Of a stretch of 64,000 bases of DNA, positions 1-64,000 are shown in pieces (the stretch's first letter is position 1; the number at the start of each line of letters is the position of its first letter). Both the position numbers and the translations under genes were made by a program. The notes beneath the pieces were generated by a model. It did no database searches. It saw only the letters and a program-made list of their open reading frames with translations, and had not been told where the DNA came from. Location: positions 372,001-436,000 of the forward strand of contig JAANBB010000003.1 in NCBI GenBank assembly GCA_014621425.1, written 5' to 3'. The DNA is from Cylindrodendrum hubeiense (Eukaryota > Ascomycota > Sordariomycetes > Hypocreales > Nectriaceae).

Positions 1-1035
1 CATGACTGATTGGATATAAAAGCTAGAGTAGAAGAGGAATAGCCCAAATCCGCCATACAGGAGAAACAAAGCAACCATCAGCCTTTTCATATACGTGGGA
101 GCAAACAAGTCCCCAGGAATCAATGGGCTTTTCGCAAATCGAGTTTCGACCACATAGGCAGCAGCCAAGAAGCCAACTCCAAGTACCATGGTGACGATGA
201 TGCGTGGGTTAGACCACCCCCGAGGGGCGCTTGAGCTATCGGTGATGGAATACACAACAAGAAGAAGTCCAGGAACGACTGTCGCGGTTCCTTTCCAATC
301 CATCTCGTCATTGCCAGTGCGGTCGTCTCGATAATCACGAGGAATGGCTACTAGTGCAGCGACGGTAACCACAAACACAATGATGGAACCCAGCCAAAAG
401 TACCATCGCCATGTTAGAAAATGGGACGAAATACCACCAAAAAGAATTCCAAAATAGAATCCAACAGGTGCAACAGCTCCATACAGGGCAAAAACTAGAT
501 TCTTGCGTGGCCCTGGCCGGTAGGTTTTGCCGAGAAGTGTGAGACCTCCGACGAGGTAAGCCGCAGCACCAAGGCCTGCTAGTGCACGGCATACGATCAG
601 CGTGCGGTAGTTTGTGCTGAATCCTGCAATTAAACACCATATAAAGGACCAAGCTATTCCAGCGTTGAAGACAATGTAGCAGCCGTAGATGTCGCTTAAT
701 CGGCCGAGCGGTAGCAGGAATGAACCCGTCACGAGGGAGAAAACACTGGCTGGCCATGTTTGAGTAGCTTCGGGAATGTTGAGTTGTGTGGCTAGTTCGG
801 GGAGAATGATGTTGAAGCCAGATACGAAGTACTCCTATATCAACATTGTTACTCATAGAGCTCGGAAATATCACCCTCTACCCAGACTTACGGTCATAAA
901 TATTGAACCAAATATTGCAAAGCAGAATCCAATTTCAGACCACAGTGAGGTGAAAACTATTGGCCGCTGACGCCCAAGCTTGTCCAGTATGTCGACATCG
1001 GAGCCAACAACGTGCGTCGAGGCGATTTGGGGCAT
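1..1035 (-). CDS. MFS drug/H+ antiporter, DHA2-like (partial, C-terminus outside window)
   Basis: Plasma-membrane multidrug or toxin efflux permease. Exon 1 is 892-1035 and exon 2 runs from 834 out of the window, with a 57-nt GT-AG intron. The start was taken at the Met opening MPQIAS; an upstream in-frame Met at 1167 is less likely because it adds a Leu-rich tail. Residues 26-40 hold the first hydrophobic segment. Exon 2 continues with RLSDIYG (motif A-like loop) and GAVAPVGFYFG (antiporter motif C-like), typical of the 14-TMS DHA2 family. About 325 residues are visible; the last transmembrane segments are missing only because the window ends. The drug-efflux assignment rests on family resemblance; the substrate cannot be read from sequence. 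Confidence 0.85.
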
Positions 1036-2243
1036 TGCATCGATGGTTTGTCCCCTCGACTGAAAAATTTGGTGAGCAAAGATTGAGTGAACACAGAGAA
1101 GGTGAATCAGTAGGAGACTAAGGAGTCGAAATGGAAGGTCAAGCGCTCGAAACAGGTCTACTACCACCTAATCTAGCTCTCCCTAAGCGGGTCGTAGCGA
1201 TCTGCGGTGCGGTAAAACACCCTAATTAGGTTAGCTTGGCCTACTCAGCCTGTCTCAATGCCTGTCTCAATGCTCCACATGCTCTGTCTTCACATTCCAC
1301 CGAGAAGCATAACAAGCAGCAAGGTGAACACCTTGAGAGTTACAAGGTGAAGATGCACATAAAGCAGATGAATGAAGCTATGAATCCAGTTGGGACTATC
1401 AAGGACCCATGTCTTATGCACTGCCACACTCTCTTTGTTGTACCGGGTACGCCTAGGATCACACTCAACACCCAGACTCTACACGGCGTGGCATCCGTTG
1501 CCCGAGACGTATTTCCGGATCCTAACCAGCTTGCATAACCTGATACTTGCACTCATTTGCCATCACTTCTCATAGACGGGATCCGCGGGGTCCGCCGCCA
1601 GTCTCCCTGCCAGGTAGCTATTGAAGCTGGGGCCAAGATGCTAACTCACTTCCCCTTTTGCGCACGCATGGAGATGTCGTAGTTGAGTCCACGATGACTG
1701 CTGATGATCCAAGGATGCTTAAACTCCAAGTGATCTTTCATTTGTAGTTGAGGACGTTGTACGTCGGATAAATTGCGACAGGCCGAACGGTCTCATCAAT
1801 TGACGGGTACGATCAGGATCCAATGACGTCTCATAGAAGCCAGCAACGGCCTTAGCCGCTCTGCAGGTGCATTAATTTTGAAATATTACAGGCAATCTTT
1901 GTTTAAAAAACGAAGCCTCTCGTGTCATAGGCTTGAAATCGTGGATTGATATAGTTGTCCCATCTCGAAGCTTTCCAGTCTTGCCTTGTCCTAGTGAGTG
2001 GCCTCAGGTGACGAATCTGGGCAAGCCCCGCTCCATGTCGCAAAAACGTGCGTCCGGAACCGAGTGGCAAGCGAGTCAGCAACAAAACGCCTGGGCATTC
2101 GGAATCTCGGGACGACATTCGAGAACGGACACCAAGCAGAATCTAGAGCGTGTGAAAGTTCAATAGTAGACGTTTTGTTCAGCATAATAGTCCAAGCATT
2201 GCTCCTCTACTTCTCCCCTACCTCTCCAGAAGCCACAGTCCAT
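1036..2243. other. Intergenic region between transporter and Zn2Cys6 gene
   Basis: This is the shared upstream region of two divergent genes. Small open frames here lack domain signatures or codon continuity, and I do not call them. A perfect 12-bp tandem duplication (CTGTCTCAATGC twice) lies at 1250-1273. Confidence 0.6.
1250..1273. repeat. 12-bp tandem duplication
   Basis: CTGTCTCAATGC occurs twice back to back. It sits in the divergent promoter region; its function is unknown. Confidence 0.9.
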
Positions 2244-4310
2244 ATGTCGACTGGATCTAGTAGCATGCGCAAGCTACGAGCACATTCCAGGAACCGCAGC
2301 CCTTGCAAGGCCTGCCAGGAATCAAAGCGGAAGGTATTTCGATGACCGCCAAACCAACGTATATGGACGGATTCACTTACTCACGCACCCCCGTAGTGCG
2401 ATCAGGCAAAACCGCAGTGCTCGCGCTGCCGTAAACAGAATCTGGTCTGTGAGCCTTCTATCCAGGCCAGATGGCGCGTTCAAACAATTCGTGATACAAA
2501 CAACGCAGAATCCACACATCAGAGCATATCATCTACTGATTATCTGCAAACAACGCCACAGTCTATGAGTGGTATCATTGAGAGCGACTTGGTGCAGGAT
2601 GATCAACAGCCAGCCAATGTTGACGACGTTTGCGTGAGCACAGTGAGCCCGGATACGACAAGTCTTGGGCATGCTCACATGGAAGATACCCTCACCTCAC
2701 TCAGCCCTTACGAATCTCAACCGTATTCAAGCGACTTCGATTCAAATACAGGGCAACCAATCGACGCCTTTTCATGGACCAGTTTAGGCTCAGAGGGCTT
2801 TTCGCCCCTGCTGCTCTCTGCCCCTTCTTTTTACCAGTCCTATTACGGCGCATTTTCTGACGACTTTTTCAATACTATATCTGGTCTGGACCTCAGCAAT
2901 CTTTCCTTGCCAAATACAAACGAGCCTCATTTGCCAAATGCACCTACACCAGATATCGCGGATACCTCGCAAGCACCCCCCAGTGGCCTTGATGGCCAAA
3001 TATCCGACGTCTTGAGCAGAACTATCGAGGATCTTCTCGCTTCCGGGGACTTCACCGAACCCAGTCTCTCAGATCATAGGACATATTTTATTTCATTGTG
3101 GCGGTCATTTGTCGAGCAGATTGCACCGTTTCTAACGCCTTTCGGAAGTCGCACAGACAACCCATTTCTCAAGTACCTGGTGCCAAAAGCCGAGACAAGC
3201 TCAGCTCTTTTGACTGCTGTTCTCCGTTTGGCTCAGATTATAGCCCGAAGAGGCCGCAAAGACCCACTTGGTGTAGAAGGCCATTTCCTGGAGGAGAGAG
3301 CAGCCGATGTTCAGCAAAGATTGGAAAACAACAATATCCTAACACCAAACATATTAGGAACAGCATCTGGAGATCGGACTTCACAAACCCTTCTTACACT
3401 CACAACGGTGCTTGTCTTTTGCATGGGCTTCGTTGCTACCCAGGATGCTGTCAAACTCGTCTACCACTTGGAGCACGCCGTTATAATCTGCCAGGACTTG
3501 TTCAAAACTCTTGCGGAGGAGGAGAGCTTCTTGTATCTTGCGAAGCTCCTTGGCTTCATACAGAACACGTTGCTATTCAGCACTCATTCCAATAGCATCA
3601 CCACGCCAGACTACCTTAGTGTAGCCATGGAATTCCGCGTCCAGGCACGCATCGGTACCTCCCACGACATGAGCGGGAAAAGTGCAGACTGCATTCACTT
3701 TCAAGACTTGGACATGTTCTCTGGAATGTCGACGTCGATGGCAAGCATTATTTACACACTAGGCAACCTTGTAAAGAGGAAAAAGGCAGGTATCCATGGT
3801 TCCTATATGTCACATGCAGAGTTTGTCAGGTCGTTTGAATCGGATGTGGATGGGCTGGAGGCCCGCCTTCGACGACACGTAACTCTGATCACCCAACACC
3901 GAAAACAATACCCAACAAACGTAACTTCCTCATCAGATGTTTCATTGATCCAGTGTTTGGATTTGTTCAATGAAGCCGTGCTTTGGAGTGCCTGGACCAT
4001 ATTCATGACTGATCTCAAAGATCGGCCAGCCAACGATCCTGACATCTGCGAGTCCGTGGAGCACATTCTCGACGCCTGTGCAGAGGTTCCCGAACAAAGC
4101 GTGACCGCATCACTGGTCCTCTTTCCTCTCACCATTGGCGGTATGAGAGCGACCAAAAAAGTGTATCGGGAGTTCGTTTTGAACAGATTGAAGATTCTTG
4201 ATAATATTGGATTAACAGACACAAAAGGCCTCTGCGAAGAACTCAAGAATTGGTGGAAGACAGAGAGGCTAGCCAACGGACCGACAGCATTATCTAAGTT
4301 TGTGTTTTAA
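2244..4310 (+). CDS. Zn2Cys6 transcription factor
   Basis: Nuclear DNA-binding regulator, 667 aa. Exons are 2244-2333 and 2397-4310 with a 63-nt intron that splits the zinc cluster exactly, a common position in this family. Cys21, 24, 31, 38, 41 and 48 give CX2CX6CX6CX2CX6C. A long Ser/Thr/Pro-rich acidic linker follows (about residues 60-190), then a helical C-terminal half (about 200-640) of the kind found in aflatoxin-type or generic C6 regulators. The in-frame Met at 1998 would add 82 residues without domain content, so the Met nearest the zinc cluster was chosen. No target is evident; the neighbours are an efflux pump (divergent) and a P450 (convergent). Confidence 0.88.
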
Positions 4311-5581
4311 AACGCTTCAATTGTAAAATAGGACATAATAATGACCACTAAATGACTGCAGGAGACTGGGGTTGATTTGCTTTCTAAGCCAAGACAAATA
4401 TGAAATCAGTGTGACCCAACCCAGAGAAAGAGAGACATATTTAACACCAAGAGAGTGCAAGGCGCTCCGGCCTCCCGGAGGGTATGTGGCGTGTAGAAGA
4501 TTATTTCTAACCATCCACAAGTTCAGATGGCGTGCCATGGAAGGCATATATGTAAGGGCAGGTATTCGCTAGAGGGTTTTAGTAGACATTGGACCACAGT
4601 CTTTGTGACTTGACAGCTAATTTACCCTGATTCATGCCGCTGTCTGCAGTCATTACCGTTAAACTGTTCTAGGCTTCGCCTGCCTTCTGAAGTTATCTGC
4701 TCCCATCTACCTCGATGAATAAATATTTGATACCCAGTGTGTGTAAGACGAGCACAAGAGACGTTCAGCGACCCAACAACACACCCACCAACAGCAGGCG
4801 ATGTGACTGTGGTGATGCCGGTACAATGGCGATGGATCCGCAATATCGCTTAAGGTATAAGTAAAAGACTCTCAAATTGAACAAAATAGATTAGCCTGAC
4901 TGATGCTATCAATCAGCATTATCTGATCAAAAGGCTCACAATAAAATGCCGCAAGCATGGGCCAAAATAACGTAAATTGGGCTTGCTAGAAAATCAGGCT
5001 ACTAAATACTCGAGACGACTGATGAAGGTGAAGATCGAGAATGAATCCGACCGTGATCTCTCGATACTACCCTGCAGCTCTCCATGACTGACTAATTGAC
5101 CTTATCCAATGACCTGAACACCGGTCGGAACAGCCTATAAGATATAGTACAACAGGTTTCGTGTTAGTATGATGCCAAATCACATTCATGTGCAACATAT
5201 CGCGTCATAGAATGAGGATATCAAAAGAGTGTAGATGTTATTGAGTTTTAATACACTGAAGGCTGTAAGGACAGTAGTTACAGAGGAAAATAGCGATAGC
5301 TGATGCCTTCACCTAAGGTATCAAAATCTGCTTGCAGATCATAAAAATATAGATGGAACCACAGCAAAAAGAATTTGAGCTGGGAAAATGCAAACAATTT
5401 GTATGCTGACGTCAACTCCGTCTTCCAACAACGATAGCTCTGTCTTCCAACGGCGATTGCTGTAGATATGACGGAACATTTTGATTGTGATGCTTCAAGT
5501 TGAATCCGGGTCAATTCAACACATCTCATGTCCTCATTAATGTACTAGGCATGAACGATAATCTGCATGCAAATATGGTAG
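4311..5581. other. Intergenic region between convergent genes
   Basis: It lies between the 3' ends of the regulator and the P450. AT-rich, with no credible gene. Around 5250-5475 there are short stretches resembling others near 12780-12900 and 61340-61500 (for example GGCTGTAAGGAC at 5260 and 12786), possibly eroded copies of a small dispersed element. A 22-bp imperfect tandem repeat (CTCCGTCTTCCAAC / CTCTGTCTTCCAAC) lies near 5415-5459. Confidence 0.5.
5415..5459. repeat. Imperfect 22-bp tandem repeat
   Basis: Two adjacent units share CTCYGTCTTCCAAC followed by a CGAT(A/T)G-type end. They lie in the convergent intergenic region downstream of the P450. Confidence 0.6.
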
Positions 5582-7328
5582 CTAAGGAGCAGATGCAATG
5601 CGCTTGAAGATCAAGTCGCACTTTGCACCTTGCGGTCGGATCACGGCACCATAGATGGGTACCATGCCCCGAACAACTGCGTCCGTTGGCGTCTCGATAG
5701 TGTATTCTCTCAGTATAGATGCTGTCAATACCTTGAGCTCCATTGTCGCGAGGCTATATTTTAGAAAGTCAGCAACCTGATGAGCTTATATGAGAGATCT
5801 CATCCCAAACTGTGATTGACATTCTGGCCACCACTAGTAAAGCAAGAGGAGATCAAGAGACACTAACCTCATTCCAAGACAAAGCCTTGCCCCAGTACCG
5901 AAAGGTATCCAAGCCTGCTTCATCTTCTGCATCTGCGATTCATTCGCTGTTTCCCATCGCTTAGGTCGAAACTTGTCAGGTCGTTCACCAAAGATCTCCT
6001 CGTTACGGTGCAAAGAATGCGCCTGTATTCCCACCATCGTGCCAGGGGGAAGTTCGTATTTCGTCCCGTGAGACTCCAGGATTGTTTTCTCATTCGCTGG
6101 AGTAACTCTTTGTTGTAAACTGCCTGGCCCTGGTGCATGTAGGCGAAGAAGCTCAAGGACGCAAATGTTGAGGTAAGGCAAATTGCATACTTCTTTGAAG
6201 TCCAAGGGCGACGAGAGCTCCAGGACCTCCTTACGGAGTTTCTCCTGATATTCGCGATTTTCAGGTAGAGCAAGATTGAAGAACATGTAAGCCATGGAAG
6301 CTGCAGTGGTATCCGCGCCTAAATATTAACCAGATAAGATTAATTATTGAGAGTAAGAGCGTGGTATGGTTAGGATACTGACCGGCAAGAACATGATCTA
6401 AACATTCACTCTTGATGTGACCCTCGGTCAGGGTCTTCCCAAAACCGGACTGGGCCTGCATGCATCCAATAGCAGTTCTTTCAGGGTCTGGTTTGGTGTC
6501 GGCGGCGTTGACGCGGTTGATTTGATTCTGGTTGATTTCCATCATTGAGACTTGGCCTTCAAACGCTTTCTTGACGAAATTTGGGTAGAAGATGTTAAGT
6601 GGCCACACAGTCATGACGCTGGTGAACAACCAAGCAAAGCGAATGGTAGGACAGGAAGCTATGGCCACGTGTCTGATGCCGTCAACCAGCACCAGGTTGT
6701 TGCCTCCGAGGAGATCTAAACTCTCACCATATACCATGTGGGAAACAACATCCGTAGCGAAGAGCCCGGCGAGATAGAAAATGTCGACCGGCTTAGTCGG
6801 GTTCTTATCGAAGATGCTCTTGACAACATCAACACGATTCCGGATCCAGGCAATTAGCGGCTCGTTGTTGAGCTGCGAGTTCATTGTGTAGACTTTAGCG
6901 ACTTGTTGTCTCCGGTTCCGATGATCCTCACGAGTAACTGAGGAGAATGAATTTGGAAAGCCATGGTTCTCCGCCAGCACTGCCGTGCCTGGCTTTGGGA
7001 ATGTAGACCGGACGCCATATATAAGTGACAGTTGTTTCGGGTCATCAATGACGAGCTCGTTCGGTCCCACCCGTACTACGGAACCATATCTGTCATGCAG
7101 CGATTTGACCTTGACGATTGCTGTTTCTTTGTAGTAGGGTATGTTGATATATAGTGAACTGAGGGCGGCAAGCTTAGGGCCGGGAACGTTTCTGAGGGGG
7201 GAAATGAACAAGGGGTAAATGAGGGCGTTGTAAAAGATGACAAGGAATATAATCGCAAGGATTGGGTAGGTGGCCGGAAGGCCTTCAGCCCACGCGTTGA
7301 TTAGCTTAGTAGACATGGTGACTGTCAT
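5582..7328 (-). CDS. Cytochrome P450 monooxygenase
   Basis: ER-anchored heme monooxygenase, 522 aa, which hydroxylates or epoxidises a lipophilic substrate using NADPH-P450 reductase. Exons are 6383-7328, 5868-6318 and 5582-5753, with introns of 64 and 114 nt. A transmembrane anchor spans about residues 18-40, followed by the proline hinge NVPGPKLAAL. The I-helix AGADTT is at about 315-320 and is rebuilt only by the first splice. The K-helix ExxR is Glu371-Arg374, and the heme loop FGTGARLCLG is at 455-464 with Cys462 as thiolate ligand. The length is usual for fungal class II P450s, and nothing is missing. A second Met four codons in (7316) is an alternative start. The gene is divergent from a MATE exporter, which suggests modification plus export of one compound. 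Confidence 0.93.
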
Positions 7329-7749
7329 AAAGTGTTGTGATTTCTGCGGTGATTAGTGGGAACTCATGCTCGGCGGACACGCGATATTAATCGTAATTTC
7401 GATTAGTAGCCAACCAACAATGTCAGAATAATTCGATATCACCGGAATCTGCGGAACCCACGGATTCCTCGGACCCCGTGCAATCAGTTCGTGAGGTTAC
7501 GTCGCATGGCGTCGCATGGCGTCGCATGGCGTCGCATGGCATCGCATTATCGTCGTTGCGGTTCAGAGATATGGCTGCGGTAATGTCGCCCGATTGAGCC
7601 TAGTTGCGCAATTGAACTACCGCATTGGCGGCTCTAGCCTGCACCGCCTGTTATCATGTTATCAGTCCGCAAAACCTCTTGCTGTTGGTTATTTTGCATC
7701 TTCATTTTACAGAACATTGATTTGTTCGTTACAGAATATTCCAAGCAAG
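7329..7749. promoter_or_regulatory. Divergent P450/MATE promoter region
   Basis: The 421 bp separate the two start codons. The region contains a 10-bp minisatellite at 7501-7540 and a G/C-rich stretch near 7437-7480 with repeated CGGA(A/C) and CGGATTCC-like blocks, candidate zinc-cluster protein sites. No individual site can be assigned. Confidence 0.5.
7501..7548. repeat. 10-bp minisatellite, four perfect units plus a partial one
   Basis: GTCGCATGGC is repeated four times without error (7501-7540) and followed by a degenerate ATCGCATT. It lies about 200 bp before the MATE start codon in the promoter shared with the P450. Such arrays are prone to length change and could alter promoter spacing. 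Confidence 0.95.
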
Positions 7750-9764
7750 ATGAGACACCCATCGAAGACCACGCCCGGGAGCGCGGACGTGGCCGGAGTG
7801 TTTCGGCATAGTGCCGAGGTGGACGAGACCACCGCGTTGCTTGGGCCCGGAAAACCAGCATCTCGTCCAGACGCATCCTTGCGTAATGAAGTACTCGTCT
7901 TACTTCGAACTGCAGCCCCAGTAAGTTACTCAGTATGGCTGGAGCGCAGCTGAGTGATGAGTGTTAACATGGTAGTCAGATTTCCATGGGTTACCTCTTA
8001 CAGAATAGCGTGCAACTCGCGGGTATCGTCATTATTGGGCAACTTGTAAGTACCTTTCTAACTCAGCTAAGGCTTTAAACACAACTAATAGAATGGAAGG
8101 GGGCCCTGGAACTCTCAATTGTTGCATCTGGCTTCATGATTGCGACTTGCACAGGATGGCTCTTGGCAGTCGGTGGCACAACCGCGCTTGGTGAGAATAG
8201 TCTCTTTATTATATCCACTCACCTTTCATCCACCCGTTGCAGTAAAATTAACTGGCAACCCAGATGTCCTAGGATCTAAGGCATTTACGGGAAATACCGA
8301 AAACCCAGGTCTCATGGGTCTCCTACTACAGCAATGTCTCTTGATCATGACGGTTCTCTACATCCCGATTGCCATCTTATGGTGTTTCATTGGACCCGTT
8401 TTAGTTGCCTGTGGCCAGTCATATGAGCTTGCATACGGAATTCAGACATTCCTGCGGTGCCTTGCACCATCTGGGTTAGGTTACATCTACTTTGAGAGCC
8501 TGAAGAAGTTTTTGCAGTGCCAGAGTAAGTTGTCGATTATTTACCTGCGGTGTCTATACTCACAGTGACGTGTTCAGATATTCAGGTTCCAGGGACCGTT
8601 ATTCTTTTGATTGCCGCTACTATCAATGTACCCGTCTGCTGGTTTGTCGTACACGCTCGGCATTGTGGTTTAGTGGGCGGAACAATTGCAGTTGGCAGCA
8701 TGTATTGGATCGCCTTCTTGATGATAGCCGCCTACATCTGGTTTGTTGAAGGCTCCAAAGCTTTGGTTCGACCTTCGCGTGAGGTTTTTAATGAACTAGC
8801 TCCATTCTTGCGACTGGTTGCCTTCGGACTGATGATGGTTGGTGCTGAATGGTCGGTTTTCCCTTTTTGCCCTCAAGTCACAGTAATGATGTTAAACTAC
8901 TCACAGGTGGGCCTTTGAGCTCATAGCAATTGCTGCAGGCACCCTGGGCGAGGTACCAATTGCGACACAGTCGATTTTGATGACCACGGACTCTATCCTG
9001 GCTCTAATTCCATTTGGGTGAGGTTCCTTCCATCTCTACGACGAATTCAATCGCGGCTCTAATATTCAATTTACAGACTGGGGGTCGCCTCTACCAACCG
9101 AGTTGGTAACCTCATTGGACTGGGGGACATGAACAAAGCACGCCTCACTGTTCGTGCGGCATCGTGTATTGCGTTTGGTAATGGGTGTGTGACCATGGCG
9201 AGTATCATGGCATTCCGAGGGCCCATCTCCAGGATTTTCTCCGTGAGTCTTTCGCCCGAAACTAGTGCTAAAATTATTTCTAATGTTACTTAAGAACGAT
9301 GCGGATGTGGTATCACTGGCAATTGCGGTCTTCCCATGGGGTGCTGCATTTCAAATTGTGGACAGCCTTCAAGCTGCAAACTCAGGATGTTTGAGAGCCA
9401 TGGGAAGGGCTGACATTGGAGCTACTGCTAACTTCATTGCATATTATGGTGAGAGTTTTGAACGAATGACCTTTGCCGCTGAACTGACGTTTCAATTAGT
9501 TGTTGCACTTCCTCTTGGTCTGGGAACTGGCTTTTACCTCGGTTGGGGCTTACACGGCCTATGGTTCGGCGTAAGTACCGTCTTCCGTGTCCTTCTTCTG
9601 ACTACTCCGGCATGAAGAAGATTTGGCTAATACTGTTACAGCTTGCGACTGCGCTGGCCATTGTAGGCATTGGCGAGTGCTTGTTGGTCAATCTGGTTCG
9701 ATGGGAGAGGTTCACAGACTTGGGTGAAGACAAGGCTGTATTTGATGAAGAAGATTCACGGTAA
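7750..9764 (+). CDS. MATE-family multidrug/toxin efflux transporter
   Basis: Cation- or proton-coupled exporter of 12 membrane helices, about 502 aa, in plasma or vacuolar membrane. Ten exons fit: 7750-7920, 7980-8045, 8100-8190, 8243-8524, 8578-8851, 8907-9017, 9077-9242, 9295-9448, 9500-9570 and 9642-9764. Family landmarks are [18 protein letters not shown] in helix 1, the [25 protein letters not shown] region (helix 5), NIQVPGT, and [15 protein letters not shown] (helix 8 loop). Exon 4 may instead begin at 8273 (in frame, 10 residues shorter); with either choice the usual DTLCSQA stretch is not recognisable. A tandem 10-mer lies upstream, and the gene is divergent from the P450. Substrate unknown. 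Confidence 0.85.
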
Positions 9765-10548
9765 TGAATCAGAAAAAAAAATAGAATCCGCTGATAATGT
9801 ACAGAATACAGACTGCAAGAGCAGCGAAATTGTTAGTAAGGCGTGCAGGTTTTTCCCATGGGCTTTTTCCTGTATGAATAGACTAGAGATGGAATATAGC
9901 GTCAGATATCTAAATAGATTAATGTAAACCCCATCAATCAATCAATCAGCAGTGAAGTGTAATATTTCTGTGGCAACAATATTTGAACGGATAGTCAACC
10001 AAAGGAACCCAAATGCCTCGCTAGGTAAAAATTAGAAGTCTCCAAATTCGCCGACTCTCATCTGTCATAGTTTCATATAAAGGAAGCATAGAGCTCCTCC
10101 CCTACGCTGGGGGATTATCCTGTTAAAGTAACCTGCGAGAACTTCCTCCAAGAGCAAACGACAGCCTGATGTTATCAGCCGTAAGCCAAAGACTTACTGT
10201 CTCTGACACACTATCAGTCAACTCGTACAGGTATAAATCAAGAAGCTTTGAAATTAAGGTCTGGATTAACATGTTACGCAATTTGCTACGCTGAGCATTT
10301 CTAATATATGAGGGTTGAAGATTGTCTGTATTAAGTCCAAGAGGATCCAGTCGGCTACCAGGCATCCAGTATTACGGAATATTTGCATAATTTATACATC
10401 AAAACTCTAGCAATCAAGAATAGGTGTTCTATTTCGTGTTCAGGTATACAAGCGCTAAGGGGTGGATTTATGAGTGTTTATGTCTGCTAATGACCCCTGA
10501 CGCCTTCTAAATGCGGTATATAGTGTACATGGGATCTCCATTCTGCCT
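9765..10548. other. Intergenic region between convergent genes
   Basis: The 3' flanks of the MATE gene and the ureohydrolase. AT-rich; no gene seen. A single AGCGCTAAGG occurs at 10451, the same 8-mer core that is repeated three times upstream of the aldehyde dehydrogenase. Confidence 0.5.
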
Positions 10549-11888
10549 TTACTTGACAAAAACAGGGACCTTAATCATCCACTGAAGAATTTCATAAATG
10601 ATCTCGGAGACGACAATTGCGGTAGTTTCTGCACTGTTGTCGTAAACAGGAGTGAACTCAACAACATCAGAGCCTACAATCTTGACCCCAGCTCGAGCAA
10701 GTCCATCAATGATTCGTAGCAATTCTCGTGAAGTCCATCCACCAGGCTCAATAGTTCCAGTAGCAGGGGTAAAAGCTAAACAAAAGTTTCGTTAATATCA
10801 TTGCCGCCAGGATAGTAGCTGGCGCCTCGGCGCGAAAGGATGTACACATACCAGGGTCTAAGACATCGATGTCAATGCTCAAGTATACGTATTCGTCCCC
10901 AACAGTCTCCACGATGCGTTGGACTATGTTATCGACACCGAGAGTGTCTATCTCGCGGGCGCGAATGTAGGAAAACCCGCACCGCGCATCATTCTCGAGG
11001 TCGTAGTCTTTATCAAAAAGCATTGAGCGGGAGCCCAGGTGCATGTTTGCGTTCTTGGATAGGACGCCTTCTTCATGTAGAATGTGAAACATGGAACCGT
11101 GAGTTACTTCAGAGTATTTAGTCAACCCGCCGCCGAGTTGTCTAGGGTCCCAGGAGTCGAGATGTGAGTCAAAATGCAGAACAGCGACACGACCCCACGT
11201 CTTGTTCAATGCACGAATCGCGGGAAGGCTGATCGTGTGATCACCTCCAATGCTAATGAGTCGAGGAACGTTGCCTTTGTCAGTGTTTCGGACTTTCCGG
11301 GCAGCGATAGCCTCCCAGCCTTTCTGAAGTTCATGGATTGCCTGGAGTTTGTCAAACGGTGTGTTGCTGATGTCACCGCAGTCTACCACGGATGCCCAAT
11401 CTCGAAATGGGTTAACACCATGGTCCATGCTGTTTGGTCATCTCTTGTTAGTCTCGACATCCCAAGTTAATGTCCTAGGAAATATCATACCTGTAGCCCA
11501 TTGATGGCGATAATCTCCTTGAACCCATTCTTGCTCCAGCGGGACCGAATCGAGCACCGGGGCGATAGGTCACACCTAGATCGAAAGGAGCCCCAACAAT
11601 ACCGATGTCGAAAGTCCCATCGCTAGAGGCAGAGAAACAGTCGGAGCTGTTGAGATGCGCAAAGTACGCGATGCCTTGGAAAGGAATGTCGTCTTGGAAA
11701 TCATCATAAACATGTTGTTTAGGCTCATCAATGCTTGCAAAAACGTTTGCGTGGTGGGAGAAAATTGACGTTTCAATAAAGCTGGGCTGTTGCATGGGTT
11801 TTTGGATCCAATGGCCAGAGACCAGGGTCGGTATCAGACCTGCAGCAAGGCCGACAGTAAGACGGACTGTAACACAAAAAGGCGCCAT
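10549..11888 (-). CDS. Secreted agmatinase-type ureohydrolase
   Basis: Binuclear manganese hydrolase of the arginase/agmatinase/guanidinobutyrase family, releasing urea from a guanidino compound; 400 aa. Exons are 11491-11888, 10852-11429 and 10549-10775. All metal-ligand motifs are present: GGDH at 194-197, HFDSHLD at 218-224 (usually DAHxD) and SIDID at 317-321, followed by DPAFTPATGTIEPGG across the last splice. The first 25 residues (hydrophobic, ending LVSG) look like a signal peptide, and several N-x-S/T sites follow, so the enzyme is probably secreted. Agmatine, 4-guanidinobutyrate and arginine cannot be told apart from sequence. The GABA-type permease gene just upstream on the same strand suggests co-use of the product. 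Confidence 0.9.
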
Positions 11889-12945
11889 GATAACGTAGCT
11901 TGAGAAAGATAGATCATGTGAAGACACCTCAGTACTCTGACCAAGTTTTATCATGACAGTGCCTACAACATGCGACAGGGAATGAACCCCCGTCAACCAT
12001 CCTTCAGCCACCCCAAAGCAGTCGGCGGTAAGCATGATTCAGTAACAACGTCAGATAGCGCATAAGATACCAGAACGGGATTAGTGCATGTGGGTAACTT
12101 CTCCACTAGGCGGATCATGGTTTTGAAGGGTCGCTAATAGCCCCAAACCTCGGCAGATATCCGGAAGTAGCGAATCGTGAGATTCATGATCACCCCGTCC
12201 AAGTGCTTCCTTACTCGTAGCCCATGCAATACAATCACAGGGTCATGTAGCCACAAAGTTCACAAGAACAGCAATCCCAGTGGCTTCACTGGCTCGACAT
12301 TTGTGCCTATCACTCCTCGTGACACCAACAGCAAGTGTAAAATCTCAGGACTGAGCCAGCCAGCCAGTACATCCCATCCGAGATTTGATTTACCCTGTAC
12401 TTGGTACAGGTGCAGTAGCACCACCCTTTATTTGTCATGTATTTGAAGCGCTCAGAACGGGGATAAGTTTGAAATACGAAAAAGGTTAACCATTGTCCCG
12501 ATAGCCTTGTCATGGTCGCGATACTTGACCTCGTTATAACGCTTTTAGTAGAGAGGCATCTTGTTATCATGTTAATTTGCCTAGATGCTGTCGGACATAA
12601 TTTCCGTACATGAAACTAGTGTGGTCTACACGATGAATATAGATGACCTCATGGGGATCCCTGTTCTCATTTAATTGCCACCCCATTTAGATATTAGCAT
12701 GTTAAAAGAGACCATTGAGTGTCACTGTCGCATCTGTTGGATGGCATAAATATGATGGCGAAATATGTCTTAATTTCTATCTGACTGACGGCTGTAAGGA
12801 CTGTGGTCGTAGGGGAAGCTGAAATAACTGGGTTAGGATAGCCAATTTATATATCCATGACAACACCTCCATCTTCCCCTGGCGATAGCTTCATCATCTA
12901 GCACGGAACTTAAGAGACTGCTAGATGCGACAGCTACGCAAGTAA
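11889..12945. other. Intergenic region upstream of ureohydrolase
   Basis: Promoter of the ureohydrolase and 3' flank of the permease. No supported gene. Several GATA/TATC pairs (for example near 12060-12100) could be GATA-factor sites, as expected for nitrogen genes, but they are too common to call. Confidence 0.45.
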
Positions 12946-14958
12946 TCAACCTACTTTAGACATATTGTCGCCCTTCGCATGCTCACCTTCAGCAGCAGGG
13001 TCGCAATGATGAAGTGAAGCCGATAATGCTACGGCCTCGAGAACCTCAGCTGTGTATTGCTTGCGTCCGTGAAATACCCAACCAATCAAAGATAACAATA
13101 TGACAAAGGCCGTAATCAGTGGTGTCCAGTTGAAGTTTTCAACCGTGATGGGTCCGATCGATGGTAAGCAGTAAATGACGATGATTATGAGTGACAGGAA
13201 AAGACCGAAGGAGTCGCAAAAAAGTCCTAGAGATCTCCTCAGAGAATAGTACGGCTTCCGGATAGGATTAAGCCGTGCCAAGTTGATGTAGAGGTGGCGT
13301 CGACCTGTCACAACACATGACGCAAGCATCGGCAAATATCCGACAACTAAGAAAAAGATAATATTACCGGTTAGCAAAAAACTGCTGCGCAAGAGGTATA
13401 TTACCGAGCTAGAAGATCTTACCAAAGAGACAGTTGGCAGATCCTAATAAGATCTGAAATCCGACATCACTGGCCAAGTAGATGAAACCGAGTATGACGT
13501 TGGCTGCAGTTATGACATAGAGAACGTTGATCGGAATGTTGTGTTTCGTGTCGATTTTGCTCCACCATTTGGGGTTGGTAAGGCTGCCATTGCGGCCAAA
13601 TCCGTACAGCAACCGGATGGCAGCGGATATGTATCCAACCAAGCTAACAACTTGAGTAACGAGCAGAAGAATGAGCAGAGCGAGAGTCGCTCCGTTTCGC
13701 AAAGTGGCTTGTTGGTATACGGCTGCCACCGGAGAAGGATAGCTCGTGGCTAGGATGGCGTCAAAGTCAGAGACCGAGTAGTACAGGATCACATAAAACA
13801 CGAAAAGCCTGTTGGGTACCACTTGATTAGTCTTGAGCCACACGGGTTGTAATCCAAGGACGTACGTGGTGGTGCTGCCAATCTGCTGCGCTAACAGGCC
13901 AATTGGTACGTTCTGGGTAGGATTTTTGACGTCGTCCGTCATGTTCATTAACCAATGAACTGGCCCGAAAGCATAGAGTGGCCCGCTGAGTCCAACCAAA
14001 GCTCCAATTATTGGTGACGACAATCCAGTGTTGTTAGAAAAGTCGAGCCAGATAAATCTTACATATCCCGTTAGTTCAAAAGTGGTTGAGGCTTGGAGCG
14101 GAAAGAGAGTTGGCGTACTTGCTGGATGGACGAGGTGCGTCACTCGACAAACCCAAGACCACACCGATGGTAATGAAGAAAGACACGGTGTAAAAGAACA
14201 CTACAAACACATCAGTACGGGCTATTGTGGACCAAAATCGCGGCAGTCTTACGTGCAGATTCCATGATGAAAGCTAGGATGACGGTTCCATATTTGATTG
14301 CAACAAAGTATAGTAGGTTAATAGCCTGATAGGCAAGAAAGATGTGCCACCTTGCTGGAGTGTAGTCGGGCCTCATCACGCAAATGCAGCTAAACATCAG
14401 ATTGCAGGCAGACAACAATATGGCTGGTGGAGTAAAAAGGACGGCCCAAGAGTGGATGCACCCAGTCATATAACTCTGGAAGGGAAGTTAGCGATGGACA
14501 CAGCCACATATTTTGACAGAGTGATATGTATCCAATGCCTTGACATACCATGAATGGTCCCCAAGAAGGAGACGCCACCTGAGATGCAACATGAGTGCAT
14601 CCCGCTGGAGATGGAAACGCCGAGGTAAACTCTGCCAAAGATGAACACAAGACAGACAGCCCAACCCCGACTGCTAGAGTCCCCCAAATTTGCGTAGCAG
14701 GGCCACCGCCATATATTCCCGTCGCAAGTGTTGCTGCTGCAAATCCCCAGGAACTATGCAGACCCGTGTATTAGCTGAAGCGAACCTTGTTGACCACTGT
14801 TCGGTAACAGTCAAGTATCCATACCTGGGCAAAGAGATGGCTGTTGCACACGTGGACCACAGGCCAAGACCAGGGCGTAGGGTTTCCTGTACCATATCTC
14901 CATTGTCAGTAGAATTACGGCCGTCGACCACCTGGTCGGTTGCTGAGGCAACAGTCAT
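12946..14958 (-). CDS. Amino acid/GABA/choline-type permease (APC superfamily)
   Basis: Plasma-membrane proton-coupled uptake permease of the ACT subfamily, 540 aa with about 12 helices. Seven exons fit: 14825-14958, 14549-14753, 14253-14475, 14119-14200, 13866-14057, 13423-13808 and 12946-13346. Signature pieces appear only after splicing: TLRPGLGLWSTCATAISLP at the N-terminus (helix 1), ATGIYGGGPATQIWG, SLAEFTSAFPSPAGCTHVA (the GABA-permease SLAEICSxxPTSGG-like block), DFSNNTGLSS, and AAIRLLYGFGRNGSL near helix 8. The hydrophilic C-terminus ends without truncation. The relatives are GABA, choline and polyamine-precursor permeases; the substrate is unproven. It lies 1.06 kb upstream of the ureohydrolase on the same strand. 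Confidence 0.9.
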
Positions 14959-16309
14959 GTTCAGCTGACTCTCCGGTGGTTTTGTATGTGCGTTGGGTAT
15001 GTGTTTGACGCCTGTGGATGATCTGTGGGTTGGAGAAGAAGAGGAATATGGGTTGCATGTCGCATCTTAGTTGATATGTACTAGACTTGCACGGTAGACA
15101 AGTACTTGAGATAGAACATCTACCATCTCTTCCCAATGCGCGTGGTGGGTGTGGGACGTCGCCAAATCTCGGACCGGCATCTACATGCCGTATCTGCTTA
15201 TCTTGCAGAATGCGGGGATACCGTGCAGATGTAGATAGGCAATATCCACTCGGTCGCGTTTGGGTCATCTGAATCTGGGACTCGGAATGAAGCATAAGCC
15301 CTGGCTGCCGTGACCCACACCTCCTTCGCCTAGCGTGCAGGTGCGGTTATTTACACATTTTGGGAAAGGCGCCTCAGCTCGAGATGTTGTTATCTGAATA
15401 CTGCAGAAGCGGCTATGTAGCCAATTTCTTTTGGGGATCCCACGGTACTTTGTGTGGTGAAACCCGGCATATGACACTCGTCAGGCAAGCGAGTGGAAGA
15501 TTGGCATTTCGGCTAAGCCGGTGAATCTACAGCTGCGCCTCAGCTCTTGTCTAGGGTATGAGGAATAGACTTCGACCCTTCAAGGTCATCGGACTGAGAT
15601 GCAACAGTCCGACCTTGTAGCCAAGCTCTGCCAGGTTGAGGCCCTGTTTGTGAGCTTCTACTTCGAGCTAGATACTTTCTGGGGTTACAAGGGCTCAATA
15701 GGATGGGCAATATTGAGTTAAAAACACGACATCCTCCGTTTGTTCATCCTGACTACCGCTCCAAGAGAAGTACATCTCGAGTTATCTTACAGCAAACATA
15801 GAAAATGCAACCAGCCATGTTGTTCATTATCGAGAAAAATGGAAAGCCTCACTCTGCGGGTCTTCCAGTACTGCGCGGATTCACGATGGAGGCGGATATG
15901 TGAAGCTGTGAGCTCTATGCTCTGGGCCTCGTGCTGTCACGGCACACCGCAAATGATTCATGTTGTTCCAGGGGGTCTTGGGCTTGGACACAAGCGCACA
16001 TGGTCTAGAAGATCCCCCTGACCCCATTGACTCGTAAATGCTGCATTGATTCGCCAACGGCTTCGTCAGCTCCGAGAGGATCCGCTCACAAAAGCACACA
16101 CATCAACTTCACAATCCACGCCTCGGATTCTACACCCCAGATCCTTCCCCCCACACCCCGCACTCTTTCCCCCGCACTTGGCGTTCCATGCCGGTCCAAA
16201 CGAGCGGCAAGGACACCCGCTTCCTCTCCTGCCCCGCTCGGTTTGCCCGCAGTTCTCTCCTGGACGCTTTTCGTGCTCAGTGTCAAACACTTCGCTCAAT
16301 CACGCCGTC
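14959..16309. other. Intergenic region, divergent permease/regulator promoters
   Basis: Holds the upstream regions of the permease (minus) and the Zn2Cys6 gene (plus). The last 180 bp are strongly C/T-rich (CCCCACACCCCGCACTC-type tracts at about 16130-16190), typical of fungal 5' UTRs. Small open frames here have no domains and are not called. Confidence 0.5.
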
Positions 16310-18936
16310 ATGCCGCCTGGTTCCAACCCCAATCCCAGTTCCCGTCGGCTCTCGCGGGGCCGGTCGAGTGAGCTCGAAGATGCATCTGAGTCCTGGCCGA
16401 AGCAACCAATGGACGGTGCAATACGGCGTATTCGCCAGGCATGCACCACCTGCCGGTGAGTATCTCCCCCCCCCCCAGCATCAGGCATCACAACCAGTGG
16501 CTTTGACCTCGGTCGTGCTTTCGCTGTAGCAGTGAAATGGGCGACGTGATCTCGACTCCTGTGTCACAAGTGACTGACGGGTATTGGTCTATTCAGTAAT
16601 CGCAAAACGAAGTGCTCTGGCGATCGACCAAGATGTCAGAGCTGTCGAAAGATGAACCGTAGTTGTCACTACGAGCCATATTCTGGGGTTGCGCCCACCG
16701 CATCAACGATATCGAAGCCATGCGATTCTGGGCGTCAGTCGATCGTGGAATTGTCACGCCTATTGAAGCTTGGTGTCATGAACGTAAGTGATCACTCTCC
16801 TGGCCCAATACTTCACTCAGTCGCTATTCTCATCAAAGGTACTAACAGAACTCAGCCGGAACTGCTGCAGAGAATTGATAAGATAGAGTCAGAGCTCGCT
16901 CGTTTGGGAGACCAGGGTCAGCGACGTTCGAGGTAGAGGTCTTTGCATTCACATTTGAAAATATTAGGGCTAACAGAGTGCCCGTTTAGAGAGGAGTCTA
17001 TCGGTCAAGAAACAAGCCCGCCGATTACCGACATATTCCAGGATACATGTTCAACCACGACGTCGCTTGAAGCCGTTTCACATGGTGGAATGACGAGGCC
17101 TTTGTCTGGCGATTCAGATACGGAAACGAGTTCTACGCCAAGGTATGAACCTATTTTACACTTCACAAATTCCCACGCCCCTTTCGGTTGCCAATACTCA
17201 CAATAGAAAATCTAGAAGCTTTACCGCATTACCGCCCAACTCGGTAGTGCAGTCGCTGGTCGATACCTATTTCCTCCACGTGCATAATCAACCCTACTCG
17301 TACTTCCAGGAAGAGTACTTCCGCCAGAAACTTGACCATGGACAGCTTCCAAAATGTCTGGTTCTGGCTATTCTCGCATCTGCACTTAGGTTTTCCGACC
17401 ACTCATATTTCCGAGGTTTAATTCGAGAGGCCACTGAGGCGTATGCCAGGGAGGCCTGGCTGTCTGTTCTCAACGATCACATGACGACTGAGAACTGTCC
17501 CAGCTTATACGTGGTCCAATCAACAAATATCTTGGCCATAATAGACTTCACCGGTGAGTAACTAATTGCCGACAGGAAAACCCTGTCCCTTGTTAGGACT
17601 TGGTTCTAATGGATCTTTAATATTAGCTGGCCGTCTTAGTTCAGGCTGGTTGAAGATAGGCCTTGCAGTTCGTATTGCGCAGGATCTGCAACTCATGATG
17701 GAACCCTGTAGTTCTTTGTCTGCCATTGAGCAAGAAGAGCGAAGACGAGTATTCTGGTCGGTATACCTACTAGACAAGCTTGTCTCCTGCGGCCAAGGTC
17801 GACCGCCTGCGACTTCTGAAGAAGACTGTCAGCTCCAATTTCCCTGCGACGAAGAAACATTTCGAGCAGGTATCTGGAAACAGACTCCGACTTTGCATCA
17901 AGTTTTGAACAACACCATTGACTCTAAAGAGACAGGCAGCAACTTTTCCCATGTCATTCTTGCTGCCACAGCACTTGGGCGATGTGCTAGATATGCTCTG
18001 CATGAGCGAGAAACGGACGAAATATTGCCTTGGAGCTCCAAATCCGAATTTGCCAGCATCAAATCTTTTTTGACTCTCATTGATCATCAGCTCCAGGTAG
18101 AGAGCTCAACCATTGATGACATCCTGGACCGGTACCGAGGTTCAGACGGCATGCATGATCATCAAGGAGCAGGGCACGTGCTTTTTGCTAAGATTGTGTT
18201 CCACCTATGCCATTGCCTGCTCAATCATCCGTTGCTCCTCACTCTTCGACTACAGCGGGTAGATGCTAGTATTTCATCTGGTTTTCTAAACCGTGCCTTG
18301 CAAACCAGCTGTGACCACGCCTGCAAGGTAGTTGGTTTATTGGATGCTGCAGCATCGGCTGGCTACCACATTCAATCCTCATTCTACGCATATGCAGCAT
18401 GTGTTGCTGGAAGCATCTTGTTGATGGTAACCCGAGCGGAGCAAGACAGGGGTGATATGCAAACCCCTCAGCTAGTGCATGGAAGCCAGCAAGCTCTTCA
18501 AATCCTAGAAATGATGGGTGGTATCTGGGATCACGCATCTAAAATGGTATGTTGCCATCTACGCTTACTCAACCGAATTACTCAAAATTTAACTGACACT
18601 CTGTTCCGTGGTTTAAAGTACGTCAAGCTACTTCTATTCGATTCGCACGGCGCCGACTTTGCCCAAATTCTCGATCCCAAGGTCACGGTGAACGTAAACC
18701 CGTCTTTGAAGGCCACTCTCTGGTCGATGGTTGACTACGGTGCTATGTGCACAAGCTCGGGTACAATTGAACTCATTCCCACTGGAGACTTTTTGTCAGA
18801 TTCATCTCCTCTACCCCCCTCTCTCGATTTTGATCTGGAATTTGGGGCTACGAATGGCGATCAACCATTGACCGGTGGAAGGGGTAGCACGGGGTCGGAG
18901 TTTTCCATGTCCACTGTCCAAGCCATGATGCAATGA
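16310..18936 (+). CDS. Zn2Cys6 transcription factor with fungal-specific TF domain
   Basis: Nuclear regulator, about 736 aa. Exons are 16310-16455, 16597-16783, 16856-16932, 16990-17142, 17216-17553 and 17627-18936. The zinc cluster Cys45, 48, 55, 62, 65 and 72 (CX2CX6CX6CX2CX6C) is split by the first intron. A linker helix with LLQRIDKIESELARLG (about 115-131) suits dimerisation. The Fungal_trans domain starts near residue 190 (VDTYFLHVHNQPYSYFQEE) and includes AGRLSSGWLKIGLAVRIAQDL, assembled across the 73-nt intron before 17627. A GTATGT...CTGAC...AAG stretch at about 18547-18618 is also in frame and could be a retained intron. A poly-C run follows the first donor. Its neighbour, the permease, is a possible target. 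Confidence 0.85.
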
Positions 18937-19758
18937 TAAAATCAGATGTTCGATAATTTGTGGAGAGCCTCTTTCGTGGTTTATTTGTGGTCGCTGTTGT
19001 GCTGGAATGGTGTTGTTGAAAGTTCATGTCGATAGCAATGCACATTCTTTAAGATTTGCTTCTCCCGCTTCGCAGATTGACATTGGATTCGACCCGAGCC
19101 AGCCAAAGTCTCCAAACGCAATACTTTGTAGTTATATCCTCCTAAGCTCATAAAATTCCTAATGTTCTAGATGTAAACAAGAACTCGCATCCCGACCGCC
19201 GGCTCGCTGCGTTTGGCCTAGCACGGTCCGGTCCGATCAGGAACCGTCTCCGCATGTCTACGAAATCTTGGCGTGCGTCGCCAAATCATGCAGTTGGTCT
19301 TTAATAAATACTGCCTTCTGTTGCAATTAACGACACTTCATTATACTGAGCGCTGGTGCCTCTACCCCTCCTCAATAGGCAACGAAGATGACCGTACGCA
19401 GCAAGGAGAGGAGCTTTTGGATGGCGCGTTTCATCGCTTAGCCACCGCCAAGAAGGATGGGAAATCCAGCAAGGGAAAGCCAATGAGAGAAGGAAGCTAA
19501 AAAAGGAAGTAAGCAATGCACCGTTGGCAACTCATGCGATTGGGTGATTATTGCATTATGTGGGGGCAACCCCGGGACAGGGCTGAGCCAGGTCAATTAA
19601 CTGCTCGCTCAGGACACGATGCGTCGCAGTCATCAAGGGCGAAATCCGCTTCTTGAGAGCGAAAATCGCTTCTTGAGAGAAGTCTGCTTCTTGCCATCCC
19701 CAGGTCTTTTTGTCTGTATTTTTTACATCCAACACTGCTGTTTCTCGCTTCCAAGACA
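18937..19758. other. Intergenic region with tandem repeat
   Basis: Terminator of the Zn2Cys6 gene and promoter of the membrane-protein gene. No gene seen. It contains a 20-bp tandem duplication at 19639-19678. Confidence 0.5.
19639..19678. repeat. 20-bp tandem duplication in promoter
   Basis: GCGAAATCCGCTTCTTGAGA is followed directly by GCGAAAATCGCTTCTTGAGA, and a third partial CTGCTTCTTG follows. It lies about 80-120 bp before the start of the membrane-protein gene and may be transcribed leader. Confidence 0.85.
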
Positions 19759-21582
19759 ATGGACACTCCCACAGCCTATCGGTCTATTGAGAAAGAGGAC
19801 CGACCCGAGAATCAGGAAGACAATGACCAGGCGACCCACCTCTACACCAACCCGCCTTTGCCTCCTCGAAACAATGACAACGACGCGACAAGGGGACTCT
19901 ACAAACTCGACAACTGGCTGAAATGGTACATCATCATCTTATGTCTATACCTCACCGGGGCTATCTTTTCGGTGGCCTGGTCCTACACTGGTGCCCTTCT
20001 TGACGATGATGCTTCCAAGAGGCGTGTCTTCCGAACAAGCGACAACGTACCCGTCGATCAGCTTTACTCCGGCATAGCCCTCTCAGCACTGTTAGCTCCC
20101 GCCGGCATACTGGTACAATGGATCGTGCACGACTTCCGCAGACTTCACCTATTCGCCCTTGCGACACAAAGACCGATTAGGGTCAAAGACCTCGACAAGA
20201 TCAGTGACAACTTCAGCATCTGGACCTTGAGAACCGTGGCCGGATACTCTTGGTGGTACGGCATGATGCACACTGTCTTGATACTGACACGGACCTTGCT
20301 CGTGCCCGTTGGTACACTTATCCTCACAGTAGGCCCATACACCTATTTCAAGACGGGGAGCGGAGTTGTCGGTCTGCCAATATCGCCAGCCGATGCTGCA
20401 ACCGGTAACATCACGGCGCTCTCCACCGCTATGGGTGGAGCCGAAGGGTATTCCTTTCGTCCTTCCTTGGGGAGAAACGACACCTTCCTGTCTCAAACAA
20501 TCTATACCTTCGTGGGAAACCTCGTCAGCCAGAGCGCGCTTGTCAATGTTGACTCGGGAATATTGGGACCAGTGCCGACGCATAACCTCACCTTCGAGCA
20601 TAACACGACTTACGATGGCCTGGTATACTTCCGATGGGATGCCCACTGTGAAGCAGCAACAGAGGTATCCTACACATCACACCATCAAGGGGGCAACACG
20701 ACTTACAACTTCACTCTGCCAAACGGGCATGTCGAAAGCATCGAGCTCTTATCCCAAAACTCACAACGAATCAGGCTCTGGAACGATGCCACAAATGGAA
20801 AGTCTGATAAGATCCCCAATGGTGGGACGACATTCTTCCTTTCGGCCACTCGTTCCATCCCAACAATCAACCAGACCGCGCTCCTCGATAAAGGCGCCGA
20901 TAAAAGCCTAGTGCAAACTGATGACGGCAACTGGATATCTCGAACCAAATGCACTCCGTCGCTAAGGTGGATGATGGGTTCGTGCTCTTTCAACGGGACG
21001 ACCATGACATCTTGTCAATCTTCACCTGGGTCAAACACATCAGCACTCGACACTGAAGCCTTGGATGCCTTGGGTGTATACATGACAGCTATCCCGTGGT
21101 ACATATTCAACAACCAAATTGGCATTGTGGATGACACACTGGACGCACTTTACTCGATCCCCACATCAGCAGACTTGGGCCACTTCTTTGGTAATATGGC
21201 TCATGCAATTGTCTCGATTAGCACAGCAGGCTACTTTGGCACTTCGGAAGTTCCAACAGTGTCTCGTATCACAGAGCAAGTATACATCGTCCGAACCAGC
21301 GTTCTTATTGCCGTCATGCTGCTGCTGGCTCTGGCTGTTGTGGTCAGCATCCTCGACATTGTCCGCAACCAGACTAGTGGGTTGCCTTACCTCCCAGCTG
21401 GATTCTTGGCAATCGCACATGCAGTACGTGGGCCGTGGTGGGATCGTGAACTGGAAGGACATCTTGCATGGGACAGTATTCAGTTACAGCAGTCTCATGC
21501 TTCCACTGTCATGTTTGGAGTTGATAGCTCGGATTCGAGATACATAAGACTGGCCCCATCTGTCATGCCAATCCCTCGATGA
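19759..21582 (+). CDS. Multi-pass glycoprotein of unknown function
   Basis: Single-exon membrane protein of 607 aa that I cannot assign to a named family. The N-terminus is hydrophilic and cytosol-like (1-50). Hydrophobic segments follow at about 56-76, 102-122 and 168-192. A long polar ectodomain (about 200-510) carries nine or more N-x-S/T sequons and several Cys residues; a last transmembrane helix lies at about 515-538 and a short tail ends near DSRYIRLAPSVMPIPR. The layout (three helices, large glycosylated loop, one helix) fits a plasma-membrane or cell-wall-facing protein and resembles uncharacterised proteins common in Eurotiomycetes and Sordariomycetes. No catalytic motif is visible. 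Codon use is normal and no frameshift is seen. Confidence 0.85.
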   Translation: MDTPTAYRSIEKEDRPENQEDNDQATHLYTNPPLPPRNNDNDATRGLYKLDNWLKWYIIILCLYLTGAIFSVAWSYTGALLDDDASKRRVFRTSDNVPVDQLYSGIALSALLAPAGILVQWIVHDFRRLHLFALATQRPIRVKDLDKISDNFSIWTLRTVAGYSWWYGMMHTVLILTRTLLVPVGTLILTVGPYTYFKTGSGVVGLPISPADAATGNITALSTAMGGAEGYSFRPSLGRNDTFLSQTIYTFVGNLVSQSALVNVDSGILGPVPTHNLTFEHNTTYDGLVYFRWDAHCEAATEVSYTSHHQGGNTTYNFTLPNGHVESIELLSQNSQRIRLWNDATNGKSDKIPNGGTTFFLSATRSIPTINQTALLDKGADKSLVQTDDGNWISRTKCTPSLRWMMGSCSFNGTTMTSCQSSPGSNTSALDTEALDALGVYMTAIPWYIFNNQIGIVDDTLDALYSIPTSADLGHFFGNMAHAIVSISTAGYFGTSEVPTVSRITEQVYIVRTSVLIAVMLLLALAVVVSILDIVRNQTSGLPYLPAGFLAIAHAVRGPWWDRELEGHLAWDSIQLQQSHASTVMFGVDSSDSRYIRLAPSVMPIPR

Positions 21583-22749
21583 GCTCCCAAAGCGACCTGA
21601 TCTCAGCTATGGACCCCGAATGAATACAATTCTCTATGCTGCTCAAACAGGACCCTTTGCGAGTAACCCTCCGATTGTTGATCGCGACAAGGTGACTCAT
21701 TTGCCACCATAGTTGGGTTTAGTAGCTCAGTTTTCGGGTTTTGAATACATCCTGTACGTTAACACTCTGCCCACTCCAACTATGACTGCTTTGTACATGA
21801 GAGAAATTTGAAGTGATTGATGTACTGTATTTGCCCGCTTCATGGAAGTGCTTTCAGACTTGGTTAAATTCACTCGTAGTGAGTCTCAAACCGTCCTACT
21901 AGATCCGTTGAATATGGTCCCCTTGCATGCGTAAACTGTGACTGGAAGTCTGCAGTGTGAGTGCACCAGCATTGTCAATTACTTACTTGGCTGCTGTGTA
22001 GTTGTGAATCCGCTCCTCCCATTTTGCCGAGACCAATTACACTACCCTACACCGGGGTTTGCTGCTGTTGGCCCCGATGGCGGGGTGGGGTTGGGTTTGT
22101 CCAGAGTACGTTTCTGCTCACCTCAGCATCATTCCGAATCCACCACAAACAAAACCTTTGTTCATTAGTAAAATAGATATTCTCAGCTCTTTTTACCACT
22201 GCGGACTCACCATCACCAGCACAGCCACTGCCGCGTGGTCTCTCAGGGTGAGTTGTTAGGGCTCTAGCTCCCTTGCACCCACCCATTGCACTTCAAATAT
22301 CTTACTTGTTTCACATCGCCCAGATTGACTATGATCCAACGGAAGATACGCTCAGCCAAGTAGTACCCTAGCCATACTATCAATAAACCTCCATGGTTTA
22401 TCACTGGAGAACCCATGTTCCCCTGCACCACCCACACGTGATGATGGCCAATTCGGAAGCCTGAACCCTACACGCAGAACCACCTTGGCGGCCGCCTTAA
22501 TGCGGGGTAAGGTTAAGTGGAGTGTCAGGGGACATGTGCTAAGCTCTATAGAGTATAGCGGCCAAGAAGTGATGAAAGCTAGTGCGGGAATAGGGAATCT
22601 GTCACGAGGCCATCGTGGACGACCCGAAAACACGTGAGGAGCGAGACTGGAGGCTGGTCAACGCCTCGGGACCGTCCTCCGGCGGGGACTCTCGACATGG
22701 TTTAATCCCTCGTCCAACTCGCTACAATTAAAGACGCCTCATCGATCAA
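21583..22749. other. Intergenic region
   Basis: 3' flank of the membrane-protein gene and promoter of the next regulator. Short overlapping frames near 21940-22290 occur on both strands and look like chance. The last 150 bp are G/C-rich with CCGGCGGGG-type blocks. Confidence 0.45.
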
Positions 22750-24504
22750 ATGCGCAGAGGTACCATGACACCAGGTACAAGACGGAATCTACAAAGCCAC
22801 CAAATACAGCAACGTGGCTATCGGGGTCGTGTCCGAAGTGGATGTCTCACTTGCCGCTCGAGGAAGGTCAAATGCGGCGAAGAGCAGCCCATCTGCAGGA
22901 ACTGCGCACGATTGGATCGAGCTTGTGTCTACAAGCCCCGACAGTGCCGGCGACATGGCCTCTCAATCTCGAGCCCTGAGCACGCCGCTCTCGGCGGTTC
23001 TGTCCAGACACCAGAAGCTGGGCCGCCTTCGGGAGCCACCCCAATGTCACACATGTCCCCGAGCCTGCTATTTGAGGATAGCCCCTGCGTCCTAATGGAG
23101 ACATTTCAGCTTTATCCCGCTGCTAGTCCTTCTGGAGAGTCCACAGACGACCTGTTCCTGGCCGCACCTCTCGAAATGATTGATCCGGCAGATGACGGTG
23201 AATCTCACACCGCCTCACTCTCGACCCTGATATCCAGGGATATAGAGTTGACCACTGCAATGGACACACTAGAGCTTTGCCAAGTCGCGCTACAGCCGTC
23301 CTTCTCGTTCTTCCTCGAAGAGGTGGACTGTCCCTTGATCACACCCTACGATGGAGTCAATTGGCGGTACATGAAAATGGATATAGTCCAGCTTGCTACG
23401 TCAAATGCAGCCATAGCCTCTGCTATTACAGCAGTATCCGCATTATACCAAGGCCAATTGTATGGCTTGCCTCTGTCCAAGGCAGTGTCTCTGTATGACG
23501 CAGCAAAACATGAGTACTACCGACTTCTGGACGATCAAAGCCAAAATTTCAGCCATATCCTGGCCAATACCTTTCTCTTGTGTCTATTTGGAGTCATCCA
23601 TTATGAGACATCCCCAATTTTAAAAGAACCGAGCGAAGAATTCACTCGAAGACTGGGAACTTGGTCGCAGCATGAGCAACAGTTCCCGTCACTTTGTTTA
23701 AGAATTCTCACGTGGCTCAGAATACTCCACACTGCCACAGTGCGTGGAGGAGGGATGGGCCTAATTTCAGAGAGCATCTTTAGTCTTCTTCCTGACTATA
23801 CGATCGGGATTGCCAACCTCAGATTGCATTCCAGCCAACATTCAGACGCATCAACCCATATACACGAGATGCTGAGTGCTCCAATAGTCGAGTTTTACTA
23901 CCAACTACAAGGCATCTCGGAACAGATCGCTCGACTCACCCATTATCATCGCTCACGCACCACGGGTGTGGATCAAGAAGAGGTAGTTCAGCGAATCGCA
24001 GGCATTGAACTACAGCTGCACCAACTGTGGGACAGCCGCTCGGCTACTCAGCGCCAGAAGCCGGAAGAACTTCGCTCATGTCTTGCCTCTCAGATTGCCA
24101 ACTCCATCATAAGGCTTATCGGTATCTGCACGTCCGCATATCATGCCGAGTTCATTGAAATGGACCGGGTGCTACGTGACCCTGTAACCGAATCGACACG
24201 CTCGAAGCAGGCAATGCGCCGAATCCGAGACATCGTCGACGGCGATTGGAATGCATATGATGGATGCAAGCTCAACCCGGGATATCTTCGACCGTTATTC
24301 TTATGCACTATTGAGTCTATGCACCGCGAAGAGTGTCAGTGGGCGGTGGAAAGGTTACAGCAGATTAAAGATCCCATCTGCCGGAGTGACTTTTTTGCCT
24401 CATTTGGCAAAGCACTTTCCGATGTCCAACTGCAGAAAGGAAGACGAGTAACATCAAAATATTTCTGCATGTGGTACTTTGGAATAAACCCCCCTTTCTT
24501 GTAG
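22750..24504 (+). CDS. Zn2Cys6 transcription factor, Fungal_trans_2 (PF11951) type
   Basis: Nuclear regulator, single exon, 584 aa. The zinc cluster is close to the N-terminus: Cys32, 35, 42, 49, 52 and 59 (CX2CX6CX6CX2CX6C) in the form GCLTCRSRKVKC, characteristic of the Acr2/Pro1/UGA3-like group. The C-terminal domain (about 170-580), with SALYQGQLYG and LYDAAKHEYYRLLDD repeats of helices and HILANTFLLCLFGVIHYE, matches the Fungal_trans_2 pattern. A second Met at residue 6 is possible as start. It converges on a sugar-type transporter gene, its only close neighbour and a plausible target. Confidence 0.9.
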   Translation: MRRGTMTPGTRRNLQSHQIQQRGYRGRVRSGCLTCRSRKVKCGEEQPICRNCARLDRACVYKPRQCRRHGLSISSPEHAALGGSVQTPEAGPPSGATPMSHMSPSLLFEDSPCVLMETFQLYPAASPSGESTDDLFLAAPLEMIDPADDGESHTASLSTLISRDIELTTAMDTLELCQVALQPSFSFFLEEVDCPLITPYDGVNWRYMKMDIVQLATSNAAIASAITAVSALYQGQLYGLPLSKAVSLYDAAKHEYYRLLDDQSQNFSHILANTFLLCLFGVIHYETSPILKEPSEEFTRRLGTWSQHEQQFPSLCLRILTWLRILHTATVRGGGMGLISESIFSLLPDYTIGIANLRLHSSQHSDASTHIHEMLSAPIVEFYYQLQGISEQIARLTHYHRSRTTGVDQEEVVQRIAGIELQLHQLWDSRSATQRQKPEELRSCLASQIANSIIRLIGICTSAYHAEFIEMDRVLRDPVTESTRSKQAMRRIRDIVDGDWNAYDGCKLNPGYLRPLFLCTIESMHREECQWAVERLQQIKDPICRSDFFASFGKALSDVQLQKGRRVTSKYFCMWYFGINPPFL

Positions 24505-24968
24505 AATACATTCTTATATAAGGGAATCAAAATCTGCCAGATCACGAACAGTTAATCAGTTGCCACACTTCGATGTGTAATAGTCACAATCCACTTGTTC
24601 TACACTCCATCATCTACAAACATGATCTTCCCAGCAGTAAGCACATTCGAATATTGTGTGATGGAAGACCACATCTCACTGGACTGTGGTGGGCGAGTAT
24701 TGTACAAAGCTGCTGTATTAGAAATGGTATCAGAGCAACACGTAGCTGTTGAATTGGTGACAATCAAGTAGAGAGATGACGCATGCTTGTGCATGCTAAA
24801 TTAATGAGATAATTTGATGTTAACTGTTGATTGTCTCAAATTAAAAAGATTCCCGATTGCTAAGTAACTATTAACAGTGAGCCAACCAACTATCCAACGT
24901 CCAAGCTATTCATGACAACTGTTGAGATATGTCCAAAAGCCAACAAAATTTCCTCCAGCCGTCATGAC
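24505..24968. other. Convergent intergenic region
   Basis: Short 3' flanks of the regulator and the transporter, AT-rich. Nothing else seen. Confidence 0.5.
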
Positions 24969-26824
24969 TCAGATTTTCTTCACATCATCATCATCACCGT
25001 ACACAGCGTCGGCCAAATCGACTTGGGTCCTGGCAAAGTGGCGTGCAGGAATCTTTTTTCCAAACAAAATGTCCAACTCCGCTGTCGTCCTGTCCTTCGG
25101 TTCGGGGACATAAAAGTAGGCAAAGACGATGGCAATAAGGCAACCACCGGCCCAAAACAAGCCGGTTTTCGCACCCCAATTCCACTCCGTAGGATTGAGT
25201 TGATATGGAGTCAAGACGCCAGCAACAATTGTTGTGAGAACGTACATCCCTCGAGCCAGGACGATAGACTTGCTACGGAGAATGGCCGATGGAATCTCGG
25301 AACAAAGAGTATGGGTGAGAGGGCCGATTGAGCAGTTGTAGAGAAAAGACGAAGCGATTAGTAATGACCCAATAGCCCATGGATAAGCATCCTTAGGAGA
25401 TTCTGTCTGTTGAATGCCCAGTGTACCGATTGTAAGCATGATGCTAAACATCAGGACAAGAGACCAGCAATAAATTGTGCGTCGGCCAAAGAGACCTAGC
25501 AGAACCCACTATATTCCCTCGAGTTAGCATCACAAGAATAGGTAGCTGAGAACGAAGTCGAATTTTCCTACTCACCGAGAATATGCCACCTGCTATAGCT
25601 ACAGCAAATCCCACGATAGTCATATTGAATGCCTGAACAGTAGGGAGGCCGGCTTGTTGCAGAAAATATGTAGAATACCCACGAAGAGGGTTACCATTGA
25701 GAGTCTGGACGCAATAGATGCCGATGACAGTAAGCGTTCTTCGGAGGTTGGCCCCTTGGAAACATGCCCCATAAGACGTCTCCGAATTGACTGCGCGTTC
25801 GTGCTCAGTTGTGACCACCATCAACGTAACATACTTGTCAACGTTGAAATTGACATTCTTTGGGGAGGTGAGAGACTTCACCACATCTTTGGCGTCTTCC
25901 AACCGACCTCGGCGAACGAGCCACCAAGGCGATTCGGGGGCGAAAAAGAGGAACGGGATAATGATAACGGGCCAAACCCATCTAAAATTTTCAGTCAGTA
26001 GCAAGAACTTTGAATGGTGAAGCCAGAAAACGTGGCACATACTGTACAGCGAAAGGAATTCGATAAGCCCACTCGGTTTCCATATTCACAACGCCACGAA
26101 GAATGCCCACCGCGATAATCTGACCAATAGACTTCAAGTCGTCAGCACAAACTGTTAAACGGGCCATATTGAGAGGTGTTAGAACATACCCAACAACAGT
26201 TGATGTAATTGGTGAGATAGGGCCGCAGACCCAGGGGCGAAATCTCCAGAGCATAAATTACAGGTGTTGTCTGGAATAATCCCAGCGGGATTCCTTTTGT
26301 GATATATTAGAAGCCATTCAGTCTTTCGGGGGTAGATGAGGAAACATACCGAAGATGATTTGACCAACTTCAAGAACAGCAAGACTTGGAGAAAAGAATG
26401 GAATGAAGATGCAAGCAATGATACAGGATAAACCTGCAAGCAGAGTCTTGCGAAACCCAAACCTCTCGCTCACATAGCCTGCCAGTAGAAGTCCCACGAA
26501 TTGACCACAAATTGACCCGTTACTCAGGCCAGCTTGCCATGGTGCAGGGATTTGATAGGAATCGGCTTTGGCAAGCCGTCCATAAGCCTTTTGAAAGGCA
26601 GGCTGAGCATACAGGGTACCTATAAGCTTGATATCATAACCGTCCATAATGACTCCAGAGGACATAATCATGCTCCAAAATACGCTCTTTCGGTATAACC
26701 TGAGAGCGTCGAGAAACTTGAGGTTATGCTCCTGAGAATTGGCATCTTGGGCATCGGCGAGCCGCTCAACCTCTGTCATTTCGACCTTTTCCGCAGTGGG
26801 AACTGAGTAGCTTGGGCGAGCCAT
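24969..26824 (-). CDS. MFS sugar transporter, alpha-glucoside (maltose) permease-like
   Basis: Plasma-membrane proton/sugar symporter, 537 aa, 12 helices. Exons are 26350-26824, 26190-26293, 26043-26131, 25576-25981 and 24969-25508. Landmarks: VIMDGYDIKLIGTLYAQPAF in helix 1, ERFGFRKTLL (loop 2-3, motif A), GIPLGLFQTTPVIYALEISP built across the first splice, PESPWWLVRRGR (PESPR motif), the GYSTYFLQQAGLPTVQAFNM block typical of maltose/alpha-glucoside permeases, FGRRTIY, and PEPKDRTTAELDILFGKK (final PETKG-like motif). The third exon uses the acceptor TTGAAG; the nearer AG causes a stop. The exact sugar, or even whether it is a sugar, is unproven. Confidence 0.9.
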
Positions 26825-27130
26825 TGCCCTTGAAGGTTTAGAGAAATTGGATGGTAGCAGGGAGATATGGATAAAAGGGATATTGTATAGGAATGAGAGA
26901 GGAAGTGTTGTTTGCTCATCGTCGAGGTTAAGGCCATGCTTTAAAGTATTTTACCTCGGATGGTTTTTGGGGTTTCAAAAAACCTGGGGAAAGGTAGTTA
27001 ACCAGATATGGTCTAGAGGGACGAGTCAAACAGGCGATGCTTTCGACTCGACACTATCGTCGCTAAATAACATCCTCCACTCAACCGAATCTGCGGCTTC
27101 GTTATCTGCAACCGAGCAGCATACGAAGCT

Positions 27131-27420
27131 GGCTCATCGGGGTTCTTCCCGCCTTCCGGTTGGGGTTATCTCTAAGCGAGCTCATATCTACTACCGAGGG
27201 CGAGGGAAGCGGGGTGTCTCCATATTGGAGATGTCACTACCTAAATGTACGTAATTAATTTACCACAAGTGGTCAGTTTGGCTAATGCTGAGAATGCGGA
27301 GGGAAAAGGCAAGGCTAAAGCGGAGCTAACGTGAGGTGCTCGTTAGAACGCTGGTAAATCATGAGCTTCTGTCGAGATAATCTCCAACCCTTGCTCTGCC
27401 CCTAAATATGCTAGCTTTTA
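27131..27420 (+). repeat. Diverged direct repeat, copy 1
   Basis: Shares with copy 2 the blocks GGTTATCTCTAAGCGAGCTC, TATCTRCTACCGAG, GCGGGGTGTCTCCA, GTACGTAA, GGTCRGTTTG and CCCTTGCTC in the same order. It holds an extra stretch of about 45 bp around 27325-27370. A perfect inverted repeat TCTCCA-TAT-TGGAGA is at 27217-27231. Confidence 0.8.
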
Positions 27421-27454
27421 CTCCGTAAATTTACTGACTGGAGCAATATGGCAG

Positions 27455-27675
27455 CGGTTCAGCGGGGTTATTTACCGTGCTCCTTCTGGTTATCTCTAAG
27501 CGAGCTCTTATCTGCTACCGAGCACAAAGAATGCGGGGTGTCTCCACATGTAAGACGCTACCTCCTAAAGGTACGTAAGTGGTCGGTTTGCCTTAGCCGA
27601 GAAAAAACGCACGGCTAAAGTGGCCGAGATGATCTTCAGCCCTTGCTCCACCCTTGGACGATACAGCTTTTTATA
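27455..27675 (+). repeat. Diverged direct repeat, copy 2
   Basis: Second copy, ending about 100 bp before the phosphatase start codon. The TCTCCA/TGGAGA palindrome of copy 1 is broken here (TCTCCACATGTAAG). Confidence 0.8.
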
Positions 27676-27776
27676 AAACTTGATAACCCAAGGTTCACAA
27701 TGGAAGTTGAGTCTTAGAGTACACTGCTCGACCCTGGATTGCCTTGATCACTTGTCTTTGAATTCAATTTTTAAAA

Positions 27777-28655
27777 ATGCCCGTCACCGAGATATTGATC
27801 CTCCGGCATGGCCACCGCGTTCAATGGTCACTGAATCCTGCGACCGGTGTATATTCAACTACACATCCATACCCGACAGGCCTTCCTGCGGACCCTCCTC
27901 TTGCCTTGAGCGGTGTGGCTCAATCAAAGGAGGTTGGCCTATTTCTCGGTGACTATTTGGCCGAGCATGCGAAACAGGACCGACTCCGCATCTATTCCAG
28001 CCCGTTCTATCGTTGCTTGGAGACTCTTGGGCCGACAGTGGAGGCACTCATCGAGACCACACCTGGGAACCCGGCGCCAAAGAAAAGTGTGCAAGTTCGA
28101 GCTGAAAGAGGCATTGGTGAATGGTTCGGAAAAGCGTGGTTTGTTCAGCCGAAGCCTGAAGAACTCACTCGACTCCGCGAGGATTTCTTCCCTTGGCTCG
28201 ACGGCACATATGAGTCCAAGATGGCCCCGCCTGCCCATGGTGAAACTATTGTGTCTCTGCACGATCGCGTCGCACAGGCTTTAGCCATGGTGATAGAAGA
28301 CGTCGACAAGGAATATTCACAAGCTGGAAGAGGCGACGAGGGAGTCACTTTACTCCTCTGCGTTCACGCAGCGACGATTATTGCGACGGGAAGAGCATTG
28401 ACAGGGCAACTCCCGAACGACTACAACAATGACGAATTCAAATGTTATACATGCGGGCTCAGCAAGTTTGTACGGAAAGGCACTCCTCCACTCAAGGATT
28501 CGTACTACCATGACGAATGGAAGAGTCAAGGCATTGCTGGTGGATGGGAATGTAGTCTCAACAGTGACTGCGGATATTTATCTCAAGGGGAGGAAAATGG
28601 ATGGCGTTTCAACGGCGATGAAGCCTTTGACTCATACCAACCGCCACCAAATTAA
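27777..28655 (+). CDS. Histidine phosphatase (phosphoglycerate mutase-like), TFC7/tau55-type
   Basis: Single exon, 292 aa, branch 1 histidine phosphatase. The phosphate pocket is complete: the RHG motif starts at Arg10 with catalytic His11 (ILILRHGHRVQW), the second Arg is in SSPFYRCLET, the Glu in ERGIGEWF and the second His in LLCVHAATII. The layout with RHGHR and EWFGKAWF resembles the phosphatase domain of TFIIIC subunit tau55/TFC7 and ubiquitin-associated phosphatases more than glycolytic mutase. The C-terminal region (about 225-292, KCYTCGLSKF, GGWECSLNSDCGYLSQG) is fungal-specific. Substrate unknown. Confidence 0.9.
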   Translation: MPVTEILILRHGHRVQWSLNPATGVYSTTHPYPTGLPADPPLALSGVAQSKEVGLFLGDYLAEHAKQDRLRIYSSPFYRCLETLGPTVEALIETTPGNPAPKKSVQVRAERGIGEWFGKAWFVQPKPEELTRLREDFFPWLDGTYESKMAPPAHGETIVSLHDRVAQALAMVIEDVDKEYSQAGRGDEGVTLLLCVHAATIIATGRALTGQLPNDYNNDEFKCYTCGLSKFVRKGTPPLKDSYYHDEWKSQGIAGGWECSLNSDCGYLSQGEENGWRFNGDEAFDSYQPPPN

Positions 28656-30526
28656 CTGCCACAGTAATCAACTGCCGATACTGCGGGCCGGCCTCAAAGA
28701 CTCGGATATTTGGATCTCGTCTGGAGAGTTTTACATATTCCGCCTTGAGGAACTCATGATAGCCCCTAGAATTATCAGTGCCTTTTCGTATTTGGATCTG
28801 CTGCAGGCCCTCTATTAGACAGAAGTCAGGAGCTATTTTACTCCCCTTATAGACACCCCTTCCTTTCTGATGAAACAGTTATAAACCCGGGGTTATGGTA
28901 ATTAAAGCAGATGATATCTCGTGATCAAGCTATTTTAATAGACATCTCCTGTAATGGTTGTGCTTAACCCTCCTATATGCATCGTGTAGGGTAGGAGGTA
29001 GGAATGTCCCATTATACTCTGCTAGTTCGACCTGACGCCCTGATAGCAAAGTTGCGCAGCTGATGTCGTGGAAAATAGGGGCATCCGAGGGGGGTGAGTT
29101 GGGGAAAGTTAACAGGGAGTGCTTGAGTGATGTGAAAGAGAAGGTGATTTTGGCCCAGGAATGAATGAATGGCACGTTGTATTTCCACAGCTTCACGACC
29201 TTAGTCCAAATAAATTCCTGTCCCCTCCAGGCAAACTTTAGTCTCGCCGGAAATGTATCAACTAGTCTCCATAATGATACTGACTTCCAACGCTCATTCA
29301 TAACTGCTGCAGAGGATGCCCTTTAGTTTTCACCTAAATTCCACATAATATTCGGATTTGTCTCTGGAAAGGACAGTGTTTAAAGTCTGACGCAATAATT
29401 GTCAGATTGACAGGAGCGTCAGATCTTTAACTATAATTGCGAAATTAGGGTCCCAACTTGACTTTATCCAATCATTAGGCGGAACCCACGATGTCCACTA
29501 CATTCAGATCCACTTGTCCACTCTGCTGCCCATTGTAGTCACCACCAGTTGACAACTGATCTTGCGCCAGCCCCATCTGTGGTCGTGATGCCGCTGTAAT
29601 AGTTCCGAGTTGAAGCCATCCTTAGGCAGCTTTGCCGTCTGATGATAAGGTGGGCTGCGTGGACCGGTTTGTGCACTTGGCTTTCATTTTGTTGCTTTTG
29701 CCTCCATCCTCCATGCACCGGGAGTCTTGCCCATAATTCCCCGCTGCAGAGCTGCAGAGGGCCTCAAAGCGGAGTTGTTGATATATTACAAATCGATTTG
29801 ATCGTTCGGTATTCGTGATCTCATTGCCAGGTATGCTTGGTTAATCGCGGCTCCACCTCCACTTCCGTGGCGTGCGAAACTGCAATATGACGCAAGCATG
29901 ATCAAGACCCTATACAACTCCACTAAAGAGCCCAGAGACGTAATATGACAGGTCGCGTTAGTTACACAGCACCTCCGAATTCCATCCCAGCCTGCCACTG
30001 TAGTAATAGGCTGGTTGATTATCCAAGGGACCAACAGAGCTCATTAACTGACTAAATACTTGGATATGAGACGGCCCCTTGTTCAATAAATTTATTTTGC
30101 ACGTTGGTCTCTCATCTTCGGCCACTCACCCACGTTCATTCAAGCCATCGAGTCGCATCGCTGTACACTACTGATAGATAAAGTCGTGAAAACCGTATCA
30201 GTACTACCTCAAAAGATGTGGGATAGGCTATCTGCAAAAACACAAACGTAAAGATACTGCAGGTTGGCGAATCGAGCCCGTTAGGGCGGTGGGATGCAGG
30301 TAAGCTTCGTCAATCCCCGCCTTACGTGCTCAGATCGGCGTAGACGCCATTGGCGGAATTCTAACGCCATCTACTATCTTTATCTTGTAGCGGAGTCCAA
30401 CTGTTAAGGCCATATAGCTTAAAAGCGACGGCGGGGCTTTTTTCTTCTAGTCTTACTTTTCCCTACAAGTTTAATTCGCCTAGACACGAAGTCTTCTCCA
30501 GGACAACAATACTCAAATAAACGACC
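28656..30526. other. Long intergenic region
   Basis: A 1.9-kb gap before the flavin monooxygenase. A minus-strand open frame of 123 codons at 28930-29301 has no recognisable domain and is not called. GCTGCAGAGCTGCAG at about 29742 and a TGGCG...CGCCA inverted pair at about 30350-30367 are the only local structures I noticed. Confidence 0.5.
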
Positions 30527-32168
30527 ATGCCATCTGCAGCTCGACGTGTAGCCGTTATAGGCGCTGGTCCTAGCGGAGCCATTGCTACTGATGCATTGGT
30601 AAAAGAACAGGCATTTCAAACAATCCGTGTGTTTGAACGAAAATCGGGTATTGGTGGAACATGGTACGTATTTATGAGACATGTGTTATTGGTGTGGCGA
30701 CTGATATTGTCAATTTCTATGTAGGGTTCACACGCCACATCTTCCAACTGGTATCCCTTCGCTAGATGATGTCATTGCAGGGAATGCAGATGTGGCGGTT
30801 CCAATTCCGGGTCAACTTCCCGCCGTTACCCCAGTATCAGAGGCAGTCAATGGACACCAGCAACGATTTTCTGACACAGCCATCCACGAAAATCTACACA
30901 GCAATATTACCCCTTCTCTCATGAGCTACACCGAGGAGCCATTTCCGGACAAACTTTCTGATCATACGCTTGCTGAGTACGGCCCCGGCGCACCTTTTCG
31001 CCACCACACGACGATTCGAGATTGGGTCGAAGGCATTTTCACGAAGGGCGGCCACGAGAAGCTCCTCGAACTTGACACAACTGTTGAGAAAGCCGAGAAG
31101 ATCAATGGTGAATGGGTCTTGACTCTTCGAAAGGCCTCCAGCAGTCGCAACTATTGGTGGCGGGAGACATTTGATGCTCTTGTTGTTGCAACTGGCCACT
31201 ACAGCGTGCCTTGGTTTCCCGAGATACCAGGGCTCTTGGAATTCGACAACAAGTTCCCTGGTGTTATACTGCATAGCAAGCATTTTCGAAATGGAAACAA
31301 GTTCAAGGGAAAGGTATAGTTCTTTGCCCAAAATTGAATCTCAACAAGCCATGCTAATGGACGGATACAGAAAGTCGTGGTCCTCGGCGCTTCAGTTTCT
31401 TCACATGAGATTGTCCATGAGATCCTACCTTTCGCAGAAGGCCCGGTGTATGCGTCTATTCGTGGGGATCCGCTCCCGGCCTTCGGGTGGGAACCATACA
31501 AACATCCCAAGATCTCTGTGAAAAAGGGTATTACACAGTTTGATGCCAAAACGAGGCGCATTTATTTCAGTGACGGATCACACCTCGACGACGTAGATCA
31601 TGTCATCTTCGGAACTGGCTATACCTTTAGCTTGCCCTTCCTTCCAGATGTCCAGGAGCGTATTCGGCAGGCGTATCGTCGCCTACCCGGCGTGTATCAG
31701 CATACTTGGAACATTGAGGATCCAACATTGGCATTTGTCGGGATGGTAAGTTCTTCTGAAAAGTCAATTTGCTGTATTGTGAGTACTAATACATGTGATT
31801 AGCTCGGAGGAGGCTTTACTTTCCGCGCATATGAGTGGCAAGCAGTTGCGGTAGCCCGATCCCTTGCTGGGCGAGCTAAAGCGCTCCCCTCAATTCCAGA
31901 ACAGCTTGAATGGGAGCGTAAACGAGTAAGTGAGAGGAAAGGAGGCAAAGACTACTACTCAATTGCACCAAACTATGCTGAGTTCTTCGAATTCTTGCGA
32001 GAGATTGCCGGAGAGCCTGCCGAGGGCACCACTGGCCGGAAGCTGCCTAAATTTGACCCGAAATGGCTTGAAACTTGGACCGGCATGATATCAACCAAGC
32101 TTGAGGCGTGGACTAAGAAGCGCAAGGTTGCAGAGCAGTTAGAGCAGGCTCCTAAAGCGAAGCTGTAG
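30527..32168 (+). CDS. Flavin-containing monooxygenase (FMO-like)
   Basis: FAD/NADPH oxygenase of class B, 488 aa, predicted to oxidise a soft nucleophile (N or S) or a ketone. Exons are 30527-30663, 30725-31313, 31371-31745 and 31803-32168. The FAD Rossmann motif GAGPSG is at residues 12-17 and the ERKSGIGGTW block at about 37-46. The FMO fingerprint is FPGVILHSKHF at 223-233, and ATGHYS lies at 201-206. The NADPH Rossmann motif reads GASVSS (248-253) instead of GxGxSG, a real departure that may weaken NADPH binding or change its mode. The C-terminus ends in a Lys-rich helix. It stands alone, 0.9 kb from the transporter that begins the central cluster; membership in the cluster is uncertain. 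Confidence 0.88.
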
Positions 32169-33093
32169 TTTTCTTAAGGTTCTGGAATACTAGGAAGACG
32201 TAGCGGATAGAGTAGTGGCAGAGACATTCCAACATTTGCAGTACACAGCGACAACATTTCCTGCAGATAATGTTGAAGAGTAATCATCAAAGAATGGGGC
32301 AAAGACGTTGTGAAATACAGACTTAGGCGACACCCGGGCTGGAGCCTTAGAAATAGGTATACACAATGCTGTCAAGTCCAACAAAGATGTAAAGAAAGAG
32401 TCCGACAACACCTCAACTATCCTAAGTAGCATGTCACCCATAGCCAGCTAGTCATAATCACTCGGCACAACACAAACACCGTTGCTCTTATGGGGTTCCA
32501 TTCAAGGGGTACCAATCTTCCATGAACGCGCCTGCACACAGTAAATCGTAGATCTGAGGAAGCCCGGTGATTGCTGCAAACCCAAATACTCTGTAGGTAG
32601 AGATCGAGTAGCTCTCCAAGGGCCGCTTCCAATTTATTTCTATCAACTTGATGTTTTTAACAGAATACGAATAGTAAACTCAATAGTTCAGGTAAGCTGC
32701 GAGGGTGAAACCACTTAAGTCATAGCCGTCAGAACCCGGCATCTACAGACATCCTTAACACCGCCGAATTCTCAAATAGATTGATGATACCTAATATAGT
32801 CGTAATCAAGCTACAATGGAATTCTAAAGCGTGGAGTGACAGCAATAACTGCTCAGCCAACTACGAGAGCTCCGGTACATTTGTCTAAGGTATCCGAAAG
32901 ATTCCCACCTATTGTATACATGTAAAGACAAGGGAGTACTGGGAGCGAGGTATTCTATCCATATGCATAATTTAGTTTACTCCAAAGGTCCCCGCAAGCT
33001 GTGGCCGTCGTCGTTGTCTTAGCATGGGCGATCATGTAATTGATACTGAATGTATAATTATACGATGGGTAAAGACTAAGTCCTACTCGTATT
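32169..33093. other. Convergent intergenic region
   Basis: 3' flanks of the monooxygenase and the sugar-type transporter. No gene or clear repeat seen. Confidence 0.5.
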
Positions 33094-35075
33094 CTATTTC
33101 ATCTGCGCAGGATTAAGCTCATTACTTAGGCTACGTTCAACATGAATAGCATTGAATGCCTCCTTCTCTTCACTAGAGCTTTGAAAAACTGCGTCTTCTA
33201 AACCAGGCTCCTTGAGTTTCGTTTGTGTGAAGATATAGTCAATCTCCTCGAGAGACCTCCCGGTAGTCTGATAAATGTTAATTAGATTGCCTTTGAACCT
33301 TGATTAGGTTGTAACGAGTTCCACTTACCTCTGGGCACATAAAGTAGACGAAGAAAATAGCCAGAAAGCATGACAAGGCCATCCACAACCAGATTTTCCA
33401 CCCAACATTCTGCAATGCAATACCTCCAGCGAAGACAGTAATGAATGAGAAAATCCACTCTCCAAATGCACCAGCAGCAGCACCTGCGTGGCGAAGGCGA
33501 AGGGGAGCAATCTAAGCAAATATTAGCAGGGGTACAAGACTAAGGCTGATATAAACAATACCTCTGGTCCATAAAGCCATGGGACAGCGATCCATCCATA
33601 ACCAAAAACCGCGTTGTAAATAAATATAGCACCAACCGCAGTCCATTGTGTTACAATAGTGGGTTTCGGCAGTCCGATCATTGCCACAAAGATAACCATG
33701 CAAGCAGTAAGAACTACAGCTGAGTACATCAGAATCTTGCGACGACCCACCCGCTCAATGGTGTAAATAGTTGGGATAGATCCAAGAGCAAAGATAGTGT
33801 TCATGATCGCCGCTAGAAGTTGTGACATGAATGGAGATAATCCAACCTGGGAAAATATGACAGTACTGTAATAAACAGAGAGGTTAATTCCTAAATTCAC
33901 AAGTTAGCTAACCCGTCTTTCAAGTTGTACGCAGCACGGGGTTGCTGACCCATCATTTGCTGAATGGCAAGCATGAGAAATGATATGCGGATACGACGGC
34001 CCGCGCGGAGGTTGGTCTGGTCCCATATAAGATCAAGAAGCTTGAATTGGTTCTCATCAGATGCCTCAAGTTTGATGCTTGCCAGAATAGATTCCTTCAT
34101 TCTGATAACGCGGTCGTCGTCGATCTCAGTCTCAAAAAGGCGACTCAGAGTCTCATCACCTTCTGCCTCGTATCCTTTCGCATAGTACCATCTTGGAGTG
34201 TCGGGAAGTACAAGGGTGAGACCGCCGGCACAGAGCGCGAATAGCACCTGCAGTCCAACGGGAAACCGCTAGATATGGTCCGTTAGATCACCCCCGCTAG
34301 AAGATTGGGAAGTTTTACACACCCAAGAGATCTGGTTATCCAGTCGGGTAAAGCCAAAATCAATCCAGTATGCAATGGCCGCGCCAGAAACAAGGAAGAC
34401 ACAAGTAACTGCCACATCAGGTCCACGCTGATTATCTTTCAACGCCATTTCCGCCTGATAGGTTGGAATTGAACACGAGATGAACTATAAACGTGTCAGT
34501 ATGAGGTTTGTCGGAGTTTTTAACACAGACGTTGCTTACGCCGATTCCAAACCCCTATACGTAGTCCCTCGTTAGCTGGCATCTTCAACATAAGATCTCC
34601 AATAGCTCATAGTACTTACGCATATGACCCTCCCAACAATCATTTGAGGTACAGACCAAGCAGAAGCCTGCAGAGAGCCCCCAATGATCACACAGGCATT
34701 GCCGAGAAGAATGCACATACGTCGACCAAGCGGCATTCCGATGACGGTGACCGCAAGCGAGCAGATTGCGGCTGCAAGAGTGTAGGAAGACGCAATCATA
34801 GGAACAACATATGTTCCAGTCGGGTTCTAGATTTGTTAGTCTCGTTATTGTTCTTTGCCATTCATGAAAAACTTACTCCCATAGCATCTAAGAACGGTTT
34901 CGTCTCTTGAATCCCCCCTAAAACCCCTGCATCATATCCGTACATACAAAAAGACTGAGATCGAAGTAGTGGTGAGCAAGAGGTCCTTTTGGTCTCAAAA
35001 GCAGTAGACTGAAGAAGCACTCACGATCGCACAACTTGCAGATAAGATTCTCTGCATCAACTTCCCCCGGATCAT
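33094..35075 (-). CDS. MFS sugar-type transporter (HXT/quinate-like)
   Basis: Plasma-membrane symporter, 505 aa, 12 helices. Nine exons fit in frame: 35025-35075, 34877-34954, 34620-34826, 34540-34554 (15-nt microexon), 34323-34484, 33950-34268, 33562-33890, 33329-33511 and 33094-33267. Motifs: GYDAGVLGG (helix 1), GMPLGRRMC (loop 2-3), LPDTPRWYYAKG (PESPR), AIQQMMGINLSVYY (helix 7, rebuilt by splicing), ERVGRRKIL, VPWLYGPEIAPLRLRHAGAA, and PETTGRSLEEIDYIF. The microexon encodes GFGIG, the conserved end of helix 4, so skipping it is unlikely. Its promoter shares the CGGAATTTAATTCCG palindrome with the divergent OYE gene. It may import the cluster's substrate (inference). Confidence 0.88.
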
Positions 35076-35843
35076 AGTTTTGAGCATCGTGGCTGTTGGA
35101 GAGAATGAGGACTGAGTTCCTCTAGTCGCCGCGAGATTGAAATTCTATGAGTCGCCTTTTATGCAGACGAGATAATGCGTCAGAATATTTTGGCTGTGTG
35201 TGGAAGAATACAGGAGAGAATCACGGGTACTTATAACTGTATTTTGGGGCCATCAGAAGTGACGTCCCCCGCATCCATGCCCCCGGATTTCCCCACGTTT
35301 TTTTAATCTGGGGAAATACATGGCTTGTGAAGATAAGACAAGCTGCCAAGATCATTCTGTAAACAACCTGTAACACTCAGGATTGTCATTGCGTCCCCAG
35401 CTCACCTACACCTCCCCCACGTTCTCGCCTCGACTAGTGTTCCTAGCGCGCGGAATTTAATTCCGTGGGCCCATACAAATAGCACTAGAGCAAGCGGCTC
35501 CTTATTGGCTCGGGATTCCTTGGTCAGTTACTAATTCTAGACCGTGGGCTTGACCACCGCGCTTGCAGGCTTTTCCAGTTACATTACTCAGTTTCGGGGC
35601 CACTAATTCCCAAAATGTCAGTTCATTGCACCATGGGTTTCTAATCAGCCCTTGTTCCCAGAGACTGACCCCACTCCGGAAATGCAAATCCTGTTATTAA
35701 AGACACTTCCAAATGGAAAACACTGGCACTCCAAATGCACAACCCTGAACTTGGTGCATATTATTTCACAAGTGCTGAAGTCAATCCTTGTCTCACTTTA
35801 TCCCTTTCGTTCAAACCCCGTTTTGAGCATTCAACCCGTCCAA
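35076..35843. promoter_or_regulatory. Divergent transporter/OYE promoter
   Basis: The 768 bp separate two start codons, with a perfect palindrome near the midpoint (35451-35465). An in-frame extension of the OYE upstream to 35652 has no family similarity and is treated as leader. Nothing else assigned. Confidence 0.6.
35451..35465. promoter_or_regulatory. Cluster palindrome 1, CGGAATTTAATTCCG
   Basis: Perfect inverted repeat, CGG-N9-CCG, 376 bp from the transporter ATG and 379 bp from the OYE ATG. It fits a Zn2Cys6 dimer binding inverted CGG half-sites. Confidence 0.7.
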
Positions 35844-36938
35844 ATGGCTCAGTCACGGCTACTCCAACCTGTCAAAATTGGGAACCTCAATCTGAATCAT
35901 CGGATGGGGTTATGCCCCTTAACGCGTTATCGTGCATCCGATGATCATGTGCCCCTGGATATGATGGTACACTACTACACCCAGAGAAGTTCTGTGCCAG
36001 GCACGCTTTTGATCTCTGAAGGCACCTTCATCTCGGCAGAAGACGGCGGGTATGCGAATGCTCCTGGAATATACAATCAAGAGCAAATCGACAAGTGGCG
36101 CGAAATTACGGATGCTGTACACGCTAAAGGGTGCTACATCTTTTGTCAGCTATGGGCCCTCGGGCGTGCGGCCGACGTGGAGGTCACCAAGCGTGAAGGA
36201 ACGACTATTGTTAGCTCCGATGCAAATGCAATCGATCCGAATTCCGCACCACCTGAACGACTGAATGAAGTCCAAATCCAAGGTCGGATTCAAAACTACG
36301 CCACTGCCGCCTCGAACGCTATCAGTGCAGGATTTGATGGAGTCGAGCTCCATGGTGCCAATGGTTACCTCATTGATCAATTCATTCAGGACCGATGCAA
36401 CAAGCGAACGGATCTCTATGGCGGTAGCATTGAAAACCGTTCCCGCTTTGTTGTGGAGGTTGCTCGGGCGGTATGCGAAGCCATTGGGCCAGAAAGAACT
36501 GGGATTCGATTCAGCCCCTGGAGCACCTTCAACGGCATGAGGATGGATGATCCAGTCCCACAGTTCTCTGATGTTATTCGACGTCTTTCTCAACTCAAGT
36601 TGGCGTATCTTCACCTGGTTGAATCAAGAATTGCAGGCGCTGCCGATGTGGAAGCGTCCGACAAGCTCGCATTTGCTTATGACCTGTGGGACAATCCAAT
36701 CCTGGTGGCAGGGGGGCTAAAACCTGCCACAGCGCAGAAGCTTTTGGATGACGAATACCCTGAAAAAGACATAGTTGCTATGTTTGGACGGTATTTCCTG
36801 TCAACCCCAGACCTGCCATTCAGAATTATGGAAGGTTTAGAGCTGAACCAATACAACCGTGAGACCTTTTACACACCAATGTCGGCTGTTGGGTACACAG
36901 ATTATCCGTTTTGCAAGGAATACGCCGCAAAGAATTAG
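35844..36938 (+). CDS. Old Yellow Enzyme family NADPH:flavin oxidoreductase
   Basis: FMN-dependent ene-reductase, 364 aa, single exon, predicted to reduce the C=C bond of an alpha,beta-unsaturated ketone or ester. The start at MAQSRLLQP is chosen because it opens the conserved KIGNLNLNHRMGLCPLTRYR segment and sits in a CAAATGG context. The substrate-binding HxxN pair is His170-Asn173 with Tyr175 following (ELHGANGYLIDQF); the FMN-binding YGGSIENRSRF is at 192-202. The usual QLWHxGR reads QLWALGR at 102-108. Classical OYE length (about 360-400). In the cluster model it would reduce an enone before or after ring oxidation. Confidence 0.92.
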   Translation: MAQSRLLQPVKIGNLNLNHRMGLCPLTRYRASDDHVPLDMMVHYYTQRSSVPGTLLISEGTFISAEDGGYANAPGIYNQEQIDKWREITDAVHAKGCYIFCQLWALGRAADVEVTKREGTTIVSSDANAIDPNSAPPERLNEVQIQGRIQNYATAASNAISAGFDGVELHGANGYLIDQFIQDRCNKRTDLYGGSIENRSRFVVEVARAVCEAIGPERTGIRFSPWSTFNGMRMDDPVPQFSDVIRRLSQLKLAYLHLVESRIAGAADVEASDKLAFAYDLWDNPILVAGGLKPATAQKLLDDEYPEKDIVAMFGRYFLSTPDLPFRIMEGLELNQYNRETFYTPMSAVGYTDYPFCKEYAAKN

Positions 36939-36998
36939 ACTTTGACTTTAGATATAATCAGACGTATCAACAAAATAGAACATACGCAATCTTAGAGT

Positions 36999-37047
36999 AT
37001 ATAAAGTAGATAAAGAAAATATTAAGAAATTACTACCTACTTTATAT
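36999..37047. repeat. 11-bp inverted repeat downstream of OYE
   Basis: ATATAAAGTAG (36999-37009) and CTACTTTATAT (37037-37047) form a perfect inverted pair with a 27-bp loop, just after the OYE stop and before the convergent gene's 3' end. It could form a 3' UTR hairpin or be the end of a small element. Confidence 0.7.
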
Positions 37048-37147
37048 GCTTTAAGATAGATATCACTCAATGTAATCAAATGTACGCTTTTGTCGGTCAT
37101 GGATTATATACTTAATAATTTTCAGACTACCTTCTTGGCCTATAATA

Positions 37148-38548
37148 TTACCCTGGACCAAGATTGATACTGTTCTCCATTACTCTTCGAGACTCTTCGA
37201 GATCATCATCCAAGCTGTTCGAGATACATGAAGATGCTCGCAAGTAATGAGCATGTTCAGATCCTATATAGCTGGTTTCTTTCGCCATCACCTCTGAAGT
37301 CGAAGTCGTGATATTTGAGATCCTGATACCTTTTACCTCCGGGCTGGTTGTACTCTTACTATCAGAACTAGTGAAGTATGGCCCCAGCGACGGTAAACAT
37401 GCGATCATGACACTAATAGTACAGTCGAGAGTGCTCCATAGCCCTAGTCCGGTTAATTATTGCAAGTTAGCTAACAATAAATTTGGAAGTAATAATGAGA
37501 ACGTTCGGTAACATCAGAGAGGTGCTAGACATACCGACCGTGCTAACAGCAACTTTGAAGTTGATAGATGCGGATTGAATAGTTGCAAACCGAAACGTAT
37601 CAAATATGATATTGATAAGGCCGAGAAGGAAGGTAAAATACATTCCAACCTTAAGTGATCTTCGCATATTCAACCCTGGAATAACGAGCCAAGGCAGGGA
37701 GAATACTGTGGAGGTTAGCTTCTTCCCTGGTTCTGGACTGGCTATCTTAGCTTGTCTAACCTAATATTTCCCCAGTGATATGTAGTCCATAGCTGATATG
37801 GAATGTCGTGGCGCTGAAATGATGCGGACATTTATCTTGTGCACGAAGATTCCTATTTTGATATATTAGTTCTTATTCCTGTTTCATTTCTTTGTCTGTA
37901 GCCAGTTAATAAACTAACCAATTTGCAGATACAGGCAAACAAATGAAAAAAAGAACAAGAATATTAGTAATAAAGGAGATAAAAACGTAAAATATAACTG
38001 TCCATAGGAATAGTCTCCTCTTTCGCATGAACTCGGGGATTATCTGGAAGTACATCGATAGGAGTGAGGCCTTTGATAAGTATAGTGTCGTCAGGAAGGG
38101 TATATTAATAGCCCAGGATATCTAGATTATAATCAGCGTTCCCATTGTTTGTATGCCCAACTTTTGTAACATGAAGTTCAATTCTCGTACCTTTAATATC
38201 AATTCCAAAGCTTGGATATCTCCATGAAAGCCTCCTGCTGGTGCCGTTATTTGTGGCTCGAGTGCACCCAATTTCGTGAGCACAATATTCATGGAGTTCA
38301 CAGACACAGCAGAAATCCAAGCCGCGCACATAAGAATGTCGCTCATCAGCAATCGTCGACCTTGGACCTTGAGGCGAAGGTATATGCGGGCAACGATGAC
38401 GGCAGCAGCAAGCAAAATCAGAAGCCATCCCCAAATCTGCGTGATGACATAGCCTCGTCAATTATCGAGCACAGACGGTGGGGATATGAGGTTGCTGGAG
38501 TGAGGGACGAACCAAAATGGGTTTTGGTCCAGGCGGTTTCACATGCAT
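37148..38548 (-). CDS. Fungal rhodopsin-domain (Pth11-like) seven-helix membrane protein
   Basis: Integral membrane protein of the fungal rhodopsin domain family (PF20684), 359 aa. Six exons fit: 38477-38548, 38191-38436, 37919-38121, 37761-37852, 37535-37705 and 37148-37443. The order of family blocks is intact: ARIYLRLKVQGRRLLMSDIL (helix 2), MNIVLTKLGAL, IPFLTTLYLSKASLLSMYFQIIP, the Cys-containing NLRAQDKC loop, RSLKVGMYFTFLLGLINIIFDTFRF, and WSTLDCTISVMIACLPSLGPYF, rebuilt across the last splice. A hydrophilic tail follows. The first donor (GTCTGT) is weak, so the N-terminus is uncertain. Exons 3-5 and introns are markedly AT-rich compared with the neighbours, which may mean RIP-like drift or foreign origin, yet no stop interrupts the model. 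Possible surface sensor; ligand unknown. Confidence 0.68.
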
Positions 38549-39941
38549 GACGTCTAGATTCCTTCTCTAGAACAGGTTTTCAGGTGTGTAAGTCAAGGCT
38601 GTTTGTGGGCACAGCATCAACCAGGAAGTGCAAGGGCGATGATGAAACGATTGACCAGGATCTGCCTTCGATAAACGAGTGCACATGGGGACTGTGCTCT
38701 TTTGTACTTTTGCCAGATATTCACGACCCAAACTGGCCAACCCTAATTAAACGCCTCCTGACTAGAAGGCGTGTTCCAGATCCAAGGACATGGCTGGTGG
38801 CGCTGGAGGTTACCATACCTCAGCCTCTGTTTTGATCCAGCCAATGACAGGCCCACTCACGATCGATTCCTGCTTGTGCATTCCTCCAGCCGCGCTTAGT
38901 AACCGCATTCCAGTTCAATGCTGTTGAATGCACTCGTATCTAGTCTTGAATGGGCCCTGTCTATGGAAGCTTAAGAAAAAAGCATAAAAGTGCGCCCACA
39001 GTCCCTTTGTAGTGTAGCTCAAATCTGATCAAGAAGGGAAGATTCGGATGCAACGTCGAGACTGGGGATAGTTACGGACAGTAATAAGTAATGCTTACAC
39101 CAATTCTGGATGTGCGTGCCTAACTGAAGAGAAAAGAATCGAAACATCGATAACTACTGTAACGGCAGTGGCATGGGACGGTAACACGACAGAAGCTGTA
39201 ACTGAACGCTAAAGAAGAAATGAGTCATGTCCATCTTAGTAGAGTTCATTAGACACTAACTTTAAGTACTTGCCTGTTTGGCCAGTGGCTGATACCTAAA
39301 TATGATACTGGGTGCCCCGTGGTACCATCACAATAACAAGCAGGTATCGCGTTGTTTCAAGCTGATCTTTGAGAAAATGGGCTTGTTACCGGAACTGTTT
39401 ACGGAAATCCTGGATCCAGTGGGTTGCATGCAGAAGTTGGAGTGGAGTGGGCAGGCTGCCCCAAGAATAACAAACTTGAGCTTCTAAGAATCTATGGTAG
39501 TGGTGGTTTGACATTGTGAGTTATTCCCCTTGAACGTACAACAAGACTTCTGGTATGATCATCTCCCCCGATGATTCGCTGTTGAGTGCATTGTACCAAG
39601 GTGATACCATAATCAGAATATCACGCTAAAGGAAACTGCCTTGCAGTCGTTTATGTATGTTTTGCATGATAGCCGCTGGGGAGAAGTTGCAGAGCGGAAT
39701 TATACTACGGGTTTTAATCCCGCGTCAACACACTCTGGTGGGGACCGATCTGAACAATTCCGTTGCAGGCCAGGCACAAGGCTTCTGTGATAGATATAAT
39801 ACCAGGAACTGTGCTATCCATTTGGTTGAACATCATTTGATTGACACCGCATTTTGAATCTGATTCCAAACCATACAAATATTATTGCAAGACTCTCGCA
39901 CAACATCATCTCAATACTGCAGTCCCTCAGCTTCTTGCGCC
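38549..39941. other. Divergent intergenic region upstream of rhodopsin-domain gene and SDR
   Basis: 1.4 kb with no supported gene. A plus-strand open frame of 83 codons at 38584-38835 has no recognised domain. It contains the cluster palindrome at 39708-39722. Confidence 0.5.
39708..39722. promoter_or_regulatory. Cluster palindrome 2, CGGGTTTTAATCCCG
   Basis: CGG-N9-CCG with CGGG/CCCG arms, 220 bp before the SDR start codon. It differs by one base from the site in front of the lactonase-like gene. Confidence 0.65.
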
Positions 39942-40864
39942 ATGTCTGTATCGAAAGTCGCAATTATTACTGGTGGTGCTTCTGGAATGGGATTGGCCGT
40001 CGCAAAGCATCTGTCTGAAAATGGTTGGCAGACTAACCTGTTTGACTTGAACCAAACAGCCGGAGATGCAGCCGTACGTGAGATTGAGAACTCGAGGTTC
40101 ATGGCTGTCGACGTCACATCTTGGTCGTCATTGTCTAATGCCTTCGACCTCGTCTTCAAAGCCCAAGGCAGGTTGGACTTTGTTTTTGCGAACGCGGGAA
40201 TAATACAAATGCACAACTTCTACAAGCGAGTGGGCGAGCTGCCACCTCCCGAACTACCACAAACAAGCATCGACATCAATTTGAAAGCAGTTATTAATAC
40301 GAGCTATTTGGCACAACATTACTTCAGAGCAAACACGCATGAGAAATCTGATCCGGTTCTAATCATGACAGCGAGTATCGCAGGCTTTGTACGTATAACC
40401 TACTCCCAAAAGTGCTCAAGGCAAGATTTTAACCAGCCTATTAGTACGCACAAGAGTTTAATCCTCTCTACTCGGCATCCAAAGCGGGTGTCGTCAATTT
40501 CTTACGCTCAATTGGCAAGCCCTTTCACGATGATGGTATTCGTACATACGCTATCTGTCCAGGGACCGTAAGGACAAACCTCCTCTCTAGTGAAGTCTGG
40601 GATTCATGGCCGGAGGATTACTTAACGCCACTTGATACTATCGTCTCAGCCGTTGATACTATGCTAGCTGGTGGGCCGATGACAGACGCAAAGGGTAGGC
40701 GCATAGAAAGCGGCTCCGACTATGGTCTTGCTGTGGAGGTGTTTCAGACAAGCATTTATTTTAGAGACCAGATGGACTACGTCAACGAAGGGATGAGAAA
40801 AATATGCGAAGCTTCAAGTTTGGACTCTCATCAATCGCATTTCGATGCTGCGCATAAATCTTAG
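39942..40864 (+). CDS. Short-chain dehydrogenase/reductase (SDR)
   Basis: NAD(P)-dependent classical SDR, 288 aa, oxidising a secondary alcohol or reducing a ketone. Exons are 39942-40388 and 40445-40864, separated by a 56-nt intron. The cofactor motif is TGGASGMG (10-17), an acidic residue follows in LFDLNQ (favouring NAD), FANAG replaces NNAG, and the active site is Ser in MTASIAG with Tyr158-Lys162 (YSASK), which appears only after splicing. CPGTVRTNLL is the usual post-catalytic loop. Sequence style matches fungal 15-hydroxyprostaglandin-dehydrogenase-like SDRs. The start is the first Met of the conserved strand. In the cluster it could make the ketone for the monooxygenase. Confidence 0.92.
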
Positions 40865-41430
40865 GTTATATCAAGATAATACAGATCTCTATGATGCCAC
40901 ACTTATTTAAGGTTCATGCCAAGATGACTTGATGACTGGAGAACCGGGGGCTCCTATGTGAGCATAGAAGCTCATATCGGGTCAAATGCAAAGATAACCT
41001 CGTGAAAATAGTCAAAACTCAGTGACCCTTGCAAGGGTATTGATTGACTACTCGGATTGTGCATCTGACTGTTGAGGGTCTGCTGTTTGCTTGACGGTCT
41101 AGCCACAAACGATTGCGTCCCGTCATATCAAGCTACAACTAGGCTGCGACAGTAAATAGTTGGTGCGGGGTATAAAAGAACAACCGAGGTCTTCAATGAT
41201 TGGGTATGTCGAGATTTCCGCATACACGTGGAAACATGTTCCGTAAGCTGCATTTCCGACAAGAGGGGGTCATCCGTCCTCAGCAACCGGGATTTTAGAA
41301 GTTGCGAGGCACATTGACTAGTGTGTTACGATATAAAGAACGTCATGGTCATCCTTTGTCAGTGAATCCATGTGATTCGTACATTTAATTTAATTGAAAA
41401 GGGATTTTCAGTCCTCCCAATATTCGAGCA
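40865..41430. promoter_or_regulatory. Promoter region of the EthD gene
   Basis: 566 bp. GCGGGG followed by TATAAAAG at 41165-41178 looks like a CreA-type site next to a TATA-like element. A degenerate cluster palindrome is at 41229-41243 and a CGGGATTTTA half-like site at about 41288. Confidence 0.5.
41229..41243. promoter_or_regulatory. Cluster palindrome 3, TGGAAACATGTTCCG
   Basis: One arm is perfect (TTCCG) and the other has one mismatch (TGGAA for CGGAA). It is 188 bp before the EthD start. Read on the other strand it begins CGGAACATG, exactly like site 4. Confidence 0.5.
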
Positions 41431-41983
41431 ATGGTTTTCCAGAAAATCGAACACAACTTCACGCATCCTCAATTGAATTACGATTCCACGCCGAATTTTC
41501 AGCCATGCATTAAAGTCTCGGTTTTCTTCAAGAAACTCGATTCTATCGACTATGACACCTTTTTTGGACACTGGCAGACAGTCCACGCTGATTTAGCCAT
41601 CGCAACTCAGGCATTCCGAAAGCATATTGTGCGATATAGTCAGGTATGCCGACATGATTCCGCTTTGTCTAGAGTCGAAATACTAGACAATACTCTAACT
41701 AATCATTCTACAGCATCATCAGACAGCGGAAATGAGAGAGCGGGCTCGAGGCCTCGGCGAGAACGTTCTGCAATATGATGGATGTGCTCAGCTTTGGGTC
41801 AGGACCTGGGATGACTGGCTGGCATTTTACAACAGCAAAGAATATGCTGCAGCGCTGAGCGATGATTGCAACCGCTTCATGGCATTGCCAATGACTTACA
41901 TGGTCGGTTATGAGAATTTGATTGTCGGAGATGCATCACCAACAATGGGCGGAAGTAGCGGCATTGATATCAGTGCCTTGTAG
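41431..41983 (+). CDS. EthD-domain protein
   Basis: Small alpha/beta ferredoxin-like protein, 160 aa; exons 41431-41643 and 41714-41983. The EthD domain (PF07110) is seen in IKVSVFFKKLDSIDYDTFFGHWQTVHADL (spanning about 28-56) and in the second half in YNSKEYAAALSDDCNRFM. The HWxxxHA segment carries the conserved His pair. Family members act as small dehydratases or decarboxylases in fungal polyketide pathways or as accessory proteins to oxygenases in catabolism. The role here is unknown; the location among redox enzymes suggests it acts on a pathway intermediate. Confidence 0.85.
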
Positions 41984-42195
41984 CTCTTCGATTTGCTTAA
42001 GATGATGAAATGAAGAGGATTAAGTCCGTAAACTTTGATCAACAATGAACGAGATATGTTTTCACTGGGCCATTCGTGATTGAGTTTGAGTTCATAAAAG
42101 TACTGAAGATCTGTGTCAGTAAAGTGTAGCCTGCCAGCACAAAGAAGAATTTCAACACGTAAAAGATTCATGGCTTGAGGATCAGCATTTATTGC

Positions 42196-43280
42196 TCATC
42201 TGTAATAACTAGGGAGAGCTTTCGTATCGAGAAAATCAGTGCTACAGCTAAAGTCGACCCAGTTATCAAGAGACTCCAGAGTCTCTAAACTTTTTCGCCT
42301 CATGATATCGACAGCATCAGACCCAATAGGGATGCGTAACGACAAGTTGTTGACTTGTCGCTCTGTGAGATTTTCCAGCCTTGCAATATCCAGCATTCTT
42401 TCAACAGCCAACGAGGGGTCTCCTGGCTGTGCAGCTTGCGTAACCGCATGAATGTCAGCAATCTGTCGTTTTATCGTTGCATACTCCGCGATGCCCTGTT
42501 CTGCATCCAAAATCCCCTTCTTATTCTTCGCAGCGAGGATATTCGTGCGGAACTGGCCTAATACAAAAATGTGAACACGGATACCGATTGGTTGGACCTC
42601 CTTTGCTAGACACTCGACGGCCCCTAGAATTCATCAGTTAGAAAACTCAGTCAAGACGTGGTTAGCTACATGCATGAAGATCATGTAGCTGGATAAATCA
42701 ACGAACCTTCCAGTGCAGACTTAGAAGCGCTATAAGGGCCACCGGCAGCCACTCCGTGCCATCCAGCTATACTTCCAAGAAACAAGATGGTTCCAGACCT
42801 TTTGGTACGCATCTTAGGAAGCACAACACTGGTTAAGTTTAGAGCGCCGAAAAGGTTAACCTCAAACTGCTGCTTAACATCTTCGTCGCTATATGACGTT
42901 AGAATGGCTTCAAAATTGCATTAAATTAGGTAAATAAAGTCGACGATGCCATACCTCAACTCTTCCCAGACACCGGACAAGACGTATCCAGCATTGTTAA
43001 CGAGAACGTCGATGGTACCCATGTGGGCGATGGCTTCTTCCACCTTGTTGCGGATGACCTCTTTTGGTGCCGTAACATCAAGCTGAATGGTCTCAACATT
43101 TTTCACATCCTTTAGGTGGCTTAGGTCTGAGATTCGACGAGCTGTTGCAATCACCTTGTCGCCGCGGGCCAGTATCGCAGGCACAAGGCTACGGCCAAAT
43201 CCGCTAGAACACCCCGTAATGAGCCATACTTTCGCTCTACTTGGTTCAGCATCTTGTGGTGCTTCACGAGTATCCCCCAT
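42196..43280 (-). CDS. Short-chain dehydrogenase/reductase (second)
   Basis: Classical SDR, 311 aa, exons 42955-43280, 42707-42888 and 42196-42623. The cofactor motif TGCSSGFG is at 22-29 with Arg-Arg in ATARRIS, which favours NADPH. NNAG is in VLVNNAGYVL, the catalytic Ser in LGSIAG and Tyr161-Lys165 in YSASK. The long C-terminal arm (about 200-311) is typical of the fungal 17-beta-HSD-like/retinol-dehydrogenase-like SDRs that often accompany monooxygenases. The start was placed at MGDTRE; the upstream Met at 43382 would add a Leu-rich stretch without conservation. It converges on the EthD gene, and its promoter faces the 3' end of the BVMO. Confidence 0.92.
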
Positions 43281-43399
43281 GGTAGCAGGTGTAATAAGTT
43301 GGGTGACTGCCGAATCGTCGAGTCCGGAGATGAAATGAACACGGCGAAGCAGGAAGATAAGAAGGCAATGGAAATGAATCATGCGCCAAGGGTCAACTG

Positions 43400-43420
43400 C
43401 CCCGCATTCAAAATGCGGGG
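43400..43420. promoter_or_regulatory. Perfect 9-bp inverted repeat with paired GCGGGG cores
   Basis: CCCCGCATT and AATGCGGGG separated by CAA. Each arm contains GCGGGG, which matches the CreA/Mig1 consensus SYGGRG, so it is a candidate for carbon repression. It lies about 120 bp before the SDR start. A purely structural hairpin is the alternative. Confidence 0.6.
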
Positions 43421-43450
43421 TACTTTGAGGGGTTGCGGCACTGAGATGAG

Positions 43451-43465
43451 CGGAACATGATTCCG
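43451..43465. promoter_or_regulatory. Cluster palindrome 4, CGGAACATGATTCCG
   Basis: Perfect CGGAA/TTCCG arms, N5 spacer, 171 bp before the second SDR start codon. Confidence 0.7.
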
Positions 43466-43847
43466 GACTTAGTCAGTCACCCGTATAGCGGCCATCTGGT
43501 GATGGCACCAAGAAAGCTTATTCTCTTACCCATTAGCCAATCCCCGGAAGAATGGTTTGTTATGGATGCGGCATTGTCCTTTGATGATCTTCATGCACTG
43601 CTACGATATATAAAGCCAAATACAAACAAGCAGTGAAAAGCTTAATTCTAACAGGAAGTGAGGTGTTCAGTACTCAGTGGTCGAATTTACTCCGAGGCAA
43701 AAGGGTATTTACGGAAGAGAGACATGATTTCCGAGTATTCCCATGGTGCAGCAGACAATATACAGCTGAGTAATGGTATGTCCGTATATATCTGTGTCTA
43801 GAGGTGGGTGTTTTCTTCCAACCGCTAAGTGAATAGAAGAGGCCTTC

Positions 43848-45741
43848 CTAAAACCTGAGCCGGTCGAAAATGGTAGACACAGAGTCTCCAAGAACTGAGG
43901 GATTCCGGTACACTGCCCACATACCAAGGCCAGAGGCGACGCCCGATAGAGGCCAGAAGACCTCGGTAAGATTTCTTCTGAGCTTGTGGAGAAGCCACAT
44001 ATGCGATCCGCCAGTCATCGTAAAATCCTTCCACCTGGGAAATGCAGTTGCCTTCCAGAATGTAACCGCCAACCCTGGCCATGCTGCGGAGTTGCGACCA
44101 GCACTGTTAATGTACCAGTTGCTGCAGCCGGCAGCAAACACAGTCTCGGCCAAGACCTTATCCAAATTGTGAACGAACTGTTCTTCTGCTTCCTCCTTGA
44201 CTTCAACGACATTTGCGTATCCATCAATGATGGGTTTGACCAATGTCGATACAATGTAAGCGACTTGTACCTCTATGGCAAAGATGACAGAATTGAACGC
44301 TGGGAAGGTATTCGGTCCAAATCTATTATCGATACGTTAGCACGGAAATATAGTTAGTAGCAACATGAGTCACTTACAGAATGGCAAAGTTCGGTTGATT
44401 ATGGACGAAAGTGCCCATGTAGGCTTGTGCACCTCTATTGTTGTTCCACTGGTCATGCAAATCCTCACCACCTTTACCAATGATTTTCATCGGAGCCAGA
44501 AATGATTGCACCTTGAAACCTGTAGCCAATATAACAGCGTCAAAGTCTTCCTCCTCGCCGCTCTCGCTGATGATTCCAGTCTTGGTGAATTTCTTCGGCC
44601 CTTCCGGAAGCAAGTTGATATTTTCCCGGTGGAGGGAAGCAAGGTAGCCAGGGTCGTAGATTCTCCGCTTACATCCCAGTGGAAAGTCAGGGACCAGAAA
44701 ACGATGGTATTTTTCAGGGGCCGTTGCGTAAATGTACTGACGGGCTGTTTCTTCAATGACCAGTCGCTGCTGTACCTGCGTCGGATCTGAGCCGTAAACT
44801 GATGCGAGCTGGTCAGTCTTCAGGAAGGTGTCCAGTCGATGTAAACGTTGCCATAGAGGGACATAGCAGAACCTAAACTTATCCCACCCAGAAAAGAGTT
44901 TGTTGGGTCTTGGATGGTACCATTGGGGGCTCCGAGCATACTGGGTGAGCTTTTTTACCTGTGGCGCAATGGATGGGACAACCTGCGCAGCACTGCAGCC
45001 ATTACCAATTACGGCAACGCGTTTCCCCTCCAAGTCAAACGAATGATCCCACTCAGCCGTGTGAAATATCTTTCCCTGGTACTGGTCCATGCCGGGATAA
45101 TTGACACCCCTGGGCTGTGAAAAACCTCCCACGGCTGACAAGAGGATGTTGCATGACTTGTTAAACGTCTCACCGGTTTCGTTGTCAACAAGGGTAACGT
45201 GCCACATATCGCCGACCCATTGAGCACTTAAGACCTCCGACTTGAATCTGAAATGAGCTCGCAAACGGAACTTGTCTACCGTTGATTCTACATCTGCGAA
45301 GGGAATCAGTATAAACAACCCTGCGACTGAGCACATCCCTTACAGTTCAGAATCTCTTTTTGATCAACCAACTCCTGTGACCAATTCGGGTTCAAGTTGA
45401 AGCTGAAGGAGTAAAGATGAATAGGTACGTCAGAACCACTGCCAGGATATTAGTTATTCCGCCGAGACGAAGTGACAATTATGGCTTACTCACCATCCCG
45501 GGTATGAGTTCACTCTCCAAGTCCCTCCGAGACCTTCGTGTTTTTCATAAATCTGATGTTTTGCGGTCAGCCATCAAATCCTCCTCCTCTAGAAATATGA
45601 AGTTGCTTGCACATATATGTGCTTCCTAGATTGTTGGTCACATACCGTGAAGTTTGTGAAGCCGAGTTTCCATTTAAGGGCATGGGCCATAGCAATGCCA
45701 GCCACACCCCCTCCAATGATGATTACACTCGGGCCGCTCAT
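43848..45741 (-). CDS. Baeyer-Villiger monooxygenase (class B flavoprotein)
   Basis: FAD/NADPH monooxygenase, 546 aa, converting a ketone to an ester or lactone. Exons are 45646-45741, 45494-45552, 45344-45438, 44378-45293 and 43848-44322. The FAD motif GGGVAG is at 10-15, EKHEGLGGTW follows, and YPGCGSDVPIHLYSFSF is rebuilt across the second intron. The BVMO fingerprint FxGxxxHTxxWD is present as YQGKIFHTAEWD (155-166, Phe replaced by Tyr). The NADPH motif GNGCSA is at 180-185, the ATG motif is LATGFK, and the GPNT block appears after the last splice. Length and order match type I BVMOs. A steroid, terpenoid or cyclic ketone could be the substrate. Confidence 0.93.
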
Positions 45742-45956
45742 TTTGGGAGGAAATTGATGTCAGAAAGCGAGTCGTGGTGCAGACAAATGGCGATGTGTAT
45801 TGAGGATGCCAAATTCTTTGTGAGCGGAAATGATGTGCTTTTGATGATGAAGTCTACTAAAGTACCGGGGGTGCAGAGTATACAATGCGACTAGTCAAGG
45901 CTCAGATCACCATTGCCCACTTCCGGGAGCACAAACCGGACCAGTGTACGGAGTAG

Positions 45957-45971
45957 CGCGATTTAGTTCCG
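45957..45971. promoter_or_regulatory. Cluster palindrome 5 (degenerate), CGCGATTTAGTTCCG
   Basis: It has the same ATTTA-centred arrangement as sites 1 and 8, with a mismatch in the left CGG. It is 216 bp before the BVMO start. Confidence 0.4.
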
Positions 45972-46014
45972 TCAGTATTTACTAAGGAGACGGTATCGAA
46001 GGATAAAACCCGAC

Positions 46015-46029
46015 GGGAATGCAATTCCG
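46015..46029. promoter_or_regulatory. Cluster palindrome 6, GGGAATGCAATTCCG
   Basis: The right arm is perfect; the left arm is GGGAA preceded by C. It is nearly identical to the site in front of the second regulator (one base different), 274 bp before the BVMO start. Confidence 0.55.
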
Positions 46030-46885
46030 GTTCAACCTTGTGTGGCAGGCTTGTCATGTTTTATGAATGGCATGGCTATTTCGATTAACTATCTTATAAG
46101 TAAACACGCCGCTCACGATATCTTCATTGCGATACATCCGTGCTCGGAACGGTGTCTCTGTGCAGTTGACCATACAATTATTTTCAAGACTGCTAATACG
46201 CACGATGATATTTAACTTAGATTGAGTCAACTCTCGGAGACAACTTTTAATCGAACGCGAATACGCCACGATCCCATCATTTACAATTTACAGGGCGCGG
46301 TGAGGTTGGAAGCTATCTCTCGTGACTGGGGGAAATTCCGAGTTTGACAGTCTTAGGCTGGACAAATTCAATGCCCCCTCCCTCCTACTTTCCCAAATTC
46401 GGTATCATTGGATCTGTATAATAACGTGTTTGAAGGCCGTCAACGTTTCTTGAAACAACGACAAGGACTCAAACCCATCGACAAGCTCAAGATTGATTGA
46501 TGGCAAGGATGATGTGGATGACTCCTCGATGTGAAGCCGGTAGATACTTCATTTCATCTAAATTCCATGCAAAGCAAAATAAAAACGATCACGTAGCGAT
46601 GAAAACCCAAACACGCCCCATGACATGGCTTGGCGTCTGGGGTATGGCGGGGAAGCAACCCTCATTAGAGTACTTAGTCATGTGCTTCGATCCAACCCCG
46701 CGTGAGATCCACACAATTCCCCGCTACTTGGTCATGTCCTCAAGCCCGAAAATCCGGGGTTGGCCTACATGACACTTGACATTCCGGAAACGCGGCTTCC
46801 TTGCAACATGTTCTTCTTCAAGCACCTACCTACCTCCCCAAAAGAATCCACATCAAGAAGTGAGGATTTGGAATAGCTTGGTAGC

Positions 46886-49800
46886 ATGGCAGGTAAGAAA
46901 CATGTCACGAGCGCTTGCCTGAACTGCAGGCGACGCAAAATCAAGGTATGTTCGAGCCCACACAGTGTAATGTCGTGCGTGACATGGCGGTTGCTGACCA
47001 TTAAACCCCCTTGCGCAGTGTGATGGAAAGGATGAATGCTCTCACTGCAGAGTATCCAAACACACTTGCATCTACAACGCTGAGGCTGATTTGCGAAGGT
47101 AAGTGACCTGAGACCAGATGATATTAGTTTACTGGCTGCTGATAATGGGTTCATAGGGCGTCAGCGAAGAAGGCGGCTGGAAAGCTCCGAGCGCGTCTTG
47201 CCCTGCTAGAAGAGACACTGCAAGAAAATAACATCGAGCTACCACCCAATCACCCAATCGTCACAGAAAAGAGAGGATCACCCCGTAATGTGAGATCTTC
47301 GGAATTGGACAATGAAGTGGGTAGCGGCATGTCAGAAGGCTCAACTACGTTTGCGGATTCTAGCCAGTGCAGCCGCAATGCGGGTTCCAAAGAGATCCAA
47401 GTTGCGGGTGGAGTATCAGAGAGCATACTCCCCAATAATGAGCATTTCTCGATGCCGGAGAGTGTCACATCGACACTAGAACCTCCTGACATGAATGGTC
47501 ACATGAGCCCTTCAGAGGCTCACAGATTAGATGAGCATTTTGGTGTTGCTAATCTCGAACTCCTCGACATGGGTGACACCTACGACGAATTTATGCTTCC
47601 ATCGATATCTAAACTGGATTGTTCACAATTTCCTGGGTTCTTGCCCAGCTGTGAAAGCGAAGATAACGACTCGGACGCCGACAGTGACATCACAAAATTC
47701 CTAGCGGCTCGTACAGGGTCGCTCCGGATCGCCGAAGATGGGCAATTACGCTACTACGGACCAACGTCTAATCTACACGCTTACCAGAGTGATTTACAGT
47801 CCCTCTCGCAGTCAACAATCCGCCATGTTGCCACTGAAGGCAACGCTGTTCTGAAGCGACTGGGCCTTGATTACGACGTACCGCCATCACTCGAAGAACA
47901 CCTCGCGAGACTCTATTTCGCTTGGGAAGATCCAGCAATTCATGTTGTTGACGAAGATACATTCTTTCAAGAGAAGCAACGATGGACTGCTGGGGAAAGA
48001 CGCAGCCCCTACTACTCGGAAACATTGAATAATGCCGTGTTAGTATAGACAGAGGACTGCATCCGAGAGGATCTTGAATATTGCTAACTACGGATTAGAT
48101 GTGCTATCGGGGCAACTTTGAGTGCCGGTGAAAAGCTGAATGTGCCAGAGCCTGCTCCCGAGTTCTTTTCAGCACGCGCCAAGGCCCTTCTTGACATCGA
48201 GATGGACAGCCCCACTGTGGCCACAGTCCAAGCGCTTGTTGTAATGAGCGCTTCCGAGGCTTCCTTCACACGGGACGCACGTGGTTGGCTGTATAGTGGT
48301 AATTTCTGTCACTCTTTCCTATGTCCGTGAGCTTGCAGCTAATCCTTCTTGACCAGGAATGGCAGCCAGGCTTAGCGCAGACCTTGGACTTCATCTGGAT
48401 AATACAAAGCACGGGCATAGTAACAGCTCACTTTTGGCACAGCAGGACCTAGACATCAGGCGAACTACCTTCTGGGGTGTCTTCATTCATGAAAGGTAGA
48501 TAAGGATTTGCTCTCCGGATTGCTATTCGTGATCACTGACATGCATTAGTATGTGGAGTCTTTACGTGGGACGGCCCTGGAGCTTCGGTATTCCAAGTAT
48601 AACCACATCCCGTCCAATAGGTTACCAGGATACGATGAAGAACAGAATGTGGAGGCCGTATCCTAAACCTGCCGGCCAGTCCGTGATTCCTGAGGCGGGC
48701 ATCTTCTTCCCGCTCGAGGCGTGTACCGATGCAAATATTACACTATGCGAGTTTATGCGACGGATCAACCTAACGCTGTACGTTTTATCCCAAGGTCCAG
48801 TTATCGCTAGTCTTGATAATTATTAACAAGATCTTTGACAGCTATTCAGGACAGGTGATGAGTCTGGATCGACTGGTGCGGTTTCTGAAACCCACCAAAC
48901 AAGAGCTGTTGTTATGGCATGAGACCATAGAGCCCTCCTTGAGAGTAAACTTGGCACAATCCGATATTATCTATGTTCCGGCGATCCTGCAACTCCAGTG
49001 AGTCATCATCTAACCCATATATTTAATGGTGAGCACCTTTTAACAGTCCTACCTTAGCATGCAGTTCTATGGAGTCCTGATATCTCTCCTTCGACCTTAC
49101 TTATCCAGCCAGTTAATTAGCTACAATGAGATCTTCAACTCCGCAGAAGATCAAGCTCAAATTCTCCAGGTCGAGAGTGGATGCATTTCAGCAGCGCACG
49201 AAATTACTGAGCTCTTGCGTTGTTACCAGAGACAACACTCGCTTCGACGGTCAAATATTCAGATCGTACACATTATTTTCACTGCATCGTTGGTATTCAT
49301 ATATGATGTTTGTTCCCGGAGCTATGCTGAGTCACGGGCCTCCCTTAATGATTTGCAGTTTTGCTGTCACGCGTTGGGTGAGATTGGTCAATCATACGGT
49401 AATGCGACGCGAGCATTAGAAGTTATCATCCTGGTCAAAAGTGAATGGCAGCGCTTGGCTGCAGTAAGATCCAGCTGCAGCCTGAGTAAGAAAAGGCCTA
49501 GCTTCAATGGTAGCCGACACGATTTGGATAAAAACGACAATCGGAAAAGGCGACAGACCTTTCCTTCTTTGTCCATGATGGACTTGCCTGAGACGCCAGG
49601 GTTTGTTTTGGATTCTTCACTGAGACATTTTCAAATGCTCGGCGATAACGTCATTGAAAGTACTCTCAATGCGGCCTATGAGGGACCAGGAGAAGATATG
49701 TTCGACCCATCGCTTCTGCTCGACACGACAGGCTTTGCAGTCAACGACCTGATGGCATCAATGAGAGACAATGACGCTCAGCATCATCTCCCTGCTCTTA

Positions 49801-49925
49801 GTGAGTCGCTACGAGCCACAGATAACCCTACAATTCAACCTGAAAAGGCGATCGGAGTGAACGATAGCCCAACAATCAAGGATGCGTCACGTTCAGGAGA
49901 AGACGCAGAACAAACGAGCTCGTAG
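46886..49925 (+). CDS. Zn2Cys6 transcription factor (cluster regulator A)
   Basis: Nuclear regulator, 870 aa. Exons are 46886-46945, 47019-47098, 47157-48038, 48099-48298, 48357-48495, 48550-48777, 48842-48997 and 49058-49925. The zinc cluster Cys11, 14, 21, 27, 30 and 37 (CX2CX6CX5CX2CX6C) is split by the first intron and followed by a coiled coil (KLRARLALLEETLQENN). An acidic Ser-rich region spans about 100-230, and the Fungal_trans domain about 250-600 (LARLYFAWEDPAIHVVDEDTFF, GMAARLSADLGLHLDN, FWGVFIHES). The layout resembles the nit-4/NirA-type group. The junction 48777/48842 was chosen because nearer acceptors give stops or the wrong frame. It shares its promoter with the BVMO gene. 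Confidence 0.85.
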
Positions 49926-50978
49926 CCGTTTGCTATGTCCCGGGGAGATCGCGATATCTCCTGTTCATCAGTGGGCCCAAAGGTAGACCGACACTTGTCA
50001 CAACCTTGACGAATTGCGCCTATTATGCGCTCAAATTCCAAGGCGAGTAGCTGGCATGAAATGCAGTAGAGCACCAAGATACGTAGCTACAAAAATATTG
50101 AGCACACCCCTAGCAGATACCTTCAGGAGACAAGAGTGATTGTTTTCATCGCCTCAGACCAAAATTGCGAGGTGATGCCCGAAGCACCCTGTGGCGCCTA
50201 TCCTATTATTATTCCTGGCACACCCATGCTGAAACAGTGCAACCAACTGGCTCATTACTGTAAGATTTAGGAAGTCATTCACAACAAATGCGATCCATTG
50301 GTACAATAGGAGGTTCTCTCATGTTTTATAGATGCTCATATATCATTGACCCACGGCATTGGAGATCGCTGGTATCGGCTAATAGCGGCAACTCAAAGTA
50401 CAACCAGATATTAGTTGTAAGGGTGGGAAATTCAATACGATGGATGTCACGAAGTATTAGAATTAATTCTGCTATTGTCGATTTTCTTATCAAATGCGCA
50501 GATCCCAATCCACTCGCGCCCTCAGAGCAACGTGAATTCGTTGTGCACTCCCACGCCGGCTTGTTAGACAGATGACTTCCGTCGATTACATGGGCAACCC
50601 CCCTTTGAAATACAACTGGAAAGTTTTTTTTGGAGTATGAGCTTGATGTCAGAGCAGTCGGAGGGATGATATATGTGCTCATTTACATCAAAACAGACTG
50701 CCGATAAACATGGGATAGATTCATATCTCACATGCTCTGAGAAGGATCGCGAAAATCCCCATGAGCCATGAGCCATGATTTGTGGAGACAATGTCCAATC
50801 AATAAGCTATTGCACTTCATTTTTACACTCTCGGGAAATGGTCAGAAGACCCGCAGAATGGAGGCGCTATTGCGGGAATGTAATTCCGAGGCTCAGTTCA
50901 GCCTGTACTTGAAGATGCACATCAACGCGACCTGGATGAAGACGAAAACCCCAAAGTTACGCCCCAACAAAATACAAG
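49926..50978. other. Intergenic region before second regulator
   Basis: 1.05 kb. A short CATGAGC tandem (about 50760-50778) and the cluster palindrome at 50874-50888 are the visible structures. Small frames on both strands are not supported as genes. Confidence 0.5.
50874..50888. promoter_or_regulatory. Cluster palindrome 7, GGGAATGTAATTCCG
   Basis: Preceded by C (CGGGAATGTAATTCCG). It ends 91 bp before the start codon of the second Zn2Cys6 gene, suggesting autoregulation or control by regulator A. Confidence 0.6.
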
Positions 50979-53605
50979 ATGGAAGGGGCAAATTCCTTCC
51001 GCAGACGCAGAACATTTGGATCACGAAAGAGAGCCACAAAGGCTTGTCTCAGATGTCGTCAAAGAAAGGTCCGATGCGACGTCACGCGGACATCACCACC
51101 TTGCACGAATTGTCGATTGGATGAACACCCTTGTACAGTGCCACGAAGAGCAAATGAGTAGTAAGATACAATCCAGGGGCTATTGAAACTTAACTAAAAT
51201 TTTGCAGCTTTCTGAGCCATGAGGAAGTGCCATCGCCTTCTGTGATAGGTGGGAGCGGGTATCAACTGCAGGGGCAGGACACTTCATTCCAGCCTCCAGA
51301 ATGTCTCTCAACCTTAACGCAACCGAACTTAGACCTGGACAATAATATCTGGAATAGTCCAGACTTAGGATTTGAAGACGATGGGAGTTTTCAAGGCGCA
51401 GTGTGTAACAACACGCTTGTCGATGACATTCGTTACATAAGTCAACTGACAGATGAGGCTAGCGAAAGCTCCAATGTCATATCACCTACACAAGGCGATG
51501 GTTTCGGTGATCAATCAAGCAAATCGCCCGAGACACCGGTATCAACACCTGCTTGTTCTGGATCTCAGGTTGCGTTTTCATCATTTGAATTCTTGACTGA
51601 CCTAGACCTCGAGGCTATGGATATTACGGACAGTGATATTAAGTGTCTCAAGTCAGAGGGATGTTTGCGAATTCCTATAAAACCACTTCTTGACAACCTC
51701 CTCGCACACTACTTCTTGCACATCCATCCAATGCTTCCACTTCTTGATGAAGGCGACTTTTGGGAAGATTATGATCGAGAGCTTGATAAAGCTGAGGCTG
51801 GGAAAGTACCGCAATTGTCATTGCTTCTGTTACAAGCAATGCTTTTCGCCGCCTGTACCGTATGTATCACTCCAACACTCATAACGAGCGCTGGCTGATG
51901 GTCAGTGAAGTTCATATCCGAAGAGAGTATCGATCTGCTGGGGTTTCAGAGCATTCGAGAAGCAAAACGATCTTTCTATAGCAAAGCAAAGGTAAGGTGA
52001 ACATCCCCCCCCCTATCCTCGTCCAACAAGACCATATAGTGGAAGCATTTTATAAATTATAGCTAACAAATATTTGGTTAGCTTTTGTATGACCTTGGAA
52101 TTGAAACAGACCACTTATCCATAGCTCGGGCTGCTCTACTTTTGACCTACTGGTGTCCAGCTTCCAGCAACGGACGAAAGAAGCCAAATAGTGCATGGCT
52201 TACTGTTGCCATACAACACGCCAAAGATATTGACGCCGATCAATACTCGGAAGTGGGACGACACTTAGAGGCGATTTCGAATGAGGAAAAGCATAGGCAG
52301 AATGAGCTGAAACGTCTTTGGTGGTGCTGCATCATTCGCGACCGAATCATGCCTCTCTGCGTTCGAAGAAATACCCAAATCACGGAAAAGGACTTCGATT
52401 TCAAAACACACACCCCTTTGGGCCACGAAGATCTTTCACGGGAGATTGACCGATCAAGAGTATACACCGCGGACACAAAACGCTCGCTTATAATTATCCT
52501 GTCTCGGATGACCGAGCTATGTGTCTGTCTCACTAATATCTTAAATTTGGTCTATCCAACCAGAACTTTACCCATGTCAAGTAACGATTCATCACTACAG
52601 AAATTAAAACAAAGCCAACACCATAAAGATGATCTACGCCAATGGTCCATTGCAACCATCAATACATCCCCGATCTTTTCAGATGCCTGTTCTGCATCCT
52701 GCTCCGAACCAACTTCCCACAAAGATACAATTGTTCTTTATACAAACCTTGTTTGGATATACTATCAGTATGAAATCTTCGAAGATTACTTTTGGGAATC
52801 AATTGTTGACTTTAACTTCAGTTCTGCCATAATAGCACTATCCAACTACCAGTTTCACTTTGTCGTTCTGTTCAACACGACTAAGCTCTATAAGCCTTGG
52901 GATCATTTAGTATCTGTCGAAAATACCCGCGATGAGCTCCTCCAGTCCTCAACAAGTATTACTGCGTGCCTCAAACGACTACTGGGTCGTCACCTGGCTC
53001 GCTGGCTACCGAGTAGTGCAGTTGGGTGCACAGCACTTCCATTAGCGTTGCACATTCTTGACATCAAATTGAGCTCGGCATTTTCCGCTTCAAAAAGCAT
53101 GGTCCACACTCACACTCAAATGGCCGAAACCCAGCAAAGGCTGAACCTCCTCATTCAAGCTATGAGGGAGTATCATCCGAAATATGAAGGCACAGATTGG
53201 GTTTCGAAAACGATCCGATATTTCATGGAGTGCACATATCTTGATGAACCGATATCCACCTTGCCAGACCCTCTTAATTCAAATCATCGACAATGGGGGG
53301 AACGTTCTGACGGTGATTGGATTGATGTCCTTACCAACAACCCATCTTACTACCTCAGATTATCATTAACCATTGATCTTAGCCTGAGTCAGGATCGGCT
53401 GCCGCAAGAGATGGACTTCCCACTAGATATAAGAGGGGTACTCAACAGGCTCGGATGTTTTATGCCTATTGTATTCGGTGAACGAAGCATGGATCCTCCT
53501 GGGAAAGACGAGCAATCGGGTTCAGTTGTTCAAGACATTGCTGGATGGATTGAAAACGACAGGTCATTGTATTTTGCGCTAGAGATGGGTCTTGGTCCCA
53601 TGTAG
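50979..53605 (+). CDS. Zn2Cys6 transcription factor (cluster regulator B)
   Basis: Nuclear regulator, 812 aa. Exons are 50979-51160, 51208-51859, 51911-51991 and 52082-53605. The zinc cluster is Cys23, 26, 33, 42, 45 and 52 (CX2CX6CX8CX2CX6C) in RATKACLRCRQRKVRC, with basic RRRR and SRKR patches before it. The fungal TF domain includes LLAHYFLHIHPMLPLLDEGDF, GFQSIREAKRSFYSKAKLLYDLG rebuilt by splicing, and ELKRLWWCCIIRDRI. This order resembles the cutinase/lipid-regulator CTF1-like group, known for catabolic control (inference). The donor at 51161 (GTAAGA) is preferred to an in-phase alternative 3 nt earlier. A cluster palindrome lies just upstream. Confidence 0.88.
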
Positions 53606-54211
53606 ATATTTGAATTCACTAATTGTTTCTCGGAAGAACCATGCACACACATCGTCGATGTTGAAACTAAATTAGGTTCATTTTTGGAGTGTGGGATGGA
53701 GAAATAGACCAACCGAAAATACTTCATGTCCACCAACAGAGATGATTTATGTAGGTCCCCCTTCCATTTACTCGCCAAATGCACTATACTATGGATAGGG
53801 AAGAATTTGAACGACAGTCGCATTCATATATCAATGGTCACGTTGTTTGAAAATCTTCAAGACAACAATCAGATGTGGAATGCCTGCACCTACAAGATGT
53901 AATGGCTCTAGCCCAGTTGAAATATGGGTCTTGAATGGGGATAAGCATCTCCGGAATCCCATTGTGTCGGGATTTAATCCCGGGGTTCCCAAGTAATGCC
54001 GTGCACATCAAGTTCCGTTGTTATAGTAGCTCGAAATGGTTAGTTGTACTCACCGCCACTAAATGAGCCTTTGGGTATTGGTCTTCATTAGTCATGGTAT
54101 TTCCCTCCACAGCAATCTCTCAACCCATCGATTAAATTGCCCATTTATGAAGCTAGAGCCCCGGAGTTTCCAGGTTAACCGTCTGCCGTGTCCACCATCC
54201 TTCATTGAACA
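53606..54211. promoter_or_regulatory. Promoter region of lactonase-like gene
   Basis: 606 bp with a perfect cluster palindrome and adjacent CCGGAATCCC and CGGGGTTCCC blocks around 53950-53990. Nothing else seen. Confidence 0.55.
53968..53982. promoter_or_regulatory. Cluster palindrome 8, CGGGATTTAATCCCG
   Basis: Perfect 7+1+7 inverted repeat, 230 bp before the lactonase-like start. It differs from site 1 only by an A/G-T/C change in each arm. Confidence 0.7.
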
Positions 54212-55429
54212 ATGTCGACCAGACACATCACACCAGCAAAGCCGCCGGCCTTGAACATCCCCGAGAAAGGCACCACATGCTCTCTGTCTATTATTGATAC
54301 GACATGTAATCTTACAGTGCCGGCTGATACACTGGTGGAGCCTCTCATACCTGGGCATGAGCTCATGAACTTTCCTACATTTGCCTTTTTGATAACACAT
54401 TCAATTTCGGGGAAACAAATACTTTTCGACTTGGGTTGTCAAAAGGACTTTTGGAACCTCCCCCCGCCAATATCCAAGGTCATCAATGCAAAAGTTCCTG
54501 GAATTAAAGTTGATAAAAGTCTGGTCGATGTATTGACAGATGGTGGAATCAATGTCACTAATATCGATGCTGCAATCATAAGCCACCACCACTATGATCA
54601 CATCGGAGATCCGAGCAGCTTTCCAAGAACAATGTCGCTTTTGGTGGGACCTGGTTTCTCGGATCAGTTTCTGCCCGGCTATCCGACTGCAAAAGCGTCA
54701 CCCGTTTTCGAAAAATCATTCCAAGGCCGACGCATCCAGGAGATTACTTTCTCGGACGACTTGCATGTAGCTGGGTTTCGAGCACATGATTATTTCTCGG
54801 ATGGTAGTCTTTACGTATTAGATTCACCTGGTCATGCAATTGGTCACCTTTCAGCTCTTGTTAGGACAACAAGCAACACGTTCGTCTTCTTAGGGGGGGA
54901 CATTTGCCATTTCGGTGGTGCAATCAGGCCAAACAAGTACGTCCCCATGCCGCCAATTCTGAGCTCAGTGGACATAGGGCAGCAAGGTCATCTAGCTTCA
55001 TCACACTGCTGTTCCATCTTCACTGATTGCCATCCCAACTCCGATAATGCGCGGACAACCCCTTACTACATGCCTTGCACAAGGGAGGACTCGTGGTACG
55101 TGGATCCTACCACAGCGATCCAGAGTATTGAAAGGCTAGCTGCTGTCGACGCAGATGATCGAGTCCTTGTCTTGATCGCGCACGACCCCTCGATACCCAA
55201 TGTAATACCAATTTTCCCAGTCGGAGATTTGAATGACTGGTACACAACGGATTGGAAGAAAAGGCTCCGTTGGGCATTCTTGGATGAGCTTCCCGTTGAA
55301 GGAAAACCTACAAAGTATCTTGTTGATGGCACATACATAGATGGAAAGATTGTCAAAGATTTAAATGGTGTCATTACAGAAAGAGGTGATGGGGACGAGG
55401 TAGTAAGAGAAGTTGATCTCATGATATGA
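54212..55429 (+). CDS. Metallo-beta-lactamase-fold hydrolase, lactonase-like
   Basis: Zinc hydrolase of the MBL superfamily, 405 aa, single exon. The metal site HxHxDH is H125-H127-D129-H130 (SHHHYDH). A third His lies in DSPGHAIGHLS (about 210), a bridging Asp in GGDICHFGG, and a late His in LVLIAHDPS. The strand before the loop is ILFDLGCQKDFW, as in AHL-lactonase-like members (LFDTGxxxDxW). Such enzymes open lactone rings or cleave esters and thioesters. With a BVMO in the same block, hydrolysis of the lactone product is the simplest hypothesis, but the substrate is unproven. No signal peptide, so probably cytosolic. Confidence 0.9.
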   Translation: MSTRHITPAKPPALNIPEKGTTCSLSIIDTTCNLTVPADTLVEPLIPGHELMNFPTFAFLITHSISGKQILFDLGCQKDFWNLPPPISKVINAKVPGIKVDKSLVDVLTDGGINVTNIDAAIISHHHYDHIGDPSSFPRTMSLLVGPGFSDQFLPGYPTAKASPVFEKSFQGRRIQEITFSDDLHVAGFRAHDYFSDGSLYVLDSPGHAIGHLSALVRTTSNTFVFLGGDICHFGGAIRPNKYVPMPPILSSVDIGQQGHLASSHCCSIFTDCHPNSDNARTTPYYMPCTREDSWYVDPTTAIQSIERLAAVDADDRVLVLIAHDPSIPNVIPIFPVGDLNDWYTTDWKKRLRWAFLDELPVEGKPTKYLVDGTYIDGKIVKDLNGVITERGDGDEVVREVDLMI

Positions 55430-56919
55430 AGAGTCTCGTAAATGGAGGAAATAGTAATCATTTGGTAGGGCTTCCATGAATCAGTTGATAGCTTCACTAT
55501 CATTTTTTGTGTTAATGATAATATTTGAGCCTCCATAAAGTCAAATAACTGCTTCAATTAATACTGTCTACTCCATTCATTGTACTTGACGACCGGGTAA
55601 CCTCGCACCAAGATGTCGGTGACGAGGTGCATCCTTCGACTAACCTACCACTCACTCGGTTAATTGAGGAGATTCCCTCTCAGTCATGTGCTTATCATGC
55701 GTCATTCAAGCTATACCTCGGTCTGGGTTTGACGGAAGCGACACTTCCCGCAGTATCCACTCCCCAGATATCTTCTCCTACCAAGCGTTACGTGGCACAG
55801 GTGCCTGCACTCGCAGCATTTGTGTTCGGTTTCCTTTTCATATGCTAGGTCACATCTAGATACCCTCTGGGACATCGTCCCATATAATTGTGTCAACGGT
55901 GTCTGATTCCGCGCGCCTCAAGGCAACAACGAACCCTTTGCCGAGGTGGATGTCATCGCCAATTGTTATGGGTTTTTTTTACTATTGAGTCTTACGGTCT
56001 TTTTCAGTTTTCTTCGTTCATCACCTTCATTAATATTCTATTAAGATGCTACTCACTTATTGTGTAGACACTGTCGTAGAACCCACTCATCATATGGAAC
56101 ACAGCAACAAGCTGCTCAGTGGTCTAGGGTAGTATCAGGTAAATGTTAAATGGGACGCGATGCGATACAAGAATAAAATACAGACTACAGGCTAAATTTC
56201 TATTCAAATCCTAATGAGTAAAAATAATCTATACATTAAATAAAAGGACTAGATCGCCGTGATACCTTCCCCGTGAGAGCTCACTTGCGATTCGGGTTAC
56301 TCCATCCCGTGTCTGTCTGTAGATGATTATGTAATATTCCTTGGCGTACAGAAGATTTCCTTGACTGATTTTTGATCTTGCGAAATCACCCCTGAAGGAA
56401 TCCAATACCAGGGGGCCCCTGATCGTTCAGGCAACGTGCGGTATCCTATGGGAGGCATGTTCTGATTTGTGCGACGTCATTCAAAGATGCTTTCGTGGTC
56501 AATCTGTCCTGTGGCCACATTTAACGACATGACAGACATGAGTCAGTGCTTGAGATTCCAATGAAGCGCTAAGGAAGCGCTAATACAGCGCTAAGCCAGG
56601 CTAGCAAGTCATGCGATCAATTCTTTGCCACTTCCCCTCACTCGGTAGTAGTTAGCCTACGGAGTAGTACATACACTCACACCTGACATGACTCAGTACC
56701 TACCCTGGTGAAATTATGTGGGGGCGAACCGTGGTTGGTCACTGGGGTGTGATGCCTCATAGCTTCAAGAGGTGCTACCTCTTGTTCTACAAGAGGCTTT
56801 GTGCAAAAGAGGTATATTCCCCTAAAGACATTGCCCTTTTATCAGTACTGTGGTGCACATCTTTGCGCAGACTGCCGACATTTCATGTTTCATAAGCGAC
56901 TATCCCATATTCTACCAAC
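55430..56919. other. Intergenic region upstream of aldehyde dehydrogenase
   Basis: 1.5 kb. I saw no 15-bp cluster palindrome here; the nearest is CGGGTTACTCCATCCCG (56293-56309, two bases wider). It contains a phased triple AGCGCTAA array at 56565-56594. A small frame at 55627-55848 is not supported. Confidence 0.55.
56565..56594. promoter_or_regulatory. Three AGCGCTAA repeats at exact 11-bp spacing
   Basis: Copies start at 56565, 56576 and 56587, so each sits on the same helical face. The core AGCGCT is self-complementary. The array ends 326 bp before the ALDH start codon and is a candidate operator for cooperative binding. Confidence 0.65.
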
Positions 56920-58737
56920 ATGGAGCTCGAACCGCACCTTACCCAGCTTTTTATCAACAACAAGGTTCGATAACCGAAACGTGTCTCTGACACAATCACA
57001 TTTAAAGCTGACTTGCTACTTTAGTTTGTAGACTGCCGTAGCAGCAAAAAGTATACAGATTTGTGCCTTTCAGCAACCAAATACTAACACTTGGGACGCA
57101 GGGTGTCCGTCTTTAACCCAGCAAGCGGTGACCTCGTTAGTGACCAGATCCCTGTCGCTGGGGATGAAGACATCAATGAAGCTGTCCGTTTTGCAAATGA
57201 GGCTTTCCAACCCGACTCGCCATGGCGTAAGATGACCAATGCCGCGAGACAAAAGATTCTCCTCCGTTTCGCAGACTTGCTCGAAGCCAACCAAGAACGC
57301 CTTGGCTACTTGACGCGGTTAACCCTGGGAGCACCATATCTTCCCTTCGGAAAGGCCGAAATAGCAACAGCAATTGGTTGTTTCCAATGCAAGTGTAGTA
57401 GTGCATCTTTCTTTTTCATCAGAAATTAACACGGTTCAGACTACGCCGGCTGGATCGATAAATTCGCTGGCCAGACATTTCCCGCAGATGATGGCTACTA
57501 CAAGATAGTTAGAAACGAGCCAATAGGCGTGGTGGCTGGGTAATTAAGCCTCTTCTGTTGCCACGGCTGTACCATCTTGCTAACTGAAGTTGAAGCATCA
57601 TTCCCTGGAACGGTCCGCTCGCATCTGTCGGCCTCAAGGCAGCTCCTGCATTGGCCACTGGAAACGTCTTCATCTTGAAACCGAGCGAGAAAACACCGTT
57701 GATGGCGGCGGAACTTGGAAAGTTGGTTGTCGAAGCCGGCTTTCCGCCTGGTGTATTCCAGGTTTTAACCGGGGACGGGACGACAGGGGCTGCTCTTGCA
57801 TCTCACATGAGAGTTGCCAAGGTGAGCTTCACGGGCAGCATCGAAACAGGCAAGACTGTCCAAGTTCTTGCTGCTAAAAGTAATCTGAAAAGAGTCACGT
57901 TGGAGCTCGGAGGAAAAAGCCCCGCGGTGGTATTTAATGACGCGAACCTGAAGAACGCGGTCGAATGGTGCGCAAATTCCTCTCCTTCCAACTACGGACC
58001 TTACCACCTCTTAGTAGAATGGGGCATCTGACAAATGATTGAAGCACGACCAATGCACTGCTTACTAACAGTGGGCAAATCTGTTTTGCGGCGACCAGAC
58101 TATATGTCCAGGCAGGTATTTACGATGAATTTGTCGAAGCCTACAAGAAGACGTTCAAGGCCAAGGAGAGCGTCATTGGCGACCCCGAGCGACCGGGTAC
58201 CGAAATCGGTCCGGTCGTGGACAAGGCCCAGTTTGAACGTATAATGAATATTATCACGACTGCTAAAGATGAGCAACAAGGGACACTGATTGCTGGAGGA
58301 AAACCGATCGGATCCAAGGTAGGCTCGACTTTTGCGCACACATCTGATGACGTCTGAGCTCATGTTTATGATAGGGATACTACATCGAACCCACCATCTT
58401 CACCAACACAAAGGACAGTGCCACCATCTACAAGGATGAAATATTTGGACCTGTCGTGGTGATCAACAAGTTTGATAGCGAGGAGGAAATTATTCGTCGC
58501 TCCAATGACAGTAAATACGGGCTGATGGCAGGAGTCTTCACTCAAGATATCAGTCGCGCGCTGCGGATGAGTTCAGCGCTTGACTCCGGAGTAGTTGGGA
58601 TTAACTGCATCAGTACTATCAGCTTTTCTTGCCCGTTCGGAGGGACCAAGGAGAGTGGGCTCGGGAGAGAGATGGGAGAGCATGCTCTGCGGGCGTATAC
58701 TGAGCCCAAGACAGTCTTGATTAATCTTAATTATTAA
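56920..58737 (+). CDS. NAD(P)-dependent aldehyde dehydrogenase
   Basis: Oxidises an aldehyde to a carboxylate; 488 aa. Exons are 56920-56964, 57025-57050 (26-nt microexon), 57102-57388, 57440-57539, 57596-57967, 58045-58318 and 58375-58737. The N-terminus [21 protein letters not shown] is assembled from three exons. The third intron starts with GCAAGT (GC-AG type), which restores [14 protein letters not shown]. The fifth splice gives [11 protein letters not shown], placing Cys290 exactly 34 residues after Glu256 of LELGGK, the distance between E268 and C302 in classical ALDHs. [17 protein letters not shown] and EIFGPVV follow the family. In the cluster model it would oxidise an omega-oxo acid. 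Confidence 0.9.
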
Positions 58738-59422
58738 GAGCGTGGCACGCGCTGCCTACGTTAGATTAGATTAGAGGCTTTTTGCTAGTAGTCTATGCGT
58801 CGTCATCAATCCAGTATCTTGACCTCGCGTCGACAAGAAGTTTTCACAGCTATGGGTGAAGTAAGCGACATGTGCAATGCGTTATAAGCAGTTGATCGTG
58901 TCGGCAATCCCTGTCTGATGGAGAAGGTGAGAACCCACTGACTCCGAGGTCCCGTGCCGGTGAAACACTGTGTAAGTGAAGCCTCGGGAAATGGAGTGTT
59001 TGATCCGCACAGAGCCGGGCTCCCGCGGTGGCGCCAATTAGACTAAAAGTCTTCATTTCCCATGCGATGAAGCATCCGATGGAACCAGGTTCTCAGAGCC
59101 AACCAAATTCGGCCAAGGCTTCTTTCACCGTGCCACGGAATCCCCCTGTACAGAGCTGGGTTCCCGAGGTTGTGCCAAGTGAACTAATGTCTTCTCCTCC
59201 CATAATATTACGAGGTACTCGGTAATCCGAGTCGCCACCCACCCGCTCAACCCCACTTCCCCGCTGAGAGTCCACTTCTCCACAAAGTTCCCGGAAATAC
59301 GGACACGGCCCCCTACCTAATCCCGCCCCTCTGAGCTCCGCTCGCAGGTGAGGGGGAAGCCGGTGACTTGACTCCGCATTGTCCAAACCGATCTGTTTCC
59401 GGATCTCTCCATTTTCACCATC
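58738..59422. other. Intergenic region, bZIP promoter
   Basis: 685 bp, becoming C-rich before the bZIP start. No gene or cluster palindrome seen. Confidence 0.5.
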
Positions 59423-61058
59423 ATGGACGACTCCAGCCAGTCTCAAGCTGCCCCTTCGGGACCCTCCAAGAAGCGCTCAAGAGCAATATCAAACCTCACC
59501 GAGGAACAGATCCAACACAAGCGCAACGTTGATCGGCGCGCCCAGCGGGCTTTTCGCCAGCGCACTAAGGACTCCATCGTCAACCTTGAGCAGCAGTTTT
59601 CGCAGCTGCAGGACACGGCCAATCAACGAGAGCAACAGCTTTTAGCAGCTCGCGAGCAGAACAAGAAGCTTACACATCATCTGGAAACTATTCTCGACTT
59701 GGTCTCGACCGCGCTGAATCAATCTCGTGATGTCACTCGCTCATCTGAGGACTATGGTAGGAGAAAACTCGAGTCGTCCACCACGCCACGCTCTATAGCA
59801 CTAACGGCATATGACAGAGAGTGATAGTGGTCTTCAACAAGAAGCTGATGTTGATTATCAATCCGAACACCATAATATACCATCACCATCTCTCTCTGGA
59901 CCAAACCTGCATGGAGTTGATCAGCGCACGACCCATCATCCCCCAACCCAGCCCTCTCCAGTGCCGATAGATCACCACATGATTTCAAGGGTGGGTCGTA
60001 CGTCCGATGGGCATGCAACAAATGAGCAGGGCATGTACAATGCCGCGCAGCCAGCTTCCGCAAACATAAGCAGCGGCAGCCCATTGGCGAGCCATCACAA
60101 TTCTCACCAAACCATTTCAAACGCCACCAACTGCTCCATTACTGAATCGCCAGTCAATCAAAGCACTGTTGACTCCTCTCAAAATGACCCCTTTGGCACA
60201 ATATTAACCCCGTCCAGCACTGTGCTCATCGATACGCATCATTATGCCACTCCAACTTCAGCATTTACTGTGCTACCCTCCCACTCCCCTTCTACATGTC
60301 CCCTGGACCAAATTTTACTCGACTTTCTCATAGCCCGCAGAGAAATGATCACTGGAGGTGTGGCATATGAGACCGTCATTGGGACACCAAAACCAACTGT
60401 GAAAGCTCTTATTGATACTACCTTGGTTGCCTCAGTTCATCCACTTAGTCGGATGATGTCGGAAGTTCTATCTACATTTCCGTACGTCCACCAAACCGAG
60501 AAATTCGCATTCTTCTTTCTGATGTGTCACACCATGAGAGTAAGTCCATTGTTGCTTCTTTAGTCAACACATTGCCTTTCCAATAGAAGGAAGCTTGAAG
60601 CATAAGATTCACGCGCCTCGTCGTCAGTGACTAATACGCAAGACAGTGGCAAATATGCCCTACCAAAGACAACTATCTTGCAATGCCAAAGTGGCTACGC
60701 CCTACAGTAACGCAGGTGACGGTTTCTCATGCCATGTGGATTGATAACATACCCTGGTAGGAAAATGCTACACAAATAAGAGGTCTAATATTAACAATTG
60801 ACCAGGCCTGGGGTTCGAGACATACTGATAGAAAACCCTGACGACTATCCCTTCGAGCTGTTCTCTGAGTACTACTCACAAAATGTCACGGTGAACTGGA
60901 ATTTTGACAGTCTCGATGCTGTTTCTGATGTGGGTGATGACCGAATCTTACATTCTATTTTCGAGAAACACGTGCGCAATCTGAAGAACTGGACGGTCTC
61001 TTCTGCATTTCACACACGCTTTCCTTCTATGATACCAGCAATAGACGGTCTGGAGTGA
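59423..61058 (+). CDS. Yap-like bZIP transcription factor with DUF3425
   Basis: Nuclear regulator, 472 aa. Exons are 59423-59756, 59818-60539, 60647-60756 and 60806-61058. The basic region at about 33-49 (KRNVDRRAQRAFRQRTK) has the NxxAQxxFR signature of fungal AP-1/Yap proteins, followed by a leucine-zipper-like coiled coil to about 90. The middle (about 110-250) is low-complexity, His/Ser/Thr/Pro-rich. The C-terminal DUF3425 domain begins near CPLDQILLDFLIARREM and includes WQICPTKDNYLAMPKWLRPT and IPWPGVRDILIENP, split by the last two introns. Such proteins often control stress or secondary metabolism. Its relation to the cluster is unknown. Confidence 0.88.
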
Positions 61059-61917
61059 AGGCACCTCTAGGTAGCCTATGAATAAACATAAAATGACCAT
61101 TTTCGAGAATGGTGCCTGCTGCTCATGGAAAACTAGGGAGAAATTGAAATGATGATTCCGAAAGGCCACTAGAAACCTATGCGGATGAGATATGTTAAAG
61201 AATGGCACCGCAAGGACTAATTTAGGCGAGGGGTTTTGCACTATGACCAAGGCACCACCGCGGCCAATCTAAAACCACCGTCCAGAAATGTCAGAAATAG
61301 GTATGAATAAGAATGAAAGAAGCCTTTGACTTGCAGCTAACTGGTAGTCGTAAATACCGTAGTTAGAGAGGGAATTAGCGATGATTGCGTTCTAACCGAA
61401 CGATAACAGAGGCACAGCTGTTACAACTAGACTGGGAAAAGTTACGAAGAAGAAAATGACTTACAACCTATTGATAGCTTCGGCGATAGCTCTGTCTCAT
61501 AGCGAGGGCTGCTTTAGAGAGTAGATATTGCCATTGATAGATGTAACAAGACATTACAGCATGAGCGAAAAGCCCTAAGTTAATTCATGAAGTATCTGCT
61601 TTCTCCCAAGTCTCTATGAGCAAAGGCATGCAAGGACTTCGGGATACTCAAACAAGCTTGTCCGTCATTACTAGATACTGCTCTTGTGGATGCCGTCTAT
61701 GAGAGAGGGGCATATTTTCCTGATCAAAGAAACCAGGTTTAATGCAACATTGCATCACAAATATCTAACGGGGCCATGATTAAAGTGACACTTCTCTTGA
61801 TTGATCCTAATGATACAATTAAACGGAGATGACACTTACTATCCAAGCCATCTTCCAGATACGTACATGTCAGTTAAATACAGTTCCAGTGACCGACAAT
61901 CCGGGTCGTTCCGAAGT
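61059..61917. other. Convergent intergenic region
   Basis: 859 bp without a gene. ACCGTAGTTAGAGAGGGAAT at about 61366 and GGCGATAGCTCTGTCT at about 61481 resemble blocks in 5270-5475, possibly remnants of the same dispersed element. Confidence 0.4.
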
Positions 61918-63803
61918 TTACGACAAAGATTCTTCGACATGTTTGCTTGACAAATTCTCATCTTTGTTGCAAGATTGCTTCGAATCATTTCCAGCGGATA
62001 GACCATCCTCCTGATCGAACCGCGCCTCGACAAAAATGTAGTCAATCTCTTCCAGAGTCTTACCGCTAGTCTGTAAATTTTCTTTAGTGACAAGTCCTTC
62101 ATCAAATAACTGCCATTCAAAGGGGAATATACCTCGGGAATAAAGAAATAAGTAAACGGAATATTCAACACTATCATGATGCAAAAGAGCAGATAAAATT
62201 TCCAGCCCGCTGTATTGATAGCGTAGGGGGTGATCAGTGCAATGACCTGTTTGAAGAAGTATTAATCGTCAGTGCTCAACAATTCCGGGATCTGAGATTC
62301 AACTCACAAATGTCCATAGCCATTCTGAAAAAGTAGCGACGGCAGATCCGATGTGTCGTATCTGAAGGGGTGTGATTTCAGCTGCGTAGAGCCAGGGAAT
62401 GGTGTTCCATGACATGCCAAAAGATATCTCATAGACAAACAGCATCGCCAATGCCATCTTGGCGGTCGACGGGGTATCCACGGCGATGCCAACAGTAAAC
62501 ATGACCATGGAAACCAGAAGCGAAATGGAACCGAGCAACAGAATAGGTCGTCGACCAACCTTGTCTAACAACCACATTGGGGGGAACGTGCCCAGCCAAA
62601 ACGCTATTTGAATGCAACCTGCGACCAAACTGCTTGTTTCTCTGGAAAGACCCACATTTATTTCAAGAACGATGGTGACGTAAAAAGCAATCACGTTGAT
62701 TCCGGTGAATTGCTGCCAAAATTGGATAAGAAAGCACAGCACCAAGCGCCTGGTGTTCTTGACTGGGGTTTTATCTCTGAACAAGTCTCGCAGAGAGAAC
62801 TTGGTAGATTCCTCTTCCAATCTTAACGCGGTCTCCATGTCATGCTCGATCTGTGAAATACGAGGGTCGTCTTCGCTGCAATCTTGCAATCTAGCCAACA
62901 CACGGATGGCCTCTTTTTTGAAACCATGTGAGTATAGCCACCTGATACCACCGTCAATACGGCCAACTTGAAGTATAGCGCAATCACTCACCTTGGTGTT
63001 TCTGGTAGAAAGGGGAGCGTGAAGAGAGTGACCAAGGCAAAAACATTCTGGAAGGCAATAGGAAACCTCCAGACTACCTGGAATTGTATCAGCACTGAAT
63101 CTATCTCTCGAACCTCACAGTATTACCTCTCCGGTTAGATGTTTTATTGTGCCATAATCAAGCCAATATGCCACGACAGTGCCGAACTGAAAGCTAGTTA
63201 GAGTTGTGCTCACTCTGAATCATGAGAGAACGTACAATGACGATAGAGAGCTGTTTAGCAACAGATCTACCTCGATCTTTCGCATTAGAGCACTCAGACA
63301 CGTATACCGGAACGATAGACGTGATCATTCCTAAACTTTGTCAGTCACATTGTTCCATATGTAAGAGACCACTGCCAGTGGGATTTGGGCATATACCGTT
63401 CCCAACGCCGGAGATCAATCTCCCGACAATAAGCTGTGCGGCTCCGTACGTGGCAGCTTGTATAACTCCACCAATAACCATGATTGCGCAGCCCCAGATA
63501 ATGGTCTTCTTTCGGCCAAGTTTGTCTCCGGATGAAGCGGCCACAAAACACCCAGCTAAGCAACCAATGTTGTACAAGGCGACGATAAGGCCAAGAAAGC
63601 TTGGGCTGGGATTCCCAATGGCATCGAGAAAACTTGGCTGTGTTACCAGCCCACCAAGAACACCCTGAAAGTGGCCGTTGTTAGTCAACATAGGGGGAAC
63701 TAAACCCCAGAATACATACCTGATCATAACCAAATAGAAGGTATGAACTGCCAGCACTAAATGTTATGGCAGAATGCAGCAGCTTGCCGCGTAACTCTGC
63801 CAT
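61918..63803 (-). CDS. MFS sugar-type transporter (hexose/quinate-like)
   Basis: Plasma-membrane symporter, 497 aa, 12 helices. Eight exons fit: 63720-63803, 63397-63664, 63236-63330, 63127-63186, 62992-63077, 62308-62941, 62133-62246 and 61918-62070. Motifs: FGYDQGVLGGL assembled at the first splice, GDKLGRKKTI (loop 2-3), GMITSIVPVYVSE, LPETPRW (PESPR, rebuilt at 62992/62941), QFWQQFTGINVIAFY (helix 7), DKVGRRPILL, IPWLYAAEITPLQIRHIGSA, and PETSGKTLEEIDYIF. The N-terminal cytosolic part is short. It is a paralogue in style of the transporter at 33-35 kb. No cluster palindrome was seen in the 197 bp of promoter inside the window. Confidence 0.9.
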
Positions 63804-64000
63804 TATGATGAGTTTCGCTACGTCGTTGGAATGTGATTAGCAAATGCAAGTTCGATAGAAGCACTTGTTCGGAGTTTGATAACAAATGAATCGCGCTACT
63901 CAACTGGAGTATATTATCGGGCGACGCAGTGTAATAAATGTAGACTTCCCAAAATGATGTTACCCCAGGATTTGCCTTGAGCCACATTGTTAGCCTAGCC

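Follow-up and report, generated by a model that had tools for sequence, protein, structure and literature searches.

A recurrent 15-bp near-palindrome marks the promoters of one gene block in Cylindrodendrum hubeiense and is a candidate operator of a Zn2Cys6 regulator

Introduction

The inverted-CGG regulators Gal4 and Ppr1 recognize sites with spacings of 11 and 6, respectively, and cluster-specific Zn2Cys6 regulons, such as that of GliZ, combine a cluster-encoded regulator with a motif repeated in its promoters. For such Zn2Cys6 proteins, homodimeric binding to a pair of CGG triplets is typical (PMC5559640), and in the Gal4/Ppr1 type it is predominantly the CGG ends that are bound, while Put3, the proline regulator with the site CGG-N10-CCG, contacts spacer DNA besides its half-sites (both from PMC5729217). 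The site of fission yeast Pho7, TCG(G/C)(A/T)xxTTxAA, joins a CGG-type triplet to specific A/T-rich bases (PMC5559640).

Here we analyze a window of 64,000 nucleotides from Cylindrodendrum hubeiense (contig JAANBB010000003.1, positions 372,001 to 436,000), in which an earlier note had pointed out eight related 15-mers upstream of the genes of one block. The predicted sites resemble that of Put3 in their inverted CGG-type triplets (both intact in four of the eight), presumed symmetric dimer form and specific spacer bases, but the spacing is 9 rather than 10, the half-site extends to CGGAAT and the target genes are different. The architecture of Gal4 and Ppr1 finds a likeness here as well, in a Zn2Cys6 module followed by a putative coiled coil; unlike in their sites, however, the information in each half amounts to 2.3 bits for its inner three bases and 2.9 bits for its end triplet. 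Pho7 differs in reading a single triplet without an inverted pair. The in-cluster regulator and repeated promoter motif of fungal metabolic cluster regulons also recur (cf. the abstracts of PMC7022936 and PMC4006717), whereas GliZ-type regulons are set apart by the two regulators of this block and by the absence of a synthase gene among the ORFs scanned here. The palindrome was not found in the open-access literature; the kind of system is well known, while the word and the cluster appear to be uncharacterized.

Results

Direct inspection of the sequence confirmed all eight 15-mers (Table 1), together with the exact CGGAA-N5-TTCCG form of two of them (35451 and 43451) and the perfect 7+1+7 symmetry of 35451 and 53968. 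The spacing between the inverted halves is constant in all eight, and on the plus strand every site ends in CCG. Both triplets are intact in only four (35451, 39708, 43451 and 53968), the others starting with TGG, CGC, GGG and GGG. Additional CGGAAT half-sites accompany site 2 (at 39695) and site 8 (at 53952).

Table 1. Sites and genes of the block (window coordinates)
Feature	Position	Strand	Sequence or domain	Remark
Site 1	35451..35465	.	CGGAATTTAATTCCG	Halfway between the transporter and OYE genes, which diverge; perfect 7+1+7 palindrome
Site 2	39708..39722	.	CGGGTTTTAATCCCG	Upstream of SDR1
Site 3	41229..41243	.	TGGAAACATGTTCCG	Upstream of EthD gene; uncertain
Site 4	43451..43465	.	CGGAACATGATTCCG	Upstream of SDR2
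Site 5	45957..45971	.	CGCGATTTAGTTCCG	Upstream of BVMO
Site 6	46015..46029	.	GGGAATGCAATTCCG	Upstream of BVMO; 58 bp from site 5
Site 7	50874..50888	.	GGGAATGTAATTCCG	90 bp upstream of TFB start codon
Site 8	53968..53982	.	CGGGATTTAATCCCG	Upstream of MBL; perfect 7+1+7 palindrome
Sugar-type MFS transporter gene	33094..35087	-	PF00083, E 8e-11	Domain match on one exon; start ATG 35087 by hand, exon model provisional
OYE family ene-reductase gene	35844..36938	+	PF00724, E 1.1e-87	Start by hand
SDR1, short-chain dehydrogenase gene	39942..40864	+	PF00106, E 5.3e-22
EthD-domain gene	41431..41983	+	PF07110, E 4e-5 and 9.9e-11	Two exons
SDR2, short-chain dehydrogenase gene	42196..43280	-	PF00106, E 4.1e-16	Start by hand
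BVMO, Baeyer-Villiger-type flavin monooxygenase gene	43848..45741	-	PF00743
TFA, Zn2Cys6 regulator gene	46886..49925	+		Gene model; later exons provisional
TFB, Zn2Cys6 + Fungal_trans regulator gene	50979..53605	+	PF04082, E 2e-9
MBL, metallo-beta-lactamase-fold lactonase-like gene	54212..55429	+	PF00753, E 3.1e-6

The sites had been placed mostly 170-230 bp before the start codons, which holds for five promoters, EthD among them. The distances are 219 bp for SDR1, 187 bp for EthD, 170 bp for SDR2 (from 43280), 215 and 273 bp for BVMO, 90 bp for TFB and 229 bp for MBL, and the site at 35451, common to two genes, lies 363 bp from the transporter start and 378 bp from the OYE start. The distances for OYE, SDR2 and the transporter depend on hand-picked starts, which replaced the 35682, 43382 and 35274 of the script. 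The TFA promoter (46386-46885) contains no site, its best match being equaled by 1468 of 2305 background segments, and the nearest site is 856 bp upstream.

Since the 15-mers had, as the earlier note admitted, been found by eye, chance combined with search bias had to be considered, that is, a choice of similar words from a long sequence. When exact inverted pairs of 4-mers were counted without guidance, over spacings of 0-20, the same motif ranked first, with GGAA-N5-TTCC in five of the eight promoters, against a maximum of four in 1,000 random sets; the corrected p values were 1.3e-3 for GGAA-N5-TTCC and 2.8e-5 for GGAAT-N3-ATTCC. Raw copies were weaker evidence than counts of distinct promoters, as 3 of 300 random sets reached five copies of some 4-mer pair and 32 of 1000 reached three copies of some 5-mer pair. 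CGG-N9-CCG, under which the palindrome had originally been announced, did not survive: it occurs five times where 1.2 occurrences would be expected (p 0.008 before and 1 after correction), a result that speaks for chance as far as this pattern goes, and we dropped it as the motif. What carries the signal is not the bare triplet pair but the longer half-site CGGAAT/ATTCCG, and the motif is better given as SGGRAT-N3-ATYCCG.

In the held-out scoring, a PWM and IUPAC patterns were derived from the noted sites, and promoters were delimited with the site positions already known. The motif model was rebuilt without the tested promoter and compared with 2,261-2,305 background segments of equal length, taken from 200 kb of other genome sequence (19 of 20 pieces from one contig) and the rest of the window. 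The best match in six of the eight promoters was unmatched by any segment (0/2261 for the transporter/OYE promoter with site 35451; 0/2305 each for SDR1, SDR2, BVMO, TFB and MBL). At the level of single sites, the leave-one-out PWM supported seven of eight, of which six had no match at their score level in the 200 kb and one (46015) had a single match; none of the seven score levels was reached in the window outside the block. The exception was 41229, whose score level had 130 background matches (rest of the window: 32). When the model was built without the EthD promoter, the top match there fell at 41401 instead (580 of 2305 segments as good). Although 41229 retains GGAA-N5-TTCC, and EthD is thereby one of the five promoters in which this pair was counted, we do not regard it as an equal member, and it may be a case of selection by eye. 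The earlier suspicion that sites 3 and 5 were the weakest was borne out for site 3 and not for site 5 (45957), which is well supported. As unguided dyads and leave-one-promoter-out scoring recover the motif independently of the held-out sites, chance with search bias is hardly credible as an account of the whole set.

A different origin, in which a mobile or duplicated element left the 15-mers behind or one ancestral promoter was copied, might be considered because the two SDR genes make some duplication in the block conceivable. When all 28 pairs of 80-bp flanks were compared, however, identity averaged 28% and reached 32.5% at best, and the likeness ends at the 15-mer. Since the flanks are unrelated, the sites did not arise by copying of a single repeat, and this origin is very improbable.

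Across the 47.5 Mb genome, SGGRWTNNAATYCCG occurs at 19 places, five of which fall within the 18.5 kb of the block, and the exact CGGAATTTAATTCCG has a single match. The presumed rarity of CGGAA-N5-TTCCG, by contrast, did not hold in general, because its 49 palindromic places are close to the approximately 45 expected (4^-10; backwards control 63); it is the clustering in the block that matters. Neither is the core GGRAT-N3-ATYCC rare by itself (162 places; backwards control 59). No similar density was seen in the sequence compared, which comprised the 200 kb, the rest of the window and the genome-wide patterns. Held-out scoring, unguided dyads and genome-wide concentration thus bear out the original observation that a recurrent near-palindrome marks the promoters of one block.

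The 14 places of SGGRWTNNAATYCCG outside the block, and near-matches elsewhere such as TGGAATTTAATTCCG, would also suit a regulator of broad or even global reach, the cluster being rich in sites by happenstance among its many targets. This is quite improbable, as the outside places amount to 0.3 per Mb against five in 18.5 kb and are unclustered, none lying within 20 kb of another (closest pair 27.6 kb apart). We retrieved seven near-matches and listed their reading frames, comprising four of the 14 outside places and three others; two of these four fall within open frames, one of 689 codons and one of 232, which is weak evidence that they are not promoters.

MBL and BVMO have paralogues in the genome, and a motif shared with these was rejected on the basis of five short paralogue loci, which scored at most 13.2, against at least 14.9 for every supported site. 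One of these loci nevertheless carries two notable matches, scoring 13.2 and 13.1, as the 200 kb background has one match of at least 13.0.

Among the enzymes, the closest solved relative of OYE is chanoclavine-I aldehyde reductase (4qnw, 368 bits), BVMO matches cyclohexanone monooxygenase (E 1.4e-50) and G7Z17_g488 (98%), and the relatives of MBL include N-acylhomoserine lactonase and 4-pyridoxolactonase (E 1e-6 to 9e-5). An ergot-type pathway, to which the OYE match might point, was set aside. In Neonectria ditissima one gene model joins BVMO and SDR, and SDR2 is 76% identical to its second part over 285 residues.

Parts of a core SDR2-BVMO-TFA-TFB-MBL appear to be linked in other fungi, as judged from gene numbers, gene models and contig sizes. 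N. ditissima has AK830_g3536 (TFB), g3537 (TFA) and g3538 (BVMO+SDR2) with consecutive numbers, and a Fusarium oxysporum gene model runs TFA-TFB-MBL in the same order as the window. The longest contigs of the BVMO, TFA and TFB relatives are equal in size in Thelonectria olida and in Pseudomassariella vexata; for TFA with BVMO this is so in eight species (8 of 33 TFA rows), and for TFB with BVMO in five, among which two besides P. vexata have contigs above 1 Mb. No single other species among the relatives compared was shown to have all five together, and a search of viral contigs with a TFA relative gave no match.

Two Zn2Cys6 regulators had been reported in the block, and both TFA (C-x2-C-x6-C-x5-C-x2-C-x6-C) and TFB (C-x2-C-x6-C-x8-C-x2-C-x6-C) indeed possess complete zinc clusters. 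The nearest solved relative of TFA is Put3 (E 1.7e-4, zinc cluster); other TFA relatives comprise G7Z17_g489 and further proteins, many with PF00172 and PF04082. Leucines 57, 61, 64 and 68 of TFA stand in d/a register after the zinc cluster (by eye), with a comparable leucine-bearing stretch in those of its relatives that were compared; TFB has no leucine-heptad stretch there. Many TFB relatives carry PF00172 and several are named cutinase transcription factor 1 beta. CCTCGG, the element of FarA/CTF1-type factors, is not enriched in the block promoters (0.69 per kb versus 0.63 in the background), and we rejected it as the element of the block, although TFB is tied to that family only through the names of its relatives.

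Of the two, TFA, with the leucine-heptad stretch after its zinc cluster, is the likelier binder of the palindromes, and we give it roughly an even chance. Alternatively, in a variant that overlaps with this reading, TFB could bind the palindromes and autoregulate through 50874, with TFA acting upstream or elsewhere. The strong site before the TFB start, the lack of any within 850 bp of TFA, the complete TFB zinc cluster and the five species with equal TFB and BVMO contigs would agree with this; the missing leucine stretch, the background rate of CCTCGG and the eight species with equal TFA and BVMO contigs argue against it, and we regard it as a tentative and rather unlikely alternative.

Discussion

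We consider it likely that a cluster-specific Zn2Cys6 transcription factor uses the 15-bp near-palindromes as its operator. The assignment fits the two such genes in the block, the dyad symmetry and the CGG ends, and the apparent linkage of the regulators with BVMO, SDR2 or MBL in other fungi agrees with it. Since the word precedes most cluster genes and is hardly found in the rest of the genome, a switch protein encoded by the cluster itself probably docks there. Against a Zn2Cys6 operator, EthD lacks a model-supported site and TFA, the favored binder, a proximal one. GGAAT-N3-ATTCC may also be read by a factor that is not a zinc-cluster protein, which is conceivable because the outer C varies in four of the eight sites and CGG-N9-CCG is not significant after correction.

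For the Zn2Cys6 operator, we infer that the factor would bind as a symmetric dimer, one subunit per CGGAAT half-site, and would switch on the transporter/OYE pair, SDR1, SDR2, BVMO, MBL and TFB together, and possibly EthD. As TFB has a proximal site and TFA has none, the simplest circuit would be one in which TFA activates the structural genes and TFB, and TFB then acts as a further activator.

The set of enzymes, and the lack of a synthase in the ORFs scanned, suggest that a cyclic compound is taken up and broken down, and the best reading of the cluster is a small catabolic or detoxifying pathway. The predicted steps would be ene reduction, interconversion of alcohol and ketone, formation of a lactone by Baeyer-Villiger oxidation and opening of that lactone. 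It is a speculative, on balance improbable, extension that the locus represents a 9-bp-spaced Zn2Cys6 recognition class in which the inner AAT/ATT bases count for almost as much in recognition as the CGG ends, and that this class serves a feed-forward circuit of two regulators (TFA activating TFB, both acting on the enzymes) which has travelled with a cyclic-ketone breakdown cluster across several orders of Sordariomycetes.

As regulation biology, the locus illustrates a familiar principle well, and it allows one to ask cleanly which zinc-cluster protein recognizes a palindrome with 9-bp spacing. The analysis yields a defined, rare candidate operator and two candidate regulators for an apparently uncharacterized catabolic cluster of fungi, related to clusters in Fusarium, Neonectria, Ilyonectria and others, so that the cluster could be switched and its substrate found.

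A palindromic element concentrated in one gene cluster

All eight 15-mers described in the earlier note were confirmed by sequence at their positions in the window, which covers bases 372001-436000 of contig 223 of the 47.5 Mb assembly. The block carrying them encodes a sugar-type transporter, an old yellow enzyme (OYE) reductase, two short-chain dehydrogenases (SDR1 and SDR2), an EthD protein, a Baeyer-Villiger-type monooxygenase (BVMO), a metallo-beta-lactamase-fold lactonase-like protein (MBL) and, as the note had stated, two Zn2Cys6 regulators, TFA and TFB. Gene models were built by a small script with hand correction, which included choosing the starts of the transporter, OYE and SDR2; the models for TFA and the transporter remain provisional.

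Coordinates of the palindromic sites and associated features (window positions unless a locus is named)
Feature	Position	Strand	Gene or promoter
Site	35451		Divergent transporter/OYE promoter
Site	39708		SDR1
Site	41229		EthD
Site	43451		SDR2
Site	45957		BVMO
Site	46015		BVMO
Site	50874		TFB
Site	53968		MBL
Gene	35844-36938		OYE
Rhodopsin-like stretch	37470-38457	minus	Between OYE and SDR1
Gene	46886-49925	+	TFA
Gene	50979-53605	+	TFB
Four CGGGATT half-sites	L028 300-402 (300, 324, 348, 396), contig C13		MBL paralogue

To limit the influence of the reader's choice of sites, three tests were selected: a leave-one-site-out matrix, a leave-one-promoter-out comparison and unguided counts of inverted k-mer pairs. 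In the first, each site in turn was left out of a symmetrised weight matrix, which was then run on 200 kb of sequence from elsewhere in the genome and on the remainder of the window. Seven of the eight sites scored at a level reached in the 200 kb by no match (six sites) or one (46015) and nowhere in the rest of the window, so that the similar motif density in unrelated sequence that was to count against the element was not found. The score of site 41229 was reached by 130 background matches. With a matrix from the seven supported sites, the top score in the window outside 33001-55500 was 10.3, versus at least 14.9 at the seven sites.

When whole promoters were held out, none of 2261 background segments did as well as the transporter/OYE promoter, and none of 2305 as well as SDR1, SDR2, BVMO, TFB or MBL, each taken separately; the segments overlap (step 100) and the trials are not independent. 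The claim that the palindrome marks the promoters of the block is supported for these six and uncertain for EthD, which was equalled by 580 of 2305 segments, its top match lying at 41401 and not at 41229. The TFA promoter was equalled by 1468 of 2305.

Exact inverted k-mer pairs at spacings of 0-20 were then counted in block promoters drawn from the gene models after the sites had been seen, with borders differing slightly between counts. The two strongest were GGAAT-N3-ATTCC, with 3 copies and a corrected p of 2.8e-5, and GGAA-N5-TTCC, with 5 copies and a corrected p of 1.3e-3, the latter in five of eight promoters (transporter/OYE, EthD, SDR2, BVMO and TFB). Among 1000 random promoter-size sets, none had any exact 4-mer pair common to at least five segments (12 reached four), and 2 matched the three promoters observed for 5-mer pairs. 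Copy counts regardless of segment were less telling, since 3 of 300 random sets reached 5 copies for 4-mers and 32 of 1000 reached 3 for 5-mers. The CGG-N9-CCG form under which the sites had been introduced did not hold up as the motif (5 observed versus 1.2 expected; p 0.008 uncorrected, 1 corrected).

The consensus of the seven supported sites is approximately SGGRAT-N3-ATYCCG, with 2.9 bits per half in the end triplet and 2.3 in the next three bases of the symmetrised matrix (2.8 and 2.2 when all eight are included). Sites lie 90-378 bp from start codons, site 35451 lying at nearly equal distances (363 and 378 bp) from two divergent genes, and their flanking sequences are unrelated to one another. 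An additional CGGAAT half-site occurs 13 bp upstream of site 39708 and 16 bp upstream of site 53968, and the TTCCG/CGGAA word occurs 5.5 times per kb in block promoters (sites counted) versus 1.8 elsewhere. All eight sites have an intact CCG end on the + strand, though the genes lie on both strands; the four with one imperfect end have it on the same side (chance about 1 in 8), which may be explained by the reader's search form. A symmetric rescan of the window gave no strong site of opposite bias.

CGGAA-N5-TTCCG, the exact form given in the note, is not special in itself, since its 49 palindromic places in 47.5 Mb are close to the roughly 45 expected by chance and below the 63 of the backwards control (the pattern reversed). 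SGGRWTNNAATYCCG gave 21 strand matches, which fall at 19 different places, five of them in the block, versus 8 strand matches for its backwards control. CGGAATTTAATTCCG occurs exactly once genome-wide and, with at most two mismatches, gave 48 strand matches versus 53 for the control, being ordinary outside the block. GGRATNNNATYCC occurs at 162 places versus 59 for the control, with four block places as read from the verified site sequences. Because the sites themselves served to define these patterns, the counts gauge concentration, not discovery.

Candidate regulators

The cis-element is real and concentrated in one cluster, which holds two candidate regulators. The zinc cluster of TFA has Put3 as its nearest solved structure (E 1.7e-4), and leucines 57, 61, 64 and 68 follow about 19 residues after it, in heptad register as judged by eye; leucine heptads after the zinc cluster are the usual dimer stretch. 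The TFB zinc cluster is nearest to Leu3 (E 0.002), with no leucine-heptad stretch after it in the sequence, and several TFB relatives carry the name cutinase transcription factor 1 beta. According to PMC5559640, Zn2Cys6 homodimers typically bind inverted, direct or everted CGG pairs. Put3, whose site is CGG-N10-CCG, makes contact with the spacer too (PMC5729217), which suits the present sites with their informative inner bases. The TFB promoter has a site at 90 bp and that of TFA no close site, from which we propose an order in which TFA would act on TFB and the enzyme genes.

The closest BVMO homologue is G7Z17_g488 of Cylindrodendrum hubeiense (98% identity), the visible difference being 12 residues absent from the present model at an intron boundary. 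The TFA counterpart is G7Z17_g489, whose public model (599 aa) lacks stretches present in relatives. No C. hubeiense protein is among the best 120 of 311 TFB homologues; the public record may thus lack an annotation of TFB or carry a truncated one.

Apparent linkage in other fungi

Linkage elsewhere was judged from proteins. In Neonectria ditissima, TFB, TFA and BVMO have relatives in AK830_g3536, g3537 and g3538, respectively; the gene model of AK830_g3538 runs two parts together, the second matching SDR2 at 76% identity across 285 residues. Eight of 33 TFA entries have a longest contig of equal length to that of a BVMO relative, an indirect sign that the two genes are linked, in C. hubeiense, N. 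ditissima, P. vexata, T. olida, Coniochaeta sp. 2T2.1, F. nematophilum, Phialemonium atrogriseum and, among more distant relatives, Annulohypoxylon truncatum; the other 25 have no partner among the best 120 of 4105 BVMO entries. The comparison further suggests that in N. ditissima, P. vexata and T. olida TFB is linked with the other two. It also points to a TFA-TFB pair in F. mangiferae (FMAN_03715, FMAN_03716) and to a TFB-BVMO pair, placed on long contigs, in Plectosphaerella cucumerina and Ilyonectria sp. MPI-CAGE-AT-0026. In F. oxysporum, one gene model of 1264 residues joins portions corresponding to TFA, TFB and MBL, in this order, and TFB is fused to MBL in two others; these public fusions (P0257, P0225 and P0232) are probably annotation errors revealing gene order. 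SDR2, BVMO, TFA, TFB and MBL were seen all together in no single other species among the protein relatives compared.

Paralogues and the putative role of the cluster

MBL and BVMO paralogues share three other contigs of this genome (C412, C13 and C423), possibly as related clusters. Upstream of the MBL paralogue on C13, at the short locus L028, the four half-sites form a direct repeat, the first three at 24 bp intervals, some 280-380 bp ahead of the first match to an MBL-like exon (C13:224533). Under the cluster matrix two of them reach 13.1 and 13.2, and 200 kb of background gives one match of at least 13.0; one possible reading is a related regulator reading direct repeats.

Between OYE and SDR1, the rhodopsin-like stretch has a sub-threshold match to the fungal rhodopsin family PF20684 and yielded no sensible gene model from the script; it may be a decayed gene. 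OYE scores 368 bits to chanoclavine-I aldehyde reductase versus 289 bits to its next solved relative, NADPH dehydrogenase 3. Scanned neighbours include arginase, an amino-acid permease, a P450, further transcription factors, an FMO, an aldehyde dehydrogenase and transporters, and no synthase was found among the 30 ORFs (part of those in the window) run against Pfam. Searches of an open-access library did not find the palindrome or the cluster in print, and the system is ordinary in kind. Because BVMO, the lactonase-like protein, the SDRs, the ene-reductase and the transporter occur together with no synthase seen, the protein families suggest that the cluster would take up a cyclic ketone or enone and open its ring.
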